Source of the DNA: Astropecten irregularis
Taxonomy: Eukaryota > Echinodermata > Asteroidea > Paxillosida > Astropectinidae
Direction of reading: 5' to 3'
Length of the DNA stretch: 64,000 nucleotides
Assembly: GCA_963971285.1 (NCBI GenBank)
Contig: OZ020251.1
Location: forward strand, 8,308,001 to 8,372,000
The notes below the pieces were generated by a model. It searched no databases and had not been told where the DNA came from. It worked only from the letters and a program-made list of their open reading frames with translations. Shown here in pieces: positions 1 to 64,000 of this stretch; position 1 is the first letter of the stretch, and every line of letters begins with the position of its first letter. The position numbers and the translations under genes were made by a program.

Positions 1-375
1 CAAAAACAAACCCACCGGTTTTTTTTTCACTCCTTTGAGCCTACGGAAGTGTATTTATGGCATGCTGATTAGTAATTCGCCCGCACGTATAGTTTTTCGC
101 GCAGGCGGAATATCAGGCTCCGAATTTGTTTTAATCGTGTCCCAAAAACACTTCCGTAACAAAAACATCGATTTACATAGACATCGCATTTTTATATCAA
201 GACAAACAGATATAATAATATTGTACCAAGGTATGTTATGGCTAGCAAATATATCCCCATCAAACCATGTTACATCAACGACACAACTCTTCCAAGAAAA
301 CAATTGAAGAATAATAATGACACACCAATATCAGTGCACCAGAGTGTAGGCCCTACGCTGTCAGCATTTTCGGTA

Positions 376-570
376 ACAATCTCGGTAACATGTTGCCCAG
401 TTAGGGCAACACATAAGCAACACGAATTTCGGCCCTGTCTACACAAGCGACATTTGGCCAACATGTTACCGAGATGTTGCTGCGACATGTTACCCAACTC
501 GTTTTGCTCTGTGTACAATGACACAATTTTCAGCAACAACGTACCTGGGCAACAAGTTACCGAGATTATT
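376..570. mobile_element. TIR element, 'CTCGGTAACATGTTGCCCAG' type
   Basis: The left arm CTCGGTAACATGTTGCCCAG is inverted at 545-570 (ctgggcaacaagttaccgag). Internal copies of the same word occur near 460-490. A related fragment lies at 1790-1850. Confidence 0.65.
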
Positions 571-728
571 ACTAACACAGAACGCGTCACATCAAAACCG
601 CAAAGACGCCTGTAAAATGAGGGTACTAAATACTTATCTATAATATCGGGGAAAAAATGACATGAAAGAGTGCACTCATAAAAGGGGTAGTGTTTGTTCG
701 GAATACATCTCTTTCCACCTTTATACCT

Positions 729-757
729 GTTGTTGTTGTTGTTGTTGTTGTTTTTCA
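729..757. repeat. (TGT)n microsatellite
   Basis: Nine or so TGT units ending in a T run; creates poly-Cys/poly-Gln/poly-Asn frames that are not genes. Confidence 0.85.
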
Positions 758-849
758 TGGCCGCGTAATGTAACAACATTTCTCAAAAGATCATTGTTAA
801 ATGGGAGACGGAATTCTGATGTCACGCCACAAATTCGAGCAATTTTCAA

Positions 850-1140
850 TTTATTGAAATGTGAACAAAGAAAAATTGACTGGAGTGGGATTCGAACCGG
901 CGACAATACCGTACAGGCGCTCTACCAACTGAGCCATCCAGCCATACGTTGGTGGTGACCCCAATAGTCAACTATATCTTTGTTCGTTTGGCAGTCAGAA
1001 GCCATGAAACCACGCACACACCGCCATACCCCAGGGATCGTTTCAATGATACAAGCAACAATGTTGCAACCTGGGAACGGTGCATGGCGGATCACTCAAA
1101 GAGGATATGGCTTTTTAATTAATATAATCATCAAATAACC
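850..1140 (-). repeat. tRNA-derived SINE
   Basis: On the minus strand the head has an A box (TGGCTCAGTTGG, 925-936) and a B box (GGTTCGAATCC, 888-898). A body with ttctttgttcac follows. It is not a tRNA gene: the arms do not fold fully and a SINE body follows. Same family at 31720-32040, 36770-36850 and 37165-37315. Confidence 0.72.
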
Positions 1141-1269
1141 ACAAGGGAAACTGACTGAAATTTAAAGTCAAGTGAACTAAGGAAAATTTACTGGAGCGTG
1201 ATTTTTTTTCTTCACTTTTCAATGACTTTAAAATTCAGTCAGTTTCCCTTGTGGTTATTTGATGATTAT
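1124..1269. repeat. Inverted pair of SINE tails
   Basis: The ~47-bp segment ending gaaactgactgaaatttaaa (1124-1170) is inverted at 1223-1269 (aaattcagtcagtttccctt...), with a 52-bp spacer. Single copies of the tail occur at 31930, 37270 and 41100. Confidence 0.75.
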
Positions 1270-1280
1270 AACAAAAACAT

Positions 1281-2290
1281 GCGGCAGTATGGTCTCTGAC
1301 CAGTAATGTGTAACTGGCCATGTTATGACATGAAACTTAAATACTCCAAAGCAATTCAGTTTTCTATTTCACATTGTAAAAAAGTAGTGTAGTTATGGCC
1401 CTCCATGAATACATATTATCCAACACCAAGGGAATTTTGGTTTTACACAAAATGGTTACTAGAAAAAGTTACCCAAAAATTTACCCACACATTATTCCTT
1501 TCAAATACACAAGGAAAACTCTCCGACAATCAATGAATAGCAAATAATTATTGAATAAACACCACTCGAAAAAGAAAGAATGACCAGAGTGTTGGCTGTA
1601 TATCGTAACCCCTTAGTGGGATGTAACTTGCAAACAGAACAGAACCAAACAGAAAGCTGCAATGCAAGAAATTGCACTAGGAAAACTAGCCATCAAAATG
1701 CCCATTTCCAATCACTGTTTCAACAACATATCATCAACATCTCGAAAAAAAAATGTCCGCCAAATATTGGTAGTGTACCCAGCGACAAAAATCATGTTGC
1801 CCATGTGCGTTGCCTTAACTGGGCACCATGTTACCGGAAATGTTGCAGAAAATGTGGACAGTGTACAAACAGTGTACAGTCTGCTTTTAAGAACATGGGT
1901 TCAATCTTACACTGTATCTATCTTTATAATTGGCTACTGCCAGTTAGACATGTCCAATTACAATTTAAGTGTAATAACCTATAATGAATTGATTTACACT
2001 AGGTCACTCACACACGATGAATGTATACTTCGCAAATTGGAGAAGAGTTTGCGAATATCAAACAAAAATGCCTCAAAATTAGAGGACAAAACGTATCCCA
2101 ATGCTATAACCAAAAAAAAAAAAATTCTTTGTCAGAGAAATATCACTACTCCAACCAATATTAAGTGGGTTTCCAACATCAAATAGCCAGATCGTGGATT
2201 GTTTTCACACATTGACATAATATGCAACAGTCTAGGAAAATCATTTGCTGACTGTCCAAACGGCACATTGCCCCACAAAGGTAATACGCA
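1281..2290. other. No gene seen
   Basis: AT-rich sequence with a fragment of the ctcggtaacatgttgccc family at about 1790-1850. Open frames here show no domain or codon bias. Confidence 0.5.
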
Positions 2291-2291
2291 T

Positions 2292-2394
2292 TATAGACCG
2301 ATCCGACGGCAAGAAATCAGGGGGACATACACCCTGGACGGGGACACCACAGCAACGGCGGATAGTATACAGTGCCGTCTGATCGGTCTCTTAG
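2292..2394. mobile_element. TIR element, 'AGACCGATCCGACGGCA' type
   Basis: Left atagaccgatccgacggca and right tgccgtctgatcggtct are inverted. About 100 bp. Same family as 41242-41508. Confidence 0.68.
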
Positions 2395-2829
2395 GAGCCT
2401 ACTCAATGATGTCATAAACTTCTTTGGGAAAATTCCAGAACCCCACATTTACATAATTGAAATATCAGCATTTTGTCATAAATACCTATCAAATTGATAA
2501 ACGCGCAAGTAAGAAGTATTATACTGTAGGTTAAGTGATTCAACAATACTAATTACAAAATATACGACTGTTTAGACACACAAACAAACGTTACTTTATA
2601 GGCTGAGCTTGAGAGCATGCGTGTTTTAATTAAGTGTGAGCAAAACATTAATGTTAACGTGCATGTCTCCAATAAAGAGGTGTAAATAATTCTCTTTTCA
2701 CACAAATGTCCATACACATTATCCATACAAAGTTTTCAACTGAATACAATTACCTTCTTTTTAAGTCTTGTGATTTAACGTTAAATCTCCTTTAAGATTA
2801 AGTGGTACAGCACTCTTGTCTAGAATCAT
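2395..2829. other. Downstream of the adhesion GPCR stop: 3' UTR/intergenic
   Basis: Begins directly after the TAG at 2830 when read on the minus strand. I did not find a clear minus-strand AATAAA within it, so the 3' end of the transcript is not placed. Confidence 0.4.
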
Positions 2830-5800
2830 CTACTCTAGACCTTCAAGTGATACTGATTGATTTGATTTGACAGGTTCCTCCTCTAGCATCACATCAGGGA
2901 TATTACTCATGGAAAGGCATCCTGCTTCCTTGTCTATCTGACCCATCTCCCCTTCAACCTCCTCTCCTTCATTCCTTCCCTCATCCAGTTCTTCCACTTG
3001 ACGTGTTTCATTTGTTGCAATGGAATCTGTTGGTCCCTCCAACCAGTGCACCAAGACCATACTGCAGATAACAAAGATCTACGAAGAGGAAATCAATAAT
3101 AGTAGTCAAAACATATTTAATTATCTATAGAGAGCGTGCACGTGGCGTCACTTGACAGCTTATCGGACATTTGGACGGCAAGCGTACGCGCGCACGCGTA
3201 CGCGTACGTACCAGGCAGCACCATATGGTTAATTTGCAAGCTACGCGAACGCATGTGGGTTACATACACTGTACATACGTGCATTATACATGTGTACAGC
3301 GTTGCCGTCCAAAATGGCATCACGTGGCTGCACAAGCTCTATGGTGCTGTGTGTTGTGTGCTCCAAAACACTTGACTTCATCATTCAATTGTTGTCAAAT
3401 ACCACTCATTGTGAAGTTCATCTTATAAGCAACAATTAAGTGGCAATTTGTAATATACGACGAAATTGGTTGAATGTAAAGGATCACTCTAACATAGAGG
3501 ATAAGAAGACATCTGTATACCGTCTGCTGTTGATGAATATTTCTACGTTTGTATACCCTAGACTCAAAAAAATAATAACTATAACGTCAGTATCCTTAAC
3601 TTTCCTTACCTGCATGCAATTAGCAATGCTGAACGTTATAGGGAAAGCCAAGGCTGTAGTATGGATAGTCAAGAATCCTGAAACCCAGGTGATCATCAAC
3701 ATGATGTAGATAGAGACAGCACCAATCAGACGTCTGGCTACTGACCCAGATGGTCTGGTAGTCTCACCCTCTTCCCCTTTGTGTGTGCAGAGGTTCAGAG
3801 TTGCCATGGTAATGGTGATGATATTATGACTCAGAATGAGCCCGATGGGAAGGAGAAGGCCGAGGTACATGGGTAGACCAGGAGACAGGAAACAGCTACA
3901 ATGAATGAAAATGATTAAAATATGAATCTGCATCTGGGAACAGTTATCACGACATTGATGACATCTAGAAACTGAAATGCCAACATATTCATGCAGCCCA
4001 AGTACAGTATGAAGATTACGAAAACAAGGGCCAGTTTGAGCCAAACGTGTTTAGGTATATCTAAATACCAACTGTTGCGTTCCACTTGCTTTTACAGGCA
4101 GAAATTTGGTTAAGGAAACTATATGAAGTCGGCATAAAATATTGGAGGAATTACAAACTTACTAGTTGTTGTTGTCGTAGTCATTTGTAGCTAAGAAGAA
4201 AGTTACCGTGGTTACAGCCAGTGGACACCCTAAAGAGAGGACGAAGAGACAAAAATCGCAGTTATATAAGAGACAGTAGTGAGTTTCGATGAAATATATA
4301 AGGATAGTTTGGTAATATATCCATGAACTCCTATGATTTTAATTGAACTTATAGAACTAAACATTTCTTACAAAAGTATTTTATGTATGAAATACAATAC
4401 TCGCTTTCGTATTTTTGAATTTCTTTACAATGCTTCAAGACATAATTATTTCTTTGAAATGTGTTCCTTTATCTCAATACAAGCAATGAAACGCTGCAAT
4501 GTACCCATCAACCAGAATGATGACCGGAAAAATATGAAAAAAAAAATATTCGGAGTAAGGAGGGCCTGCTAAGGCATATAAGAAAAATTGTGGCAAGGAT
4601 CAAAACGTCAGGCCCTCCCTACTCAAAGCATTTTATTATTTATTAGGTTTTTTTTTTTTTACTTTTTGCAAAAGTTTTGGAACTGAAACCAACAATTCTG
4701 TTTCATTATCAACATGAATTAAAATGTGCATTCACCCCATGCCAAGATTCCAGCTATGCAGTTACGATGGTTGTTATGTGATGACTCTGCCTTAATCGAG
4801 GTGGTGTAGATATTCCTAGCATCTATGGCTGTCCACATCATGGCTGTCAGAGGCAGATAGTGCAACAAGGCTGCCACAACTAAGCAGCCTGTCCTTGCAA
4901 GCTAAGAAAACAACAAGCGAAAACGGAGCAAAAGCAAACCTGTAAATCAATACGACTACTTGCAGGTCGGTAGAACTACGACCAAAGTGACCTACTTGAG
5001 GTCAATATGGGGGACGGTGCAAACTTCAAAAGTTTTTGTTAGTTTACAATTTGCCAGGTTTCCAAGACGCTAAGTCAAGTTTTGATCGGCTTATCACACC
5101 TCTAGAATAAACCAAGCTGCGTTTGTACGGGGACGGGATTGCTAGGGGGCTTGCCAATCGTGACAATCGAGTGTTAGGAGAAGAGTCTACCCTCCAAAAA
5201 TAAAGTGGCTCGTTAAGCCCCTTTAGAAGATAATACACCCCCCCAAAAAAAAAAAATATATATATATATATATATTTACAAAACGAAACAAACAAACAAA
5301 CATTCATTTTCATTCTCAAAAGATATTTTTAAGTAAGTTCTTTCAAAAAATGATACATTATGAGGAAAAGGGGAAACCAAAAATAACGATTTACAAATAA
5401 AAGGGTAGTGAGGAGATCAGGTGTGAATTCTATGTCGAGCAAGTAACTGGGTATCTAGTGGAGCACTAAAGGTGCATTAAGTAGACATACATGTATAAAC
5501 GTCAAACAAAACAAAACAAATCAATTAACGGCTCCTGTAGCCTCCCCCCCAAAAAAAAAACAAACAAAAAAAAAACAAACAAACAAACAAAACCTTAGCC
5601 TGGGTAAACCAGCAGATACCTTGGCATGTTGTACTCCTGCAAAAAACACCGCGTACATCAGCAACAGGGAGAAGACAAAGTTGAGGAATATTCCACTGGA
5701 TGCATTACGTCGCAGTCTCCTATTGACAAAAATAAGCAACATAACTTCAACATATCTTCAGTGACCAACAAAATATCTTTGCAAATTGCATGACATATTC

Positions 5801-6347
5801 ATAACACGGACAGTGATGTATGAACCAATGCAGTGTTGTGTATCCTAGCAAATAATTTAAGAACATTTAACAACAATTCTTACGAATTTTACCCTTTTCG
5901 TTGAAGAAATCATATAGTCGTAATTTTTGGAATGATTGCCTAAAACATGGACATGTTTACAGAACAGTAACTTTGTATTACGATAACAATTAACACAAAG
6001 ATGGGCGTAAGGAAATCACACTGTAGGACTTCCATTCTGGCTAGGAATTCATAGCTTATCTTAAAAAAAATTCATTACAAATTTTGTTTAATGAATTTTA
6101 ATCCTGCTGCACGATGTACTGCCTTAAAGACACAACACAAGGCAGAACAGAAAAGACGTATGCTTAATCACATATTGTTTGAAACAAGATAGTTCTTGAC
6201 AATCACAAACTATAGAGGATTACTGGTGTACCTCAAGGAAAGATACAGGACGATGACAATCAGGTAGGTAGCAGCAGAACCGACGCAACTTATCCGACTG
6301 ATGAGGTAATATGGCGGTTGGTAATTATCAAGCACATCTATGAACTC
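2830..6347 (-). CDS. Adhesion GPCR exons 18-23: seven-helix domain and tail
   Basis: Exon 18 (6347-6232) holds TM1. Exon 19 (5719-5620) holds TM2. Exon 20 (4901-4736) holds TM3, with the conserved Cys and LHYLPL. Exon 21 (4229-4163) holds TM4. Exon 22 (3895-3610) holds the loop-2 Cys, TM5, TM6 (MLMITWVSGF) and the start of TM7. Exon 23 (3078-2830) finishes TM7 and codes a tail of about 70 residues rich in Glu and Ser, ending SLEGLE and TAG. This is a class B2 (adhesion) heptahelical domain. The tail lacks an obvious PDZ ligand. Confidence 0.88.
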
Positions 6348-9300
6348 CTGCTCAAACAAGACAGAATGTAATGGTTAATCGGCATGTTTCGTAAATTCTG
6401 CTTTTCTTTTGCTTAGGTCTTTACTACACGTGCCCGACTACACATGGATTCTTTCTTAATCTGCACATACCACGAGTACTGCAAAGATGGCTGTCCGGTC
6501 ACATCGACATGTATATATTCCATTGGTCACTCCATCAAACTTACAACCAGCATCTGACCAATCACCGATGCCATCTTCCAGAGTCAAGTCCCAGAACACA
6601 CACTTTGTGCTATTAACCTTTATAGGTTTTCCTGTAGAGGCCTGAGAGAATATTGTGCAGAGTAAAACATCAGAACACAAATCATCTATTCCACTCAGAG
6701 AGTATGAGCTGATTTAAAGAATCAGATATAAACCATAAATCGATCCCAAAGCAACCCACCATAACTCATCCAAAGCCAACCCACCGAAGAAATAACACAA
6801 ACCCATCCCAGTAGAACACGCCAACCCAGCCCAAACTAACCCGATCCAACCCAAAGATATTGACAATGTAATGGCGAATAAAGTAAAATACATCAAGCAG
6901 TCAGCAAAGTGAAAAAAAAATTAAGAAGATCAACATTAGAAAGAAAATGATGATTGAGTGCTGTGAGATTTGAGGACGGTCTTGGACCCTGGATGGGAAT
7001 TGAGACCGTTTATGCCGGATTTCCATGGTCTCCCCTCGGACTCGGAAGTTCATGACTCGGATATGGTCTCGGACTCTTGACTGGATGACTCTTGGCCTTT
7101 TTCGGCTCAAGAACGGCAGATTCGACAAGTTTTGAGTGTATACCGACTAAATGTTACTGGATTTCTTAGCACAAAATCTGTATCAAGGCCAGGCACAAGC
7201 CACCTGGCGCCACCGTAATACACGGGTTTACACCTTGGCGGCCATCTTAGATGTTGATCGCAACTTCAAAACGAGGCACTTCCACGAATACGCACTTTTC
7301 AAAGTGTAAACCAATCAATTGCCGAAGACAATACACGGGTTTACACTTCGGCGGTTTTGATCGCGACTTCAAAACGAGGCACTATCACGCATGCGCACTT
7401 TTCGAAGAGTAAACCCGTGTATTCCATCGCTACACAATTTGTACGTACAAGGTGTATAAGGTGTCCTCCCCCCAAAAAAGGGAAAAAAAAAACAAACGAA
7501 ACCGAGATTTGTAAATGTTTAATCATATTTTATTATCACTTTGAAATCATAAATGACACATATCTGAAAAGCTTAGTTCCTCAGCTATAATTTGATACCA
7601 TTCATATGATACATACAATAAATAAAGACAATATGAAGCAAGGCTATCAAAAAGTCGAATACATGAATAGTTGTGCACTCGTGGCTAGTGGATTGTCTCA
7701 TTACGCCCTCTCGTGGTGGTGGGTTATCGCGCGTCTAACCATTACAGCGTCTTGCAATCTAGACTAGCATTTGTCTGTATCCATGTATGCATACCTTCAT
7801 CTGGATGACAACTGGTTCTTCTAGATCTGTCACGCCTTCGATAGCCACTGAAACCACGCCTCCTGAGAGGGTGAGGTTGGATGCCGCGCTCATCAAGTAG
7901 GTCGATGGAAAGAAAGTGTCATCAGCGAATAGGATGAAGCTGACTTTCAGATCTTGCTCCGTCAGGTTACCTGGAAAACAAGTGTCATAATGCTTATCAA
8001 CTTCATCGATTGTAAAAGGTTGCTATACACTCGGAACCAATAGTCAAAATGTGACTCACACGACATAAGTCACAGCTAAAGCTTAGGCATATAGTCAATC
8101 AACATGATCCCACTAAATATATAATCATAATTATAGGTCAATCGGGTAATATTTGTCATGAAAACGAAAGAAAAAATGTGATCACAAGAAATTAATAAAA
8201 CGAATCAAAACGGAAAAAGAAGAAAGGTATACCTGTTGTATCAAGAGGCATATCGCGTCCCTTTGGTAATTCAACAGATGCAATTACATGTTCAGTAGTT
8301 GGTGTTTCAATGCTTCGATCATACACCCTGACCTCTGACCCAGCCATCGTAGAATTGCTCTCTGGTGGTTGTCCGAGAGAGGACACATTGCGGACCGAGA
8401 CGAAACTGAGACCATTCCTACCATTGGAGGCGTTGATATTGAGAGCTTCGACGTGGATGAACTCTCTGTGGATGCTGACCCTCTCCTCTTGGTTCAGAGT
8501 CCAACTGATCTGGTCCTCAATAACTCGCAATGCAGATACTAAAGCTGTCTTGTGGTTCCTCTCCAGCGGTTCAAATGATCCGTTAGCATTGGCAGCACCC
8601 ATGATGTCATTGATAGTGTGAACAACAGCTCTTGCTACCTATAACATTTAAATGTTAAATTCACGCGTAAACAGCTATGTTATATTTCAAGTTTACACAG
8701 GACTTTTTTATGTTCAGGTTTTACATACACAACACAGACAGCTTGATTTTGTTTCTACATCTGCAGATCTGCACCGGTGTGATGCTTATTTGATTGAGAT
8801 TTTACAACGAAGACAATGAATCCTACACGGAAAAATAATTATTATGACACTTTTCGTATGGGTAATAAGATGTGCATGTCAACACAATGTCAGATGATAT
8901 CTGCGAGGGAAACATTATTAGCTGTTGTAACATTCGGCATGTCATGAACAATGATAATGTGTCACTTCTGAAGGAAGGTGTTTTTCGATGTCAAATTCTA
9001 TCAAGTATAAAGTAGAAATGATTATGCCTGTTTACCTGTATGTCTCCGGATCTCACACCGACAATTTTGTGCAGAATTCCAATCACCTCATGCAGCATAT
9101 GTGGAAACAACACGTCATCTGGTTTCCAGCCAACCATCACAGCTACATTCTCGGCAACCTCTACTACATTGGCATCAACAATGGGCATCTACAGGTAATC
9201 ACACAAAAGGCAACTGTAGTTATGGTGCGCACATCTCCAGAAATGTTTACCAACATACAAATCTTCGTAATAATTAGCCATTCTGATGATGATATAGTCT

Positions 9301-12300
9301 TACATTGACATTTTGTGCAATTGGATAATCAAGTCATATACCTGTGCAACATCATCAAGGGATGTTTTCTGCCTTTGTTGTCCACAATATATCTCAAAGT
9401 TTTCCCAGCTAGCATTCTGTACAAGCATACTAGATGAACAGTCGCGGGTGGATATTGGATGACCAGCTAAAATTGAATGCGAATGAAACGGAAGATTGTA
9501 TTACTACCAAGATGTAATGCTTTACATTTGCTCATCACTAGCAAATGAAAAAGGATAAAGGACAATTTGGGTAGCAGTCAATATAGCAATGCATGGATTA
9601 GATGAAAGCTAAGAGGTTAGAGGTTCAAATCCCGCTATAGTGAGTTCTCTTACTCCACCTTTGAATGGCATAAACTCGTCAGTTTACCCTGTGGTTTATT
9701 GGACCATTTGACATCAATTTTTACCCTGGGATTGGAAGGGCACAAGGTCCTACCTTTCTCGGTCCAGAGTGGGCATCTTTGGATGGACATCGCCTGTGAT
9801 CCTGGCTCTGTCATCGGCCAAGTAATGGCACCATACGCCTCATCACTAATCGTTGCTTCAATACAGGGGCCTACACGTAAATCTACAAACAACATTTTCA
9901 CCGAGACAAAATTGATACATATTTGCGAAAAAAAAAGTACCGACGGTTAGTTGTATGTAGAAGTTATTCCCGCGACGTCATCAGTTCGTATTGGCAGTAA
10001 AACACATCGATTGCAAACACAAGTGAAAACGTCTTTCGTACACACAACGTGCAGTGATCATTGATCTAATCTTTACCTGTTCCGACATTACCGATGGTTT
10101 AGTTTTTGTTCGGGTTTTTCATTAATGTTTATTCGCTAAAAGAAAAGCATAGCTGAATCACATTGATATGTTTATTCGTAATATTGTCTGAATATTTCCA
10201 TCTCATCTTTTGAAAGCTTATAAGCTTAAAGTCGAGCTGTAAAGGGATTTAGTTCGCATTACTCATGTATAAACCAATAATTTATGCAATAATGAATGAT
10301 ATTTTGTGCGATTTGATGTTTGCTTTCTTTGTCAAGCACGAGGAAAACGTTTAACAACGGTTTGGCAGGGCACCCAGCTCACTAGGGGTATGACGTTAAT
10401 AGAGGCACGTGTGACCTTGATGCATTGCGCAATGAGCAAGGATTATGTTCGTGTGAAAAAGTACGCGAACGAACTCCGGGATGCAAAACTAAAGTGTGTT
10501 CATGGCCACGAGGCGTGTTGCTGCTGTATGCAGCAAAACTACAATGGATGGTGTGAGTCTCCAACCGATTCGAACGTAAGGCTGATAATTTGTTAGCAGC
10601 ATATCCTTAGAACGGCAAGTGCTGCCGCGGCAATGGTTATTTTTGCAAAAGGTGTCGTGTCATGTGCTACTCAAAGAATATCTCTGTAATGACTTCGTTA
10701 TGACGTGATTGGGCCTCGAATTATCAACAATAATTTTTAGCTTTTCCGCATAGTGGCTATTGTTCCACGCGTAACTGTGGATGAACGAACACAAGTTGAC
10801 AGCAAATGGATAACCTATATTGATATTAATATGTGGATATTAAAATCTACTCGTAATCGCTGCGTGCTTGTTTGCATCTTCTATTAAGTTATCCGTGCCA
10901 TACTTACTTAGTACAGTGACAGTAAAACTGCATGAGTTTGTGTTCATTGAACCATCAGTCGCTGTATAAGTGAAATCATGAATACCAAAGCCAAGGACAG
11001 CTGGTGGGCTGTATGCAATGCTGGACTCTGTGGTTACAACGCCCGAGTTATCTGAAGCAAGAGGTTCCCACCAGTAAGCGGTGACATTAGATGAACCTTC
11101 CTCAGCAGCCAAAGTAAAGCTTACAGGGCAAGCGATCCGTGGTTGTTCTTGATCTGTATGCAAAATGAAGTATTGAGTAAGTTTTTGACGGGACTGATGG
11201 GGCGATTCAAGCCAATAAGTCGGTGGATAGGTTGCAATGCAAAGGTCATTTGAATCTGTTTGAGGTAAGGTCTGAGCCTACTATTTTGTGCTCCAATCTC
11301 GAGAAATTTCATTTCCTCGAAAAAAAAAAAAAATCTGTACACTTTCGTTGTTGCATTTGAAATCGCTAATGAAACTACCTGGGACGGATATGTAAAACGT
11401 GCACTTGTAGGAATTATCAGGATTATCCAAATCAGTCACAGAATACCGCACTGATGTTTCCATGGTGATGCCGTGGACAGGTAACGAAGTGATGTTAAAG
11501 ATGTCTCCACTCTTACAAGGTAAGAAATCACCCGCACCGCTAGCTGCCACACAGAAGGTTGATTCCACATAGCGTTGTGGTGGGTTCACTAGAGTGGGTT
11601 TGGTCCAGAAGACTTGGGTTGAGTTTTGACCAGAAGGAGCGATGGCCACAATGGTGGGCTGACCATTAGGGAACCTGGTGGCCTCGGATGGTGGACAGGT
11701 GTCTCCAAATGCTGAAAAATTAGCTGGAAATAGAACACACATTAACACGAAAATAACAACCAGCCGGGGTTCACCTTTTATCCAATGTCTGTTGGTTTGT
11801 CGTTTGACATATTTCCGTGAAATTATAAAATAATGTACGACTTTAATATCTTGTGGGTATTAATTTAGTTGTTCTTATTGTTTTGCAAAATGTTTACAGC
11901 AACTTTAAAACCAAGGAACAGTTTTAATATTTGTTTAAAGTTTTCTGCAACTATTTAGCTGTCATTGTACGAAGCGGTATTGCCCGGTGTATTCTCTATA
12001 GTAGCCGTAGTATGCCAAAGGTAATCCATGTCATGATGACGTAATGCTTTTCAAATTCCACATATTAGCAGAGCATATAAGCACCCAAATACAATTTGCA
12101 ACCACTATTGTGTTGAAGGTAGTATCACACTTTGGTTTTTGTCAAAGAAGTACAGATTCATGGGCAAAAATATCAAGGAAGATGCAGTCACAGTCATCTG
12201 TGAAAAGTATGATACTACCTTCAACGTGTATGATTACTAAGTCGGACATTTCCCCAATGCTACTTAAGCTATATTTCAGTCAATAAGTATGCTCCTCGCG

Positions 12301-15300
12301 GTTTTAAAGGACTGCGGGAGTACATTTCCGTTTCCGTAAGTTACATTTGTACTATGTTACCACTGTGTACAAAGTCAGTTATGTTTATGATTATTACAGT
12401 TGCTTAACTATAAATGTCGTTTCCTTCCTATTATTTTGAAAGACGCAAACATGTCATGTTGAAAAATATTACCAATGGAATGATCTCGATAAGACACGCA
12501 CTTCGAACGCACTTTTTGTTTGTTGAGACCGAAAATTATTAGAGAGAATTTAACAGAATAGGTCGATATAATGCTGCTGAAGCTTATTTTATAACCTATG
12601 ATACCAAGATCTTACCATTACAAACTACTGCTTGGTCTCGGTAGCATATAATCCCACCGTCTTCGTCAATCCGGTAAGAGCAATCAGCCAAACGACTCTC
12701 ATTGCCCAAACACCGGACATCGCTCATAATGTGCACACCACTGATGGATGCAAATACGTTTCGTTTGAAGGAGACGAGGACTCCATTGAAGCCCAGTTGG
12801 TTGCACACTACGTTGGCTTCATTCCAGCTGTTTTCGTCAATACATGTACGGATACCCTTCCACCGGCCTTTTGTGTGAATATCGACTCTGCCCATTTCAT
12901 ATGTCGGTCCGTTGACTAGGCGTACAGGGAATGATGTATCTAGATGCACAAAGAGTTATCAATAACGATTAATTTCTACATTAAATGAAGCTAAGAAAAG
13001 CACCGAGGCGACAGTCTGTGTCATCAGTTCAGAGAAAAATGCACTGATTATTAGGAGGTCTGAATGATTTTTGTTTTTAAACTTGATTCCATAGATCATA
13101 TCGAGGAGCATTAGATCTGAAGTTCAGGCCTGTTGTTGTCATGAGCAAGTTAAAGTGAAGAAAAGCAAATTGTATCTTAATCACGGGATCGAACAGACTT
13201 CAAGTCGAACAAACGCTTGGGATGAACTTATCTAAGAATCCTTTAATTTGCTATGCATAACGAGTTTAATACAGGGGAAGCTTGAATTTTTGAAGTTCCA
13301 TTTTCAGCAGCTCGATATACTTACCAGGTGGTTGGCATATGATCTCTCTTAAACCATAATTCCGCCAATCAACTCTGCCCTGTTCACAGTCAATCAGACG
13401 TCGCTCAGTACCATTACACGTGATATTTGTACGGTACATCACTTGATTGTTTGGTAGAAATTGCACAGAGGACTGGACAGTGTAGCCTTCCTCTCCAAAG
13501 CCGAGCTGACGACAAATGACACTGACATCATTTTGGTCCACTTTAGCATCATTCAGATATCCCCAGTGGTCATTTAAGTACAACTGGAGTAATCCAGATT
13601 TGCTGTTTTGTCCTCCTACCAAGCGAATCTGTGTCCTTTCACCAACTGAAATAAACAAGTAAATTTATAGAATTATACATATATCTATCTACCGTTGTAT
13701 ATTTAAATGTATGAAAATCATACGCATACAAAATGATATTCAGAATTCATTTACAAAGCTGAATGATCATAATCAACGATACAAACTGCATGCCCGTAAA
13801 AATTAGCCTCTTTCCTTTCAAGCATTATTTTCATTCAAATAAAACCCAATTCCTTGGACACTTGGGACACTTTGTAGGTACTTTTTAATTGTCCTACATC
13901 TTGAACTTTAGGCGAAGACTATTCTTAGGAAAGTTGGTAATAACCTTAGAAAAATGGCCTATAAACTGCTTGTCCAGTCAACTTCGTATATCATATGCAC
14001 TTCAAGTGCATCGATCTCCCCAAACTTCGATTTGATATTAATATTTACCTGAGTCTGCTTTTGCACAAACTACTGCACTACGATACTGAGGAATTTTATT
14101 TGTCCAAGGGTTAGTATTCCTCGCATTGTAACTACAATCGGCTAATGTTTCTTCGTCACCAGAGCACCTCCAACCTATCATACGTAAATAGGGATTTTTC
14201 GTTTGCGTATAACCACGCAACTGATCTGTTAATGCCAAACTGGGTCCATGGAATCCCAGCTGCCGACAGACTACGCTGGCCTTATTATTATCCCATTCAG
14301 AGTCTGCAAGCAATCTCCACTGATCCATGAAGAACATCTCTACTAATCCCTGTACTTTTAAGCCCAAAGTAGAATTGCTGCCAACAAGCCGGACCGGGTA
14401 GTATTCCGTGTCTGATGGAAGAAGGCGTGGGGAAGAAGGAGGATTGAGAACATGAATGAGAGATTGGGAATTGAGGAAATTTTCCTGAATGAGGAAAACG
14501 GGAAATTCAACTTATTTCATATACAGGGGTTCCCCGTAAAAGAAATACTTTGTGTCGATAACTATTATATGAAATGCAAACTGTTTGTCACTTAAAGATT
14601 GAAAAAAGTGATACAACTATATGGGTCTTGGCTATCACCATGTAGATATTGAACAAAATTGGACTGAAATTGAGGGGAAACCTAAGACTGAGTTACCCAA
14701 CCTCAAAACATGATTTTCATATTTCTTTTCAAACTCATTATGTGTGTATTGACCACTATGCGTGTTATCCTTGCAAATTTGTTTTTAAGGAGTACTCTTT
14801 CAATTGGTTAATTCTTTGCCAACTTTAGCCCCAATATGCCTAAATTCTACATGGTGATAGCCAAAATATGGTTGTATCCTATAACTTAATCTTGAAGTGA
14901 TAAACAGTTTACTTTGAACAAAATGGTTCCCGACACAGTGTTTACAAACGAAGTAAAGCGCTACACTTATAGTGATAATCTTTGAGTTACTACGTAGGGG
15001 GACTACTGTGCGCTACGTCTGGGTAGCTTGGGCTAGTACATTGGTTGCCATGGGGCAGTGCGTTGAGCGTCTCTGTGCTTTATCTACCAAATATGTATCA
15101 TGTCATGTGACGCGCTCTAAACCAATCACGGGACGGAATTTATACACGAGGTGCTATAAAGATTGTTCATTCCCTTAATTGCACTCTTGTATCTACACAC
15201 CCAACGTGTAACCGTAAAACAATGCAACCGCACAAACCCGTTCATATTAATATAATATTCCAGTTTTAAGGACATTTACTTGAACTTGAACACCAATTTA

Positions 15301-18300
15301 GGACACCGTTGTATGAAAAATATGTTGAAAATAAAATAGATGTGAACGTATACGAAAGCAATATGCTAAGTTTGTTAGGAAGCTCAAATTATGCCTTACT
15401 AAGAGCATTTCATTATGTGCACGTGTGACTTGGGAAAAAGATAAAATTGTCTTACCATGTTGACACATGGCTCCTGCAAGCAAACTGCATGTTGTCAGGA
15501 ATCCAGTGTAGACACAATCAATCAGTCTTTGTTCGTTGCCTGTGCATGCGACCTTTGTCAGATAGTTCAAGTCCTTGGTATCTTCCTCCATATACATGTA
15601 TAGTGTCGAGTTCGGTCCGTGCAGACCGAGTTGTCGACACACGACGCTAGTATCGAGTTGATCCCAGCCATCAGAACACACTGTTCCCCACTGACCATTG
15701 AAGAAGATTTCTACCCAGCCATTGCTACTGGATGTACCACCAACAAGTCTGATTGGAAAGTCATCTCCTGAAACACCAATTAAAAGTTGCAAAGTGAGTG
15801 AAATGAAATAAAACAGATTTCTAGAAAACATTTTCTAGAAAATTCTTTCCTGCAATACACCAAGGAGACGATAGTCGATTCTGAAGTGGAATGATGTTGC
15901 AGTTAACAAAAAAAGGAATTCAGAGAGATTGTACAATCTCAGCAAAAAGAGTGTTCCCTATCGTTAGCTCGATAGATTAATGATTACCGCCAATAAATCA
16001 ATTCCCGTTGGTTGGCAGGGTGGATTAACTGCAAACGGATCTAGATAACTACATAAAACATTGTTTGTCGAATTTAAAGAAGTTTTATATCACGATATTC
16101 TTGGGATACGTTTCCACTCTGAAAATGTCAATTCAATTCATAAGCAAGGAACCAAACGTCCATGTAAGGTTGGTGTTCCACAATAACACAAACGTTTGTT
16201 AAGACTGAATGGCCACAAAATTTACACAAATGTACATTGCATGCATTTTTTTAATGCTGATATTTAAAGATTCATTTGCGCCAATGTCGATAGGTTTCAA
16301 TTTGTGTATAAGTACAAAACCTTCCAGTTTTCGGAGGGTGGCCTTACCTGCATCACAGAATACAGCAGCCAAATGAAGTATGCATAAATCTACTCCCCAG
16401 TGATCTACATCACAGTTTGTGAGATTAGCTTCTGTGCCATTACAGTTGATGTTGTCGATGGCGTGATAGCGATTCGACATTTCATCACGCAATCTAGTAA
16501 GAGACACGCCCCTTCCGAAGTACCCTAGTTGTCGACAAATGACGTTAACTGCTTCTTTACTCAAACCATCGTTACTGGCACACACATATGCCCAGTAGCC
16601 ATTCAAAAACACCTGCACTATTCCACCGGTAGGGTAAGATCCAGAAACCAATCTTATTGGATGGTCGTCAACTTGAAATAGGAAATAGGAGACACAAAAT
16701 GTGAGGAATAGAAAATGGTTAAGAATATGCATTTCATTGATGTGGGTCTAAAAAAACACCAAGGCTTCAATTAGGCACTTGTATTTTCACAATCGATTCC
16801 AAGAAAACCGTGTTCTTAAACATGAAAGTTAAATCAGTGGATGACTGTAGTATTGTTAAATGCCACTAAGCAATTTAACCTTGTTTTGACTTTTTGTTAG
16901 TCAAGGTATTTAAAACATTATTTGTAAACATTGAGTAATTGTCCAGGTGTGTACACGGCCTGTTGTACGTGTGTTTGGAGCAATGGGACATCCTACAACT
17001 ATCATGGGTGTGATAGAGAATGCGATACGTGTAGAACATTCTGAAATGTTCCATCTATCGGTGTTGAATTTTCTATAAAATGGAGAAGTATATAAAAAGC
17101 TGTGAACCGAGCATCGCTTGAGATTAGTCAATCTGGAGAACATCGATAACATCCCGGCACTTTGTTTTGTTTGTGGAGTGTACCTCTATTAGTTCAACGA
17201 CTGATTGGTCAGGGGTTGGAAGTCAGAACTTTGTCACTGGAGACGTCGGATCATAGCTGGTCGTCGCATTTCTCATAGTGTAATTGGTAGCGATATACAC
17301 ACCAGGTCGCAAGTCACTTTAGGATCAAAATGTTTAAAGGAAAAAATGTTTTGGGTTTCCGAGCACTTTTTTGAGCGTTTTTGAGCACTATAATTCCCAA
17401 AGGTTTATTATTTTCATGTAGGCCTATTATGCTGTATCAGACAGAGTGTGCGCGCTGCTCTGTGACCTTAACCAATTATGTATTATACCCTTAACAAACC
17501 CTACAAAACAACTGCTTATTGTATAGTCATGAAATAGCAAAATAGACTGGAACTTACCTACATTACACATGACACTGATATCCTCGTATCCCCCAGTTTG
17601 CCATGAACTTTCCACTCGTAGGTTCTTACATTCAGACAAGTGTTCTTCATCGCCATTGCATACTATGCTGCTTTGATAATATGGCCCACGACTCCAGCCA
17701 AAGAAGGACTTATGGACCGTGATATTGGGTCCGATGAAGCCAAGTTGTCGACAAACTACACTGGTTGCAGCATCGTCCCAGCCCGAGTCAGTGATGCCAA
17801 CCCACTGACCATTGACGAACATCTCCAACCTCCCCTGATTCTCAGATAATCCAGCAGTAAGTCGAACAGACAAGAAATCGCCATTACTATCTGTAGCAAG
17901 TATAACAAAACAAAACAGCGAAAGACGTCGGCAGATGAGAGTGCAATTCAGTGGCGTAGCCAGGATTTTTTAATAGGGGGGGCCAACATGCATATTTTTG
18001 CCAATACCGGCTTGACCAGGCCTGCTTATTGGATGCACTAGGCCTACTGAATACGGGCGCCAGCATTGAGGCACGTTGGTGTTGTCTTGGGGGCGGGTAG
18101 GAGGAGGAGCCCTCAGCCTTTTTTTGGGGGGGGGGGGGGGGGAATGAATAGGGGGCCCCTGGCCCCCCTGCCTCCCCCCCCCCCCTGTCTACGCCAGTGG
18201 TGCAATTGCAGCAAAGTGAAATCAATTGTATCTCATCTTTAGCTACGTTTACCGAAATATGAAATGCAAAGGATGTAATCAAATTATGCAATTATGTGCT

Positions 18301-21300
18301 TACATTTTGACAAGCAGCGTTGTTGCCAAGAGTACCTTTGAAAAGTTCAATATGGAATACAAAGCTGCGTTCCTTAAAATAAAACAATGGCTGATGTTTT
18401 ACCTATCTCGCAATGGATTCCCACAAGCAAACAGTCATGCTGGTAGCCTTTTACCCAGCTATACGCAGCACAGTCAGCCAAAGATATCTCGTTTCCGATG
18501 CATTCAGGGTTTTTGAGATTAATCACGTCAAAATATCCAGGGAATCTCGTGAATGCTGCACTGGTTCCATTAAAGCCAAGCTCTCTACACACCACACTAG
18601 CATCTGATAATGTCCAGTTCGCATCACATACAGCTCCCCATTGACCTCTGAACAATACCTCAACATTTCCATTCTCGTCTGATGTCCCACCAGAGAGTCG
18701 AATAGCAAAATCGCCATCTGTGCCGAAATTAACAGCAAAAAAAAAACAAGTAATAAACCTCTGCAAAATACTCATTAGCCAAAATAATTACCTGACATTT
18801 ATACAAATGCTTGGAGTTGGGAGGGCCTGACGCATTTTGAATCTAGCAGGATCTTTCTCAATTGCCTTTGAAAAAGATGCGTCTGGCCCTTCTTACTCAA
18901 AGCATTTTAAAAACAAAAACAAACAGGGACAAAAAACCAAGTATAGAATCATTCCGCAATGTGCTTTCTGCTTGAAATTAGAAATGCAATTTCTTTTAAA
19001 TCTTAACAGGAAGAACACTTCAAAACCCATCCATTTATATTTCTTACCAATCTGACACACAACGCCTGCGTAGTCTGTGTTTGCACAGTACACACCCCAT
19101 CCTGTGAAAGCGCAGTCACTCAGTCGTTTCTCAGTGCCATGACATCGGACATCTCTGATCAGGGCATTCAGACTAAACCCTGCATCGTAGGAATTACTGA
19201 TGACTGAGGTGTTGTGGCCGAGGAAACCAAGCTGTCGACACACCACGCTGGCATCTGTTGGATCCCAACCTTTTCCGCATACAGGACCCCACAGGCCAGA
19301 CAAAAGAATCTCCACCAGTCCCTCATTCTCAGAAGCTTCGCCCACCAGGCGAACTGGAAAATCATCAAGATAGCTCACGTGGGTTGAATACGCCGAATCA
19401 TCTATATCAGAGGCGTTGGCTGCGTCAGGTGATTCCCCAGTATGAGTCGGTTGGCCCAAATCCAATACAGGTGTCTCTGGATCAACTGCCGCTATTGGAT
19501 CATATTCGATGTCTTTGGTATGAACAAAAAGAAAAAGTTATTCATTGCATCACGATCAAGAACAAAAAAATGCCAGGGGCCGATTTCATAAAACTTACGA
19601 CGCGTCGCAGAGTTAAGATGCATCCTTACTCTATGGACTCATCACATCATAGGCGACGCGTCGCTGCTACGACGCGTCGCAAATCGAGTTGCGATGCGTT
19701 GCAGGTCTATAAAATTGGCCCCAGATGCGGGGGAAAGAATAATCAAAATTAATGTATTTTTTTTTTTAATTATTTCGATGGATTTTGATAAATATCATTG
19801 CAGCCACCGTCTAAGTTGTCTTTTCAAAGAATTCAGTTCTTCATTGAATCACGATCGACCGGCCCAGCTGAGGAGCCAGCCAACCAGACAGTCAACCAAT
19901 TACAAACATCATCATCAATCTCATCAATATTGATGGGAAATGTCGCGGCCATGAATTTGGTGAGTGTAAAGCACTAGAGCACTTTGTCATGTTTGTGAAG
20001 TTTAAAAGTGGTGACGTCGTTCAACCGGAAGTTATGCGCCTTTAAAGGATTAATGACGTCAATATTCAAATACTATATACTAGGTAACTATAATGACGTA
20101 CGTCAATGAAAATTGCACAATATCCACACCAGACGCATTTAATCACTTTTACTAACTTTCAGTAATTTATGAAAATCTAACAAGAAATGATCGTCAAGAA
20201 AGTATGAATAAGTAAAGGTAACACAATTTCCTACTTTATCAGTCAGTATACGGATATTGCAATCAGCATGATCAGTTTTGTATTTGACCAGTCACACAAT
20301 TTAGTGTATTTTGAGTATGTCATTGTGTAAGGAGCGATTGATCACATGCGTAATTCCACTACGAAATGATACCCCGCACACCCTGTGGTTGTTCCCACAA
20401 CTACGTGTCTAGCTGCTATTTATTTTTTCCCAAAAACTTGTCAGCAGGACTTCTTCGTGACAATCGCAAGATATTGACATGAAACCTGGTGGGAACTTCG
20501 GTCGGGATATGAAGTTGTTTTAAAAGATTGACGTCATGATTACGTCATCGAGTATCACATTGCACACGTTTTTAGGAAAAACGTTGGTGCTTTTTAACTT
20601 AAGAATCACAGTACATCGATTTTGATACTAACATATTTAATTCAACAGGTAAATCTGCTGTGTACAAAATGAAGTTTAACACTTGAGAACGGAAGGATTT
20701 GGGCACATAAACCCGAGATGGCTGGAAAAAACACAGAGAAGTCTTGGGCTTTCAAAAAGTGTAAACGATGACGTCATGTGGGCTGTATAGCGCCAACTGT
20801 GGTCAACAAAAAATGTATAGTGATTACGTAATCCGAAAGTTTGGTATGTGTCAAGCCCGTATATGCACTGAGATGTTTGTGAAGTTTGAAATCAGTGGCG
20901 TCATTCAACCGGAAGTGTTGCCCTTTTACAGGGGAAATGACGTAATTGTTCAAATACTGTTTACTCGGGAAATACACAACATTCAATGAATATTGCACAA
21001 AAGTTACATTGTACGCATTAAATGACTTCTGCCAACGTTCAGTTGTTAGTGTGAAGAACTACCCAGAAGTTACCATCAAGACAACAGTGCATATAATTTT
21101 TGGAAATGTGACCGACACATATAAACAGTTTGCGCCACATTGTCATTCCCATTGCACAAATCACATTACATCTACATGTGTTCTACACTATCACCCAGTG
21201 CAGGATCGGTAATGATCAGTCACACAATTTAGTGTATTTCAATTATTGTCATTGTACTGTATGAGTGACAAATGAGAACTTCCGCAGCATGTCTTCTGTG

Positions 21301-24300
21301 AAAAGAGACCACGAACACCTAAAGGTTGTGCTCCCACAACCACATGTTAGTTATGTCTGGTAGTTTCATGCTCCCTTGCACGAATCGAATGGAATCTCTG
21401 TATGGATGAGGGAAAAGATGTACAATAAAGGGTTGTTAATTGCTTTGGGATATATCGGGCTTTTCTGAGCTTTTATCATAAATCTTTAAAATAAGAATTA
21501 AATATATTTATGAAATGTATTAGCTTTACATGTTATATCATTTACACAGAGATTTTCACTTCGAGTCACTTTGCAACGGATGTTAGCTCAGTATTTAACG
21601 CACTGTTTTGCTTCCAGAAGGCAGAGAACACATACACGTGTTTCGTGGTCTGCTCGTCTCTGTAGAGCATTTTTCCACTTAGCTTTCTGCAGACGGTAAC
21701 GCGCAGCAGTTTGTCCTGATGTGTAATAGAAAAAACAGCGGGACATGGCTCTACTTGTTTTTAATTAAACGTAGCATGCTGTGCAATAAGTAGCAGATTT
21801 TCGTGGCCAAATCAATTATTTGGCGAAATTGAAGAGGTACTTACGTCTAACGAGGAAAATCAGAAAAACAAAATCAGAAATCAACTGCTTGGAACCAGTC
21901 ATCAACCAATCTAATGGCATGTTATATATCACGAACAGAGAGGAAACTATTGAAAACAAACAGGAACTCGGGACACCCAATCCCTTACTTAAATAACAAT
22001 TATGCAATAAATGAATACGAAAAGAAAGTATATACACGTGCTAGAGAATTCAAGGAAGCTGAACCTGGACCACAAATCACTAATAGAGTGAGCTTGCGGA
22101 GACACCATGTAAAACCTCTTTTAAGGATGTGTGGTTCTGAAAAGAAACGGTGAGAATGATCTCCTGAGGACGGCCAGAGTACACTGGCCGGAACGTCGAG
22201 ATCATACTCAACTATTTTCGTTACGTCTTCGTCAAATGCTTTGACGCATGCTCAGGCAGAGAACCGATAATTTAAAAGTTAAAGCATATAGGGAAGAAAT
22301 CCCCTAATGGCTACTATATCTCTCCATCCGGCCCTAGGCAACAAACTTTAACAATAAAATCAAAAATAGAAAAAAATTTTTCCAAATTATAGTATTGTGG
22401 CGGAAATTAATGTTTTGGGCAGCGGCAGAATCAATTGCTATATACTACAATGAGAAGGAAAGACGGTACTGACGTCTCTTTAAGGATGTATCATACTTTG
22501 GTAAGAGACCAAAAACAGAGATGTTCACAGATTTACGTATAACTTTTATGGTATGAAGATGATGTTAGTAGAAACCTACCGTTACATTTTTTTCCGCCTG
22601 AAATGGTGTATTTATCCAGAAATTAGTAAAACAACGACCGAGAATCTGTTTGATCTTTTAAAAGATCAAAAATAAAAGAGAAAAGACTCAGAAATGTTGT
22701 GTTTTTCTCAAAAAGTGGGCACCGTATGGAATTGAAATTTTCACAGATGACTGTGACTGTATCTTCCTTGATATTTTTTGCCCATGAATCTGTACTTGTT
22801 TGACAAAAACTAAAGTGTGATACTACCTTTAAACAGAAAAATAATCAAGAAATAAAGCTAAAGAAATAGTAATCAACGAAAATAATGAAACCACTTACAT
22901 GTATATAAACATTTTAGAGCTTGAAGGGGCCACGTTTCGTTCCAAGGATCTTTTTTCTAAGGGCTTATTAACGAGCCAGTGTACAAATTGCAAAAGCGTA
23001 AGATAAACCCAGTAAATGGATGACAGTTGTAGAAAAAGGATAGCCTAAGGCTGGAAATTGTAATGAAAACCTTGGAAAAAATTGTCCAAATAATAGTCTG
23101 CTGGTGAACGTGTTTATTTCACGGCCGACTTCTAGAACAAGCTATCATAAAAAATAATGATATATAAATGTACTGAAACTATAGGAAGTCATAATGTTTT
23201 GATCCAAGAAAAAAGTCCGTTGAGGCTGAGATTACGCGTACAATAGCGTAAATGGATGGCATTTGGCGAAATATAAGGCGTCCAGGCCAATAGCAAATCG
23301 CAGTGAGATGAGAAAGGAAACAGGCAATGTCAATGGGAAATGGGCACAGAGAGACAGTGAAGATGATAAAAAAGGAGGCTCTTGTGAAAATAGTAAACCA
23401 GCGCTAGAGAACTCTAGGCCTGTACTGCTTTTACATCTAATTTCAAAAAGGTGGGCAGCTTTCACTACAGTTAGATCTCAAAAGCAAAAGTAAAACATTC
23501 CATGCCAACCATCTAGGTCTATAGCACATTCTCCCAAGCTAGCTCAGCCCATGCTGCTGGCAGGTCGAAAAACCCGAACCTGACACGAAAATTTTATCAT
23601 GCAGGAAAAGTGCAAAGGGAACAGCGAGATCAAAAAAAAAAGATTATCTGTGGTACTTGGCTGGCTAGAGGGGAATCGTCTGTAAATAGTGATGCAAAGT
23701 TGAAATGATCAGAAAGAAATGGATAATTGCGAATAGAAAACTAACAATTAAGAACCGAAAACAGAACTTGTTTTACTCGGGATATATTGACCAGTTTCTA
23801 AACAATTACAAAAAAAAACGATCAGAAATAACAAGAATAATCAGAAACAATTGTGAAAAGGTCATGAATTTTACATTTTAGATGGGCGAATTTAAATCGA
23901 GATGTAAACAGCATGACCATTTCTCTTTTATCATCGAAGTTTGAATGCATCCCATTTAACAAGTGGACGGAATTGTGGGGCTTTTTGACAAATGACTTTG
24001 AGAATGGTATCTATTGTTGTATTGTACTGTGCGCCTCCTACATTTTACCCGTTTCTTAATGTACTTATTGGCTTTTCCGTGTTCAACGGAAAAAGTATTG
24101 TTTTTATTCGGATTTTTGGCTTTTCCGTGTTAAACCGATAAGGTATCTTTTTTGTTCTGATTTAATTTCTTTTTTCTTCTTCTTGAAATGTATACAAAAT
24201 GTATATCCCTATTATTTTTTTTTTACTTGTTTAATGTTGTAACCAACGTGCAATTCAGCTGATGGCTGCAATACGTGTGGCAATAAACCACTAATAATAA

Positions 24301-27300
24301 TAATAACATAAATAATTTCATATTCAAATGCATTATTTTGAATAAGTATCAAGATTGCTATAATACAGGGTGTCCCCCAAAAAAACAACGCAACACTTGT
24401 GTCCAGAACTATTATATAAACATTTTAATTTTTATCACTTCAAGATTCAGATGTGATAAAACTGTGCATTGGCTATCACAATGTAGAATTTGAAGAAAAA
24501 AAATTTGACTTAAATTGAGTGAAAAAAAAAATAAGACTGGATAACCCAACCTCAAAATCCGAATTCCATCTTTCTTTCAAACACATTTTGTGTGTATTGA
24601 CCACTATGGGCGTTATCCTAGCAAATTTGTTTTTAAGGAGTACTCTTTCAATTGCTCATATTTTCGCCAATTTCTGCCCGATTTTGCTTAAATTCTACAT
24701 GGTGATAGCCAAGACATAGTTGTATCACATAACTGCATCGTGAAGTAATAAACAGTCTAATTTTAACATAATGGGTCCCGACACAGTGTAGCGTTTTTTT
24801 CTGGGACACCCTGTATACGTTTTAGGACCCAGTCACCGTAGGTAGGATTAGATCAGTCAGTGTACTGCCGGGGCGATGTCTTACATTCATTTGTCCAATA
24901 GTCCTTGTCCCCGTTATATTGTTGACGAATACATCATAATGAATAAGTACATGCTTTGATTTTGAAATATTCATAAAGGTTGAAACAAAAAGTCATATTC
25001 ATTCGACATCGTAAAACTATGTTGATAGTTTTCATTACGTTTTCGTCAAATGCTTTGACGCATGCTAGGCAGAGAACCGATAACTTAAAAGTTAAAGCAT
25101 CGGGAATAAACCCCCCAATGGCTACTATATCTCTTCATCCGGTCCTAGGCAACAAACTTTAATACTGAAATCAGAAATAGACAAAAAAATTCCAAATAAA
25201 TAGTATATAGTGGCGAAAATGACTGATTTCCGCCGCGTCAGAATCAATTGCTATATGCTACAATGAGAAGGAAAGGCGGTACTGACGTATCTTAAACAGA
25301 AAAATAATCAAGAAATAAAGCGATGGAAAAAGTAATCAACCAAAATAATGAAACCACTTACATGTACATAAAAAAGCTTACAGCTAGAAGGGGGCCACGT
25401 TTCGTTCCAAGGATCTTTTTTCTAAGGGCTTATTAACGAGCTAGTGTACAAATTGCAAAAGCGTAAGATAAACCCAGTAAATGGATGACAGTTGTAGAAA
25501 AAGGATAGCCTAAGGCTGGAAATTTAAATGATAACCTCAGAAATGGATGAAACAATAATTGTCCAAATAATAGTCTTCTGACGAAAGTGTTTATCTCAAG
25601 GCCGACTTCTAGAACAAGCTATCATCAAAAATAATGATATTTTTTATTATATAAATGTGCTGAAACTATAGGAAGTCATATGTTTTGATCCGAGCAAAAA
25701 GTCCGTTGAGGCTGAGATTACGCGTACAATGGCGTAAATGGATGGAATTTGGCGAAATATAAGGCGTCCAGGGGTCGATTTCACTTAACTCTTCGTAACT
25801 TACTATCAATCGGACTTTTGATGCATTGATGCCCTACGTGGTATAGGTCCCCTGCGATGGGTTAACCTTCGTACTCTAGTTACGTTCGATCACAGGGCTT
25901 CATGAAATCGACCCAAGGCCAATAGCAAATCACAGTGAGATGAGAAAGGAAACAGGCAATGTCAATGGGAAATGGGCAAAGAGAGACAGTGAGGGTGATA
26001 ATAAAAGGAGGCTCTTTTGAAAATAGTAAACCAGCGCTAGAGAACTCTAGGCCTGTATACTGCTTTTACATCTAACAGAAAACAAACTGTTATTCCAGTG
26101 GAAAGGTCAATTTCGCGAATTTGAAAAAAGGGGGCAGTTTGGACTACAGTAAGATCTCAAAAGCAACAGTAAAACATTCCATGCCAACCATCTAGGACTA
26201 TAGCACATTCTCCCAAGCTCAGCCCATGCTGGCAGTGCGACAAACCCGAACCTGACACGAAAATTACAGTCTTATCATGCAGAAAAAGTGCAAAGGGAAC
26301 AGCGAGATCAAAAAAAAAAGATTATCTGTGGTACTTGGCTGGCTAGAGGGGAATCGTCTGTAAATAGTGATGCAAAGTTGAAATGATCAGAAAGAAATGG
26401 ATAATTGCGAAAAGAAACTAACAATTAAGAACCGAAAACAGAACTTGTTTTACTCGGGATATATTGACCAGTTTCTAAACAATTAAAAAAAACGATCAGA
26501 AATAACAAGAATTATCAGAAACAATTGTGAAAAGATCATGAATTTTACATTTTTGTGTGAATTTAAATCGAGATGTAAACAGCATGACCGTTTCTCTTTT
26601 ATCATCGAAGTTTGAACGCATCCCATTTAACAAGTGGACGGAATTGTGGGGCTTTTTGACAAATGACTTTGAGAATGGTATCTATTGTTGCATTTTACTG
26701 TGCGCCTCCAACATTTGTTTTACCCGTTTCTTAATGTACTTATTTTTATTGAGCTTGGTTTACTCAAGTTCAAGATTAGCTATTTCAAAGAACATTTCTG
26801 TAATATTTATAGATATTGTTTCCATTGCTTTGCACACGATTTCTATTTGCTTTGTTAACATGGTGACGGGTATTTGGCAGGTTTTAGCTCAACGTGAAAA
26901 ATGAAAAAAGAAGCCTTTTCACATCAGCATAAGAGAAAAATCCAATAAATCGTTCGATTCAACGTATTGGAAATCCACATATAAATTTATACGCTAGTAG
27001 CCCTAGAGATGTTGGATTATATCCTTTCTGATTTGTAGAATAATTATGGAAACATCCGGCCAGAATCATGCCCCGTGGATAAAGGAAGAAGTTGACTGCC
27101 GTGGCCAGCAGGCAGGCACTCCCTGAGATATTTAGGTGTACCTGCATGGGACTGTTCCCCTCCATTGACCAAAATGTGTTGATGAGGATAGCAACCCACA
27201 ATAATACATATAGGCCTACTGCGACATTCTTCATGTAGCAAGATCAACGTACATCCTACAGTGCTCTCCATGGATTTGGGGTCATCTCGTACCCAGGTTA

Positions 27301-29923
27301 TTAACTCGTACCCGAGTCAAGTCGTACCCCAGGGCCCAGTCAGCTCGTACCCAAGTCAGCTCATCCCTCAGTCAATTCGTACCCCTATGCAATTATGCAT
27401 AAACTATTGTTTGTGTTGTTCCTCGAATACCGTGACATTACGTGTTCTTATTTTTTTATGTTTCTTTTAATTGAAAATATTCACATTTCAAAATTATTAT
27501 TTTTCATCCAAGAGCCCGTCTCCCAAAAAATCTAGTTTCAAAATCGATTGAACAAAACGTCCCACCCATCACCTTCCGGTTTCAAAATCAAAATAAAATA
27601 CGCATTCCACCTGCCCACAAAATACCTGTCCATACTGATAGGAAACAGGCTTGAGGCCCTTGAGGGTTCCTGTGAGGGTGGAGAGGCTTGCACCGTCCCC
27701 GGTTGGTTGGCGTAGGCCCCTATGCTCAGCCCGTTCGGACTCCTCGGTTACACGGTGTATGATTTGATTTGATACACAGCAAAGAATGGACCACAGACGC
27801 CTGGACCTGTTGTTTAGGCCTAGGCTAGTACTACTACTAGCCGATGGATCAGGTCAAATTTATTGCAGTATTTGCAGTGGCTGACTTCTCCAATGAAGTT
27901 AAGATAAGACTTTATTTACAGGGAAGTTTCCCCCAGGCCAGCAGTCTGAGCTATTCAGTACCAGACATGAAGCAGACGGCAACAAAACATTGCAGTACAA
28001 GAAAATGATGCGTAATGCACTATTCACATTTCATATGTACCATTTACATGTACAGTGTACATACTGACCCAGTACTACTTGCGGTTGTCTAACGTAAATA
28101 AGTCAAAGTAGGCACAAATTCTAGAATTACGAGATCAGGTCTGAAGCTACAATTTCACTAGAGTCATGCCTGAATACCATATTACAATTAAGAAAACCTC
28201 TAAACAAGAACTGACCTCTCAGGAACTGATATTCCTGCTCTTCAAATTATTCTTGCCCCAGCGGAGATCATTCTGTTTCGACCGCAGAATGGAAGAGAGC
28301 GAGTTGAGTAGAGATTTCCGACCGCATCACACCCCGAACTTAAACTGGATTCAACCGCCCCAACAATCCAATGTTTTATGGTCAGTCTTTGTTTAGAATG
28401 ATGAAAAGTATAAACTTGGGATTTTCCCCACTACAACATATTTCAAATACCTTGACAGAATGATAATAAATAAACTGTGTGACTGACGGAAAGGAGTCTT
28501 ACTGGTCCTAATTAGAGAGCGTATTCGTACCTCATTAAATATGCGTAGGAGAGTGAATCGGCAGCGTACATGAACACACGTACACCCACACAAGATGGCG
28601 TCTGCCTGGATACAGAGTGGAGCGTACACTTATTAATATACAGTATATATACCATTCAATGCACCCACACTTTGTGAACATTTTACACGAGTGTAAACAT
28701 AGACTGGCACTCTGTCCTATTGCAATAACAAGCACTCGGCCGTCTCCCTGCATATTGTTTAAAACTCCATTCCCTTACAATACCACTACGAATGATTAAA
28801 ACAGACAGACAAGTAGGCCTATAGGTTTGTTTTTTTTTATAGTAGTTTTATATTCATCTTAATTCAACCTTTTCATAGATGTAAATTTAATACACGCATA
28901 TACGGAGTATGACAGTTTCGAAGTCGCATTCCTTGTGTAAATGGGGTACGTAGTACTTGACTCGGGTACGACTTAACCTGGGTACGAGTTAACCTGGGTA
29001 CGAGTTAACTTGGGTACGAGTTGACTTGGGTGTCATTTTTAGGGTACCAGTTGACTTGGGTACGAGTTGACTTGGGTACGAGTTAACTTGGGTTCGACTT
29101 GACCCATTTCGTCTCCATGAACTAGGGGCATGTTTGTTTAAAGCATAGGATCACGGATTATCTTGATCCGGATCCCATTTTAGCGTACCCTGCATAGGAG
29201 GTGGATCCCTAAATATGGGATTATTTGCATTAAACAAACAGGCCCTGTGTCTTTGGCCTATGCACAAGACGAAAATAAGTCAATTATTCACGACCTGTTC
29301 AATAAAACAGACCTGATCAGAAATGATTATCAATAATTTATTTATATGAGATGTATTTTTCCATCAAAATGTTTAGAAAATGACAAATAAATTCAAACCA
29401 GAAATTGACATCATTAAAGATGAAGAAGACTCAATACTAAGTGAAGCAACTGACGTAAACGAGAGATTGAAACAATACTGCTTCAATTGATACTTCAGGA
29501 ATGATAACTTGGACCAAAGAATTCAAACTATTAACGTTGGCGAACAGTTTCCAGAGCCATCACCATTATTCTCAGGGGTAGAAAAAGCTATGAATGAAAT
29601 CAAACAAGGAAAAAGCCCTGGTGCAGATAAAATACCAATATAAGTCATTCAAACAGGTAACACAAAATGTGAGTACATTTTTCTATAAGTGATGCACCTT
29701 AAAAAGATCCATAATCTGCACGATTTATACGCATTATATCACATCGTAATATTGAGTGTGTTTTTTTTCAGTACTTTAAAATAACGTCCTTTGCAATGAC
29801 AGTAATATGGACAACAATGAACGAAATAACATGATTCAACCTACCAAAATCAAGGGTTGCAATCTGCGCCGCTCCTCTGGTTCCGCTGGTCAACAAGACG
29901 AACATAAGCAACAGCAGCTGCAT
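2830..29923 (-). CDS. Adhesion GPCR with 8 SRCR, 2 HYR, GAIN/GPS and 7TM (23 exons, complete)
   Basis: Exons, 5' to 3' on the minus strand: 29923-29845, 19512-19048, 18717-18403, 17890-17558, 16671-16348, 15767-15456, 14411-14049, 13645-13325, 12939-12616, 11711-11379, 11153-10908, 9870-9754, 9466-9342, 9188-9036, 8638-8233, 7970-7795, 6641-6471, 6347-6232, 5719-5620, 4901-4736, 4229-4163, 3895-3610, 3078-2830. Every junction is AG/GT with matching phase, giving 5547 nt or 1848 aa. Protein layout: signal peptide 1-20, SRCR domains about 65-945, HYR-like 946-1138, cysteine-rich/HRM-like segment 1139-1219, GAIN 1220-1521 with GPS at its end, 7TM about 1530-1790, acidic tail. This is a cell-surface receptor. 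SRCR and HYR modules are protein- or ligand-binding, and the GAIN/7TM part couples ectodomain engagement to G proteins. The ligand is unknown; innate recognition or adhesion is an inference. Exon borders were read by eye and are strong because all phases close. Confidence 0.9.
3168..3316. mobile_element. TIR element in the last GPCR intron
   Basis: CATTTGGACGGCAAGCGTAC and the inverted GTACAGCGTTGCCGTCCAAAATG-type end; about 149 bp, with a run of cgtacgcg in the left half. Confidence 0.65.
4552..4624. mobile_element. Small TIR element, 'GGAGTAAGGAGGGCCTG' type
   Basis: 73 bp with ends ggagtaaggagggcctg and caggccctccctactc. A second copy is at 18813-18899, and both are followed by the same aaagcatttta flank. 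In a GPCR intron. Confidence 0.65.
5253..5275. repeat. (AT)n microsatellite
   Basis: An A run followed by about ten AT units in a GPCR intron. Confidence 0.85.
6471..6641 (-). CDS. Adhesion GPCR exon 17: GPS motif (non-canonical)
   Basis: Residues 1465-1521. CVFWDL, GDWSDAGC, YTCRC and IFAVL match the GPS spacing of Cys and Trp residues exactly. The cleavage triad, normally His-Leu-Thr/Ser after the last cysteine, reads Arg-Thr-Ala here. Autoproteolysis is therefore unlikely, although the hydrophobic tethered-agonist segment (IFAVLV) is kept. Donor CTCGTG/GTATGT; phase 0. Confidence 0.92.
7217..7423. mobile_element. Two adjacent TIR elements, 'AATACACGGGTTTAC' type
   Basis: The second copy (7330-7423) has perfect 15-bp ends AATACACGGGTTTAC / GTAAACCCGTGTATT. 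The first (7217 to about 7311) is the same sequence with a decayed right end. In a GPCR intron. Confidence 0.72.
7795..9188 (-). CDS. Adhesion GPCR exons 14-16: GAIN domain
   Basis: Exons 9188-9036, 8638-8233 and 7970-7795 (residues 1220-1464). The first two form the helical GAIN-A part (VVEVAENVAV, ALVSALRVIEDQI). The rest forms the beta-rich GAIN-B part, including VIASVELP, FPSTYLMSAASN and the near-terminal LEEPVVIQMK strand typical just before the GPS. Several N-glycosylation sequons (NVS, NST, NLT) are present. All three exon junctions keep frame. Confidence 0.85.
9342..9870 (-). CDS. Adhesion GPCR exons 12-13: cysteine-rich segment before GAIN
   Basis: Exon 12 is 9870-9754 and exon 13 is 9466-9342 (residues 1139-1219). 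Joined across AAAG/GTAGGA they read ITWPMTEPG, then CPLWTEK next to AGHPISTRDC, and NASWENFEIYC. This is the hormone-receptor-like stretch that commonly precedes GAIN in adhesion GPCRs. An alternative donor further on would also keep the frame but would break this motif, so the earlier donor is chosen. Confidence 0.75.
10250..10850. other. GPCR intron between exons 11 and 12
   Basis: No gene supported. A plus-strand 96-codon frame (10306-10596) with a CCCC cluster has no recognisable domain and lies wholly in the intron. Confidence 0.45.
10908..11153 (-). CDS. Adhesion GPCR exon 11: HYR domain 2
   Basis: Residues 1057-1138, a compact canonical HYR (hyalin repeat): IACPVSFTL, TAYWWEPLASDNSG, GIHDFTYTATDGS, CSFTVTVLS. 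Phase 1-1. HYR modules are Ig-like extracellular domains seen in hyalins and complement-type proteins. Confidence 0.88.
11379..11711 (-). CDS. Adhesion GPCR exon 10: HYR-like domain 1
   Basis: Residues 946-1056. Features typical of hyalin repeats are CPPSEATRF near the start, QVFWTKPTL in the middle, and VRYSVTDLDNPDNSYKC then TFYISVP at the end. An extra cysteine pair and a long central insertion make it divergent. The donor CCCAG/GTAGTT leaves phase 1. Confidence 0.75.
12113..12226. mobile_element. piggyBac-like MITE, deleted copy in a GPCR intron
   Basis: TTGAAGGTAGTATCACACTTTGG at the left and GTATGATACTACCTTCAA at the right, only about 110 bp. It keeps both termini and the tcatgggcaaaaatatcaag segment and lacks the middle. 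Lies between the exons at 11711 and 12616. Confidence 0.7.
12616..12939 (-). CDS. Adhesion GPCR exon 9: SRCR domain 8
   Basis: Residues 838-945. Opens FPVRLVNGPT and has VVCNQLGFNG and six cysteines (RTC, VVC, VRC, DC, IIC, VVC). Phase 1-1. Last SRCR before the HYR pair. Confidence 0.9.
13325..13645 (-). CDS. Adhesion GPCR exon 8: SRCR domain 7 (four cysteines)
   Basis: Residues 731-837. Opens TQIRLVGGQN and has VICRQLGFGE. The same cysteine pair is missing as in domains 3 and 6 (WGYLNDAKV; DWRNYGLRE). Phase 1-1. Confidence 0.9.
14049..14411 (-). CDS. Adhesion GPCR exon 7: SRCR domain 6 (four cysteines)
   Basis: Residues 610-730. Opens YYPVRLVGSN and has VVCRQLGFHG. The first cysteine is lost (WRLLADSEW) and so is its partner (NPWTNKIPQY), leaving four. 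Phase 1-1 with donor CTCAG/GTAAAT. Confidence 0.9.
14525..14955. mobile_element. CAGGGTGTCCC-type palindromic MITE, second copy
   Basis: Same family as the copy at 24366: the left end is acaggggttcccc; ggctatcaccatgtaga and the inverted ctacatggtgatagcc are both present. Ends are eroded. In the intron between SRCR domains 5 and 6. Confidence 0.68.
15456..15767 (-). CDS. Adhesion GPCR exon 6: SRCR domain 5
   Basis: Residues 506-609. The closest of the eight to the SRCR consensus: DDFPIRLVGG, WGTVCSDGWDQ, VVCRQLGLHG and six cysteines. Phase 1-1, donor AACATG/GTAAGA. Confidence 0.92.
16348..16671 (-). CDS. Adhesion GPCR exon 5: SRCR domain 4
   Basis: Residues 398-505. Begins DDHPIRLVSG, carries VICRQLGYFG, and has six group A cysteines ending AAVFC. 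Phase 1-1. The open frame runs upstream through the intron to a methionine followed by a hydrophobic stretch. That extension is intron, because a CAAG acceptor and matching phase define the exon. Confidence 0.9.
17558..17890 (-). CDS. Adhesion GPCR exon 4: SRCR domain 3 (four cysteines)
   Basis: Residues 287-397. It has the SVRLTAG opening and VVCRQLGFIG, but only four cysteines remain. The first (normally in WGTVC) reads WVGITDSGW here, and the partner near the C-terminal end is replaced in ESSWQTGGYED. In group A domains these two positions are normally disulfide-bonded to each other. Phase 1-1 exon. Confidence 0.9.
17949..18199. mobile_element. hAT-type MITE with perfect 8-bp target duplication
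   Basis: The left end CAGTGGCGTAGCCAGG and right end TCTACGCCAGTG are classic hAT termini. GTGCAATT is directly repeated at 17941-17948 and 18200-18207. The interior has long G and C runs. Lies in the intron between SRCR domains 2 and 3. Confidence 0.85.
18403..18717 (-). CDS. Adhesion GPCR exon 3: SRCR domain 2
   Basis: Residues 182-286. FAIRLSGGTS opens a complete group A SRCR domain with six cysteines and VVCRELGFNG. It is a phase 1-1 exon with donor GATAG/GTAAAA. Confidence 0.9.
18813..18899. mobile_element. Small TIR element, 'GGAGTAAGGAGGGCCTG' type, second copy
   Basis: ggagttgggagggcctg at the left and ctggcccttcttactc at the right. In the intron between SRCR domains 1 and 2. Confidence 0.62.
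19048..19512 (-). CDS. Adhesion GPCR exon 2: acidic linker and SRCR domain 1
   Basis: Residues 27-181. About 45 residues rich in Asp, Pro and Glu precede an SRCR domain beginning FPVRLVGEAS. The domain has the VVCRQLGF signature and six cysteines (PVC, VVC, RC, DC, YC, VVC), the group A pattern. The acceptor precedes ACATCGAATATG; the donor is ATTG/GTAAGA. Phase is 1 on both sides. Confidence 0.9.
19576..19722. mobile_element. 147-bp TIR element with repeated CGACGCGTCG
   Basis: GGGGCCGATTTCATAAA at the left and TATAAAATTGGCCCC at the right. The palindrome CGACGCGTCG occurs three times inside, plus a mutated fourth. Starts 64 bp upstream of GPCR exon 2. Confidence 0.7.
19960..21340. repeat. 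Two diverged direct copies of a ~400-bp repeat
   Basis: 19975-20405 and 20850-21345 share, in order, tttgtgaagttt, ttcaaccggaagt, attgcaca, tcacacaatttagtgtatt and a final tgttcccacaac/tgctcccacaac. They are moderately diverged. The accggaagt and gacgtca words recall the family at 59.7-63.9 kb. Confidence 0.6.
22205..24065. repeat. ~1.7 kb interspersed repeat, copy A
   Basis: Highly similar to copy B at 25027-26745, from the shared start (cgtcaaatgctttgacgcat) to the cttaatgtacttattgg-type end. It contains a piggyBac-like MITE insertion at 22480-22832 that copy B lacks. No coding function recognised. Lies in intron 1 of the adhesion GPCR. Confidence 0.85.
22480..22832. mobile_element. piggyBac-like MITE (TTAA), in repeat copy A
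   Basis: TTAA-AGGATGTATCATACTTTGG at the left and AAAGTGTGATACTACCT-TTAA at the right, forming terminal inverted repeats. Copy B has a single TTAA at the same place (about 25291-25294), so B is an empty site and the target is TTAA. Confidence 0.82.
24366..24813. mobile_element. CAGGGTGTCCC-type palindromic MITE (TA target)
   Basis: CAGGGTGTCCC and GGGACACCCTG ends with TA on both sides, as in Tc1/mariner-type elements. The element is nearly a long palindrome (ggctatcacaatgtagaat against attctacatggtgatagcc). Confidence 0.78.
25027..26745. repeat. ~1.7 kb interspersed repeat, copy B
   Basis: Direct repeat of copy A. It carries its own ~145-bp TIR insertion at about 25772-25916 that is absent from A. 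Both copies have an open stretch at their right end (in B 26557-26904, a hydrophobic 115-residue frame). In copy A that frame is cut short, so it is probably not a gene. Confidence 0.85.
25772..25916. mobile_element. ~145-bp TIR element inserted in repeat copy B
   Basis: GGGTCGATTTCA at the left and TGAAATCGACCC at the right. Copy A reads straight through this site (ggcgtccaggccaatag), so the insertion limits are clear to within 2-3 bases. Ends resemble the 19576 element. Confidence 0.78.
26959..27234 (-). CDS. Hypothetical two-helix ORF in GPCR intron 1
   Basis: 91 residues with two hydrophobic segments (GLYVLLWVAILINTF and SACLLATAVNFFLYP). Amino-acid usage looks more gene-like than the surrounding frames, and it lies on the same strand as the host gene. 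There is no recognised family, the start is weak, and it may be one exon of a nested gene or chance. Confidence 0.22.
   Translation of the reverse strand: MKNVAVGLYVLLWVAILINTFWSMEGNSPMQVHLNISGSACLLATAVNFFLYPRGMILAGCFHNYSTNQKGYNPTSLGLLAYKFICGFPIR
27283..29105. repeat. Region flanked by inverted arrays of a 17-bp motif
   Basis: At 27283-27390 the plus strand carries degenerate ctcgtacccaggtta units. At 28937-29105 it carries about nine units of the complement (tgggtacgagttaac). The two arrays face each other across 1.55 kb that holds no recognisable gene. The layout resembles a foldback-type element with repetitive termini. Confidence 0.6.
29125..29245. mobile_element. 121-bp TIR element upstream of the inverted-array region
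   Basis: GGGGCATGTTTGTTTAAAGCA at the left, inverted as TGCATTAAACAAACAGGCCC at the right. Internal ggatcc/ggatcc inverted words. Confidence 0.68.
29395..29660 (+). pseudogene. LINE reverse-transcriptase relic (N-terminal part)
   Basis: In frame from about 29378 it reads a typical pre-RT segment (DVNERLKQYC). Later comes EIKQGKSPGADKIPI, the conserved entry to the RT domain of non-LTR elements. In-frame stops interrupt it. Upstream of Gene 1's second exon, in intron 1. Confidence 0.7.
29845..29923 (-). CDS. Adhesion GPCR exon 1: signal peptide
   Basis: The reading starts MQLLLLMFVLLTSG, a textbook signal peptide, and continues to a GTAGGT donor leaving phase 1. The leftover G plus AC of exon 2 makes an Asp codon and leads straight into exon 2, so the assignment to this gene 10.3 kb away rests on phase, strand and the need for a secretory leader. 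An in-frame upstream ATG at 29966-29968 exists. It lies almost at the TATA-predicted start of transcription, so the ATG at 29921-29923 is preferred. Confidence 0.72.
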
Positions 29924-29985
29924 GGTTGGTGGCTTGTATGGTGACTGTAAGTCAGTCTGACCGTCCATGCATGGTGCATCGGGTG

Positions 29986-29992
29986 TTTTATA
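29986..29992 (-). promoter_or_regulatory. TATA box of the adhesion GPCR gene
   Basis: TATAAAA on the minus strand, about 63 bp before the chosen ATG. Initiation 25-30 bp downstream would fall near 29956-29961. That lies just inside the alternative upstream ATG and so favours the inner start codon. The sequence is clear; its function is inferred. Confidence 0.5.
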
Positions 29993-30204
29993 TGATACGT
30001 GACGGTGCTTGGTCTTTATAACATCACTTACATCACTGTAGTGATATTGGTCACTACATATTCTGCTTGGTGTTAAATTGTAATATCAAACGGCTTTCGC
30101 TGATTGGTTGACCATATTGAGGATCGACCAAACTAGATTTTTGCACACAGGGACACTAGGTGGGCAAAGACCCAGAATGCTGACTTCATTTTACTTATTT
30201 GAAA

Positions 30205-30620
30205 ATATGTTGATGATCTGACGTTAGGGGAAAATAGATTACTCGATAAACAAACTTATTTATAATTAGATCTTGACAATTTGAACCAGTGGGCAGACAA
30301 CAATGGCTTTTCAATGAACCCCACTAAATGTCAAACTGTGCAGGTTTATTTTGGTAAAAACCCCACCCAATCGGTCTATTATCGGACATGCAGTTACAGT
30401 ATGTTTCTAAGGTGAAACTTTTGGGAGTTACACTCCAAAACAATTTAAAGTGGGACAGCCATGTTGCCTATTTAATTGTCAGGTCTAATCGTAAACTGTA
30501 CATGTTTCGGAAATTGAAAACCGCTGGTTTAAGGTTATTGTGTACATGAGTTACATTCCTTCTATTTTGGAATATACTACCCCGGTTTGGCATTCATCTT
30601 TGAAATTACGATCCGTTTAC
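30205..30620 (+). pseudogene. LINE reverse-transcriptase relic (central part)
   Basis: Frames contain YVDDLTLGE-like (the FADD box region), LNQWADNNGFSMNPTKCQ, KLLGVTLQNNLKWDSHV and a degraded thumb. At least two frame changes and stops. Lies between the GPCR promoter and POFUT1. Confidence 0.7.
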
Positions 30621-31079
30621 TTTTCATATTTAATGTGTACCTTTACAAAAAAAAATATTTTTTTATTGTACTGAAAAAATTGTAAACTTCATGCATACAA
30701 TTCAGCCCTCGGGCTGCTGAATGATATAATAAACTGTGAATAACCATGACTGAAAAATTATTTAACAGATCATCATGATGGCCTACTCTGAAATATATAA
30801 CATGTTTTAATCACCTATCCACAATCTGGTACGTGTAGAAATACGTTTATTTCCCCCTCTTTTATGAAAGTGAATAAGAAGGGTATGGGTGTTTTTCTGT
30901 GAACAAAACGGGAGGTGTGAGACTTTGGTGGAGTTGCGTAAGTAAGTACAAGTATAATGGAATGGGTAGATAATAAGCTAAGCTGGATGAAGAATATGCA
31001 AGATGTTGAAGAGCGCCAAGAAAAACCGCTTATAGTCTGAGACGCATTGCAAAAATAGCCAGTAGAGGAATACTATCGA

Positions 31080-31670
31080 CAATTTTCTTTTTCATTTGTT
31101 TATTTTCTATCATGGCCATTTCTCTACATCACTATTTACACAAAAAACGCTCTTTTGCATGTTATCAGCTTCCTTCTATTCCAATAATTCACATTTTCGT
31201 TTCAGATTCCTAAACCTACCATGATATCCCATTTTATTATCATCATCACCGTCTCTCTTTGTCCATTTCCCATGACAATGCCTTTGTCATCTCACTGTAA
31301 CTTCTAAAGAAAAATACATGTTTTTCTATTGACCTGGACGTATTGTCTTTTCCCATGTTTCGGCAACTGTCAGCCATTTACGCGAGTTGTATTAAACTTC
31401 TGCTATTGTACGCGTTATCTCAGCCTAAATTGACTTTTTGTTTGGATCAAAACATATGACCCCCTGTGGTCCAGTACATTTATATAACATGTCATTATTT
31501 TATATAATGGCTGGTTTCCAGCTAGTTCCAGCAGGCGGCCGTGAGATAAACACTTCCGCCAGAAGACTATTATTTTGCCAATTATTTGATCCAAATCTAA
31601 GGCCATCATTACAAGTTCTAGCCTTAGGCAGGAAGGAGAGAGACTGTAGTTGTAGGTTTTAGTTTCCGTC
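31080..31670. repeat. Inverted, diverged partial copy of the A/B repeat
   Basis: The reverse complement matches the middle of copies A and B: the tccatttccc and cactatttacacaaa regions, the cgcgttatctcagcct / aggctgagattacgcg match, and the ggataaatcc-like left part. More diverged than A is from B. Upstream of Gene 1. Confidence 0.7.
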
Positions 31671-31719
31671 TGTATCGTTGTTTTATATGATATTTATTTA
31701 TTTTCATTGAAAAGTGAAC

Positions 31720-32040
31720 CAAGAAAAATTGACTGGAGCTGGAATACAGTGTATGTGCTCGACCAACTGTGCGGTGACCCCTATAGTCAATTATCTGTGT
31801 TTGTTTGGCAGTCTTGAAACCACACACACACCGCCATACCCAATGATCGTTTCAATGATCGTTTCAATGATACACGTACATGGTACATTGGGGATCACTC
31901 AAAGAGGATACGACTTTTTTTTTATTAATATAATCATCAAATAAACACAAGGGAAACTGACTGAATTTTAAGTCATTGAAAAGTGAAAAAAAAAATGAAA
32001 GGAGCGGGATTCGAACCGGCGACCTCCAAAGTCTCCCATT
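31720..32040. repeat. SINE pair, rearranged
   Basis: Two partial SINE copies: a head with ccaactgtgcgg and a tail at 31925-31990, then a second B-box head (gggattcgaaccggcgac) at 32007-32024. Confidence 0.6.
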
Positions 32041-32944
32041 GTCACCAAACATGCAAAGCCTCAAATCTTTCAAGAATGAATTGGTTCGAAATTAAAGTAC
32101 ATCCACCGATACAATGTATGAACCAATTACATGGATCAATTTGACATTTTGGGAACAAAAGGCGAGGAAATGCCAAGGACAAAGAAAAATTACCACCACG
32201 TAACAGTACCACAATAAACAACAAGCATTTTTCCAACCACCATATATTTATTTTACAATTAATTAAGTACAAAATAAACACAATTTATGTCTAATAATGG
32301 CAATATAACGCAAAGAGAAGTTTGGGGAAAACAATGAAAAGTATTACCAGTCATTGAAAGGTGAACACGGAAAAAAATAATGTCCCCAGTTCTAATTGCG
32401 CTCCAGTAATTTTTCTTTGTTCAACTTTCAGTGACTTAAAAAATCAGTCCTATAAATAAACATGTTATATAATTATATTATGATTATTAATATTCATGAT
32501 TCAAATACTTAAGTCAAAAAATAGTCAAAAATACACACATATCTAGATATTCAATTAAATCATTGCTAGGCATGTTCACGCCAACAAATTACAAATGCCA
32601 GAATGTTTTTGTTTTTCTTTAGAAACATTTAAATAACTGTCACTGAAAAGACAGCAGAAATTCTGTGCCGCCACCATTCTGTGCCGTCTTGGGCGCGATA
32701 TGCATAGTTAATTTTCAATATTTGTATATGCGCCCGAAGTGTCATGTGTCATGGCGATCACCACATCTCGCCCTGGGTACGAAACCACACTATCATACAG
32801 AAGAAAAAAATTGTCAGTAACCAGAAAATACGAATTTTCAGATAAAACTAATGACGGGGTACCGCAGATGTCGCACCGGGAAGAGAGCCGACTGTGCTTC
32901 AGAATGTCATGATACACTTACACTGCATTGAAACTTGAATTCCA

Positions 32945-33190
32945 TTAAAGGCAATATCATACTTTGGTTTTCTCAAAGAAATGCTGATTTATGGCCAAAA
33001 ATATCAAGGATGATACAGTAAAAGTCATCTGTGAAAATGTTCTTTCTGGATAAATACAGCATTTCACTCCGAATCATTTTATTGGCATGTTTTAACCATC
33101 GTCATCGTTATACCCAGTTAAGTTATACATGTAAGTAAATCTGTGAAGATTTGTGCTCTGTATGCTACCAAAGTATGATAGTACCTTTAA
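32945..33190. mobile_element. piggyBac-like MITE (TTAA), short copy
   Basis: TTAA-AGGCAATATCATACTTTGG at the left and GTATGATAGTACCT-TTAA at the right. Directly abuts the next element, sharing the TTAA. Confidence 0.75.
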
Positions 33191-33551
33191 AGGTAGTATC
33201 ATACTTCGGTAAGACACCAACAAAGAAATGTTCACAGATGTATGTTTAACTTACAGGGTATGAAGATGATGGTGATAGAAACATACCGTTAAAATTCTTC
33301 CGCCTGAAATGGTGTACTTGTCCAGAAATTAGTAAAACAACGACCGAAAATCTTTTTGATCTTATAAAAGATCAAAAATAAAAGAGAAAAAAACTTAAGA
33401 AATACTGTGGCCGTTTTCACTGTTTTCTCAAAAAGTGGGCACCGTATGGGACTGAAATTTTCACAGATGACTATTATTGTATCCTCCTTGATATTTATGC
33501 CCATGAATCTGTATTTCTTTGACAAAAACCAATGTATGATACTACCTTTAA
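33187..33551. mobile_element. piggyBac-like MITE (TTAA), best-preserved copy
   Basis: TTAA-AGGTAGTATCATACTTCGG at the left and GTATGATACTACCT-TTAA at the right; about 365 bp. Internal features shared by the family are the aaagatcaaaaataaaag tract and aaaaagtgggcaccgtatggg. Confidence 0.82.
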
Positions 33552-34319
33552 CTCTAAATGTATGTGTTTGAGAAGTACACTCATTCATAATTCGGGGGGG
33601 AAATATCTCATTCACTCACGGTCATCTTGCTCAAGACAACTTGACTGAAGTACATGTACCCACAACATGTAAAACATGGGCACCGCAGACACAAACAACA
33701 AAAAATTAAGAAATAAAGCACGTTATGAAACTGAACGGGAATGTTGTGGCCATGAGTCCTTTAGAACAAAGACTGTGTGAACCATGTGAAAGAAATTCAT
33801 TACAAGAAGTCCTATAAATGGGGCATATCATTAACATATTTACAAACTACCATTGCACCTAAAACGTGAAAAAAAATGACATCACAAGAAAATAAAGAGA
33901 AATGGATAGTTAAGTCCTTATTATGAGACCAACTACTTTCCTCACAAGCCTGCTACACCCTTAAAGCTTTAAAAGCTTTTATGAACAAATTATACCTATT
34001 TCTGGATACGCTGGAATACAAAACAGACAGATAAAGTTCACTATATTACACATATTTAGTTTTTGGCAAAACACACACAATTACCAACATTGAATGCAAT
34101 CTTGCAATTGAAAGACTTCCTTTATAAGCAGCTGACTTGGAATGTTATGATGGTAGTCCTGAGTAAAACTAACTAACTGAGTAATACAATTCTAATCTTA
34201 ATCTTGATTAAGACACGTATAGGGCAAACATCATATTGCTGTATACTGTAGCAAATACCTACATGTACCCCAAACCTACGACATTACTACATGCAGAAAT
34301 GTATATAATAAATTCTATC

Positions 34320-34560
34320 AAAAAATGTGCCATAGGAATACTGCACAGTGTGGTATTTTGAAGGACACAGGACTATACAGCCCTAGCACTTTAACTGTAT
34401 ATGGGGCTAATAGTTGACCCGACTAAGTCCAAGTCCAAGAGATGTGTCATTGGGATATTGCACAGTGTGGTATTATGAAGGACACAGGACTGTAGAGCCC
34501 ATGCACTGTAACCAGACGGTCTCCTAAGTCCTAACTTGGTCCAAGTCCAAAGAATGTTCT
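34320..34560. repeat. ~115-bp tandem duplication downstream of POFUT1
   Basis: atactgcacagtgtggtatt...caggactatacagccc (34336 on) is repeated as atattgcacagtgtggtatt...caggactgtagagccc (34455 on). Both are followed by taagtcc-aagtcca words like those at 35.3 kb. Confidence 0.65.
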
Positions 34561-34635
34561 CCACATCTGCTTGGTCCAAATATTGACCCGGAAGGATAAA
34601 TTGAAGAATGTTGTTACGGAAGCATCTAGAATAGG

Positions 34636-34890
34636 TACTCTCTAAATGCAAAAGAGTGAAAACGCACTCTTTGAAGAGCCATACATGTATGGGGGGCAAC
34701 TCTTTTTCGAGCTGTTTTCCACTCTTTTTAGAGTGACGTTTGCATCGTTTTGAGTGATTTTTTACTCTGCCCCAGTGTGAAAACCACTCAAAAAGAGTGA
34801 AATATCCCACAACTCTTTTTTAAGAGCAATATGAAGGACAACTCGATTTTAAACGAGTGGTATATTTCACTCTTTTGCATTTAGAGGGTA
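34636..34890. mobile_element. TIR element with repeated CACTCTTTT motif, just 3' of POFUT1
   Basis: TACTCTCTAAATGCAAAAG at the left and its complement CTTTTGCATTTAGAGGGTA at the right. The interior is a string of ACTCTTTTT / AAAAAGAGT motifs in both orientations. It could contribute to the POFUT1 3' UTR. Confidence 0.75.
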
Positions 34891-34932
34891 TTGACTTCTA
34901 TAAAAAAAAACTGTTGTAGCTTTTTGGGGCTT

Positions 34933-35109
34933 TTAGTGAAACCCTGTGTATTCCTGTCCCCAGAATATGGAAGGTCTACCATTAGCATCGCGGTCTCGCT
35001 TCACGAAGGATGTAAACGAAGAGACACAAGACCCGATGAAGTAGTCAGCCTGAGCGAGGATCATCAGGTCCACCTGGGGAGTGTCTGGATCTAGGTAGTG
35101 GACAGAGAC
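34933..35109 (-). CDS. POFUT1: POFUT1 exon 8: C-terminal catalytic part
   Basis: Residues 379-436, starting after a CTCTCCAG acceptor. It covers [16 protein letters not shown] and [15 protein letters not shown] and ends [10 protein letters not shown] then TAA. Vertebrate POFUT1 ends in a KDEL-like tetrapeptide for ER retrieval; none is present here. A 255-bp TIR element begins 43 bp downstream. Confidence 0.9.
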
Positions 35110-38100
35110 CTGGAGAGAAAGAGGCATATGGATATTAGGACATGTACATGTAGGCTGGTTGAAAGTCAGGCATTTCCATGAAAAACGTGATTACTGGCAT
35201 ACATTGACAAACGGCAACATCAAATCAATGTTGGAGTAGAGTCCTCAGATCCGAGTACAGAGCACTCAGAGTACTTCAAGGTCTAATACTGGGCCAAGTC
35301 CAAGTACATTGCTAACAGTGCCGAGTACGGGCTGAGTCCGAGTACTTTTTTATCGAGTCCAAGTTTTTTCAAAGTCCAAGTACGGGCCAAGTTCGAGTAA
35401 AACGACATCAAGTACACCCCGAGTACATTTCTTATCTAGAACATTGCGCCGGCATGCTCCAATTAGAGATCGTGACACGTTTGTGTACATGTGCACAACC
35501 TCTTCCCCACTCCTAACCTTGTGATGAACGAGGTCAATAAAAAGAAGGTTGCAATATATTTCGCTGGTATTTTTGTAGTGTTCCGTAGGAATAGGATAAT
35601 ACAAATGTGCTGCATAGAGTCAATAACGCAATACATTCATCATTATTTTAATAAGTTTAGTATCGAAAAATAAATATGAACAAATCCAAATTTTATATCG
35701 AGTACTTGCAAATGGGATCAAGTCAGTTCACAGAGTACAATTTGTCAAGTTCGGGGACGAGTCCGAGTATGAAATTACGAGTACGGGCCGAGTACTTGTT
35801 TTGTTTGAGTACTTATGACCGAGTACAGGCCAAGTACTTAGCGGTACTCGAGTTGTACTCGAGTTTGTACTCGAGTTTGAGTCGAGTATGAGTACTCCAA
35901 ACTGACTGCCACAGGTGGGATTCGAACCCATGACCTCCTGCTTGCTAGTGCAGATGCTATCCAAAACGAAACAAAGGGATTGGCCGACTTGATGAAGTCG
36001 AAGAAAGGCTCCAGCTTCGCCATGTATCTCAAGCCCTTCATTTCATTTAGGACAGCAAATTGCAGCAGCAAAATAAATCTCAAGCTTCTCTCCAAGCCTC
36101 ATTTCATGAAGGCTCTTTGAGAAAAAGAAGCATATCATTCGTTTAATTAGAACCTCAGTAAACTCTTGAAATTCTAATAATCAAAGTATTTGATAAGTTA
36201 TCTTCATGAGAATTTTATTCACACAACCTTGCACACTCTAGACTAGGGAGAGGAACTTAAATACTGGTCAGGCACAACCATTACCAAAAAAGCCTGGCAA
36301 GGCCCAGGCCTTAAAAACTAAAAGAACTCTGAACTTCATAACAATAGAGCTGCTTAAAATCAATAAACTCTGGCTTTTTGATACTGCCAATGACCAAAGT
36401 GGAACCAATCTGTCAATCAGGTTAGTACATACAATGATCCAGGACAAAACAGGAGTTTGAAGCGCTTTCTGAGGTGGGATTATAGAAGCCCAAGAGCCCA
36501 GGCCTTGCCTTGCTTTTGAGAGGCAGGGCCCAACCAATATCAAATTTTCTCTCCCCCAAAGATCAAGACTTACGCCAAGAGGCTCGAGTAACGTCTTGAA
36601 GTCCTCTAGGTAAGGATGACGATCTGTGGCAATGAAGAGGTGCTTAGCGTTGACGTCCTGGAAGACTCTAAGAGTCAGGTCTAGGATGTGAGACAAACTT
36701 GGCAGACACATTTCCTGCAGTGAAGGAATGAACGAGCATAAATATCTGACAAATGAACAGAGATAAACTGCTTTGAGCGGGAGTTGAACCAGCGACGTCG
36801 GGAATCCCGTACCGGCGCTCTTGACAACTGAGCTATCCAACCCTACAGTATGCTGTTGGTATCCCTAATAGTCAATTACATGTACATGTATCTTTGATCA
36901 TTTGGCAGTCACAAGGCTGTGATTGAACTTGCATAAAAACCCTGAAAGCATAGCCCAAAAACTGAAAGTCATACATTTCCTATACTTTTGTACGGGCAAA
37001 GTGAGGCCAAAAAACATGAAATCAGATTTTTCCTGAAAAAAAAAAATCACATCCTTGCAGTCAGAAGCCATGAAACCACTCACACAACCTTACATGTATA
37101 TCCCAAGGATCATTGTAGATTCACGTAGCATTGGCAATGCTGCAACCTAAAAAACCAGTACATGGGGGAGCTACCCAGCTCAGTTGGTACAGGTATGGGT
37201 AACCGGTACGGTATTCTGCAGGTCGCTGGTTAAAATCCAGCTCCAATCAGCTTTTCTTTGTTCACTTTTCAATGACTTAAATTTCACCAGTCAGTTTCCC
37301 TTGTGGCAATTTGATGACAAAGCTATTTGTTATGGTACCATCATCTCACAATCTAATTGGTTCATCTGGAGTGGCAAGGAGTAAGGTTCGCGAGGGAGTT
37401 CTTCCGTCGCATTTTACCTCTTGTGGTCTAGGTTTACAAGCTCGGCCCACAAGAAGATTGGATATTCGGTCCCTATCTGATTCTGTGGATAACACCTGTG
37501 ATGCTTTCCTCCCACATCGACATCTGTATCTTCACGGTACAATTTCGTAGAGTTGTTTCGACACCAAAATTTGCTTAAGCACCAAAAACTTTGGTAAATA
37601 ATATCAGTATAAGCCACCAAAATTTCTTGTGAATGTTATGCTCAGAAAACAATGGCCAAATACAAGTCATACTTCGCGTGTGGGCGATCGTGACATGTTG
37701 TGTGCATGCACACGTGTGGTTTGCGTTGTTGCATGGATGTAGCTATGGGAGGCGTGGCCTACTGGATCGGTCTATTGCTCCCCTTGTCCCTTAGATATGC
37801 CACTTCCTACAACCAATAGATTGACCACAAGACCCTGAGTACCACACACCGGACTACTAGGCCACAGCAATCCAATACTACTGTAGGTTGAAAAGGCGAA
37901 TGTTCCATGATAACCCCCACCCCCATGTGCTGCTAGACATACACTGTAAGACTAGCGATATAATCTAACAGTCAATAAGATTTCTATCAAGTTGGATCTT
38001 ATTTGGAAGGGAAAGACCAGTGAGTGATAGAGCTGCAGGCGAGGTCTTTGAATCAGACAAAAATCGGTCCTTTTCATTCATCAAGGTTCTTTCAGGGAGC

Positions 38101-41100
38101 CAGAAAGACTGGTATTGAGACATTTCCCGCCTCTGTATTTTGATAAGGTATAGCGCCCTCTGTAGACACATACAATGTAAGACTGCTTTAGCCAGATGGG
38201 AGCGGGGAGCAATGCTTGGAAATCATGTTGTTAATATTGTTGTTTATTTGTTTGTTTGTTTGCCTTGTTTCCATTTCTACTGAAAGCCTGACATGGATAA
38301 CCTTTTTTTCATTCCTGGCTAAAACTGAAGTCAGAATTTACCGGTAAAAAATAATTCTGGGTCGGGAGGGTAAAAGATGAGGTGAATTGTGGGATGGCTA
38401 CAATGCTTCTGTGCTACAGGCCAGTACGGGCTTCAATGTGAGTAGTTACAGTGGTCACATGACCTAAAGCTTACCTTAGTAACGGCACCGGGTTTTATTT
38501 CGTGACACTGTGGCGATGCCATGAAAAAGCCCATCGTTGCTATGTCCAGCTCGCAAGCAACAACCTGTAAATTGAAATAAATGTATTGAATTATTATTAT
38601 TATTATTAAATGACAACACGTTGATCAATGAATTTTTAATGGATGAGATTTAAGGCTTGAAAGTGTGTAGAAACACAAAGGTTATCCCAATAATTATTAA
38701 AGATCTTATCTCCTAGCATACCCATTTATCTCCATATCCCAATGCTCCACTGGCTTGTGCTGGCCATCAGACTATCTTACACTGTCATTTTCACTGCAAC
38801 ATTTATGTGAACAAAATTGTTTTGCACACCCTTATTTTGAGTGTTCATTTTAAAGGTTTAGTACAAGAGGACTTATGAAGCAATACTTTGTAGCAAATTG
38901 CTGTATAATATGCATTTTGAATATTACACGTTGTCTTCTTATAGGGACAAAAACTTGACTTAAATCGTGCCAAGCCATTGAAAAGCCAGGCCAGGCCTGG
39001 GCCTTCAGACATGTCAGACCTGAAATCCTCCACTTGTTAACTTCATTAGAATAGAGCGGCTTAAACATTTTAAAATCAATAAAGCCTGGCTGCTGAATAC
39101 TGTCCATGATCAATGTTGACTCAATCTATGGATAGGTTTTGTGCTACAGTAACTATGATCCCTGATAAAGCAGGGGCTTGAACATGATAGTTAAGGGATT
39201 ATATGCATGATAGGAGCCTAAGACATAAGGCAAAGCCCAGGCCTAGCCAGGCTATTCAGTGACAAGGCCCAATCAGTATTAAAGTTGTTCTCCCTTAAAG
39301 ATGGAGAATAACGATTTGTAAAAAAATTAAACAAATACAAATCCTCGTTTATAAGACATATAAGAACCTTCTCATAATATACAATGGGGCTGTTGTTTTT
39401 TCATTATTTAGTAATATTGGAAAGAAAATTTGATAGTAATTGTCAATTCTTGGGACTATTTACCCAAACTGGCTGTAGGTGGCGCTATTTAAATTCATGT
39501 CAATGTGTGATGTAGTCGAGGGGATACGGTCCACGAACGAATCCCCTCGGTGCGCGGGAGTTGTATGGGATTTCCAATGAGTTTTGTGTACATGCGGTTT
39601 TTGTATGCTAAAACTGTCCGAATCACTGCCCGAATGATCATTAATATCCGATTGGTACATTGATTCTTCATCTATGCTGTATTCCTACCAAGGACGGTCG
39701 CCATATGTATCATTTTAAACCATTTTACTTTCGAAATGATTGGAGTGCATGTATCGCGTGTGGGTATGTAATATGCAACACACTGTGTATAAATATTCAT
39801 AAGGAAAGCGAATCCCCTCTTCTACGTCACCAACTTGACGAAAACATGAATATTCATGATATGTAAATGAAACGAAAACGGGCAAAGTCGAGAGAAAATT
39901 TATCATTCTTGGCGAATGTGGAACGGTAAAAGGTGGCTTAAAATTCACATCAAGAAACTTCAAATAGTGAGGGTTTATTATATGTTTACCTTAATTGGAG
40001 CTAGGTGAACAAAATTTTACGTGAACATCTTATTTTTCGAAATCGTTGGAGCCCAGCTTTAAGCATACATGTAACTCTGCATGTTCCACACAAGATGAGC
40101 TGTTTACCACACATTACTACAGTGAAACGCTACTATAATGAAAAATGGAATGCACAGGAATTGTCCATTATAAGTATAGTGGTCGCTTGTTACAGTGAAC
40201 AATGTCCAACATGCCTATACATTGTTAACAAAAAATGGTAGGCAAGGATGACATTCCGTATAGCCAAATGTTCTGTATAGCAGTGTTCGTTTTCATGTAC
40301 ATGTACATTGTGTAGTTCTCCAAAGTACGGAGTCCGCAGCGACACAATGAACCACAATGCGTTTCTCATGGTGAATGATTGGTTTATGATCCAGTCCCGC
40401 TGTGGAGACTGTGATAATATGTGGTAAACAGCTCTTGTCTTGTGTGGTACGTAAATGCAATGGGGTAATAAATACATGGTGTCACGACAAACACCCTACA
40501 TTGTGAACCCACCATGCAAACCTTACATTTTACTAATTGTGTTATCAGTTGTATTTGATCATATGTTGAGTTACACTGTATACAGGGAGCGAAGGTTATC
40601 ATGTACGTGTAAAAATCATAAAAAATCCTTTATCAGGTGTTTGTATATGTACAATTTTTTTACAAATCCTTTGTATGTATTTACAACTGCACTAGACTTC
40701 TTTTTTAATAAAAAAACAAACAAATTTTTCTCTCTAAATTATTTGGGTAGATATAGACACCGACCTTTATGTTTGATCAACGTAATGGCCAATTTTTTCA
40801 AGAAAATGAGAAAACTTACCCAGTCCCCGCCATTTCTAAGATGGACAGCTACCCAAGTGTCCTGGCCAATTGTCTCCGTTATATACGCTCTGGCCTTGGC
40901 GGACCATTCCTCTGTCCAGTGGATGTACTTCTGGACCTTCCGGTTCCCAGGGTTTATTGGAAAACGCCCGGGTGCTTGACCGAGAGCCAGGACTGGATGG
41001 TCAGCTGGAGGAAAACTGAAAAGAATCATGCCTTTTACAAACCAAAATTTGCGAAAAGAAATTTGCTCCAATCCTTGAAATACCCGCTTGCTCATGTGTC

Positions 41101-44100
41101 AATGACTTACAATAATCCAGTCAGTATCCCTTGTGGTTATTTGATGATTCCTAATATTAATGTTTTAATGCCAAATGTGTTTTCAAATTTAGGTGAACAC
41201 TGTTTAATATAGTTACCTGAATATGTACATATATCCCAGACTATACACTGATCCGACAGCGTGAACATGGAGGTAAAGAAAAAACCGCCATAACTGGTGT
41301 GTCCCCGCCCGTATTTTGTCCAGCAACAAAAGAATTTACGTTTGTCGCACCCTATACTGCAGGGTGTACATCCCCTAATCATGGGACATACACCCTGCAA
41401 TTATAGAGCGCAGCGGAGCGTACAAAATTTGTTTGTTGCCAGACAAATGGCAGGCAGGGACACACCAGTAATGGCGGACAGTTTAAAGTGCCGTCGGATC
41501 GGTCTATAGAAAAGATATAACGATCAGTTGAATTGTGGGTTTACAGAAGAATGCTCCGAATATCGTGGACAGAAAACACATGAGGAAGTGCTTTCTACAT
41601 GCTACATGAAGAACAAGAAGAAAACTAGTTGAAATAATCAGGAAAAACAGTTACATTTTCTAGGTCATTCTTTGAGAAAGGAAGAATTGGAAGACGTCGC
41701 AGTGACAGGAAAAATTGAAAGAAAAAGAGCCAGAGGAAGGCAGAGACTCACTTTTATCTCAAGTCTTAGCCGCTGGATGAAGATCAGTGATACTGAAATA
41801 ATAAGAACAGCAAAGGAAAGAAGATTAAGGAGATCCATGGACACCAAATTTTCTGGAAGAAAAAGGCACTTAGAAAGAGAGAGATCTGCATTTAAAGGTA
41901 CCATCATAATGTACTTTGGTAGCATAAAAAACAACATAAATCTTCACTAATTTATGTAGAACTTTGGGTATAAAGATGGTGATGGTACATGTAGAAACAA
42001 ACTGTTAACATTTCTCTGCCTGAAATGCTATACATGTATTTATCCAGCTATAAAGAGTAAAACCAATTGACCAAAAACATGGGCAAAGACTTATCAAGAA
42101 TGATACAGTATTAAACAGTCATCTGTAAAATTCCTGATACAGTCACCTTTGTTTTTGATCTTCCAAAGATCAAAATTGTTCTTTGTAATTCATTGGTTTT
42201 ACTCTTTTCTGGATAAACATGACAAATACAGAATTTCAGGCAGAAAAACAGTATGTTTCTACCATTCGACCATCAACATAATTATACCCTGTAAGTTATT
42301 GACCTGTATCTGTGAAGAATTTTGATTCAGTATGCAACTAAGTATGATAATGCCAGCAAGAAAACAAACACTAACACTACATGTACCTCTTATTCCATGC
42401 ATTTTTAATTGTCACTAATGATTCCTCTTCCTCCATATCGACCATAACTGACAATGTATGAGTGATGCAGTCATCAAATTCCACGGGTGGTTCCATATAT
42501 TCCCAGTATGAACCTCTATCTACAGAAACACAGACAGTCACAGACAGGAATAGTTAGTAGTCTTAGTATTTAATAATTTAATATAGTGTTAGTATTTAAT
42601 AAACAAAATTGAGGATGGGACCTTTCCGATGTCTCCCTAATGTCCACTTTAAGATGCTAAAGTGTCTCTGTAATACCCCATTTGTAATTATAATTTAATA
42701 ATAATAATTTGGGAGGCTAATCATCCTTACTGGCAGCTTTGGTACTGAATTGCGAAGGATGCGGCTACAACGCGAGCGAGTAGCAGGCTTTCATGGCCAA
42801 TCATGGGCACCCTTGGCTGCCAGCCACATCAACCCATGACCACAAAGCACAACCTGAGATCAAATGTGTTTGATTTTTGTGGAAGGAGGGAAACCGGAGA
42901 ACCCGGAGAAAAACCCTTGTACAGTAGCATAGGAGAGAACCAATGAAAAACTCTGCTCACATATTGCCCAAGTAGGGATCGAACCCAGGCCACATTGGTG
43001 AGAGGCGAATGCACTTGCCACCTATGCCCCCAAATGACAGAAAACCATGAAGTGAACACAGAGCCTTTACGAAATGAGGCTTGAGGCTAGCCTTGGGATT
43101 TATTTTGTTACAGCCATTTTGTGTCCTAAATGGAATGAAGGGCTTGAGATACATGGCGAAGCTTGAGTCTTTCTTCGGTGTTGTCATGTGGCCCAATCCC
43201 TTGAAGAACTACATTGTATGCCAAGCCTCAAGTCTGATTTTGTAAAGGCCCGTGGATAATTGTGGGGGAGAAACTTTAAAACTCGTCGGGCCCTGCCACT
43301 GAAGACGTAAACATATAGCGTACGATGCATCATGCACACCGCGTGCACACCAAATGACCGCATGGCCTGGCCCATGCAGCAGCATTGCATCCAGAAAATG
43401 CCAAGATTGGTACATGTATGCAGCTATGCGCGCCGCACTATTCAAAGCATACGTTGTTCACCAGCGAAGTACACATGTACACAGCCACAATCGCAATCGT
43501 GCAGGAAGTGCAAGCCTACATGTCGTACGTACAACGTGTGTATTTGGTGCAGTCAAGTAGCGCTCGGTACCGTGAGTTTCGGCCGGCTTCAAGGCAGATT
43601 TTGCGGTAAGAAATGTGACATGTCACGCTGAGCAAGTTATGAGCGATTTTTACTGAATATTCTGTGAGGTTGCCGGCACCAAATCATCGCAAGATTTTCG
43701 AACACACACGTAGATGGAAACCAGAAAGTCACATACTATAATAACCGCAACAATTTTTGTGGCATGTTTTACACACTCCTACACTGTACATGATATACAG
43801 CGCTATGCATCCATTGATTGTGCACATTATCGACATGTGTGCAATATTGCGCTGTCATTCATTTTTATAAATCGGAGCTCAGGCAACCGAAAAAAAAACC
43901 CCAAAAAAAAAACGTTGTCCGGTTTTCAAAAGCTCCGAAAATGCACAGCACTGGTATTACTATAAAACAACTTTAATACAGTAATCCACACTGTGGACAT
44001 ACTTCGTTTCATGGAGCATGGCAGGCCTTTGAACTTCAACATGTATCCCCTCCGTTGAGCCTGAAGCCAGTGCTTCGGGGCAAGCTTCGTCATGAAGACT

Positions 44101-47100
44101 TCCATGGGTATGACGCGTTGGAACTCCTGCAGTGGTCCAACTTGGAAGAGATCCGTAAAGTGCACTACCCTCTGATTGAGTAATAAAAAAAAAATCAATT
44201 AGGGGGGGGGGGGCTACAAAATAACCTTTAAAACCCCTGTGTTGAGTGTGGTAATGTGTGGTAAGCAGCACTTGTGTTCTGTGGAAGGTGTAGAGGGTTA
44301 GGGTTAAGTCCCCGTGTGTTGCCTGTGGTAATGTGTGGTAAGCAGCTCTTGTCTTGTGTGGAAGGTGTAGAGGGTTAGGGTTAAGTCCCCGTGTGTTGAC
44401 TGTGGTAATGTGTGGTAAGCAGCTCTTGTCTTGTGTGGAAGGTGTAGATGGTAGGTTAGGGTTAAGTCTGCCTGTGTTGACTGTGGTCATGTGTGGTAGG
44501 CAGCTCATGTCTTATGTGGTAAGTGCAGAGGGTTAGGGTTAAGTCCTCCTGTGTTGATGGTAAAGTGCCGTAAGCAGCTCTTGTCTTGTGTGGAAGGTGT
44601 AGAGGGTTAGGGTTAAGTTCCCCTGTGTTGCCTGTGGTAATGTGTGGTAAGCAGCTCTTGTCTTTTGTGGAAGGTGTAGAGGGTTAGGGTTAAGTTCCCC
44701 TTTGTTGCCTGTGGTAATGTGTGGTAAGCAGCTCTTGTCTTGTGTGGAAGGTGTAGAGGGTTAGGGTTAAGTCCCCGTGTGTTGACTGTGGTAATGTGTG
44801 GTAAGCAGCTCTTGTCTTGTGTGGAAGGTGTAGAGGGTTAGGGTTAAGTTCCTGTGTGTTGACTGTGGTAATGTGTGGTAAGCAGCTCTTGTCTTGTGTG
44901 GAAGGTGTAGATGGTAGGTTAGGGTTAAGTCTGCCTGTGTTGACTGTGGTCATGTGTGGTAGGCAGCTCATGTCTTATGTGGTAAGTGCAGAGGGTTAGG
45001 GTTAAGTCCTCCTGTGTTGATGGTAAAGTGCCGTAAGCAGCTCTTGTCTTGTGTGGAAGGTGTAGAGGGTTAGGGTTAAGTTCCCCTGTGTTGCCTGTGG
45101 TAATGTGTGGTAAGCAGCTCTTGTCTTGTGTGGAAGGTGTAGAGGGTTATGGTTAAGTCCCTGTGTGTTGTCTGTGGTCATGTGTGGTAGGCAGCTCATG
45201 TCTTATGTGGTAAGTGCAGAGGGTTAGGGTTAAGTCCTCCTGTGTTGATGGTAAAGTGCCGAAAGCAGCTCTTGTCTTGTGTGGTGGGTCACAAAATTCA
45301 CTCACGACTTTGCTCACTAACTCACAACCTCAAATGAATTCTGAGAACAAATTAAAACAAACAAGTAAACAAGTGAATAATTTAAACATACTTACATGCA
45401 CTTTCCCATCACGGTAAGACACGTACTGCAATGGTGGTAGAATCAAAGTCCTATTCAGGGCTTTGGCAAAGACGATACTGCCGAGATACTGCTCCATTTG
45501 ATTACCAAAGTTCCCTGTTCAATTAATGAAACAAATCATATGTTAAACTTGTCTAGGTGCAATCATTTCAATTGACAAAGCACAAAATATCTTGATAAAT
45601 ACACCGTTTCAGGAGGAAAAACTGTAACCGTATGTTTCTACCATCAACATCAATGTACATTGTAAATCTGTGAACATTTCTGTTTTGTTTTCTTACCAAA
45701 GTATTACATTTAACGAGGCCGGCATGTACTTAAATTGAAAAAAGCGAAAGAAATCCACTGAGCATGCTCAGTGATCATGAAGGAAAAAAGTTTCCTCTAC
45801 ATGTACATGTAACTATGTAAGAGTCCTACTGGAATACGATTATAAATGATGAAATACACTTGAATGCTGCGGCAGCAATGAAACGCCCTTTACTGGTTCC
45901 ATAGTTGTGCACAAAGAATAGACCCAGTAACTGGTTTGATGAAAATTGACCAGACCTTAGCGCTGCCGCTGCAGCCATCTTTTTTGGTGATCTACATGTA
46001 TCGTGACCATAAGAAGAAATGGAATGATTTTCAAGCTGATTTGTGATGTCTTTGTTGTCATTTAGGGACATTTTAAGACAAGTAGCCTACCGGGAAGTAT
46101 GATTTTTATCTGCGTACAAATTGTCTAATTCTATGGAATTCTCTGGGTCACTTGTGGAATTTTTCCCGACAATACAGCGAGTCAACATACATGTAATGGG
46201 AGACTTTTGGAGAGTCGGTCTTGAGTCAACAGCGCACGCGCACGCACGCGCACGCACGCGCAATACATCGCGCGCATGCTCACAATTGCGCAAGTATGGT
46301 TTGCGCGTGCGCTGTTGACTCAAGGCCGACTCTCCAAAAGTCTCCCATTGCATACATGTAGGCCTAGGCCTACTATTATTGGGCCATGATCGCTCAAAAT
46401 CAATGCCAGAAAAGCAGAAATTTAAACTCTAAATCGTCATCATTCTGGTTCCCAGCTTTAACTTAATCTGAATGTAAGTGGGGCGCTGAACTTATTCATT
46501 ATTTGACAAACCTGTCGACCTGTCTCTCCCGTCGGTCTGTCTCACCGGTCGACCTCTAAGACTCTGTTCACCGCTTGGATTGGAACTTCTGAACTTTTAA
46601 ACATTAGACAACCATGTTAGACAGAATGAGGATGATTTAGAAAACTTCCACCTTTTTAAGTTTCTGGTTTTGAGTTTGAGTGATCGGACCCTAATAATAT
46701 TATTAATAATGCGGGGTTCCTGACGTTTAGTACACTCAGGTTTGCTGGTACCCAGCTTCTACTCACCTAAATTCTAGGTACGGTAAGTAGAAGCTGGGTA
46801 CCAGCTAACCTGAGTGTAGCCTACTAAAATAAGTTACGTTAAACTTCAGGAACCACAATAATTATAATGCAATTGTGTTGACTGGCTGACTTGCCTAGCC
46901 TAGGGCCAGGAAGCAAGAAAAAAGCCTTACCTATGGTAGGACAGAATGTAACGTATCCACGTTCATCCCACTCATCTTCTTTCATATCATGCTGTCTCAC
47001 TCTTGATATGTTGTCTTGGTCGTGACAACTACCTGACACGGCTAGCGAGTCACAATGGCCAAGATCTGGCACAACTTCATGATGATGATGATCATCGGAC

Positions 47101-47216
47101 GATCTACCAACCTCATTTTCATCTCCGGCATCAAGATTCTTGAAGTCATTGTTCACGCTTTGGACGGCTGCTGCTGTGAATAACAGCAGGAAAACTCGGA
47201 CAACAAATTTGGACAT
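34933..47216 (-). CDS. POFUT1: GDP-fucose protein O-fucosyltransferase 1 (8 exons, complete)
   Basis: Exons on the minus strand: 47216-46931, 45514-45396, 44171-44003, 42519-42387, 41015-40820, 38564-38475, 36714-36574, 35109-34933. They total 1311 nt (436 aa) with all phases closing. POFUT1 transfers fucose from GDP-fucose to Ser/Thr of EGF repeats (Notch and relatives) in the ER lumen. Seen here: signal peptide ([16 protein letters not shown]); CPTIGNFGNQ with the GNQ loop; [25 protein letters not shown]; the HLR nucleotide-sugar motif in [33 protein letters not shown]; and [22 protein letters not shown]. Exon 4 (residues 192-235) is the most divergent. The enzyme is longer than the ~390-residue family norm because of an acidic, His-rich stretch after the signal peptide. 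Confidence 0.93.
35240..35900. repeat. GAGTAC/AAGTCC motif-rich degenerate repeat
   Basis: Dozens of gagtac, gagtcc, aagtcc and gggcc(g/a)agt words in irregular spacing at 35240-35430 and 35695-35900. The second part ends in tactcgagttgtactcgagt. Just upstream of POFUT1 exon 8, in intron. Confidence 0.6.
36280..36560. repeat. ~280-bp dispersed repeat beside POFUT1 exon 7
   Basis: Matches 38960-39300 through gcccaggcctt, aatagagc.gcttaaa, atcaataaa.ctggct and ggcccaa. Ends directly at the exon 7 donor side. No coding content. Confidence 0.6.
36770..36900 (-). repeat. tRNA-derived SINE in POFUT1 intron
   Basis: On the minus strand: GATAGCTCAGTTG (A box), GCTGGTTCAACTCCC (B box), then a ttatctctgttca body. 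Starts 56 bp upstream of exon 7. Confidence 0.65.
37165..37315 (+). repeat. tRNA-derived SINE, most complete copy
   Basis: Head agctcagttggta ... gctggttaaaatccagc, body ttttctttgttcacttttc, tail cagtcagtttcccttgtgg. Plus strand, antisense to POFUT1. Confidence 0.7.
38960..39300. repeat. ~300-bp dispersed repeat, second copy
   Basis: Counterpart of 36280-36560, same orientation, moderately diverged. Between POFUT1 exons 5 and 6. Confidence 0.6.
41242..41508. mobile_element. TIR element, 'AGACCGATCCGACGGCA' type, longer copy
   Basis: tatacactgatccgacagc at the left and gccgtcggatcggtctata at the right. An inner inverted pair (gcagggtgtacatccc / gggacatacaccctgc) forms a second hairpin. In a POFUT1 intron. 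Confidence 0.7.
41545..41895 (+). pseudogene. LINE ORF2 C-terminal relic
   Basis: Reads [12 protein letters not shown], then [26 protein letters not shown], and a final segment with [17 protein letters not shown]. This matches the C-terminal tail of Jockey/CR1-like LINE ORF2 proteins. Ends at the TTAA element. In a POFUT1 intron, antisense to it. Confidence 0.72.
41892..42355. mobile_element. piggyBac-like MITE relic in a POFUT1 intron
   Basis: TTAA-AGGTACCATCATAATG at the left and AAGTATGATAATGCC at the right. Internal segments match the family; the right TTAA is eroded. It ends just before POFUT1 exon 4 (42387). Confidence 0.6.
42700..43040 (-). repeat. Second tRNA-derived SINE family
   Basis: The minus-strand head has GGTGGCAAGTGC and GGGTTCGATCCC (B box, 42972-42983). 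The body includes a ttctccgggttctccggt tract. Different from the 850 family. In a POFUT1 intron. Confidence 0.6.
44228..45290. repeat. 77-bp minisatellite with higher-order structure in a POFUT1 intron
   Basis: About 14 units of ~77 bp, each containing gtggtaagcagctcttgtct and ending gagggttagggttaagt. Two near-identical blocks are offset by 463 bp (six units), e.g. the unit with aagtctgcctgtgttgac at 44464 and 44927. Single units or fragments also occur at 40080-40130 and 40400-40450. Confidence 0.88.
46195..46350. mobile_element. GC-rich palindromic TIR element with ~10-bp target duplication
   Basis: About 44-bp inverted arms (AATGGGAGACTTTTGGAGAG... with complement) flank a CG-rich core of alternating cgcacg/gcgcgc. 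CATACATGT(A) lies on both sides. In POFUT1 intron 1. Confidence 0.8.
46714..46856. mobile_element. TIR element beside POFUT1 exon 1
   Basis: Inverted arms: gttcctgacgttta and cactcaggttt.gctggtacc on one side, their complements ggtaccagc.aacctgagtg and cttcaggaac on the other. The strongest stem is AGCTTCTACT/AGTAGAAGCT. Lies in intron 1, about 75 bp from the exon 1 donor. Confidence 0.65.
46931..47216 (-). CDS. POFUT1: POFUT1 exon 1: signal peptide and acidic/His-rich extension
   Basis: Residues 1-95. After the leader come about 60 residues rich in Asp, Glu and a His run (DDHHHHEVV). They contain two cysteines and join the catalytic domain at YVTFCPTIG. The donor is CCATAG/GTAAGG, phase 1. 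The extension has no counterpart in the family that I recall; its role is unknown. Confidence 0.85.
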
Positions 47217-48000
47217 TTCTTACCCACGTTCACTGGCCCAATAATGGTGCACAACATCATTCAAGTTTCAACGCTCGATATGTGTACACATTCCACCACG
47301 TACACACGCCATGTTTTGTTTTTTCCAGATTGGCTTAAATAGCGCCCCCAATCGTATAATCATTGGGTGCATTCGTTTAGCTCCCCCGGGTCGACGCCAG
47401 TCAACCTGGTACTTATACTCTCGCTTGTTTTGTGCAGCATAGCACGACCATTCCCAGTAAGGGCTGACTCGGGGGAGCTAAACGAATGCACCCAGTGAGT
47501 GTCAATGTCTCATTCTTGTTAACCCAACTGCAAAAGGCGTGCCCCATAAAAATAATATCAAGCTGTCACCTTGCAAAATATAACACATTTGGCCTAAAAA
47601 AAATTGTTAGTGTTGCCCTCAAGTGGAAAAATTGAGAAAAAAAATGTTGGCAGAGTTTCAAACATTTAAGAATAAATACAGGATGTATGGTCACCAGGGC
47701 TTATAAATCAACGGTCTTGGGTCGTTTTGAGGAGGCACGTTTTTTAACTGCTAAACTTCTTGCATTTTCTGTTAAAAATTGTGAGTTTTTATACTTTAGG
47801 ACTCAGAGAGAAAAAAAAAATCCCGACCCAAAGTTTTGGCATTTTTACGGACGGTCGCTGAGGGCAACACAACAATTTTTTTAGGCCATATTTATATGAT
47901 AACACGAGTCTATAGAATTGGCTGCTAAAGCTGTCACGGTCACTAGCTAGTGGCTGCCATATGGGCGTGTATTATGATGATTTTCCACATTGATCATGGG
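47217..48000. other. POFUT1 upstream region
   Basis: Apart from the TIR element at 47365-47493 nothing is recognised. An inverted pair (aacaatttttttaggcc at 47872 against ggcctaaaaaaaattgtt at 47592) suggests one more small element, about 47592-47888. No TATA box is evident near 47216. Confidence 0.45.
47365..47493. mobile_element. 129-bp TIR element in the POFUT1 upstream region
   Basis: GGGTGCATTCGTTTAGCTCC at the left is complemented at the right, giving arms of about 28 bp (gggggagctaaacgaatgcaccc). Sits about 150 bp upstream of the POFUT1 start codon, so it may overlap promoter sequence. Confidence 0.75.
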
Positions 48001-48012
48001 CATTATTGAATT

Positions 48013-48395
48013 TTAAAGGTATTGTCATACTTTTTTTTTGGTAGCACACCCGCAGAAAATCTTAACAGAAGTTTACCTCTATAACTTGCAGGGTATAAAG
48101 ATCGATGTTGATGATAGAAACATTTTTCACACAAAAAAGTACAACAAATGACCAAAAACAATGTTGTGATATTTTAAAGATCAAAAATAACGATGAAAGG
48201 ATTTAAAAAAATTAATACTCTTCGGCGTTTTTCACCGATCCTTTAATTCTATAAAAAAAACAAACAGTGGGCATCGTATAGGACTGACATTTTTTCCCAG
48301 TATGACTTTCCCAGTATATTCCTTGTTTAGTGGGTTTCTGACCGTGAATCTGCATTTCTTTGACAAAAACGAAAGTACGGTATTCACTTTGAAAT
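48013..48395. mobile_element. piggyBac-like MITE relic
   Basis: TTAA-AGGTATTGTCATACTTTT at the left and GAAAGTACGGTATTCACTTT at the right. The interior shares the agatcaaaaataa and gtgggcatcgtatagg segments with the family. Confidence 0.6.
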
Positions 48396-48500
48396 TTTCT
48401 ATGAGAGACCTATGAAGTAGGGCGGAGCCCTGAGCACTTCGCGTGGGAATCCGACGAGTGAAGTTATTTTTATCCATGAAGATAATTTATTCATGTATTA

Positions 48501-48990
48501 TTAAAGGTAATATCGTACTTTGTTTTTTATCAAAGAAAATAATACAGATTCATGGGCAATTATCAAGACAGATACAGTACAAGTCTCAGATCAGTCCCAT
48601 ACGGTCCGCACTTTTTGAGAAACAGTGAAAAACAGCCATGTCTATAGAAACGGTCTTTTCTCTTTTATTTTTGATCTTTTGAAAGATGAAAAGGATTTTC
48701 GGTCGTTGTTTTACAAATTTCTGAATTCAAATACACCATTTCAGGCGGAAACATTTTAACGGTATGTTTCTACCATCACCATCATTCTGTATACCCTGTA
48801 AGTTTATAGATAGTCTTGGTTCCAAGACCTGTGTTGTTTCTAACCTGCGGCCCATAGGGCGCCCCCGCGCGGCAGATATGGGAGAATTCTTACGGACTTT
48901 TGGACAGTCACGAAGGTCTTGGAACTAAGACTAGTTTATAGATAAATCTGGGAACATTTTCTGTTTCGATGTCTCACCAAAGAAGGGATG
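48501..48990. mobile_element. piggyBac-like MITE carrying a nested element
   Basis: TTAA-AGGTAATATCGTACTTTG at the left; the interior matches the family in the orientation opposite to the neighbouring copies. It is interrupted at 48812-48932 by a different TIR element. The right end decays near 48990. Confidence 0.62.
48812..48932. mobile_element. 121-bp TIR element with 11-bp target duplication
   Basis: Terminal repeats AGTCTTGGTTCCAAGACC and its complement with one mismatch. AGTTTATAGAT stands directly on both sides (48801-48811 and 48933-48943). The long duplication suggests a Mutator-like mechanism. Nested in the TTAA element. Confidence 0.82.
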
Positions 48991-49159
48991 AATCCATATA
49001 GCGATGACGATTTCTTTTCATGATTAGGAGGGGTTATTAGTATTTTGGTGTGCTATGCGAGGGAGCGAATAAGCGACCGTGCGAGGTGTATGGGAGGGTG
49101 ATGCATATTACGACAGGAACTAAAAAAAAATACAACTGTGGGGATCCGCCCATTTTGTG

Positions 49160-49543
49160 TTAAAGGGATTGCATACGTTTGGTAATTTGAGCCTACTGTT
49201 TGTTTCAAACCAATATAATTTAATATTTATACCACAAAACTAACCTGTGAAAGTTTCAATTCAAAAGGTGGTAGCGTTTTTGAGATTTTGGCGACAAACT
49301 AGAGCGGTTATTTCACGCCAGAGTACAGTTAGTCAATAGCTGAGAAGCGTTACGGCCATAACGCTTCTCAGATTCATAATTTTTGGAGATAAAAAGTGAC
49401 ATATTTTTCCATAACCGCGGTACTTCGAATTGAACGTTTCTCAATATGCATTATACTATCCAAAGCAGCTGTACCTCTCACCAAGTAAGTTTTTATTGCC
49501 ATAAATTTTCAGAGTCATTACCAAACGTATGCAATGCCTTTAA
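49160..49543. mobile_element. TTAA-flanked TIR element with central hairpin
   Basis: 28-bp terminal inverted repeats (TTAAAGGGATTGCATACG at the left, CGTATGCAATGCCTTTAA at the right) with one mismatch and TTAA at both ends. A perfect 13-bp stem (ctgagaagcgtta / taacgcttctcag) with a 6-base loop lies near the middle (49340-49371). Confidence 0.82.
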
Positions 49544-49559
49544 GTTTATACGCTGCCAG

Positions 49560-50783
49560 CGTATTGTTTATTCCCCGGTTGCGTGGCAACGGGCGGTTGG
49601 GCTGTCGGGCGATTACTTCGTCTCCCCCCGCCAGTGTAGGAAATAGTCCCCTCTACTTTTTAATTAGTAAAGTCATTGTGCATATCTGTGTGAAGATGAT
49701 TATTCCATGACGTTATATAATTTATTCAAAATCTTTTCATAATATTAATTTGATTTAAAGTTTATCTTATTTCGTCCATAATGAAAAAGTGCAAGTTACC
49801 GCGCATGGACATGATGAGTGTAACGCGCCCTGTTAGTTGGTCGCGTGATAACGTGTCTGTCTCTCTCTCTCGTTATGGCTGAGACCGATGGAAGTTGACA
49901 GATAGAAACATCCGTTTTCAGATCGGCCCTTTGTGTGGCTGCCTAATTTATATGATTGTCCTCTACTCGGTGTCTGGGTGAGTAGGGTGTTGATATATTT
50001 CGTTGTGTCCTTGTGTGGGTATTTTGTGTGATTTTGTGTCAATTTTGAAGTTGTTTCCCACTGCAGACAATGCACTGTGTGTACGTGCATACGATTGTGC
50101 ACAACCACATGGTACAGTAGTGTTCGGAATTGAAAGTCCCACGCGCGACGTGCGTGCGTTGCAATTGGGTACTTATTGTTATGTGCGCTCTTTTGAGAAT
50201 GCGTGCGTTTGGTATGTGCGCTCTGTTGAGGATCGCGCACCGTACCACTTCCGCGTGGTTCATGTGCCAATCGTATGATAATTTATTACAGTGGTTATTA
50301 TAGATCTTGCAGTTGCTATGATTATAAATATAATTATTGTAATGCGACTGAATATTTTATATTAATTAAGGCTTTTGTTTCTATATCAATTTATATTATA
50401 GGGTGTCAATCTTTCAAGAATCATAACAGAGAATTATGATCAATTAAAAACCAGTGAATCAAACTCCAGTGTCCGACTCCAGTCCTTCCCTTACCGGAGA
50501 GTCACCTTTCCCATCCTAGGTATTCAGAGCCCGACCCACAGCCAGCGTGTAAGCGCTTCGCTACACAACAGTCCCATTTTAGAGCATTATTTTAAAAACG
50601 ATATTCAGAATAACTTGAACCTAGTATACATTCACTGTGAAGACACCAAAAACAACAGGGGTTGGTGTTATTATTTCAAATAAACTTGAATGAAAAGTTT
50701 TGGGGCGCCCTTGAGGTGCACATTGCGGGTTGTCTGACCTCACCTTCCCAACTAGATTATATTCGGTATAAACATTCTTCATA
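49560..50783. other. Intergenic, no gene seen
   Basis: Mixed sequence with a short CG-rich stretch (49570-49630) and gt/gcgt-rich sequence at 50000-50260. The 145-codon minus-strand frame at 49833-50270 is low-complexity and shows no domain. Confidence 0.45.
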
Positions 50784-50788
50784 GTTAT

Positions 50789-51632
50789 TATTCGGCCCTC
50801 ACTGCATGTACTAATGCAGCTATGCAGCGGTTAAACACTCTTCCAAGTAGCCGGAAGCATAACTGATGATGCTGTCTGACGTTTATTAGAAGCAGTGTAA
50901 AACTGTATAAAACAAACAAAGAGGAAGCACATTTTGTAACTACAAGAACATGTACATAAAATAAGCTAGAAGTATAAAATAACGTCTAGTTAACCCCGGT
51001 ATAATTACAGGATAGCCCCGACCAAGAATAGTAAACACACGAGCACAAGAACCAAACCGGCAATAAAATTAACCATAATAAAGACTTGAGTTTAGCACCA
51101 AATAAGGTGAGCAATGTGAGAGTGCAAAGGACTAGGCGAGTCTAGGAGAGGCCTACAATAATCCATAAAGTCATAAATACTTCCCCAATAATCTACATGA
51201 AATAAAGGTGAGATATATCCAAAACAATGATATATGTATACACAGATGACCCCCAAACTACCTTATATAAACACAATAGAATAGGCTGACGAAATACTAC
51301 ACAAGTATGCGACACATGTAATAATTATGATATGACCATGTGCAAAATACACAATCCAAGAAAACGTGAATAATAGTCAAAGGAGCCTTAAATAAGTACC
51401 AGATCAGTATAATTATATAAACAGAACAGAGAATAAGGACTTACAGTTTGTTCCTTGTCAAGGGCATGTAAGCAGGAATCAATTAAATGTAAGATTTAAC
51501 GAAACAGCAACGTAACTGACAAAATAATAAGAATGTCTGTTGATGGAATGTTCTGGAACAAGTAAATTGACATGGTTAAGAATGAACACGAGAGGGCGCC
51601 AAACAGAAATGCAGAGCCAGGAAGGCATAACA
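50789..51632 (-). repeat. BEL/Pao 3' LTR
   Basis: Matches the right-hand copy over its whole length with scattered substitutions and a few small indels. The outer edge is ambiguous between 50789 and 50800. On the element strand it begins TGTTATGCC, just after a purine-rich GACGGGGAG tract that could be the polypurine tract. Confidence 0.85.
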
Positions 51633-51976
51633 CTCCCCGTCTGGCGTCTATTAGATGCCAAATCTATAAAAAGGATGATAAGAACTACGCCACAGAGTAG
51701 GAATCTTATGCAACTGGATAACTACTTGTTAGAGTCTTTAGCAAGCAAGAGAACAACTTGGGGGAAAGGTCACAAGAACAGTCTCTGTTCTCCGTCTCTG
51801 ATGATCTTCACCTCGGTCTTCCTGACTTTGCCGTCTTCGCTTGGAAAGGTCTTGGTGATCAAACCCATGGGCCAGTCGTTCCTCTTGGCTTGAGTGTCTT
51901 TCATGAGGACGACATCTCCTTCTCGGAGGTTTGGTTTCTCCGTCTTCCACTTCCTGCGTGCTTGGGGATTGCTGAT

Positions 51977-52888
51977 TTACTCTCGCTTCCACTTCGCCCA
52001 GAACATGTCAGCCAATCTCTGGACGCGCCGCCACTGGCCTCGAAGGAGATCCTTATCGTTGAACTCGCCAGGAGGGATGGAGGGTGCACCAACCTTCTGC
52101 GTGAGAAGTGTCGCTGGGGTGAGGATGAGCGGGTCGTCAGGATCTGTAGAGACAGGGTAGAGTGGTCTTGCGTTCATGATGGCAGTCACCTCAGCCATGA
52201 ACGTTGTCAGCACTTCGTGAGTCAGCACGCCTGACCCCAACTGGAGTACCATGGCATCGAGAATGCGGCGAGCAATACCGATCATCCTTTCCCAGCTTCC
52301 GCCCATGTGTGAAGCATGTGGAGGGTTGAACTGCCAGGTACATTCGTTGTCAGCAAGAAAGTGCTCAACCTGCTTCTGACGTCCAGAGGAGTTGATGCCG
52401 AGCTCCTTGCAGGAGCCCACGAAGTTGGTGCCACAGTCGGACCTCAGCAGCTTAGCAGGACCTCTCAAGGCAAAGAAGCGTCTGAGGGAATTCATGAAGC
52501 TCGAGGTGTCCATCTACTCTATCACTTCGATATGCACTGCGCGTGTAGCCATGCATGTGAAGATGACAGCCCATCGCTTGTTGCTAGCTTGACCTCCTCG
52601 TGTTTTGCGGGATGTGATAGACCACGGGCCGAACACGTCTAAACCCACATACGTGAAGGGCGGGTCTGTGCTCAGGCTGTCTGCAGGCAAGTCTGCCATG
52701 ATCTGCTCTGGTTGTCTGCCTCGAAGTTTACGACAGGTGACGCAATGGTAGATAACACTACTGACTGCTCGCTTGCCTCCAAGGATCCAGAAACCAGCAG
52801 CTCTCACAGCACCTTCAGTCAAGTGTCTGCCCTGATGTGGCGTACTTGTGAATGGAAGTGTCTGATGAGAAGCGTAGAGACGTGACAT
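51977..52888 (-). pseudogene. BEL/Pao integrase, interrupted
   Basis: Two consecutive open stretches are split by a TAG at about 52514. The upstream part has the zinc cysteines (CVTCRKLRG) and the first catalytic Asp in YVGLDVFGPW. The downstream part has the second Asp (SDCGTNF) and the Glu (GGSWERMIG). The C-terminal SH3-like tail is in a third frame further left (to about 51740). Confidence 0.85.
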
Positions 52889-53865
52889 CTTCCTGGGACG
52901 ACTGCAGGATGAGCCTCATCGGATGTAAGTTCACCTTTCTTCAGCCTGCCTCCAACCCTTAGTAGATTGTTCTTGTCAAGAAAGGGGTGGAGTTTGTTGA
53001 GTGGGCTAGATCTGGAAACCGGTCGACCATCTTTGAGGCATGTTATCTCATCTGTGTAGACGTCCATCTGGACAGCATGGAGAATTGTTGCCTTGGCTTG
53101 TTCGAGCTGGTCTGGCTTGAGATGCTCCTTACACAGGTGCCATCCATGACAAGCACTTCCTTCGGAAGCTCGAGGGAAGGAGTGAGCAACGTGCGAGAGC
53201 CTGGAAACTGCATGGAGAAGAGACTTCCAAGATGAGAAGCTTTCAAAGCGCCCGCTCCCAAGACCTGCATCAACCAGAGTTGTGGCACAACTAGTCACTA
53301 GTGGTCTCACTTCTGCATCGCCTTCGGAATCCATCAGGTTGAAGGTCTGCTCTTGGTTGTGGTACCTTGCGTCATGAAGGAATGCAGGTCCGCTCAGCCA
53401 GGATGAAGAAGGTAAGCAACTTGCTGGCAGCGCCCTGGTTGCGTGATCAGCGGGATTCTGATCAGTTGCAACGTAGTTCCACTGACTTGGTTCCGTAGAG
53501 CGTTTAATGCGGCGCACCCGGTTGTGGACGTACACGTAGAATCGTCTGGACTCATTGGTGATATAACCAAGCACCACCTTACTGTCGGTGAAGAACTTGT
53601 CCACATCGAGGTGCACGTCCAGGTCATCTTGGATTACCTCCGCCATTTCTACGGCCATCACTGCGGCTCCAAGTTCCAGACGAGGGATGGTGGGTTCAGG
53701 TTTCGGAGCAAGCTTTGCTTTGCCACAGATGAATCCCACTTCAGGATGTCCGTCAGCATCTATGACCTTCAGGTAAGCAACAGCACCGATTGCTTTCGTT
53801 GATGCATCGGAGAAGATGAACAGCTCTCGCTTCTGGGATTGTGACAGGGGGATGGAGGTGTACAT
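52819..53865 (-). pseudogene. BEL/Pao RNase H and integrase zinc region
   Basis: 348 open codons. RNase H motifs FSDASTKAIGAVAY, RLELGAAVMAVEMA and FTDSKVVLGYI are followed by NPADHATRAL. The start of the integrase HHCC region (LIRHFHSQVRHI) is at the end. A frameshift near 52.83 kb separates it from the rest of integrase. Confidence 0.87.
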
Positions 53866-53907
53866 CCTTGGGATCTGCAGTTCGTGAAGATCACAAAGGG
53901 AATCTTT

Positions 53908-55485
53908 CTATTTCTTCCATTCTCCATACTTCTCGTCAAGAAGTGGTGCATCCCAGTCACAGGCATCACGGTTAAGTACTCGGAGAATGGAACGACCCTG
54001 GATGCTTACCGGTGCTGCAAATCCGAGATGATCGAACAAGCTGTTGATGGTAGATAATACCCCACGTCTAGTGAATGGCTTGTCGCTGGCTGCCAGGTGA
54101 AACTTGAAAAAATCCGCAGACAAGTCCGACTGCAGGCCTAAGCTTCGCTGCAATGGAGGGGTGTCCTGTCCAAGATTGAGGTCCTGAAGTCCCTTTGCGA
54201 GGTCTTCACTGGGGAAAGCCTTCATGACATCGGGCCTGTTTGATGAAATCTTGTGGAGACGGAGATTGGACTGTGCCAGCATATTTTGTGCTCTCCCAAG
54301 CACGTAGACGGCATCACTGATGGTGGCAAATGACTTGAGGCCATCGTCGACGTAGAAGTGACGGTCGACGAGCAGTCTTGCATCATCTCCGAACTCTTCT
54401 GCTCCCTCAGCGGCGGTCTTCTTGAGCCCATAGATTGCTACGGCTGGTGACGGGCAGTTGCCAAACACATGGACCCTCATGCGGGAGTCGATGACTTCTC
54501 CGGTGAGATCGTGGTCCTTGAACCACAGAAAGCGAAGGTAGTCACGATGTTCGTCCTTGACCAGAAAGCTGTGGAACATTTGCTGGATATCAGCCATGAT
54601 GGCTATGGGTTCAGCTCTGAAGCGGAAGAGGATTCCAAGCAAGGTGTTGTTCAAGTCTGGGCCCCTGAGTAGGACTTGATTTAGAGAGGTGTCATCGTAC
54701 TGAGAGCTGGAATCAAACACGACCCTGATTTGTTCTGGCTTCTGGGGATGGTAAACTCCGAAACTTGGTAGATACCAACGCTCCTGTTCTGGTCGGAGTG
54801 GTGGAGCTAATTCCGCATTACCGTTTTCAAAGATCTTCTTCATGAAGTCGATGTACTGGTCCCTCATCTCAGGTTTCTTGAGGAGGGTACAACGGAGAGA
54901 CGTGAGGCGGTTCAGGACTTGTTGTCTGTTGTCGGGTAGACGTCGTCGAGTAGAGCGAAAAGGAAGTATGGCCACCCAACTGTTGGCTTCATCTTTGGCA
55001 TACTCTTGATCCATGATGGAGAGGAAGATCTCATCTTCAATAGATGCTGCCCTCTTGTAGTCTTCTGAAGATTCTTTGAAGATGTCAGAGCTGATGTCTG
55101 GTGTCTTCTCAGAGGTATGCTTCATCATGTTCGTTGAGAATGTTTCCTTTACCTCTATCCTGTTTTCGCATGGCGTCAGAATACTGGGTCGGCCATTATG
55201 AAGGATGTTGGTGTGGAAGGCATTGACGGCAGGCGTGTGAGCTCCTGCAAGGCAAACATCACCGACTATGACCCAGCCCAAGTCTGTGCGTTGAGCGTAG
55301 GGTGCGTTGTGGGGTCCGTTGCGCTGGTCTCGAACCTTATGAAGCTGAATGATATCTCTGCCCAACAGCAGCAGGATATCGACGGAAGCATCCAGCGATG
55401 GGATCTTGTGGGCGATGGATTTGAGGTGAGGATAGTGACTTGCTGTCTCTGGACTCGGAATTTCCTGTTCGGCATGGAGTCGCAC
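53908..55485 (-). pseudogene. BEL/Pao reverse transcriptase
   Basis: 525 open codons. Protease tail (ILLLLGRDIIQLHKV), then RT motifs: RVVFDSSSQYDDTSLN, IAIMADIQQMFHSF, NCPSPAVAIYGL and the catalytic box FYVDDGLKSF. A stop after GEWKK at 53908 cuts RT from RNase H. Confidence 0.88.
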
Positions 55486-56363
55486 TCGATGAGGGGTGGC
55501 AAGGTCAGATGGACTTCAACATTGATGGATTCTATATTTAAACCAATGGCTCGTCTCCCCTGAGCAGTCGTTGCGCCTGAGCATGTACGGAGTGTGTAGG
55601 GGAACGTGTCTCCACGGATATTGAACTTGTCGAAGAAAGTGGTTCTAGCGAGTGAATGATTGCTCTGGTCGTCTAACACCACGTACACCTTCATCGAGTT
55701 CTCAGGTTCTGCCTCCGGATACACCATGGCGAGACATATCTTGAAACATGATTTTCCCAAGGCAGCATCTCCGCAAATCTCTGTGCATTTGGTGATGATG
55801 ACAGGAGGTTCTGTACGGGCTTGCTCTACCCAATGAGGTGGGCCGATGTGGAGGGCGGAAACATGGCGGTCACTCTGGCACTCAGTACACCGGATGCTGG
55901 CTTCGCACTCATTGGCAAGGTGGGCAGTAGATGCGCAGCATCTGAAGCAAATGGTGTGTTCTCTTGGAAAGGCTTTCCTCTCCTCCAGTGGCTTTCCTCG
56001 GAATCCACGGCACTTTCTAAGTGGGTGGGGCTTGTTGTGGAGAGGGCATTGCTTGTCTGGATTGAGGCGTCGATTGGAGTCAGATGATTGAGTTGTAGGG
56101 TTGTCCACCCCCGTCTTGTGGACTGAGATTGTCTTCGGCGTGAACCTGTTTGAAGACTTCTCATCTGATGTGGATGTCTGCAACGCAAAGCTGGGGTCGT
56201 TCCTCATCTCCGCCTGGGAATATACAAAGTCGACGAAGAATGGGAAGGGGGGAAACGGCACACCACGGGCCCTCTTGTACGTTGATCCCTGGGTGATCCA
56301 CTTCTCTTGGAGATGGTGAGGCAGCTTCTCAACTATTGGGTTAGTGCCTCTGGCGGTGTCCAA
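55266..56363 (-). pseudogene. BEL/Pao zinc knuckle and protease
   Basis: Contains Cys/His clusters, including CFRCCASTAHLANEC (C-x2-C-x4-H-x4-C zinc knuckle), a second CTECQSDRH cluster, and an aspartic protease-like region around VYVVLDDQSNHSLA. The frame ends in unrelated residues after about 55480, where the RT frame takes over, so a frameshift separates protease and RT. Confidence 0.82.
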
Positions 56364-56476
56364 GAAGCTAAGGCCTGGTAGGTTACCATCTAACTTTGCC
56401 GCGTTGACTTCTGTGAGAAGGTCTGCAAGCTAATGCTATTTGGCATGATCCTTGTTTCCTATCTTTGGAAACTGCT

Positions 56477-57430
56477 CTAAGCGTGTGAAGAGAGAACTGG
56501 GGAACCGTATTTCCTGTCCAGTCTTTCCCATATTCTGGTCAGGCCGGTGCTTGGGTCTTGCATGTAGACCCCTTTGATTCGTAAGGCGTTCTGGAGGGAC
56601 TCTCCGGACAGCCATCTTGTCAGCAGATCAAGCTCTTCGCTGGGTTTCACGTCAAGACCCTGAAGAACGTTCTGGAAACTGGCTTTCCAAGATCGGTAGT
56701 TCTCTGGTCGGCTGTCGAAGGCCTTCAATCCGGCAGTGAGGAGATCACGACGGGCTAGGTGGAATGCAAGAGCGGAAATGTCTGCATGGCCAGTCGAATG
56801 TAGTCTGCTGTTGTCACCACCGGGACTAGTGATCCCGTTAGTGCAGGCTGGAGCCGGATAACGAGAAAGCCCGGTTGGGAATCTTGGGATCGCAGCCGGA
56901 GGCGGTGGGCCATAGTAGTAGGGAAGATTCATGGTCGGCCGAGGGGGTAAAGGGATTTGAGGTGGAGGCACAGCAATGTTTTGCTGGTGTCCAGTATCAA
57001 TGGGGAAATCCCTTTGATCGGAATCAGGAACAGTGTGATCTCGTTCAGGATCGAAGTGTGTCTTCACGTACTCCTCTGTGCGTTGTGTAGAGGAAGCTGG
57101 TGATGCAGGGGGACTCTTGAGGCTCACTCTGTCTTTGTCCGTCTCCATATCCGCAGCCGCTTCTAGCGTCTTAGCAGCAGCTAATGCAGATTCAGATTCA
57201 CCCTCTTCGTGCAAGGCTGTCAGCATTGCGTCAAGTCGTGCAAGTTCCACCCTCATCTCGATTTGGCGCCTGGCGTAGTCAGCTCGTGTGCGTGCGGCTT
57301 CTGCTTTAGCACGTGCCTCTGCTGCAGCTAAGCTGACGTTGGACCCTGTTGAGCGTCGTGAAGAAGAAGAGGGTGCGCACACTTAACGCACCTCCAGATT
57401 TGAGGGAACACCTGATCCCGGTGCAGACAT
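56477..57430 (-). pseudogene. BEL/Pao gag, broken
   Basis: Reading from an ATG at 57430 there is an early TAA near 57385. The frame then stays open to 56477. It shows an Ala/Arg-rich coiled region, a Pro/Tyr-rich segment, and a DUF1759-like part with SRPENYRSWKASFQ and LLTRWLSGES. The frame is lost after YGSPVLSS. Described only as a decayed copy. Confidence 0.8.
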
Positions 57431-57488
57431 CGTAGTGTAGCGATGCGATGAAGAAAATGCTCTTGAAGTGTGCAGGTAAACTTTTTAC

Positions 57489-58355
57489 TCTTCTGCCCCC
57501 ACTGCATGTACTAATGCAGCTATGCAGCGGTTAAACACTCTTCCAAGTAGCCGGAAACATAACTGATGATGCTGTCTGACGTTTATTAGAAGCAGTGTAA
57601 AACTGTATAAAACAAACAAAGAGGAAGCACATTTTGAGTCACAAATATGTTAAGTAACTACAAGAACATGTACATAAAATAAGCTCGAAGTATAAAATAA
57701 CGTCTAGTAAACCCTGGTATAATTACTGGATAGCCCCGACCAAGAATAGTAAACACACGAGCACAAGAACCCAACCGGCAATAAGATTAACCATAATAAA
57801 GACATGAGTTTAGCACCAAATAAGGTGAGCAAAGTGAGAGTGAAAAGGACTAGGCGAGTCTAGGAGAGGCCTTACAATAATCCATCAAGTCACAAATACT
57901 TCCCCAATAATCTACATGAAATAAAGGTGAGATATATCCAAAACAATGATATATGTATACACAGATGACCCCCAAACTCCCTTATATAAACACAATAGAA
58001 TAGGCTGACGAAATACTACACAAGTATGCGACACATGTAATAATTATGATATGACCATGTGCAAAATACACAACCCAATAAAACGTGAATAATAGTCAAA
58101 GGAGCCTTAAATAAGTACCAGATCAGTATAATTATATAAACAGAACAGAGAATAAGGACTTACAGTTTGTTCCTTGTCAAGGGCATGTAAGCAGGAATCA
58201 ATTAAATGAAAGATTTAACGAAACAGCAACGTAACTGACAAAATGTATGATGGAATGTTCTGGAACAAGTAAACTGACATGGTTAAGAATGAACACGAGA
58301 GGGCGCCAAACAGACATGCAGAGCCAGGAATTGTATTTATGTCTGTGGTCATAAC
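57489..58355 (-). repeat. BEL/Pao 5' LTR
   Basis: Counterpart of the left LTR. It carries a 16-bp insertion near 57637 and a 17-bp insertion near 58331 relative to it. It ends about 190 bp upstream of the start codon of the plus-strand glycosyltransferase-like gene, in opposite orientation. Confidence 0.85.
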
Positions 58356-58545
58356 AGTTATCGTTTTTGTTTGTTATTGCAAATCCAATGCAGCTTTTGT
58401 GTTGCTGTACGATGCGTGTTGCATGCTATGGGTTTTACTCCCTTTCCGGGTCATTATACACAGCTGCTGATTTTGAAGCAACAATTCCTAACAGTAAAAT
58501 CGTCGCTGCTCGTTTGAAAATCTAATATTTCCCTACACAGTCATC

Positions 58546-59340
58546 ATGAGAAAAGTGCTACTATGTGCCGTTGTGTTCATTTGTTTATTTTACTCCATCA
58601 TGATTTGGACGAATTGGAATAGCCAAAAGTACACGAATCCGCCATACCCACAACATGATGTTGAGCGAGACTCGCCCAATTATATCGTAGTCTCCAAACT
58701 ATCCCCCGCAACCTCTATGGACGAACTCGACAAAGCCACGGAACCAGACCTAGAGCTGACTAATGGATATACCCAAGTACTGGTCTTGCGTATGACGACA
58801 ACACCAAAATACCTCAGTCGTTTCTACTGTATTATGTTACGATCTGCCGCGCTCTTCTGGTCTCCTAAACTGGGCAAGATCACGGTGATTCTCGATGCGG
58901 AATCAAAACAGGATCGTGACTTTGCTGTACGACTTCGTCAACAAGAAAACTCACTAATGGGATTGAAGTTTAACATTATCTTCGAGCCATTGCCTTTGGA
59001 CACATCAATACTGAAGCAGCCCATGTTTTATCCCGGTTATATCCGCCAGCTTTGGAGCTTTTTCGTCATGGATTGGTACAACGCTTCGATTATCTCTCTG
59101 ACAGATACAGATGGAGAATTTTATGCTCCAGTCACTCCCGAAAATATTTTCCATGGCAATAAGTTGCGAGCTATGGGCCAATTCTTTAAGATTCCACATA
59201 AGATCCGTATACTGTGGGACGCATCATCTATGACCGCAATAGGCAAGCCTTTGGTATCTAATTTCATGACGTATTTTCCCACCTTTATGTGGAGGAGCAC
59301 AATCACCAACTGCAGAAATCACATTCTTAAACACACCAAC
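58546..59340 (+). CDS. Type II membrane protein, glycosyltransferase-like, 5' exon (partial)
   Basis: An open frame of 265 codons begins MRKVLLCAVV with one N-terminal signal-anchor helix (about residues 4-22), then a stem and a lumenal domain. VLVLRMTTTPKYLSRF followed by ITVILDAES, and later SLTDTDGEFYAPVTPENIF, resemble a Rossmann-type glycosyltransferase with a DxD metal/nucleotide-sugar motif (Asp-Thr-Asp). The region AIGKPLVSNFMTYFP could be an acceptor-side segment. The exon ends at CCAAC/GTGAGT; the in-frame stop a few bases later lies in the intron. I found no convincing following exon up to 64000, so the 3' part is probably outside. The exact family is not certain; a DUF6492-like enzyme is one possibility. 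Confidence 0.62.
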
Positions 59341-59519
59341 GTGAGTTGAAAGAATTTTGTTTCCCAATTACCTATTGTTTTTATCTGTTTATTATTTTTG
59401 TTAACGAAAACTAGACCATGTTCCCGTCACGAACAAATAATTCCGGTCAATTGTTAACATTTAATCCATTCTTAGGAAATTTTGCTCATAATTTGATTTA
59501 TATGTTATTTATTTATTTT

Positions 59520-59650
59520 TTATTGGCTTTTTCGCGGAAGCGAAAAGCCTTTATTTTTGTTCTGTTTTTTTTTTTGGCTTTTTCGCGGAAGCGAAAAGCC
59601 TTTATTTCTGTTCTGTTTTTTGGCTTTTCCGTGTTCAACGGAAAAGGTAT
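59520..59650. repeat. Three tandem hairpin modules with pyrimidine tracts
   Basis: Two copies of ggctttttcgc-ggaa-gcgaaaagcc are followed by one cttttccgt-gttca-acggaaaag. Each is separated by a (t)ttgttctg-type spacer and leads to a T/CTT-rich tract. The same hairpins occur at 24076 and 24117. Confidence 0.75.
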
Positions 59651-59689
59651 TGTTTTTGTTCTGATTTTTTTTTTTTCTTCTTCTTCTTC

Positions 59690-60760
59690 TTCTTGTCGTT
59701 TGGAATTCCTATAGACAAAGCACAGGGGCATTCTCGGTGCCACTTTGGCCACTTTTAAATTGCTGATTTTAATCAAACTTGGTCAAAACAAAGTCCCCAC
59801 AGCGTAGTTGGTTGCCAAAACTTTACATCATCATGACGTCATCAGATGTCACGTGACAGTGTCTTAAAGGGGCAAACTTCAGACATCAATTCTGAACGAA
59901 CCCTAAGTTCGATTAAGTTGAAACTTGGTATGTATCTAAGTCGGGAAGTGTTATATCGAAAAATTGCAATGACGTTATCATGACGTCATTCCCTGATTTT
60001 TAATGATTTATTGAAATTTTGAGTCATTAAAGTTCTTTTAACGATATCTAGTAAACGAAACAAGATATCTTTGAATTTCTTTTTGATAATTCTTCAGCAT
60101 ACACCATAGATAAATACTGCATAGACAAAAATTCGGTGACGTCATCATGACGTCATAAAAAATGCGATTTTTATAACACATAGTAGGAATGGCCGATCGC
60201 CTTGAAAATTGGTACATTGGTGAATTGGAGGTTCGGGATTGTAATTATGAAGTTTCGTCAATACAGCGTCTTTTTTTGATTTTTTATGATTTTTTAAATA
60301 TTTTTCAAGCTAAAGCCCATTGTCTTGTACAGGGCAAACAGGAAGTAGTTCCTCATTTAAAAGTGGTAAGAGCTGCGATCATGATTCTTTCACCAAAAGT
60401 CAATGTTAGGCAAGGTCTTTCATTGTGACACATTGCTTGACCTTTGTGACCTCTACTTCCGGTCAAACAGGAAGTAACTCCTCATTTAAAAGTGGTAAGA
60501 GGTATGATCATGATTCTTTCACCAAAATTGAATGTTAGGCAAAGTCTTTCTTTGTGATACATTGTTTGACCTCTCTGACCTCTTCTTCCGGTCAAACCGG
60601 AAGTAGCTTCTCATTTAAAAGTGATAAGAGCTATGATCATGATTCTTTCACCAAAACTCAATGTTAGGCAATCTTAATAAAAAAAGAGATGTGTTTTAAT
60701 TTGTGAAATATTCTATGTATCATATATGCGGAAAAGCCATGTGTTCTGTTTTCAACAGAC
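59690..60760. repeat. Mid-repetitive element, copy 1, with ~125-bp tandem units
   Basis: Begins in a cttcttctt tract with ttgtcgtttgg and runs through catcatgacgtcat. It contains two to three tandem units with tcctcatttaaaagtggtaagag and cttccggtcaaac-ggaag (60310-60670), and ends atgcggaaaagcc...caacag. Starts 350 bp after Gene 3's exon; no coding frame of interest. Confidence 0.75.
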
Positions 60761-61499
60761 ACAACCTCTAGTTTTTCTTTCTTCTTCCTCTTCCTCTTCA
60801 TGTCGCTTGAGTTACCATAGACTTTTTCTCGGTGGCACTTTTGTCATTTTTAAACAGCCGATTTCAACCAAACTTGGTCTGAGGAAAGTCCATATAGGGT
60901 AGTTGTCTCCCGAAACTTTTCATCATCATGACGTCATTACTTGATTTTATATGAATTTTTAAATATTTCTCACAGCCCGTTAATTTTGTACACATATTAC
61001 GTGACAATAGGGTCATGTACAAAACATATGATGCTCGAATGACTCAACTCTCCCTCATACACGAACACTACACTGTACGTACGTATTTGACTGCACTGTG
61101 TGTGTATGGCATTCACAATACAGTAATGTCCGCGGATTGCGTGACTCGATCAAAACTTCGTTTATAATCTTCCCATACACATTTTCATGTAAGATTTTTT
61201 ATATATCGTTAAATACCAGCACCAAATATCGAAATGCTATCGATGTAGGTTGCCGTATTGTACGTCATTTTATGGGTCGCGTTAATATTAGCTATACATG
61301 TACAAGTTAATACTTGGGAAGAGTTGTATGGAAAAGTGCAATGATCCATAATTTGTTTTTTTTGTACGTGGCAATAATGATATGTTTTACACATGAACAA
61401 ATCGAATTATATCACGCCATTTCCCCTAGACTAAATTGTCATCAGAGTGATTTCATGTTCTTGATATAATTTTGTAAAAATATTTTATTCAGTAGGCCT

Positions 61500-61760
61500 T
61501 TTTATAGGCAAAATACAGTCAGTGTCGGTCCCCCATCGGCCCGACCTCGGCTGGACGACAATTGTTTGTGCACGCGGTGGTATTTACACGGCCGTTTCAT
61601 AGTGGCAACCACAATGCACCGGCAGACCACGGTCGGTGGATGGGCGCCGCTGCTGAGCCGCTGGCGGCCCGATGGCGTGGCCTACGCACTGGGCCTTGGG
61701 CCGGGACGTGATGTCCGATTGACCGTTGACTCAAAACTATATTTTTCCTCATAGACAAAG
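61500..61760. other. Isolated GC-rich island
   Basis: About 220 bp of markedly GC-rich sequence (cggcccgacctcgg, ggcgccgctgctgagccgctggcgg) in an AT-rich repeat field. A 62-codon frame is present but no domain is recognised. Confidence 0.4.
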
Positions 61761-62097
61761 CACGTACGTCTTTTTTATATCATTTTCAAACAATTGTAAT
61801 AACACATAGAAGGAACGGCCGATCGCCTCGAAAATTAGTAGGTTTGGGAAAGAGAAGTTGGCGATTAATAAAGAAGTCATGACAACTTCATCACTTAATC
61901 TTTTATAAATTTTTCAATCTTACCCACGCTACCCGATTGACACGAAAATAATGATCATAGTAAAACATACGATGTGATGCTCGATTGACTCAATTTCCCA
62001 AAACATGTTTAAAACATTGTTTACAGTATGTAAAACTTACATGTTCATTGTCGAATCCATATGTCTGTTGAGTGTTGACTTTTCAGAATTATTCACA

Positions 62098-62655
62098 AAA
62101 TGTTTGCGAGTTGACGTAATGTTTGCAAGTTGACGTAAGGTTTGCGAGTTGACGTAATGTTTGCCAGTTGACGTAATGTTTGCGAGTTAACGTAATGTTT
62201 GCCAGTTGACGTAATGTTTGCGAGTTGACGTAATGTTTGCGAGTTGACACAATGTGTGCGAGTTGATGTGTGCGAGTGTGTGCGTTCAGAATTATTCACA
62301 AAATGTTTGCGAGTTGACGTAATGTTTGCAAGTTGACGTAATGTTTGCGAGTTGACGTAATGTTTGCCAGTTGACGTAATGTTTGCGAGTTAACGTAATG
62401 CTTGCGAGTTGACGTAATGTTTGCGAGTTGACGTAATGTTTGCGAGTTGACATAATGTGTGCGAGTTGATGCAATGTTTGCGAGTTGATGAAATGTTTGC
62501 GAGTTGACGTAATGTTTGCGAGTTAACGCAATGTTTGCGAGTTGACGTAATGTTTGCTAGTTGACGCAATGTTTCCGAGTTGTCAACGTATTGTTTGCGA
62601 GTTGAAGCAATGTTTGCGAGTTGACGCAATGTTTGTGAGTTGACGTAATGTTTTC
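62098..62655. repeat. 19-bp minisatellite (TGTTTGCGAGTTGACGTAA)n
   Basis: About 28 units in two blocks. Both blocks begin after ttcagaattattcacaaaa (62083 and 62286), so about 203 bp was itself duplicated. Variants change the central TGACGT. Open frames on the minus strand are artefacts of the period. Confidence 0.9.
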
Positions 62656-63009
62656 GAAAAAAGGTTTTTGAGAGCATGATTTATATTGCATGCAAACAAT
62701 TGCAATGATCCACAGACTTAATCGAAGATTTAAACAGCCGATTTTAACTTGGTCTGAAGTATGTCCTTTTAGGGTCATCATGACGTCATCAGGTGTCAAA
62801 TTACAAGCGATTTGAATTTAATAATCAAATTCTTCAAAAATCAAACAAGGGTTTGAAATAGAAAGTTGATTCTTTCACCAAAAGTGAATATTAGGCACGG
62901 TCTTTCTTTGTGACACATTAATTGACCTGTGTATGTGAGCTAGGATCATGATTTGTCCATATGAGGGATCCATTTCTAGTTATTTGTATAATATTTTATA
63001 ATATTAATT

Positions 63010-63940
63010 TATAATAATTATCGTATGCGGAAAAGCCATATGTGCTGTTTTCAACAGCCATAAACTCTAGTTTCTTCTTCCTCTTCTTCTTCTTGTCGCT
63101 TGAGTTACCATAGACTTTTTCTCTGCGGCACTTTGACTATTTTTAAACTGCCGATTTTAACCAAACTTGGTCTGAAGGAAGTCCATATCGGGTAGTTGTC
63201 TCCCGAAACTTTTCGTCATTATGACGTCATCAGGTGTCATGTGACCAACGATTTGAATTTAATAATCAAAATCTTTAAAAATCAACAACAAATCAACGGA
63301 TTGAGATATTAAGTTGATTCTTTCACCAAAAGTGATTGTTACGCAGGGTCTTTCTTTGAGACACATTGCTTGACCTCTGTGACCTCTACTTCCGGTCAAA
63401 CAGGAAGTAGCTCCTCATTTAAAAGTGGTAAGAGCTACAATCATGATTCTTTTACTAAATATCAATGTTAGGCAAGATCTTTCTTTGTGACACATTACTT
63501 GACCTCGGTGACCTTTACTTCCGGTCAAACCGGAAGTTGCTCCTCATTTAAAAGTGGTAAGAGCTACAATCATGATTCTTTCACTAAATATCAATGTTAG
63601 GCAAGATCTTTCTTTGTGACACATTGCTTGACCTCCATGACCTCTACTTCCGGTCAAACAGGAAGTAGCTCCTCATTTAAATGTTTTAAGGGCTAGAATC
63701 ATGATTCTTTTACCAAAAGTGAATGTTAGGCAAGGAATTTCTTTGTGACAGATTGGTTGACCTCTGTGACCTCTACTTCCGGTCAAAAGTGGTAAGAGCT
63801 AGGATCATAATTCTTTTTCCAAAAGGCAATATTAGGGAAGGTCGTTCTTAGTGACAATTCTTATTGATAAGCAATTTATATCATATGCGGAAAAGCCTTA
63901 TGTGCTGTTTCAACAGCCATAAACTCTAGTTTTTTTTTTT
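63010..63940. repeat. Mid-repetitive element, later copy, with ~125-bp tandem units
   Basis: Same plan as 59690-60760: a cttcttcttgtcgcttgagt start, atgacgtcatcaggtgtca, then four tandem units (63340-63850) containing ctacttccggtcaaac, and an atgcggaaaagcc end at about 63890. A shorter copy without tandem units starts at 60775, and a further one lies at 62700-63060. Confidence 0.75.
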
Positions 63941-64000
63941 TTACTCCTTTTTCATTTTGAAACTGTTCTGAGCATTTTATTGTGCGTGTATGATATGATT

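Follow-up and report, generated by a model that had tools for sequence, protein, structure and literature searches.

We found a 23-exon gene model on the minus strand of a 64,000-nucleotide stretch of the Astropecten irregularis genome (the window; contig OZ020251.1, positions 8,308,001 to 8,372,000), in which eight SRCR domains, one firm and one probable HYR domain and the GAIN/GPS and 7TM body of an adhesion GPCR were joined in a single reading frame. The exon chain, its domains and an altered GPS triad were read directly from the DNA. That the SRCR/HYR half and the GAIN/7TM half form a single gene is likely but unproven, because the acceptors of exons 12–14, which bridge the halves, are weak and a blind scan recovered these exons poorly. 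An earlier sequence-only reading had described the domain fusion; the R-T-A at the GPS and the four-cysteine form of SRCR in three of the eight domains were absent from it.

Gene model and exon chain

Stop-free frames and simple splice-site scores gave a model running from an ATG at 29923 to a stop codon ending at 2830, with a coding length of 5,625 bases when the stop is counted (Table 1). All 22 introns had GT–AG borders, and the joined product was 1,874 amino acids long with no internal stop. The sequence-only reading had taken the in-frame closure of 23 exons as showing a real chimera; its strand, exon number and endpoints were recovered here, but frame closure by itself says little on whether there is one gene, since a junction fits by chance in one third of cases and the sites were chosen with phase in mind. 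The product length given there, 1848 amino acids, was 26 short of ours. The donor at 9754 in exon 12, which outscored the retained donor at 9688, would give 1,852 amino acids. Exons 2 to 12, including every SRCR and HYR exon, were all of phase 1–1, as is usual for extracellular modules that spread by exon shuffling.

The leave-one-out codon score was above zero in 21 of 23 exons (slightly negative in exons 7 and 19) and barely so in exons 12 and 13, at 4.3 and 2.2 bits. The five lowest acceptor scores belonged to exons 12 (2.7), 14 (2.9), 2 (3.3), 15 (3.7) and 13 (3.9); four of these five lie in exons 12–15, which span the junction of the two halves. In a blind scan of the minus strand from 2000 to 34500, which scored acceptors, donors and codons with a codon table trained on the model and an acceptor threshold of 3, every stretch in places 1 to 18 (scores 61.7 to 20.2) overlapped a model exon, with a different boundary in two cases, 3061 (exon 23) and 14484 (exon 7). 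Exon 19 was recovered with a different donor. Exons 12 and 14 were excluded by the acceptor threshold, and exon 13 was partially recovered at place 23, where its score of 13.9 put it behind four stretches that belong to no model exon (19.6, 17.3, 17.0 and 15.7).

Exon 1 was attached to the chain through its signal peptide and phase alone. When 19513–34500 was scanned for signal peptides, four start/donor rows were obtained; the top two were the two starts of exon 1, and the other pair belonged to a lower-scoring candidate at 21845–21920. An in-frame ATG lies upstream of the exon 1 start, at 29968. Intron 1 is 10.3 kb long, a size partly explained by a segment of about 1.7 kb that is present twice within 22288–26716, 2.5–2.8 kb apart and in pieces 79–96% alike. 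Other pieces near 22.5 kb were repeated near 33.2 kb. Missing exons in this intron were considered and rejected, since the window yielded no SRCR match beyond the eight and unassigned candidates there scored at most 19.6.

Table 1. Exons of the SRCR–HYR receptor model, with positions in the window
Exon	Position	Strand	Content	Evidence and remarks
1	29845..29923	-	Start codon and signal peptide	Top two rows of signal-peptide scan
2	19048..19512	-	Linker and SRCR 1	Pfam, SRCR profile; weak acceptor (3.3)
3	18403..18717	-	SRCR 2	Pfam E 1.3e-20 scanned alone
4	17558..17890	-	SRCR 3 (4 Cys)	Pfam E 2.8e-19 scanned alone
5	16348..16671	-	SRCR 4	Pfam E 1.1e-17 scanned alone
6	15456..15767	-	SRCR 5	Pfam match in whole-protein scan only
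7	14049..14411	-	SRCR 6 (4 Cys)	Pfam E 9.5e-16 scanned alone; codon score slightly negative
8	13325..13645	-	SRCR 7 (4 Cys)	Pfam E 8.8e-17 scanned alone
9	12616..12939	-	SRCR 8	Pfam E 2.3e-16 scanned alone
10	11379..11723	-	Probable HYR 1	Below Pfam cutoff (E 0.0026, 18.5 vs 21.7 bits)
11	10908..11153	-	HYR 2	Pfam E 2.5e-16 scanned alone
12	9688..9870	-	Cysteine-containing, pre-GAIN	HormR-like by eye only; acceptor 2.7; alternative donor 9754
13	9342..9466	-	Linker into GAIN	Top-scoring candidate for phase 1-to-0 change; weak in blind scan
14	9036..9188	-	GAIN, probably helical part	Acceptor 2.9
15	8233..8638	-	GAIN	Last part within phmmer match to ADGRG2
16	7795..7970	-	GAIN	phmmer match to ADGRG2
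17	6471..6641	-	GPS motif, R-T-A replacing H-L-T, then tethered-agonist stretch	Pfam, phmmer
18	6232..6347	-	TM1	Pfam, hydropathy
19	5620..5719	-	TM2	Pfam, hydropathy; codon score slightly negative
20	4736..4901	-	TM3 and start of TM4	Pfam, hydropathy
21	4163..4229	-	Remainder of TM4	Pfam, hydropathy
22	3610..3895	-	ECL2, TM5, TM6, first part of TM7	Pfam, hydropathy
23	2830..3078	-	TM7 end, acidic C-tail, stop	Pfam, hydropathy

SRCR and HYR modules of the ectodomain

Eight stretches of the whole product matched the Pfam SRCR profile above its cutoff (E 1.9e-142, 465 bits), in agreement with the number read earlier, and the related SRCR_2 profile was also above cutoff (91.7 bits). No ninth SRCR was found among 2,788 stop-free stretches on both strands of the 64 kb at E up to 1. 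The profile used in that search was built from the eight model exons, so its recovery of exactly those eight was circular and the absence of a ninth was the informative part. Pairwise identity among the eight domains was 25–48%, indicating that the array is probably old. SRCR 1 matched two other SRCR proteins, DMBT1 and M130 (which we take to be CD163), both of which, to our knowledge, have no GPCR part.

SRCR domains of group A are defined by six cysteines each. Six were present in 5 of the 8 domains and four in SRCR 3, 6 and 7, each of which was without the first and fifth cysteine as read by eye, a paired absence that fits the loss of one disulfide. A column print of the domains had four invariant cysteine columns, with the other two blurred by gaps.

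The HYR profile was above cutoff on the whole product (64.3 bits). Two HYR domains had been proposed; the one in exon 11 was confirmed when scanned alone, but exon 10 stayed below the Pfam cutoff (Table 1), and the count suggested by the sequence is one firm and one probable domain. The fold of exon 10 predicted without relatives was uninformative (mean pLDDT 42.0, with no residue reaching 70), and HYR 2 had no significant match in PDB (best E 0.075).

GAIN, GPS and seven-transmembrane body

The GAIN/7TM core of the sequence-only reading was supported. The 7tm_2 match exceeded its Pfam cutoff (79.7 vs 20.6 bits), placing the product among adhesion GPCRs (class B2), and so did the GPS match (40.1 vs 22.5 bits). 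Pfam gave no GAIN match in the product; GAIN and GPS together matched ADGRG2 by phmmer (E 2.9e-10), the match covering the second half of a 312-residue query. When the receptor body was compared with PDB by phmmer, all 30 distinct sequences with E up to 0.01 were adhesion GPCRs, the best being ADGRE5 (E 7.4e-20). Hydropathy peaks filled 12 rows, which merged into a single signal peptide plus seven membrane segments. The long N-terminus with modules and a signal peptide, a further class B2 feature, is present provided that the chain is one gene. Exons 12–13 resemble a HormR domain on visual inspection only, and neither Pfam nor PDB gave a HormR match for exon 12 and the pre-GAIN stretch. A HormR domain sits directly before GAIN in the metazoan, choanoflagellate and filasterean receptors described in passages of PMC12716839.

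Altered GPS triad and predicted loss of cleavage

The GPS triad of the receptor was R-T-A, at the place where ADGRG6 (6v55) and ADGRG3 (7qu8) have H-L-T in phmmer alignments to PDB. Other aligned PDB entries carried A-L-A, H-L-A or S-L-S, which were probably engineered. The receptor therefore does not have the H-X-S/T of a self-cleaving GPS. According to the passages available from PMC13062082, the GPS histidine is the base and the Ser/Thr the nucleophile of cleavage, and arginine, present in ADGRB1 and ADGRB3 as R-L-S, should not serve as base. ADGRB1 and ADGRB3 thus resemble our receptor in having Arg at the histidine place but keep the Ser nucleophile, where the receptor here has Ala. Because the base and nucleophile residues are both lost, GPS self-cleavage is predicted to fail and the cut site looks disabled; with this triad, the usual cleave-and-release signalling would be unlikely.

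The residues following the triad were I-F-A-V-L, which keep the tethered-agonist pattern. According to a review (PMC13197933), Drosophila Cirl still functions when only cleavage is lost, whereas T>A at the first agonist residue gave no rescue. By analogy, tethered-agonist activation of the receptor is uncertain, because Ala occurs naturally at the place where the Cirl T>A change did not rescue.

One gene, two genes or two products

The weak acceptors of exons 12–15 and the poor or missing recovery of exons 12–14 in the blind scan would also suit two adjacent genes, a secreted SRCR/HYR protein (exons 1–11) and a separate adhesion GPCR (exons 12–23 or 15–23). Either half alone would be a sensible protein, and intron 11 carries two AATAAA, at 10176 and 10133. 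However, no signal-peptide-like ATG exon (hydropathy of at least 2.2 over 9 residues, donor above 2) was found between 10907 and 8700 in any phase. Intron 11 was also ordinary for this gene; at 1,037 bp it is not longer than introns 6 (1,044 bp) and 16 (1,153 bp), and its A(A/T)TAAA density was 1.9 per kb, with 0 to 5.9 in the other introns. Moreover, the phases match across the junction. The best bridge from the phase 1 of HYR 2 to the phase 0 of exon 14 was exons 12 and 13 together; 10 of the 12 candidate phase-1 bridging exons were forms of one or other of these two, and exon 13 was the top candidate for the 1-to-0 change. The list included forms of exon 12 that are shorter or have another end, of which four make the 1-to-0 change alone, and two short stretches near 9282. 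Overall, two genes appear quite improbable.

Early polyadenylation could instead give two products from one locus, a secreted SRCR/HYR form and the full receptor. The secreted form is possible as judged from intron 11, because read-through past the HYR 2 donor gives a short tail and then a stop, with the two AATAAA downstream; such hexamers are frequent by chance at this locus, however, and we consider the two-product reading rather unlikely. It is similarly doubtful that the protein is a decoy or adhesion-only receptor, binding ligand and sending no signal through the tethered agonist. The R-T-A at the GPS, with Ala in the first agonist position, and a TM7 end without what we take to be the usual Q-G step would agree with a decoy, but the following agonist residues F-A-V-L and the 7TM match are retained. 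A single-gene adhesion GPCR with an uncut GAIN domain and a ligand-sensing SRCR array is our preferred explanation, and as a whole it is fairly probable.

Other features of the window

Pieces of a protein O-fucosyltransferase, which we take to resemble POFUT1, were found at 34939–41098 on the same strand as the neighbouring receptor gene; the Pfam O-FucT profile was above cutoff at 34939–35190, sub-threshold at 40745–41098 and without a match at 36274–36864. A BEL/Pao-type retrotransposon occupied 51983–57382 (minus strand), with Peptidase_A17 above cutoff in two adjacent frames and a sub-threshold integrase match; the frame 56483–57382 within it had no Pfam match. On the plus strand, 58498–59346 was stop-free (283 aa); an ATG in it is followed by a membrane-anchor-like run, and Pfam gave no match. 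Tandem arrays were present with units of 77 bp (44234–45284), 19 bp (62099–62657) and 129 bp (60335–60671 and 63315–63787), the two 129-bp arrays being alike by eye.

Relation to known receptors

Fusion of SRCR domains to adhesion GPCRs is already described in several animals; what is new here is the module order and the seemingly disabled cut site. The sequence-only reading had named amphioxus as the known source of such receptors, which is correct (PMC2246102) but too narrow, as sponge (PMC4302439) and starfish (PMC10855680) SRCR/7tm_2 proteins have also been published. The amphioxus adhesion GPCRs bear SRCR in the N-terminus, as here; compared by description rather than by sequence, they have no HYR and no stated SRCR count in the relevant passages of PMC2246102. 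The sponge receptors Aq712029 and Aq715659 likewise carry multiple SRCR repeats, and HYR is absent from the domain list in the text and figure legend of PMC4302439, again a comparison by description and not by sequence. For Acanthaster planci, 7tm_2 (PF00002) is among five domain types listed for SRCR proteins in Table 1 of PMC10855680, where species are grouped by clusters according to the caption; 7tm_2 is thus shared with our receptor, and the order, SRCR number and presence of HYR are not stated in that table. ADGRG2, ADGRE5, ADGRG6 and ADGRG3 share GAIN/GPS and, where the PDB entry includes it, the 7TM part. Placozoans have C-type lectin domains on adhesion GPCRs (PMC6321704), and microbial molecules raised the expression of two separate genes of a sponge, one for an SRCR protein and one for an adhesion GPCR (PMC6208332).

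Open-licence PMC text yielded no paper joining SRCR, HYR and adhesion GPCR, or SRCR, HYR and GPS. Two papers in which "hyr" accompanies SRCR or adhesion-GPCR terms were rejected, since it stood for the mussel genus Hyriopsis in PMC7430831, the only paper among those listed to combine SRCR with "hyr", and for hyrax in PMC6626334. A precedent for HYR on an adhesion GPCR may exist in the choanoflagellate GPCR paper PMC12716839, which is indexed once for "hyalin repeat" and twice for "hyr", with no passage outside the references in the text available.

Proposed working and significance

SRCR arrays in other proteins bind polyanions and microbial surfaces. In the single-gene receptor, the order would be signal peptide, eight SRCR, two HYR, a HormR-like stretch, GAIN/GPS, 7TM and a short acidic tail. 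The SRCR array would bind polyanionic or glycan ligands extracellularly, as SRCR proteins do, and the HYR pair may act as a stalk or protein-contact module. Ligand or pull would then be transmitted to the 7TM part through the uncut GAIN domain, and the receptor would signal without releasing its N-terminal part. Recognition followed by G-protein signalling is plausible by analogy, and we infer an immune function. The more specific proposal of a pattern-recognition receptor signalling directly to G proteins, with a GAIN domain lacking base and nucleophile and the scavenger array as a permanently attached antenna, seems improbable at present.

If the locus proves to be two genes, both would be ordinary. 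If it is a single transcript, HYR would become a further module found alongside SRCR on adhesion GPCRs, and a natural GPS without its nucleophile would help in asking whether cleavage is required in receptors of this type.
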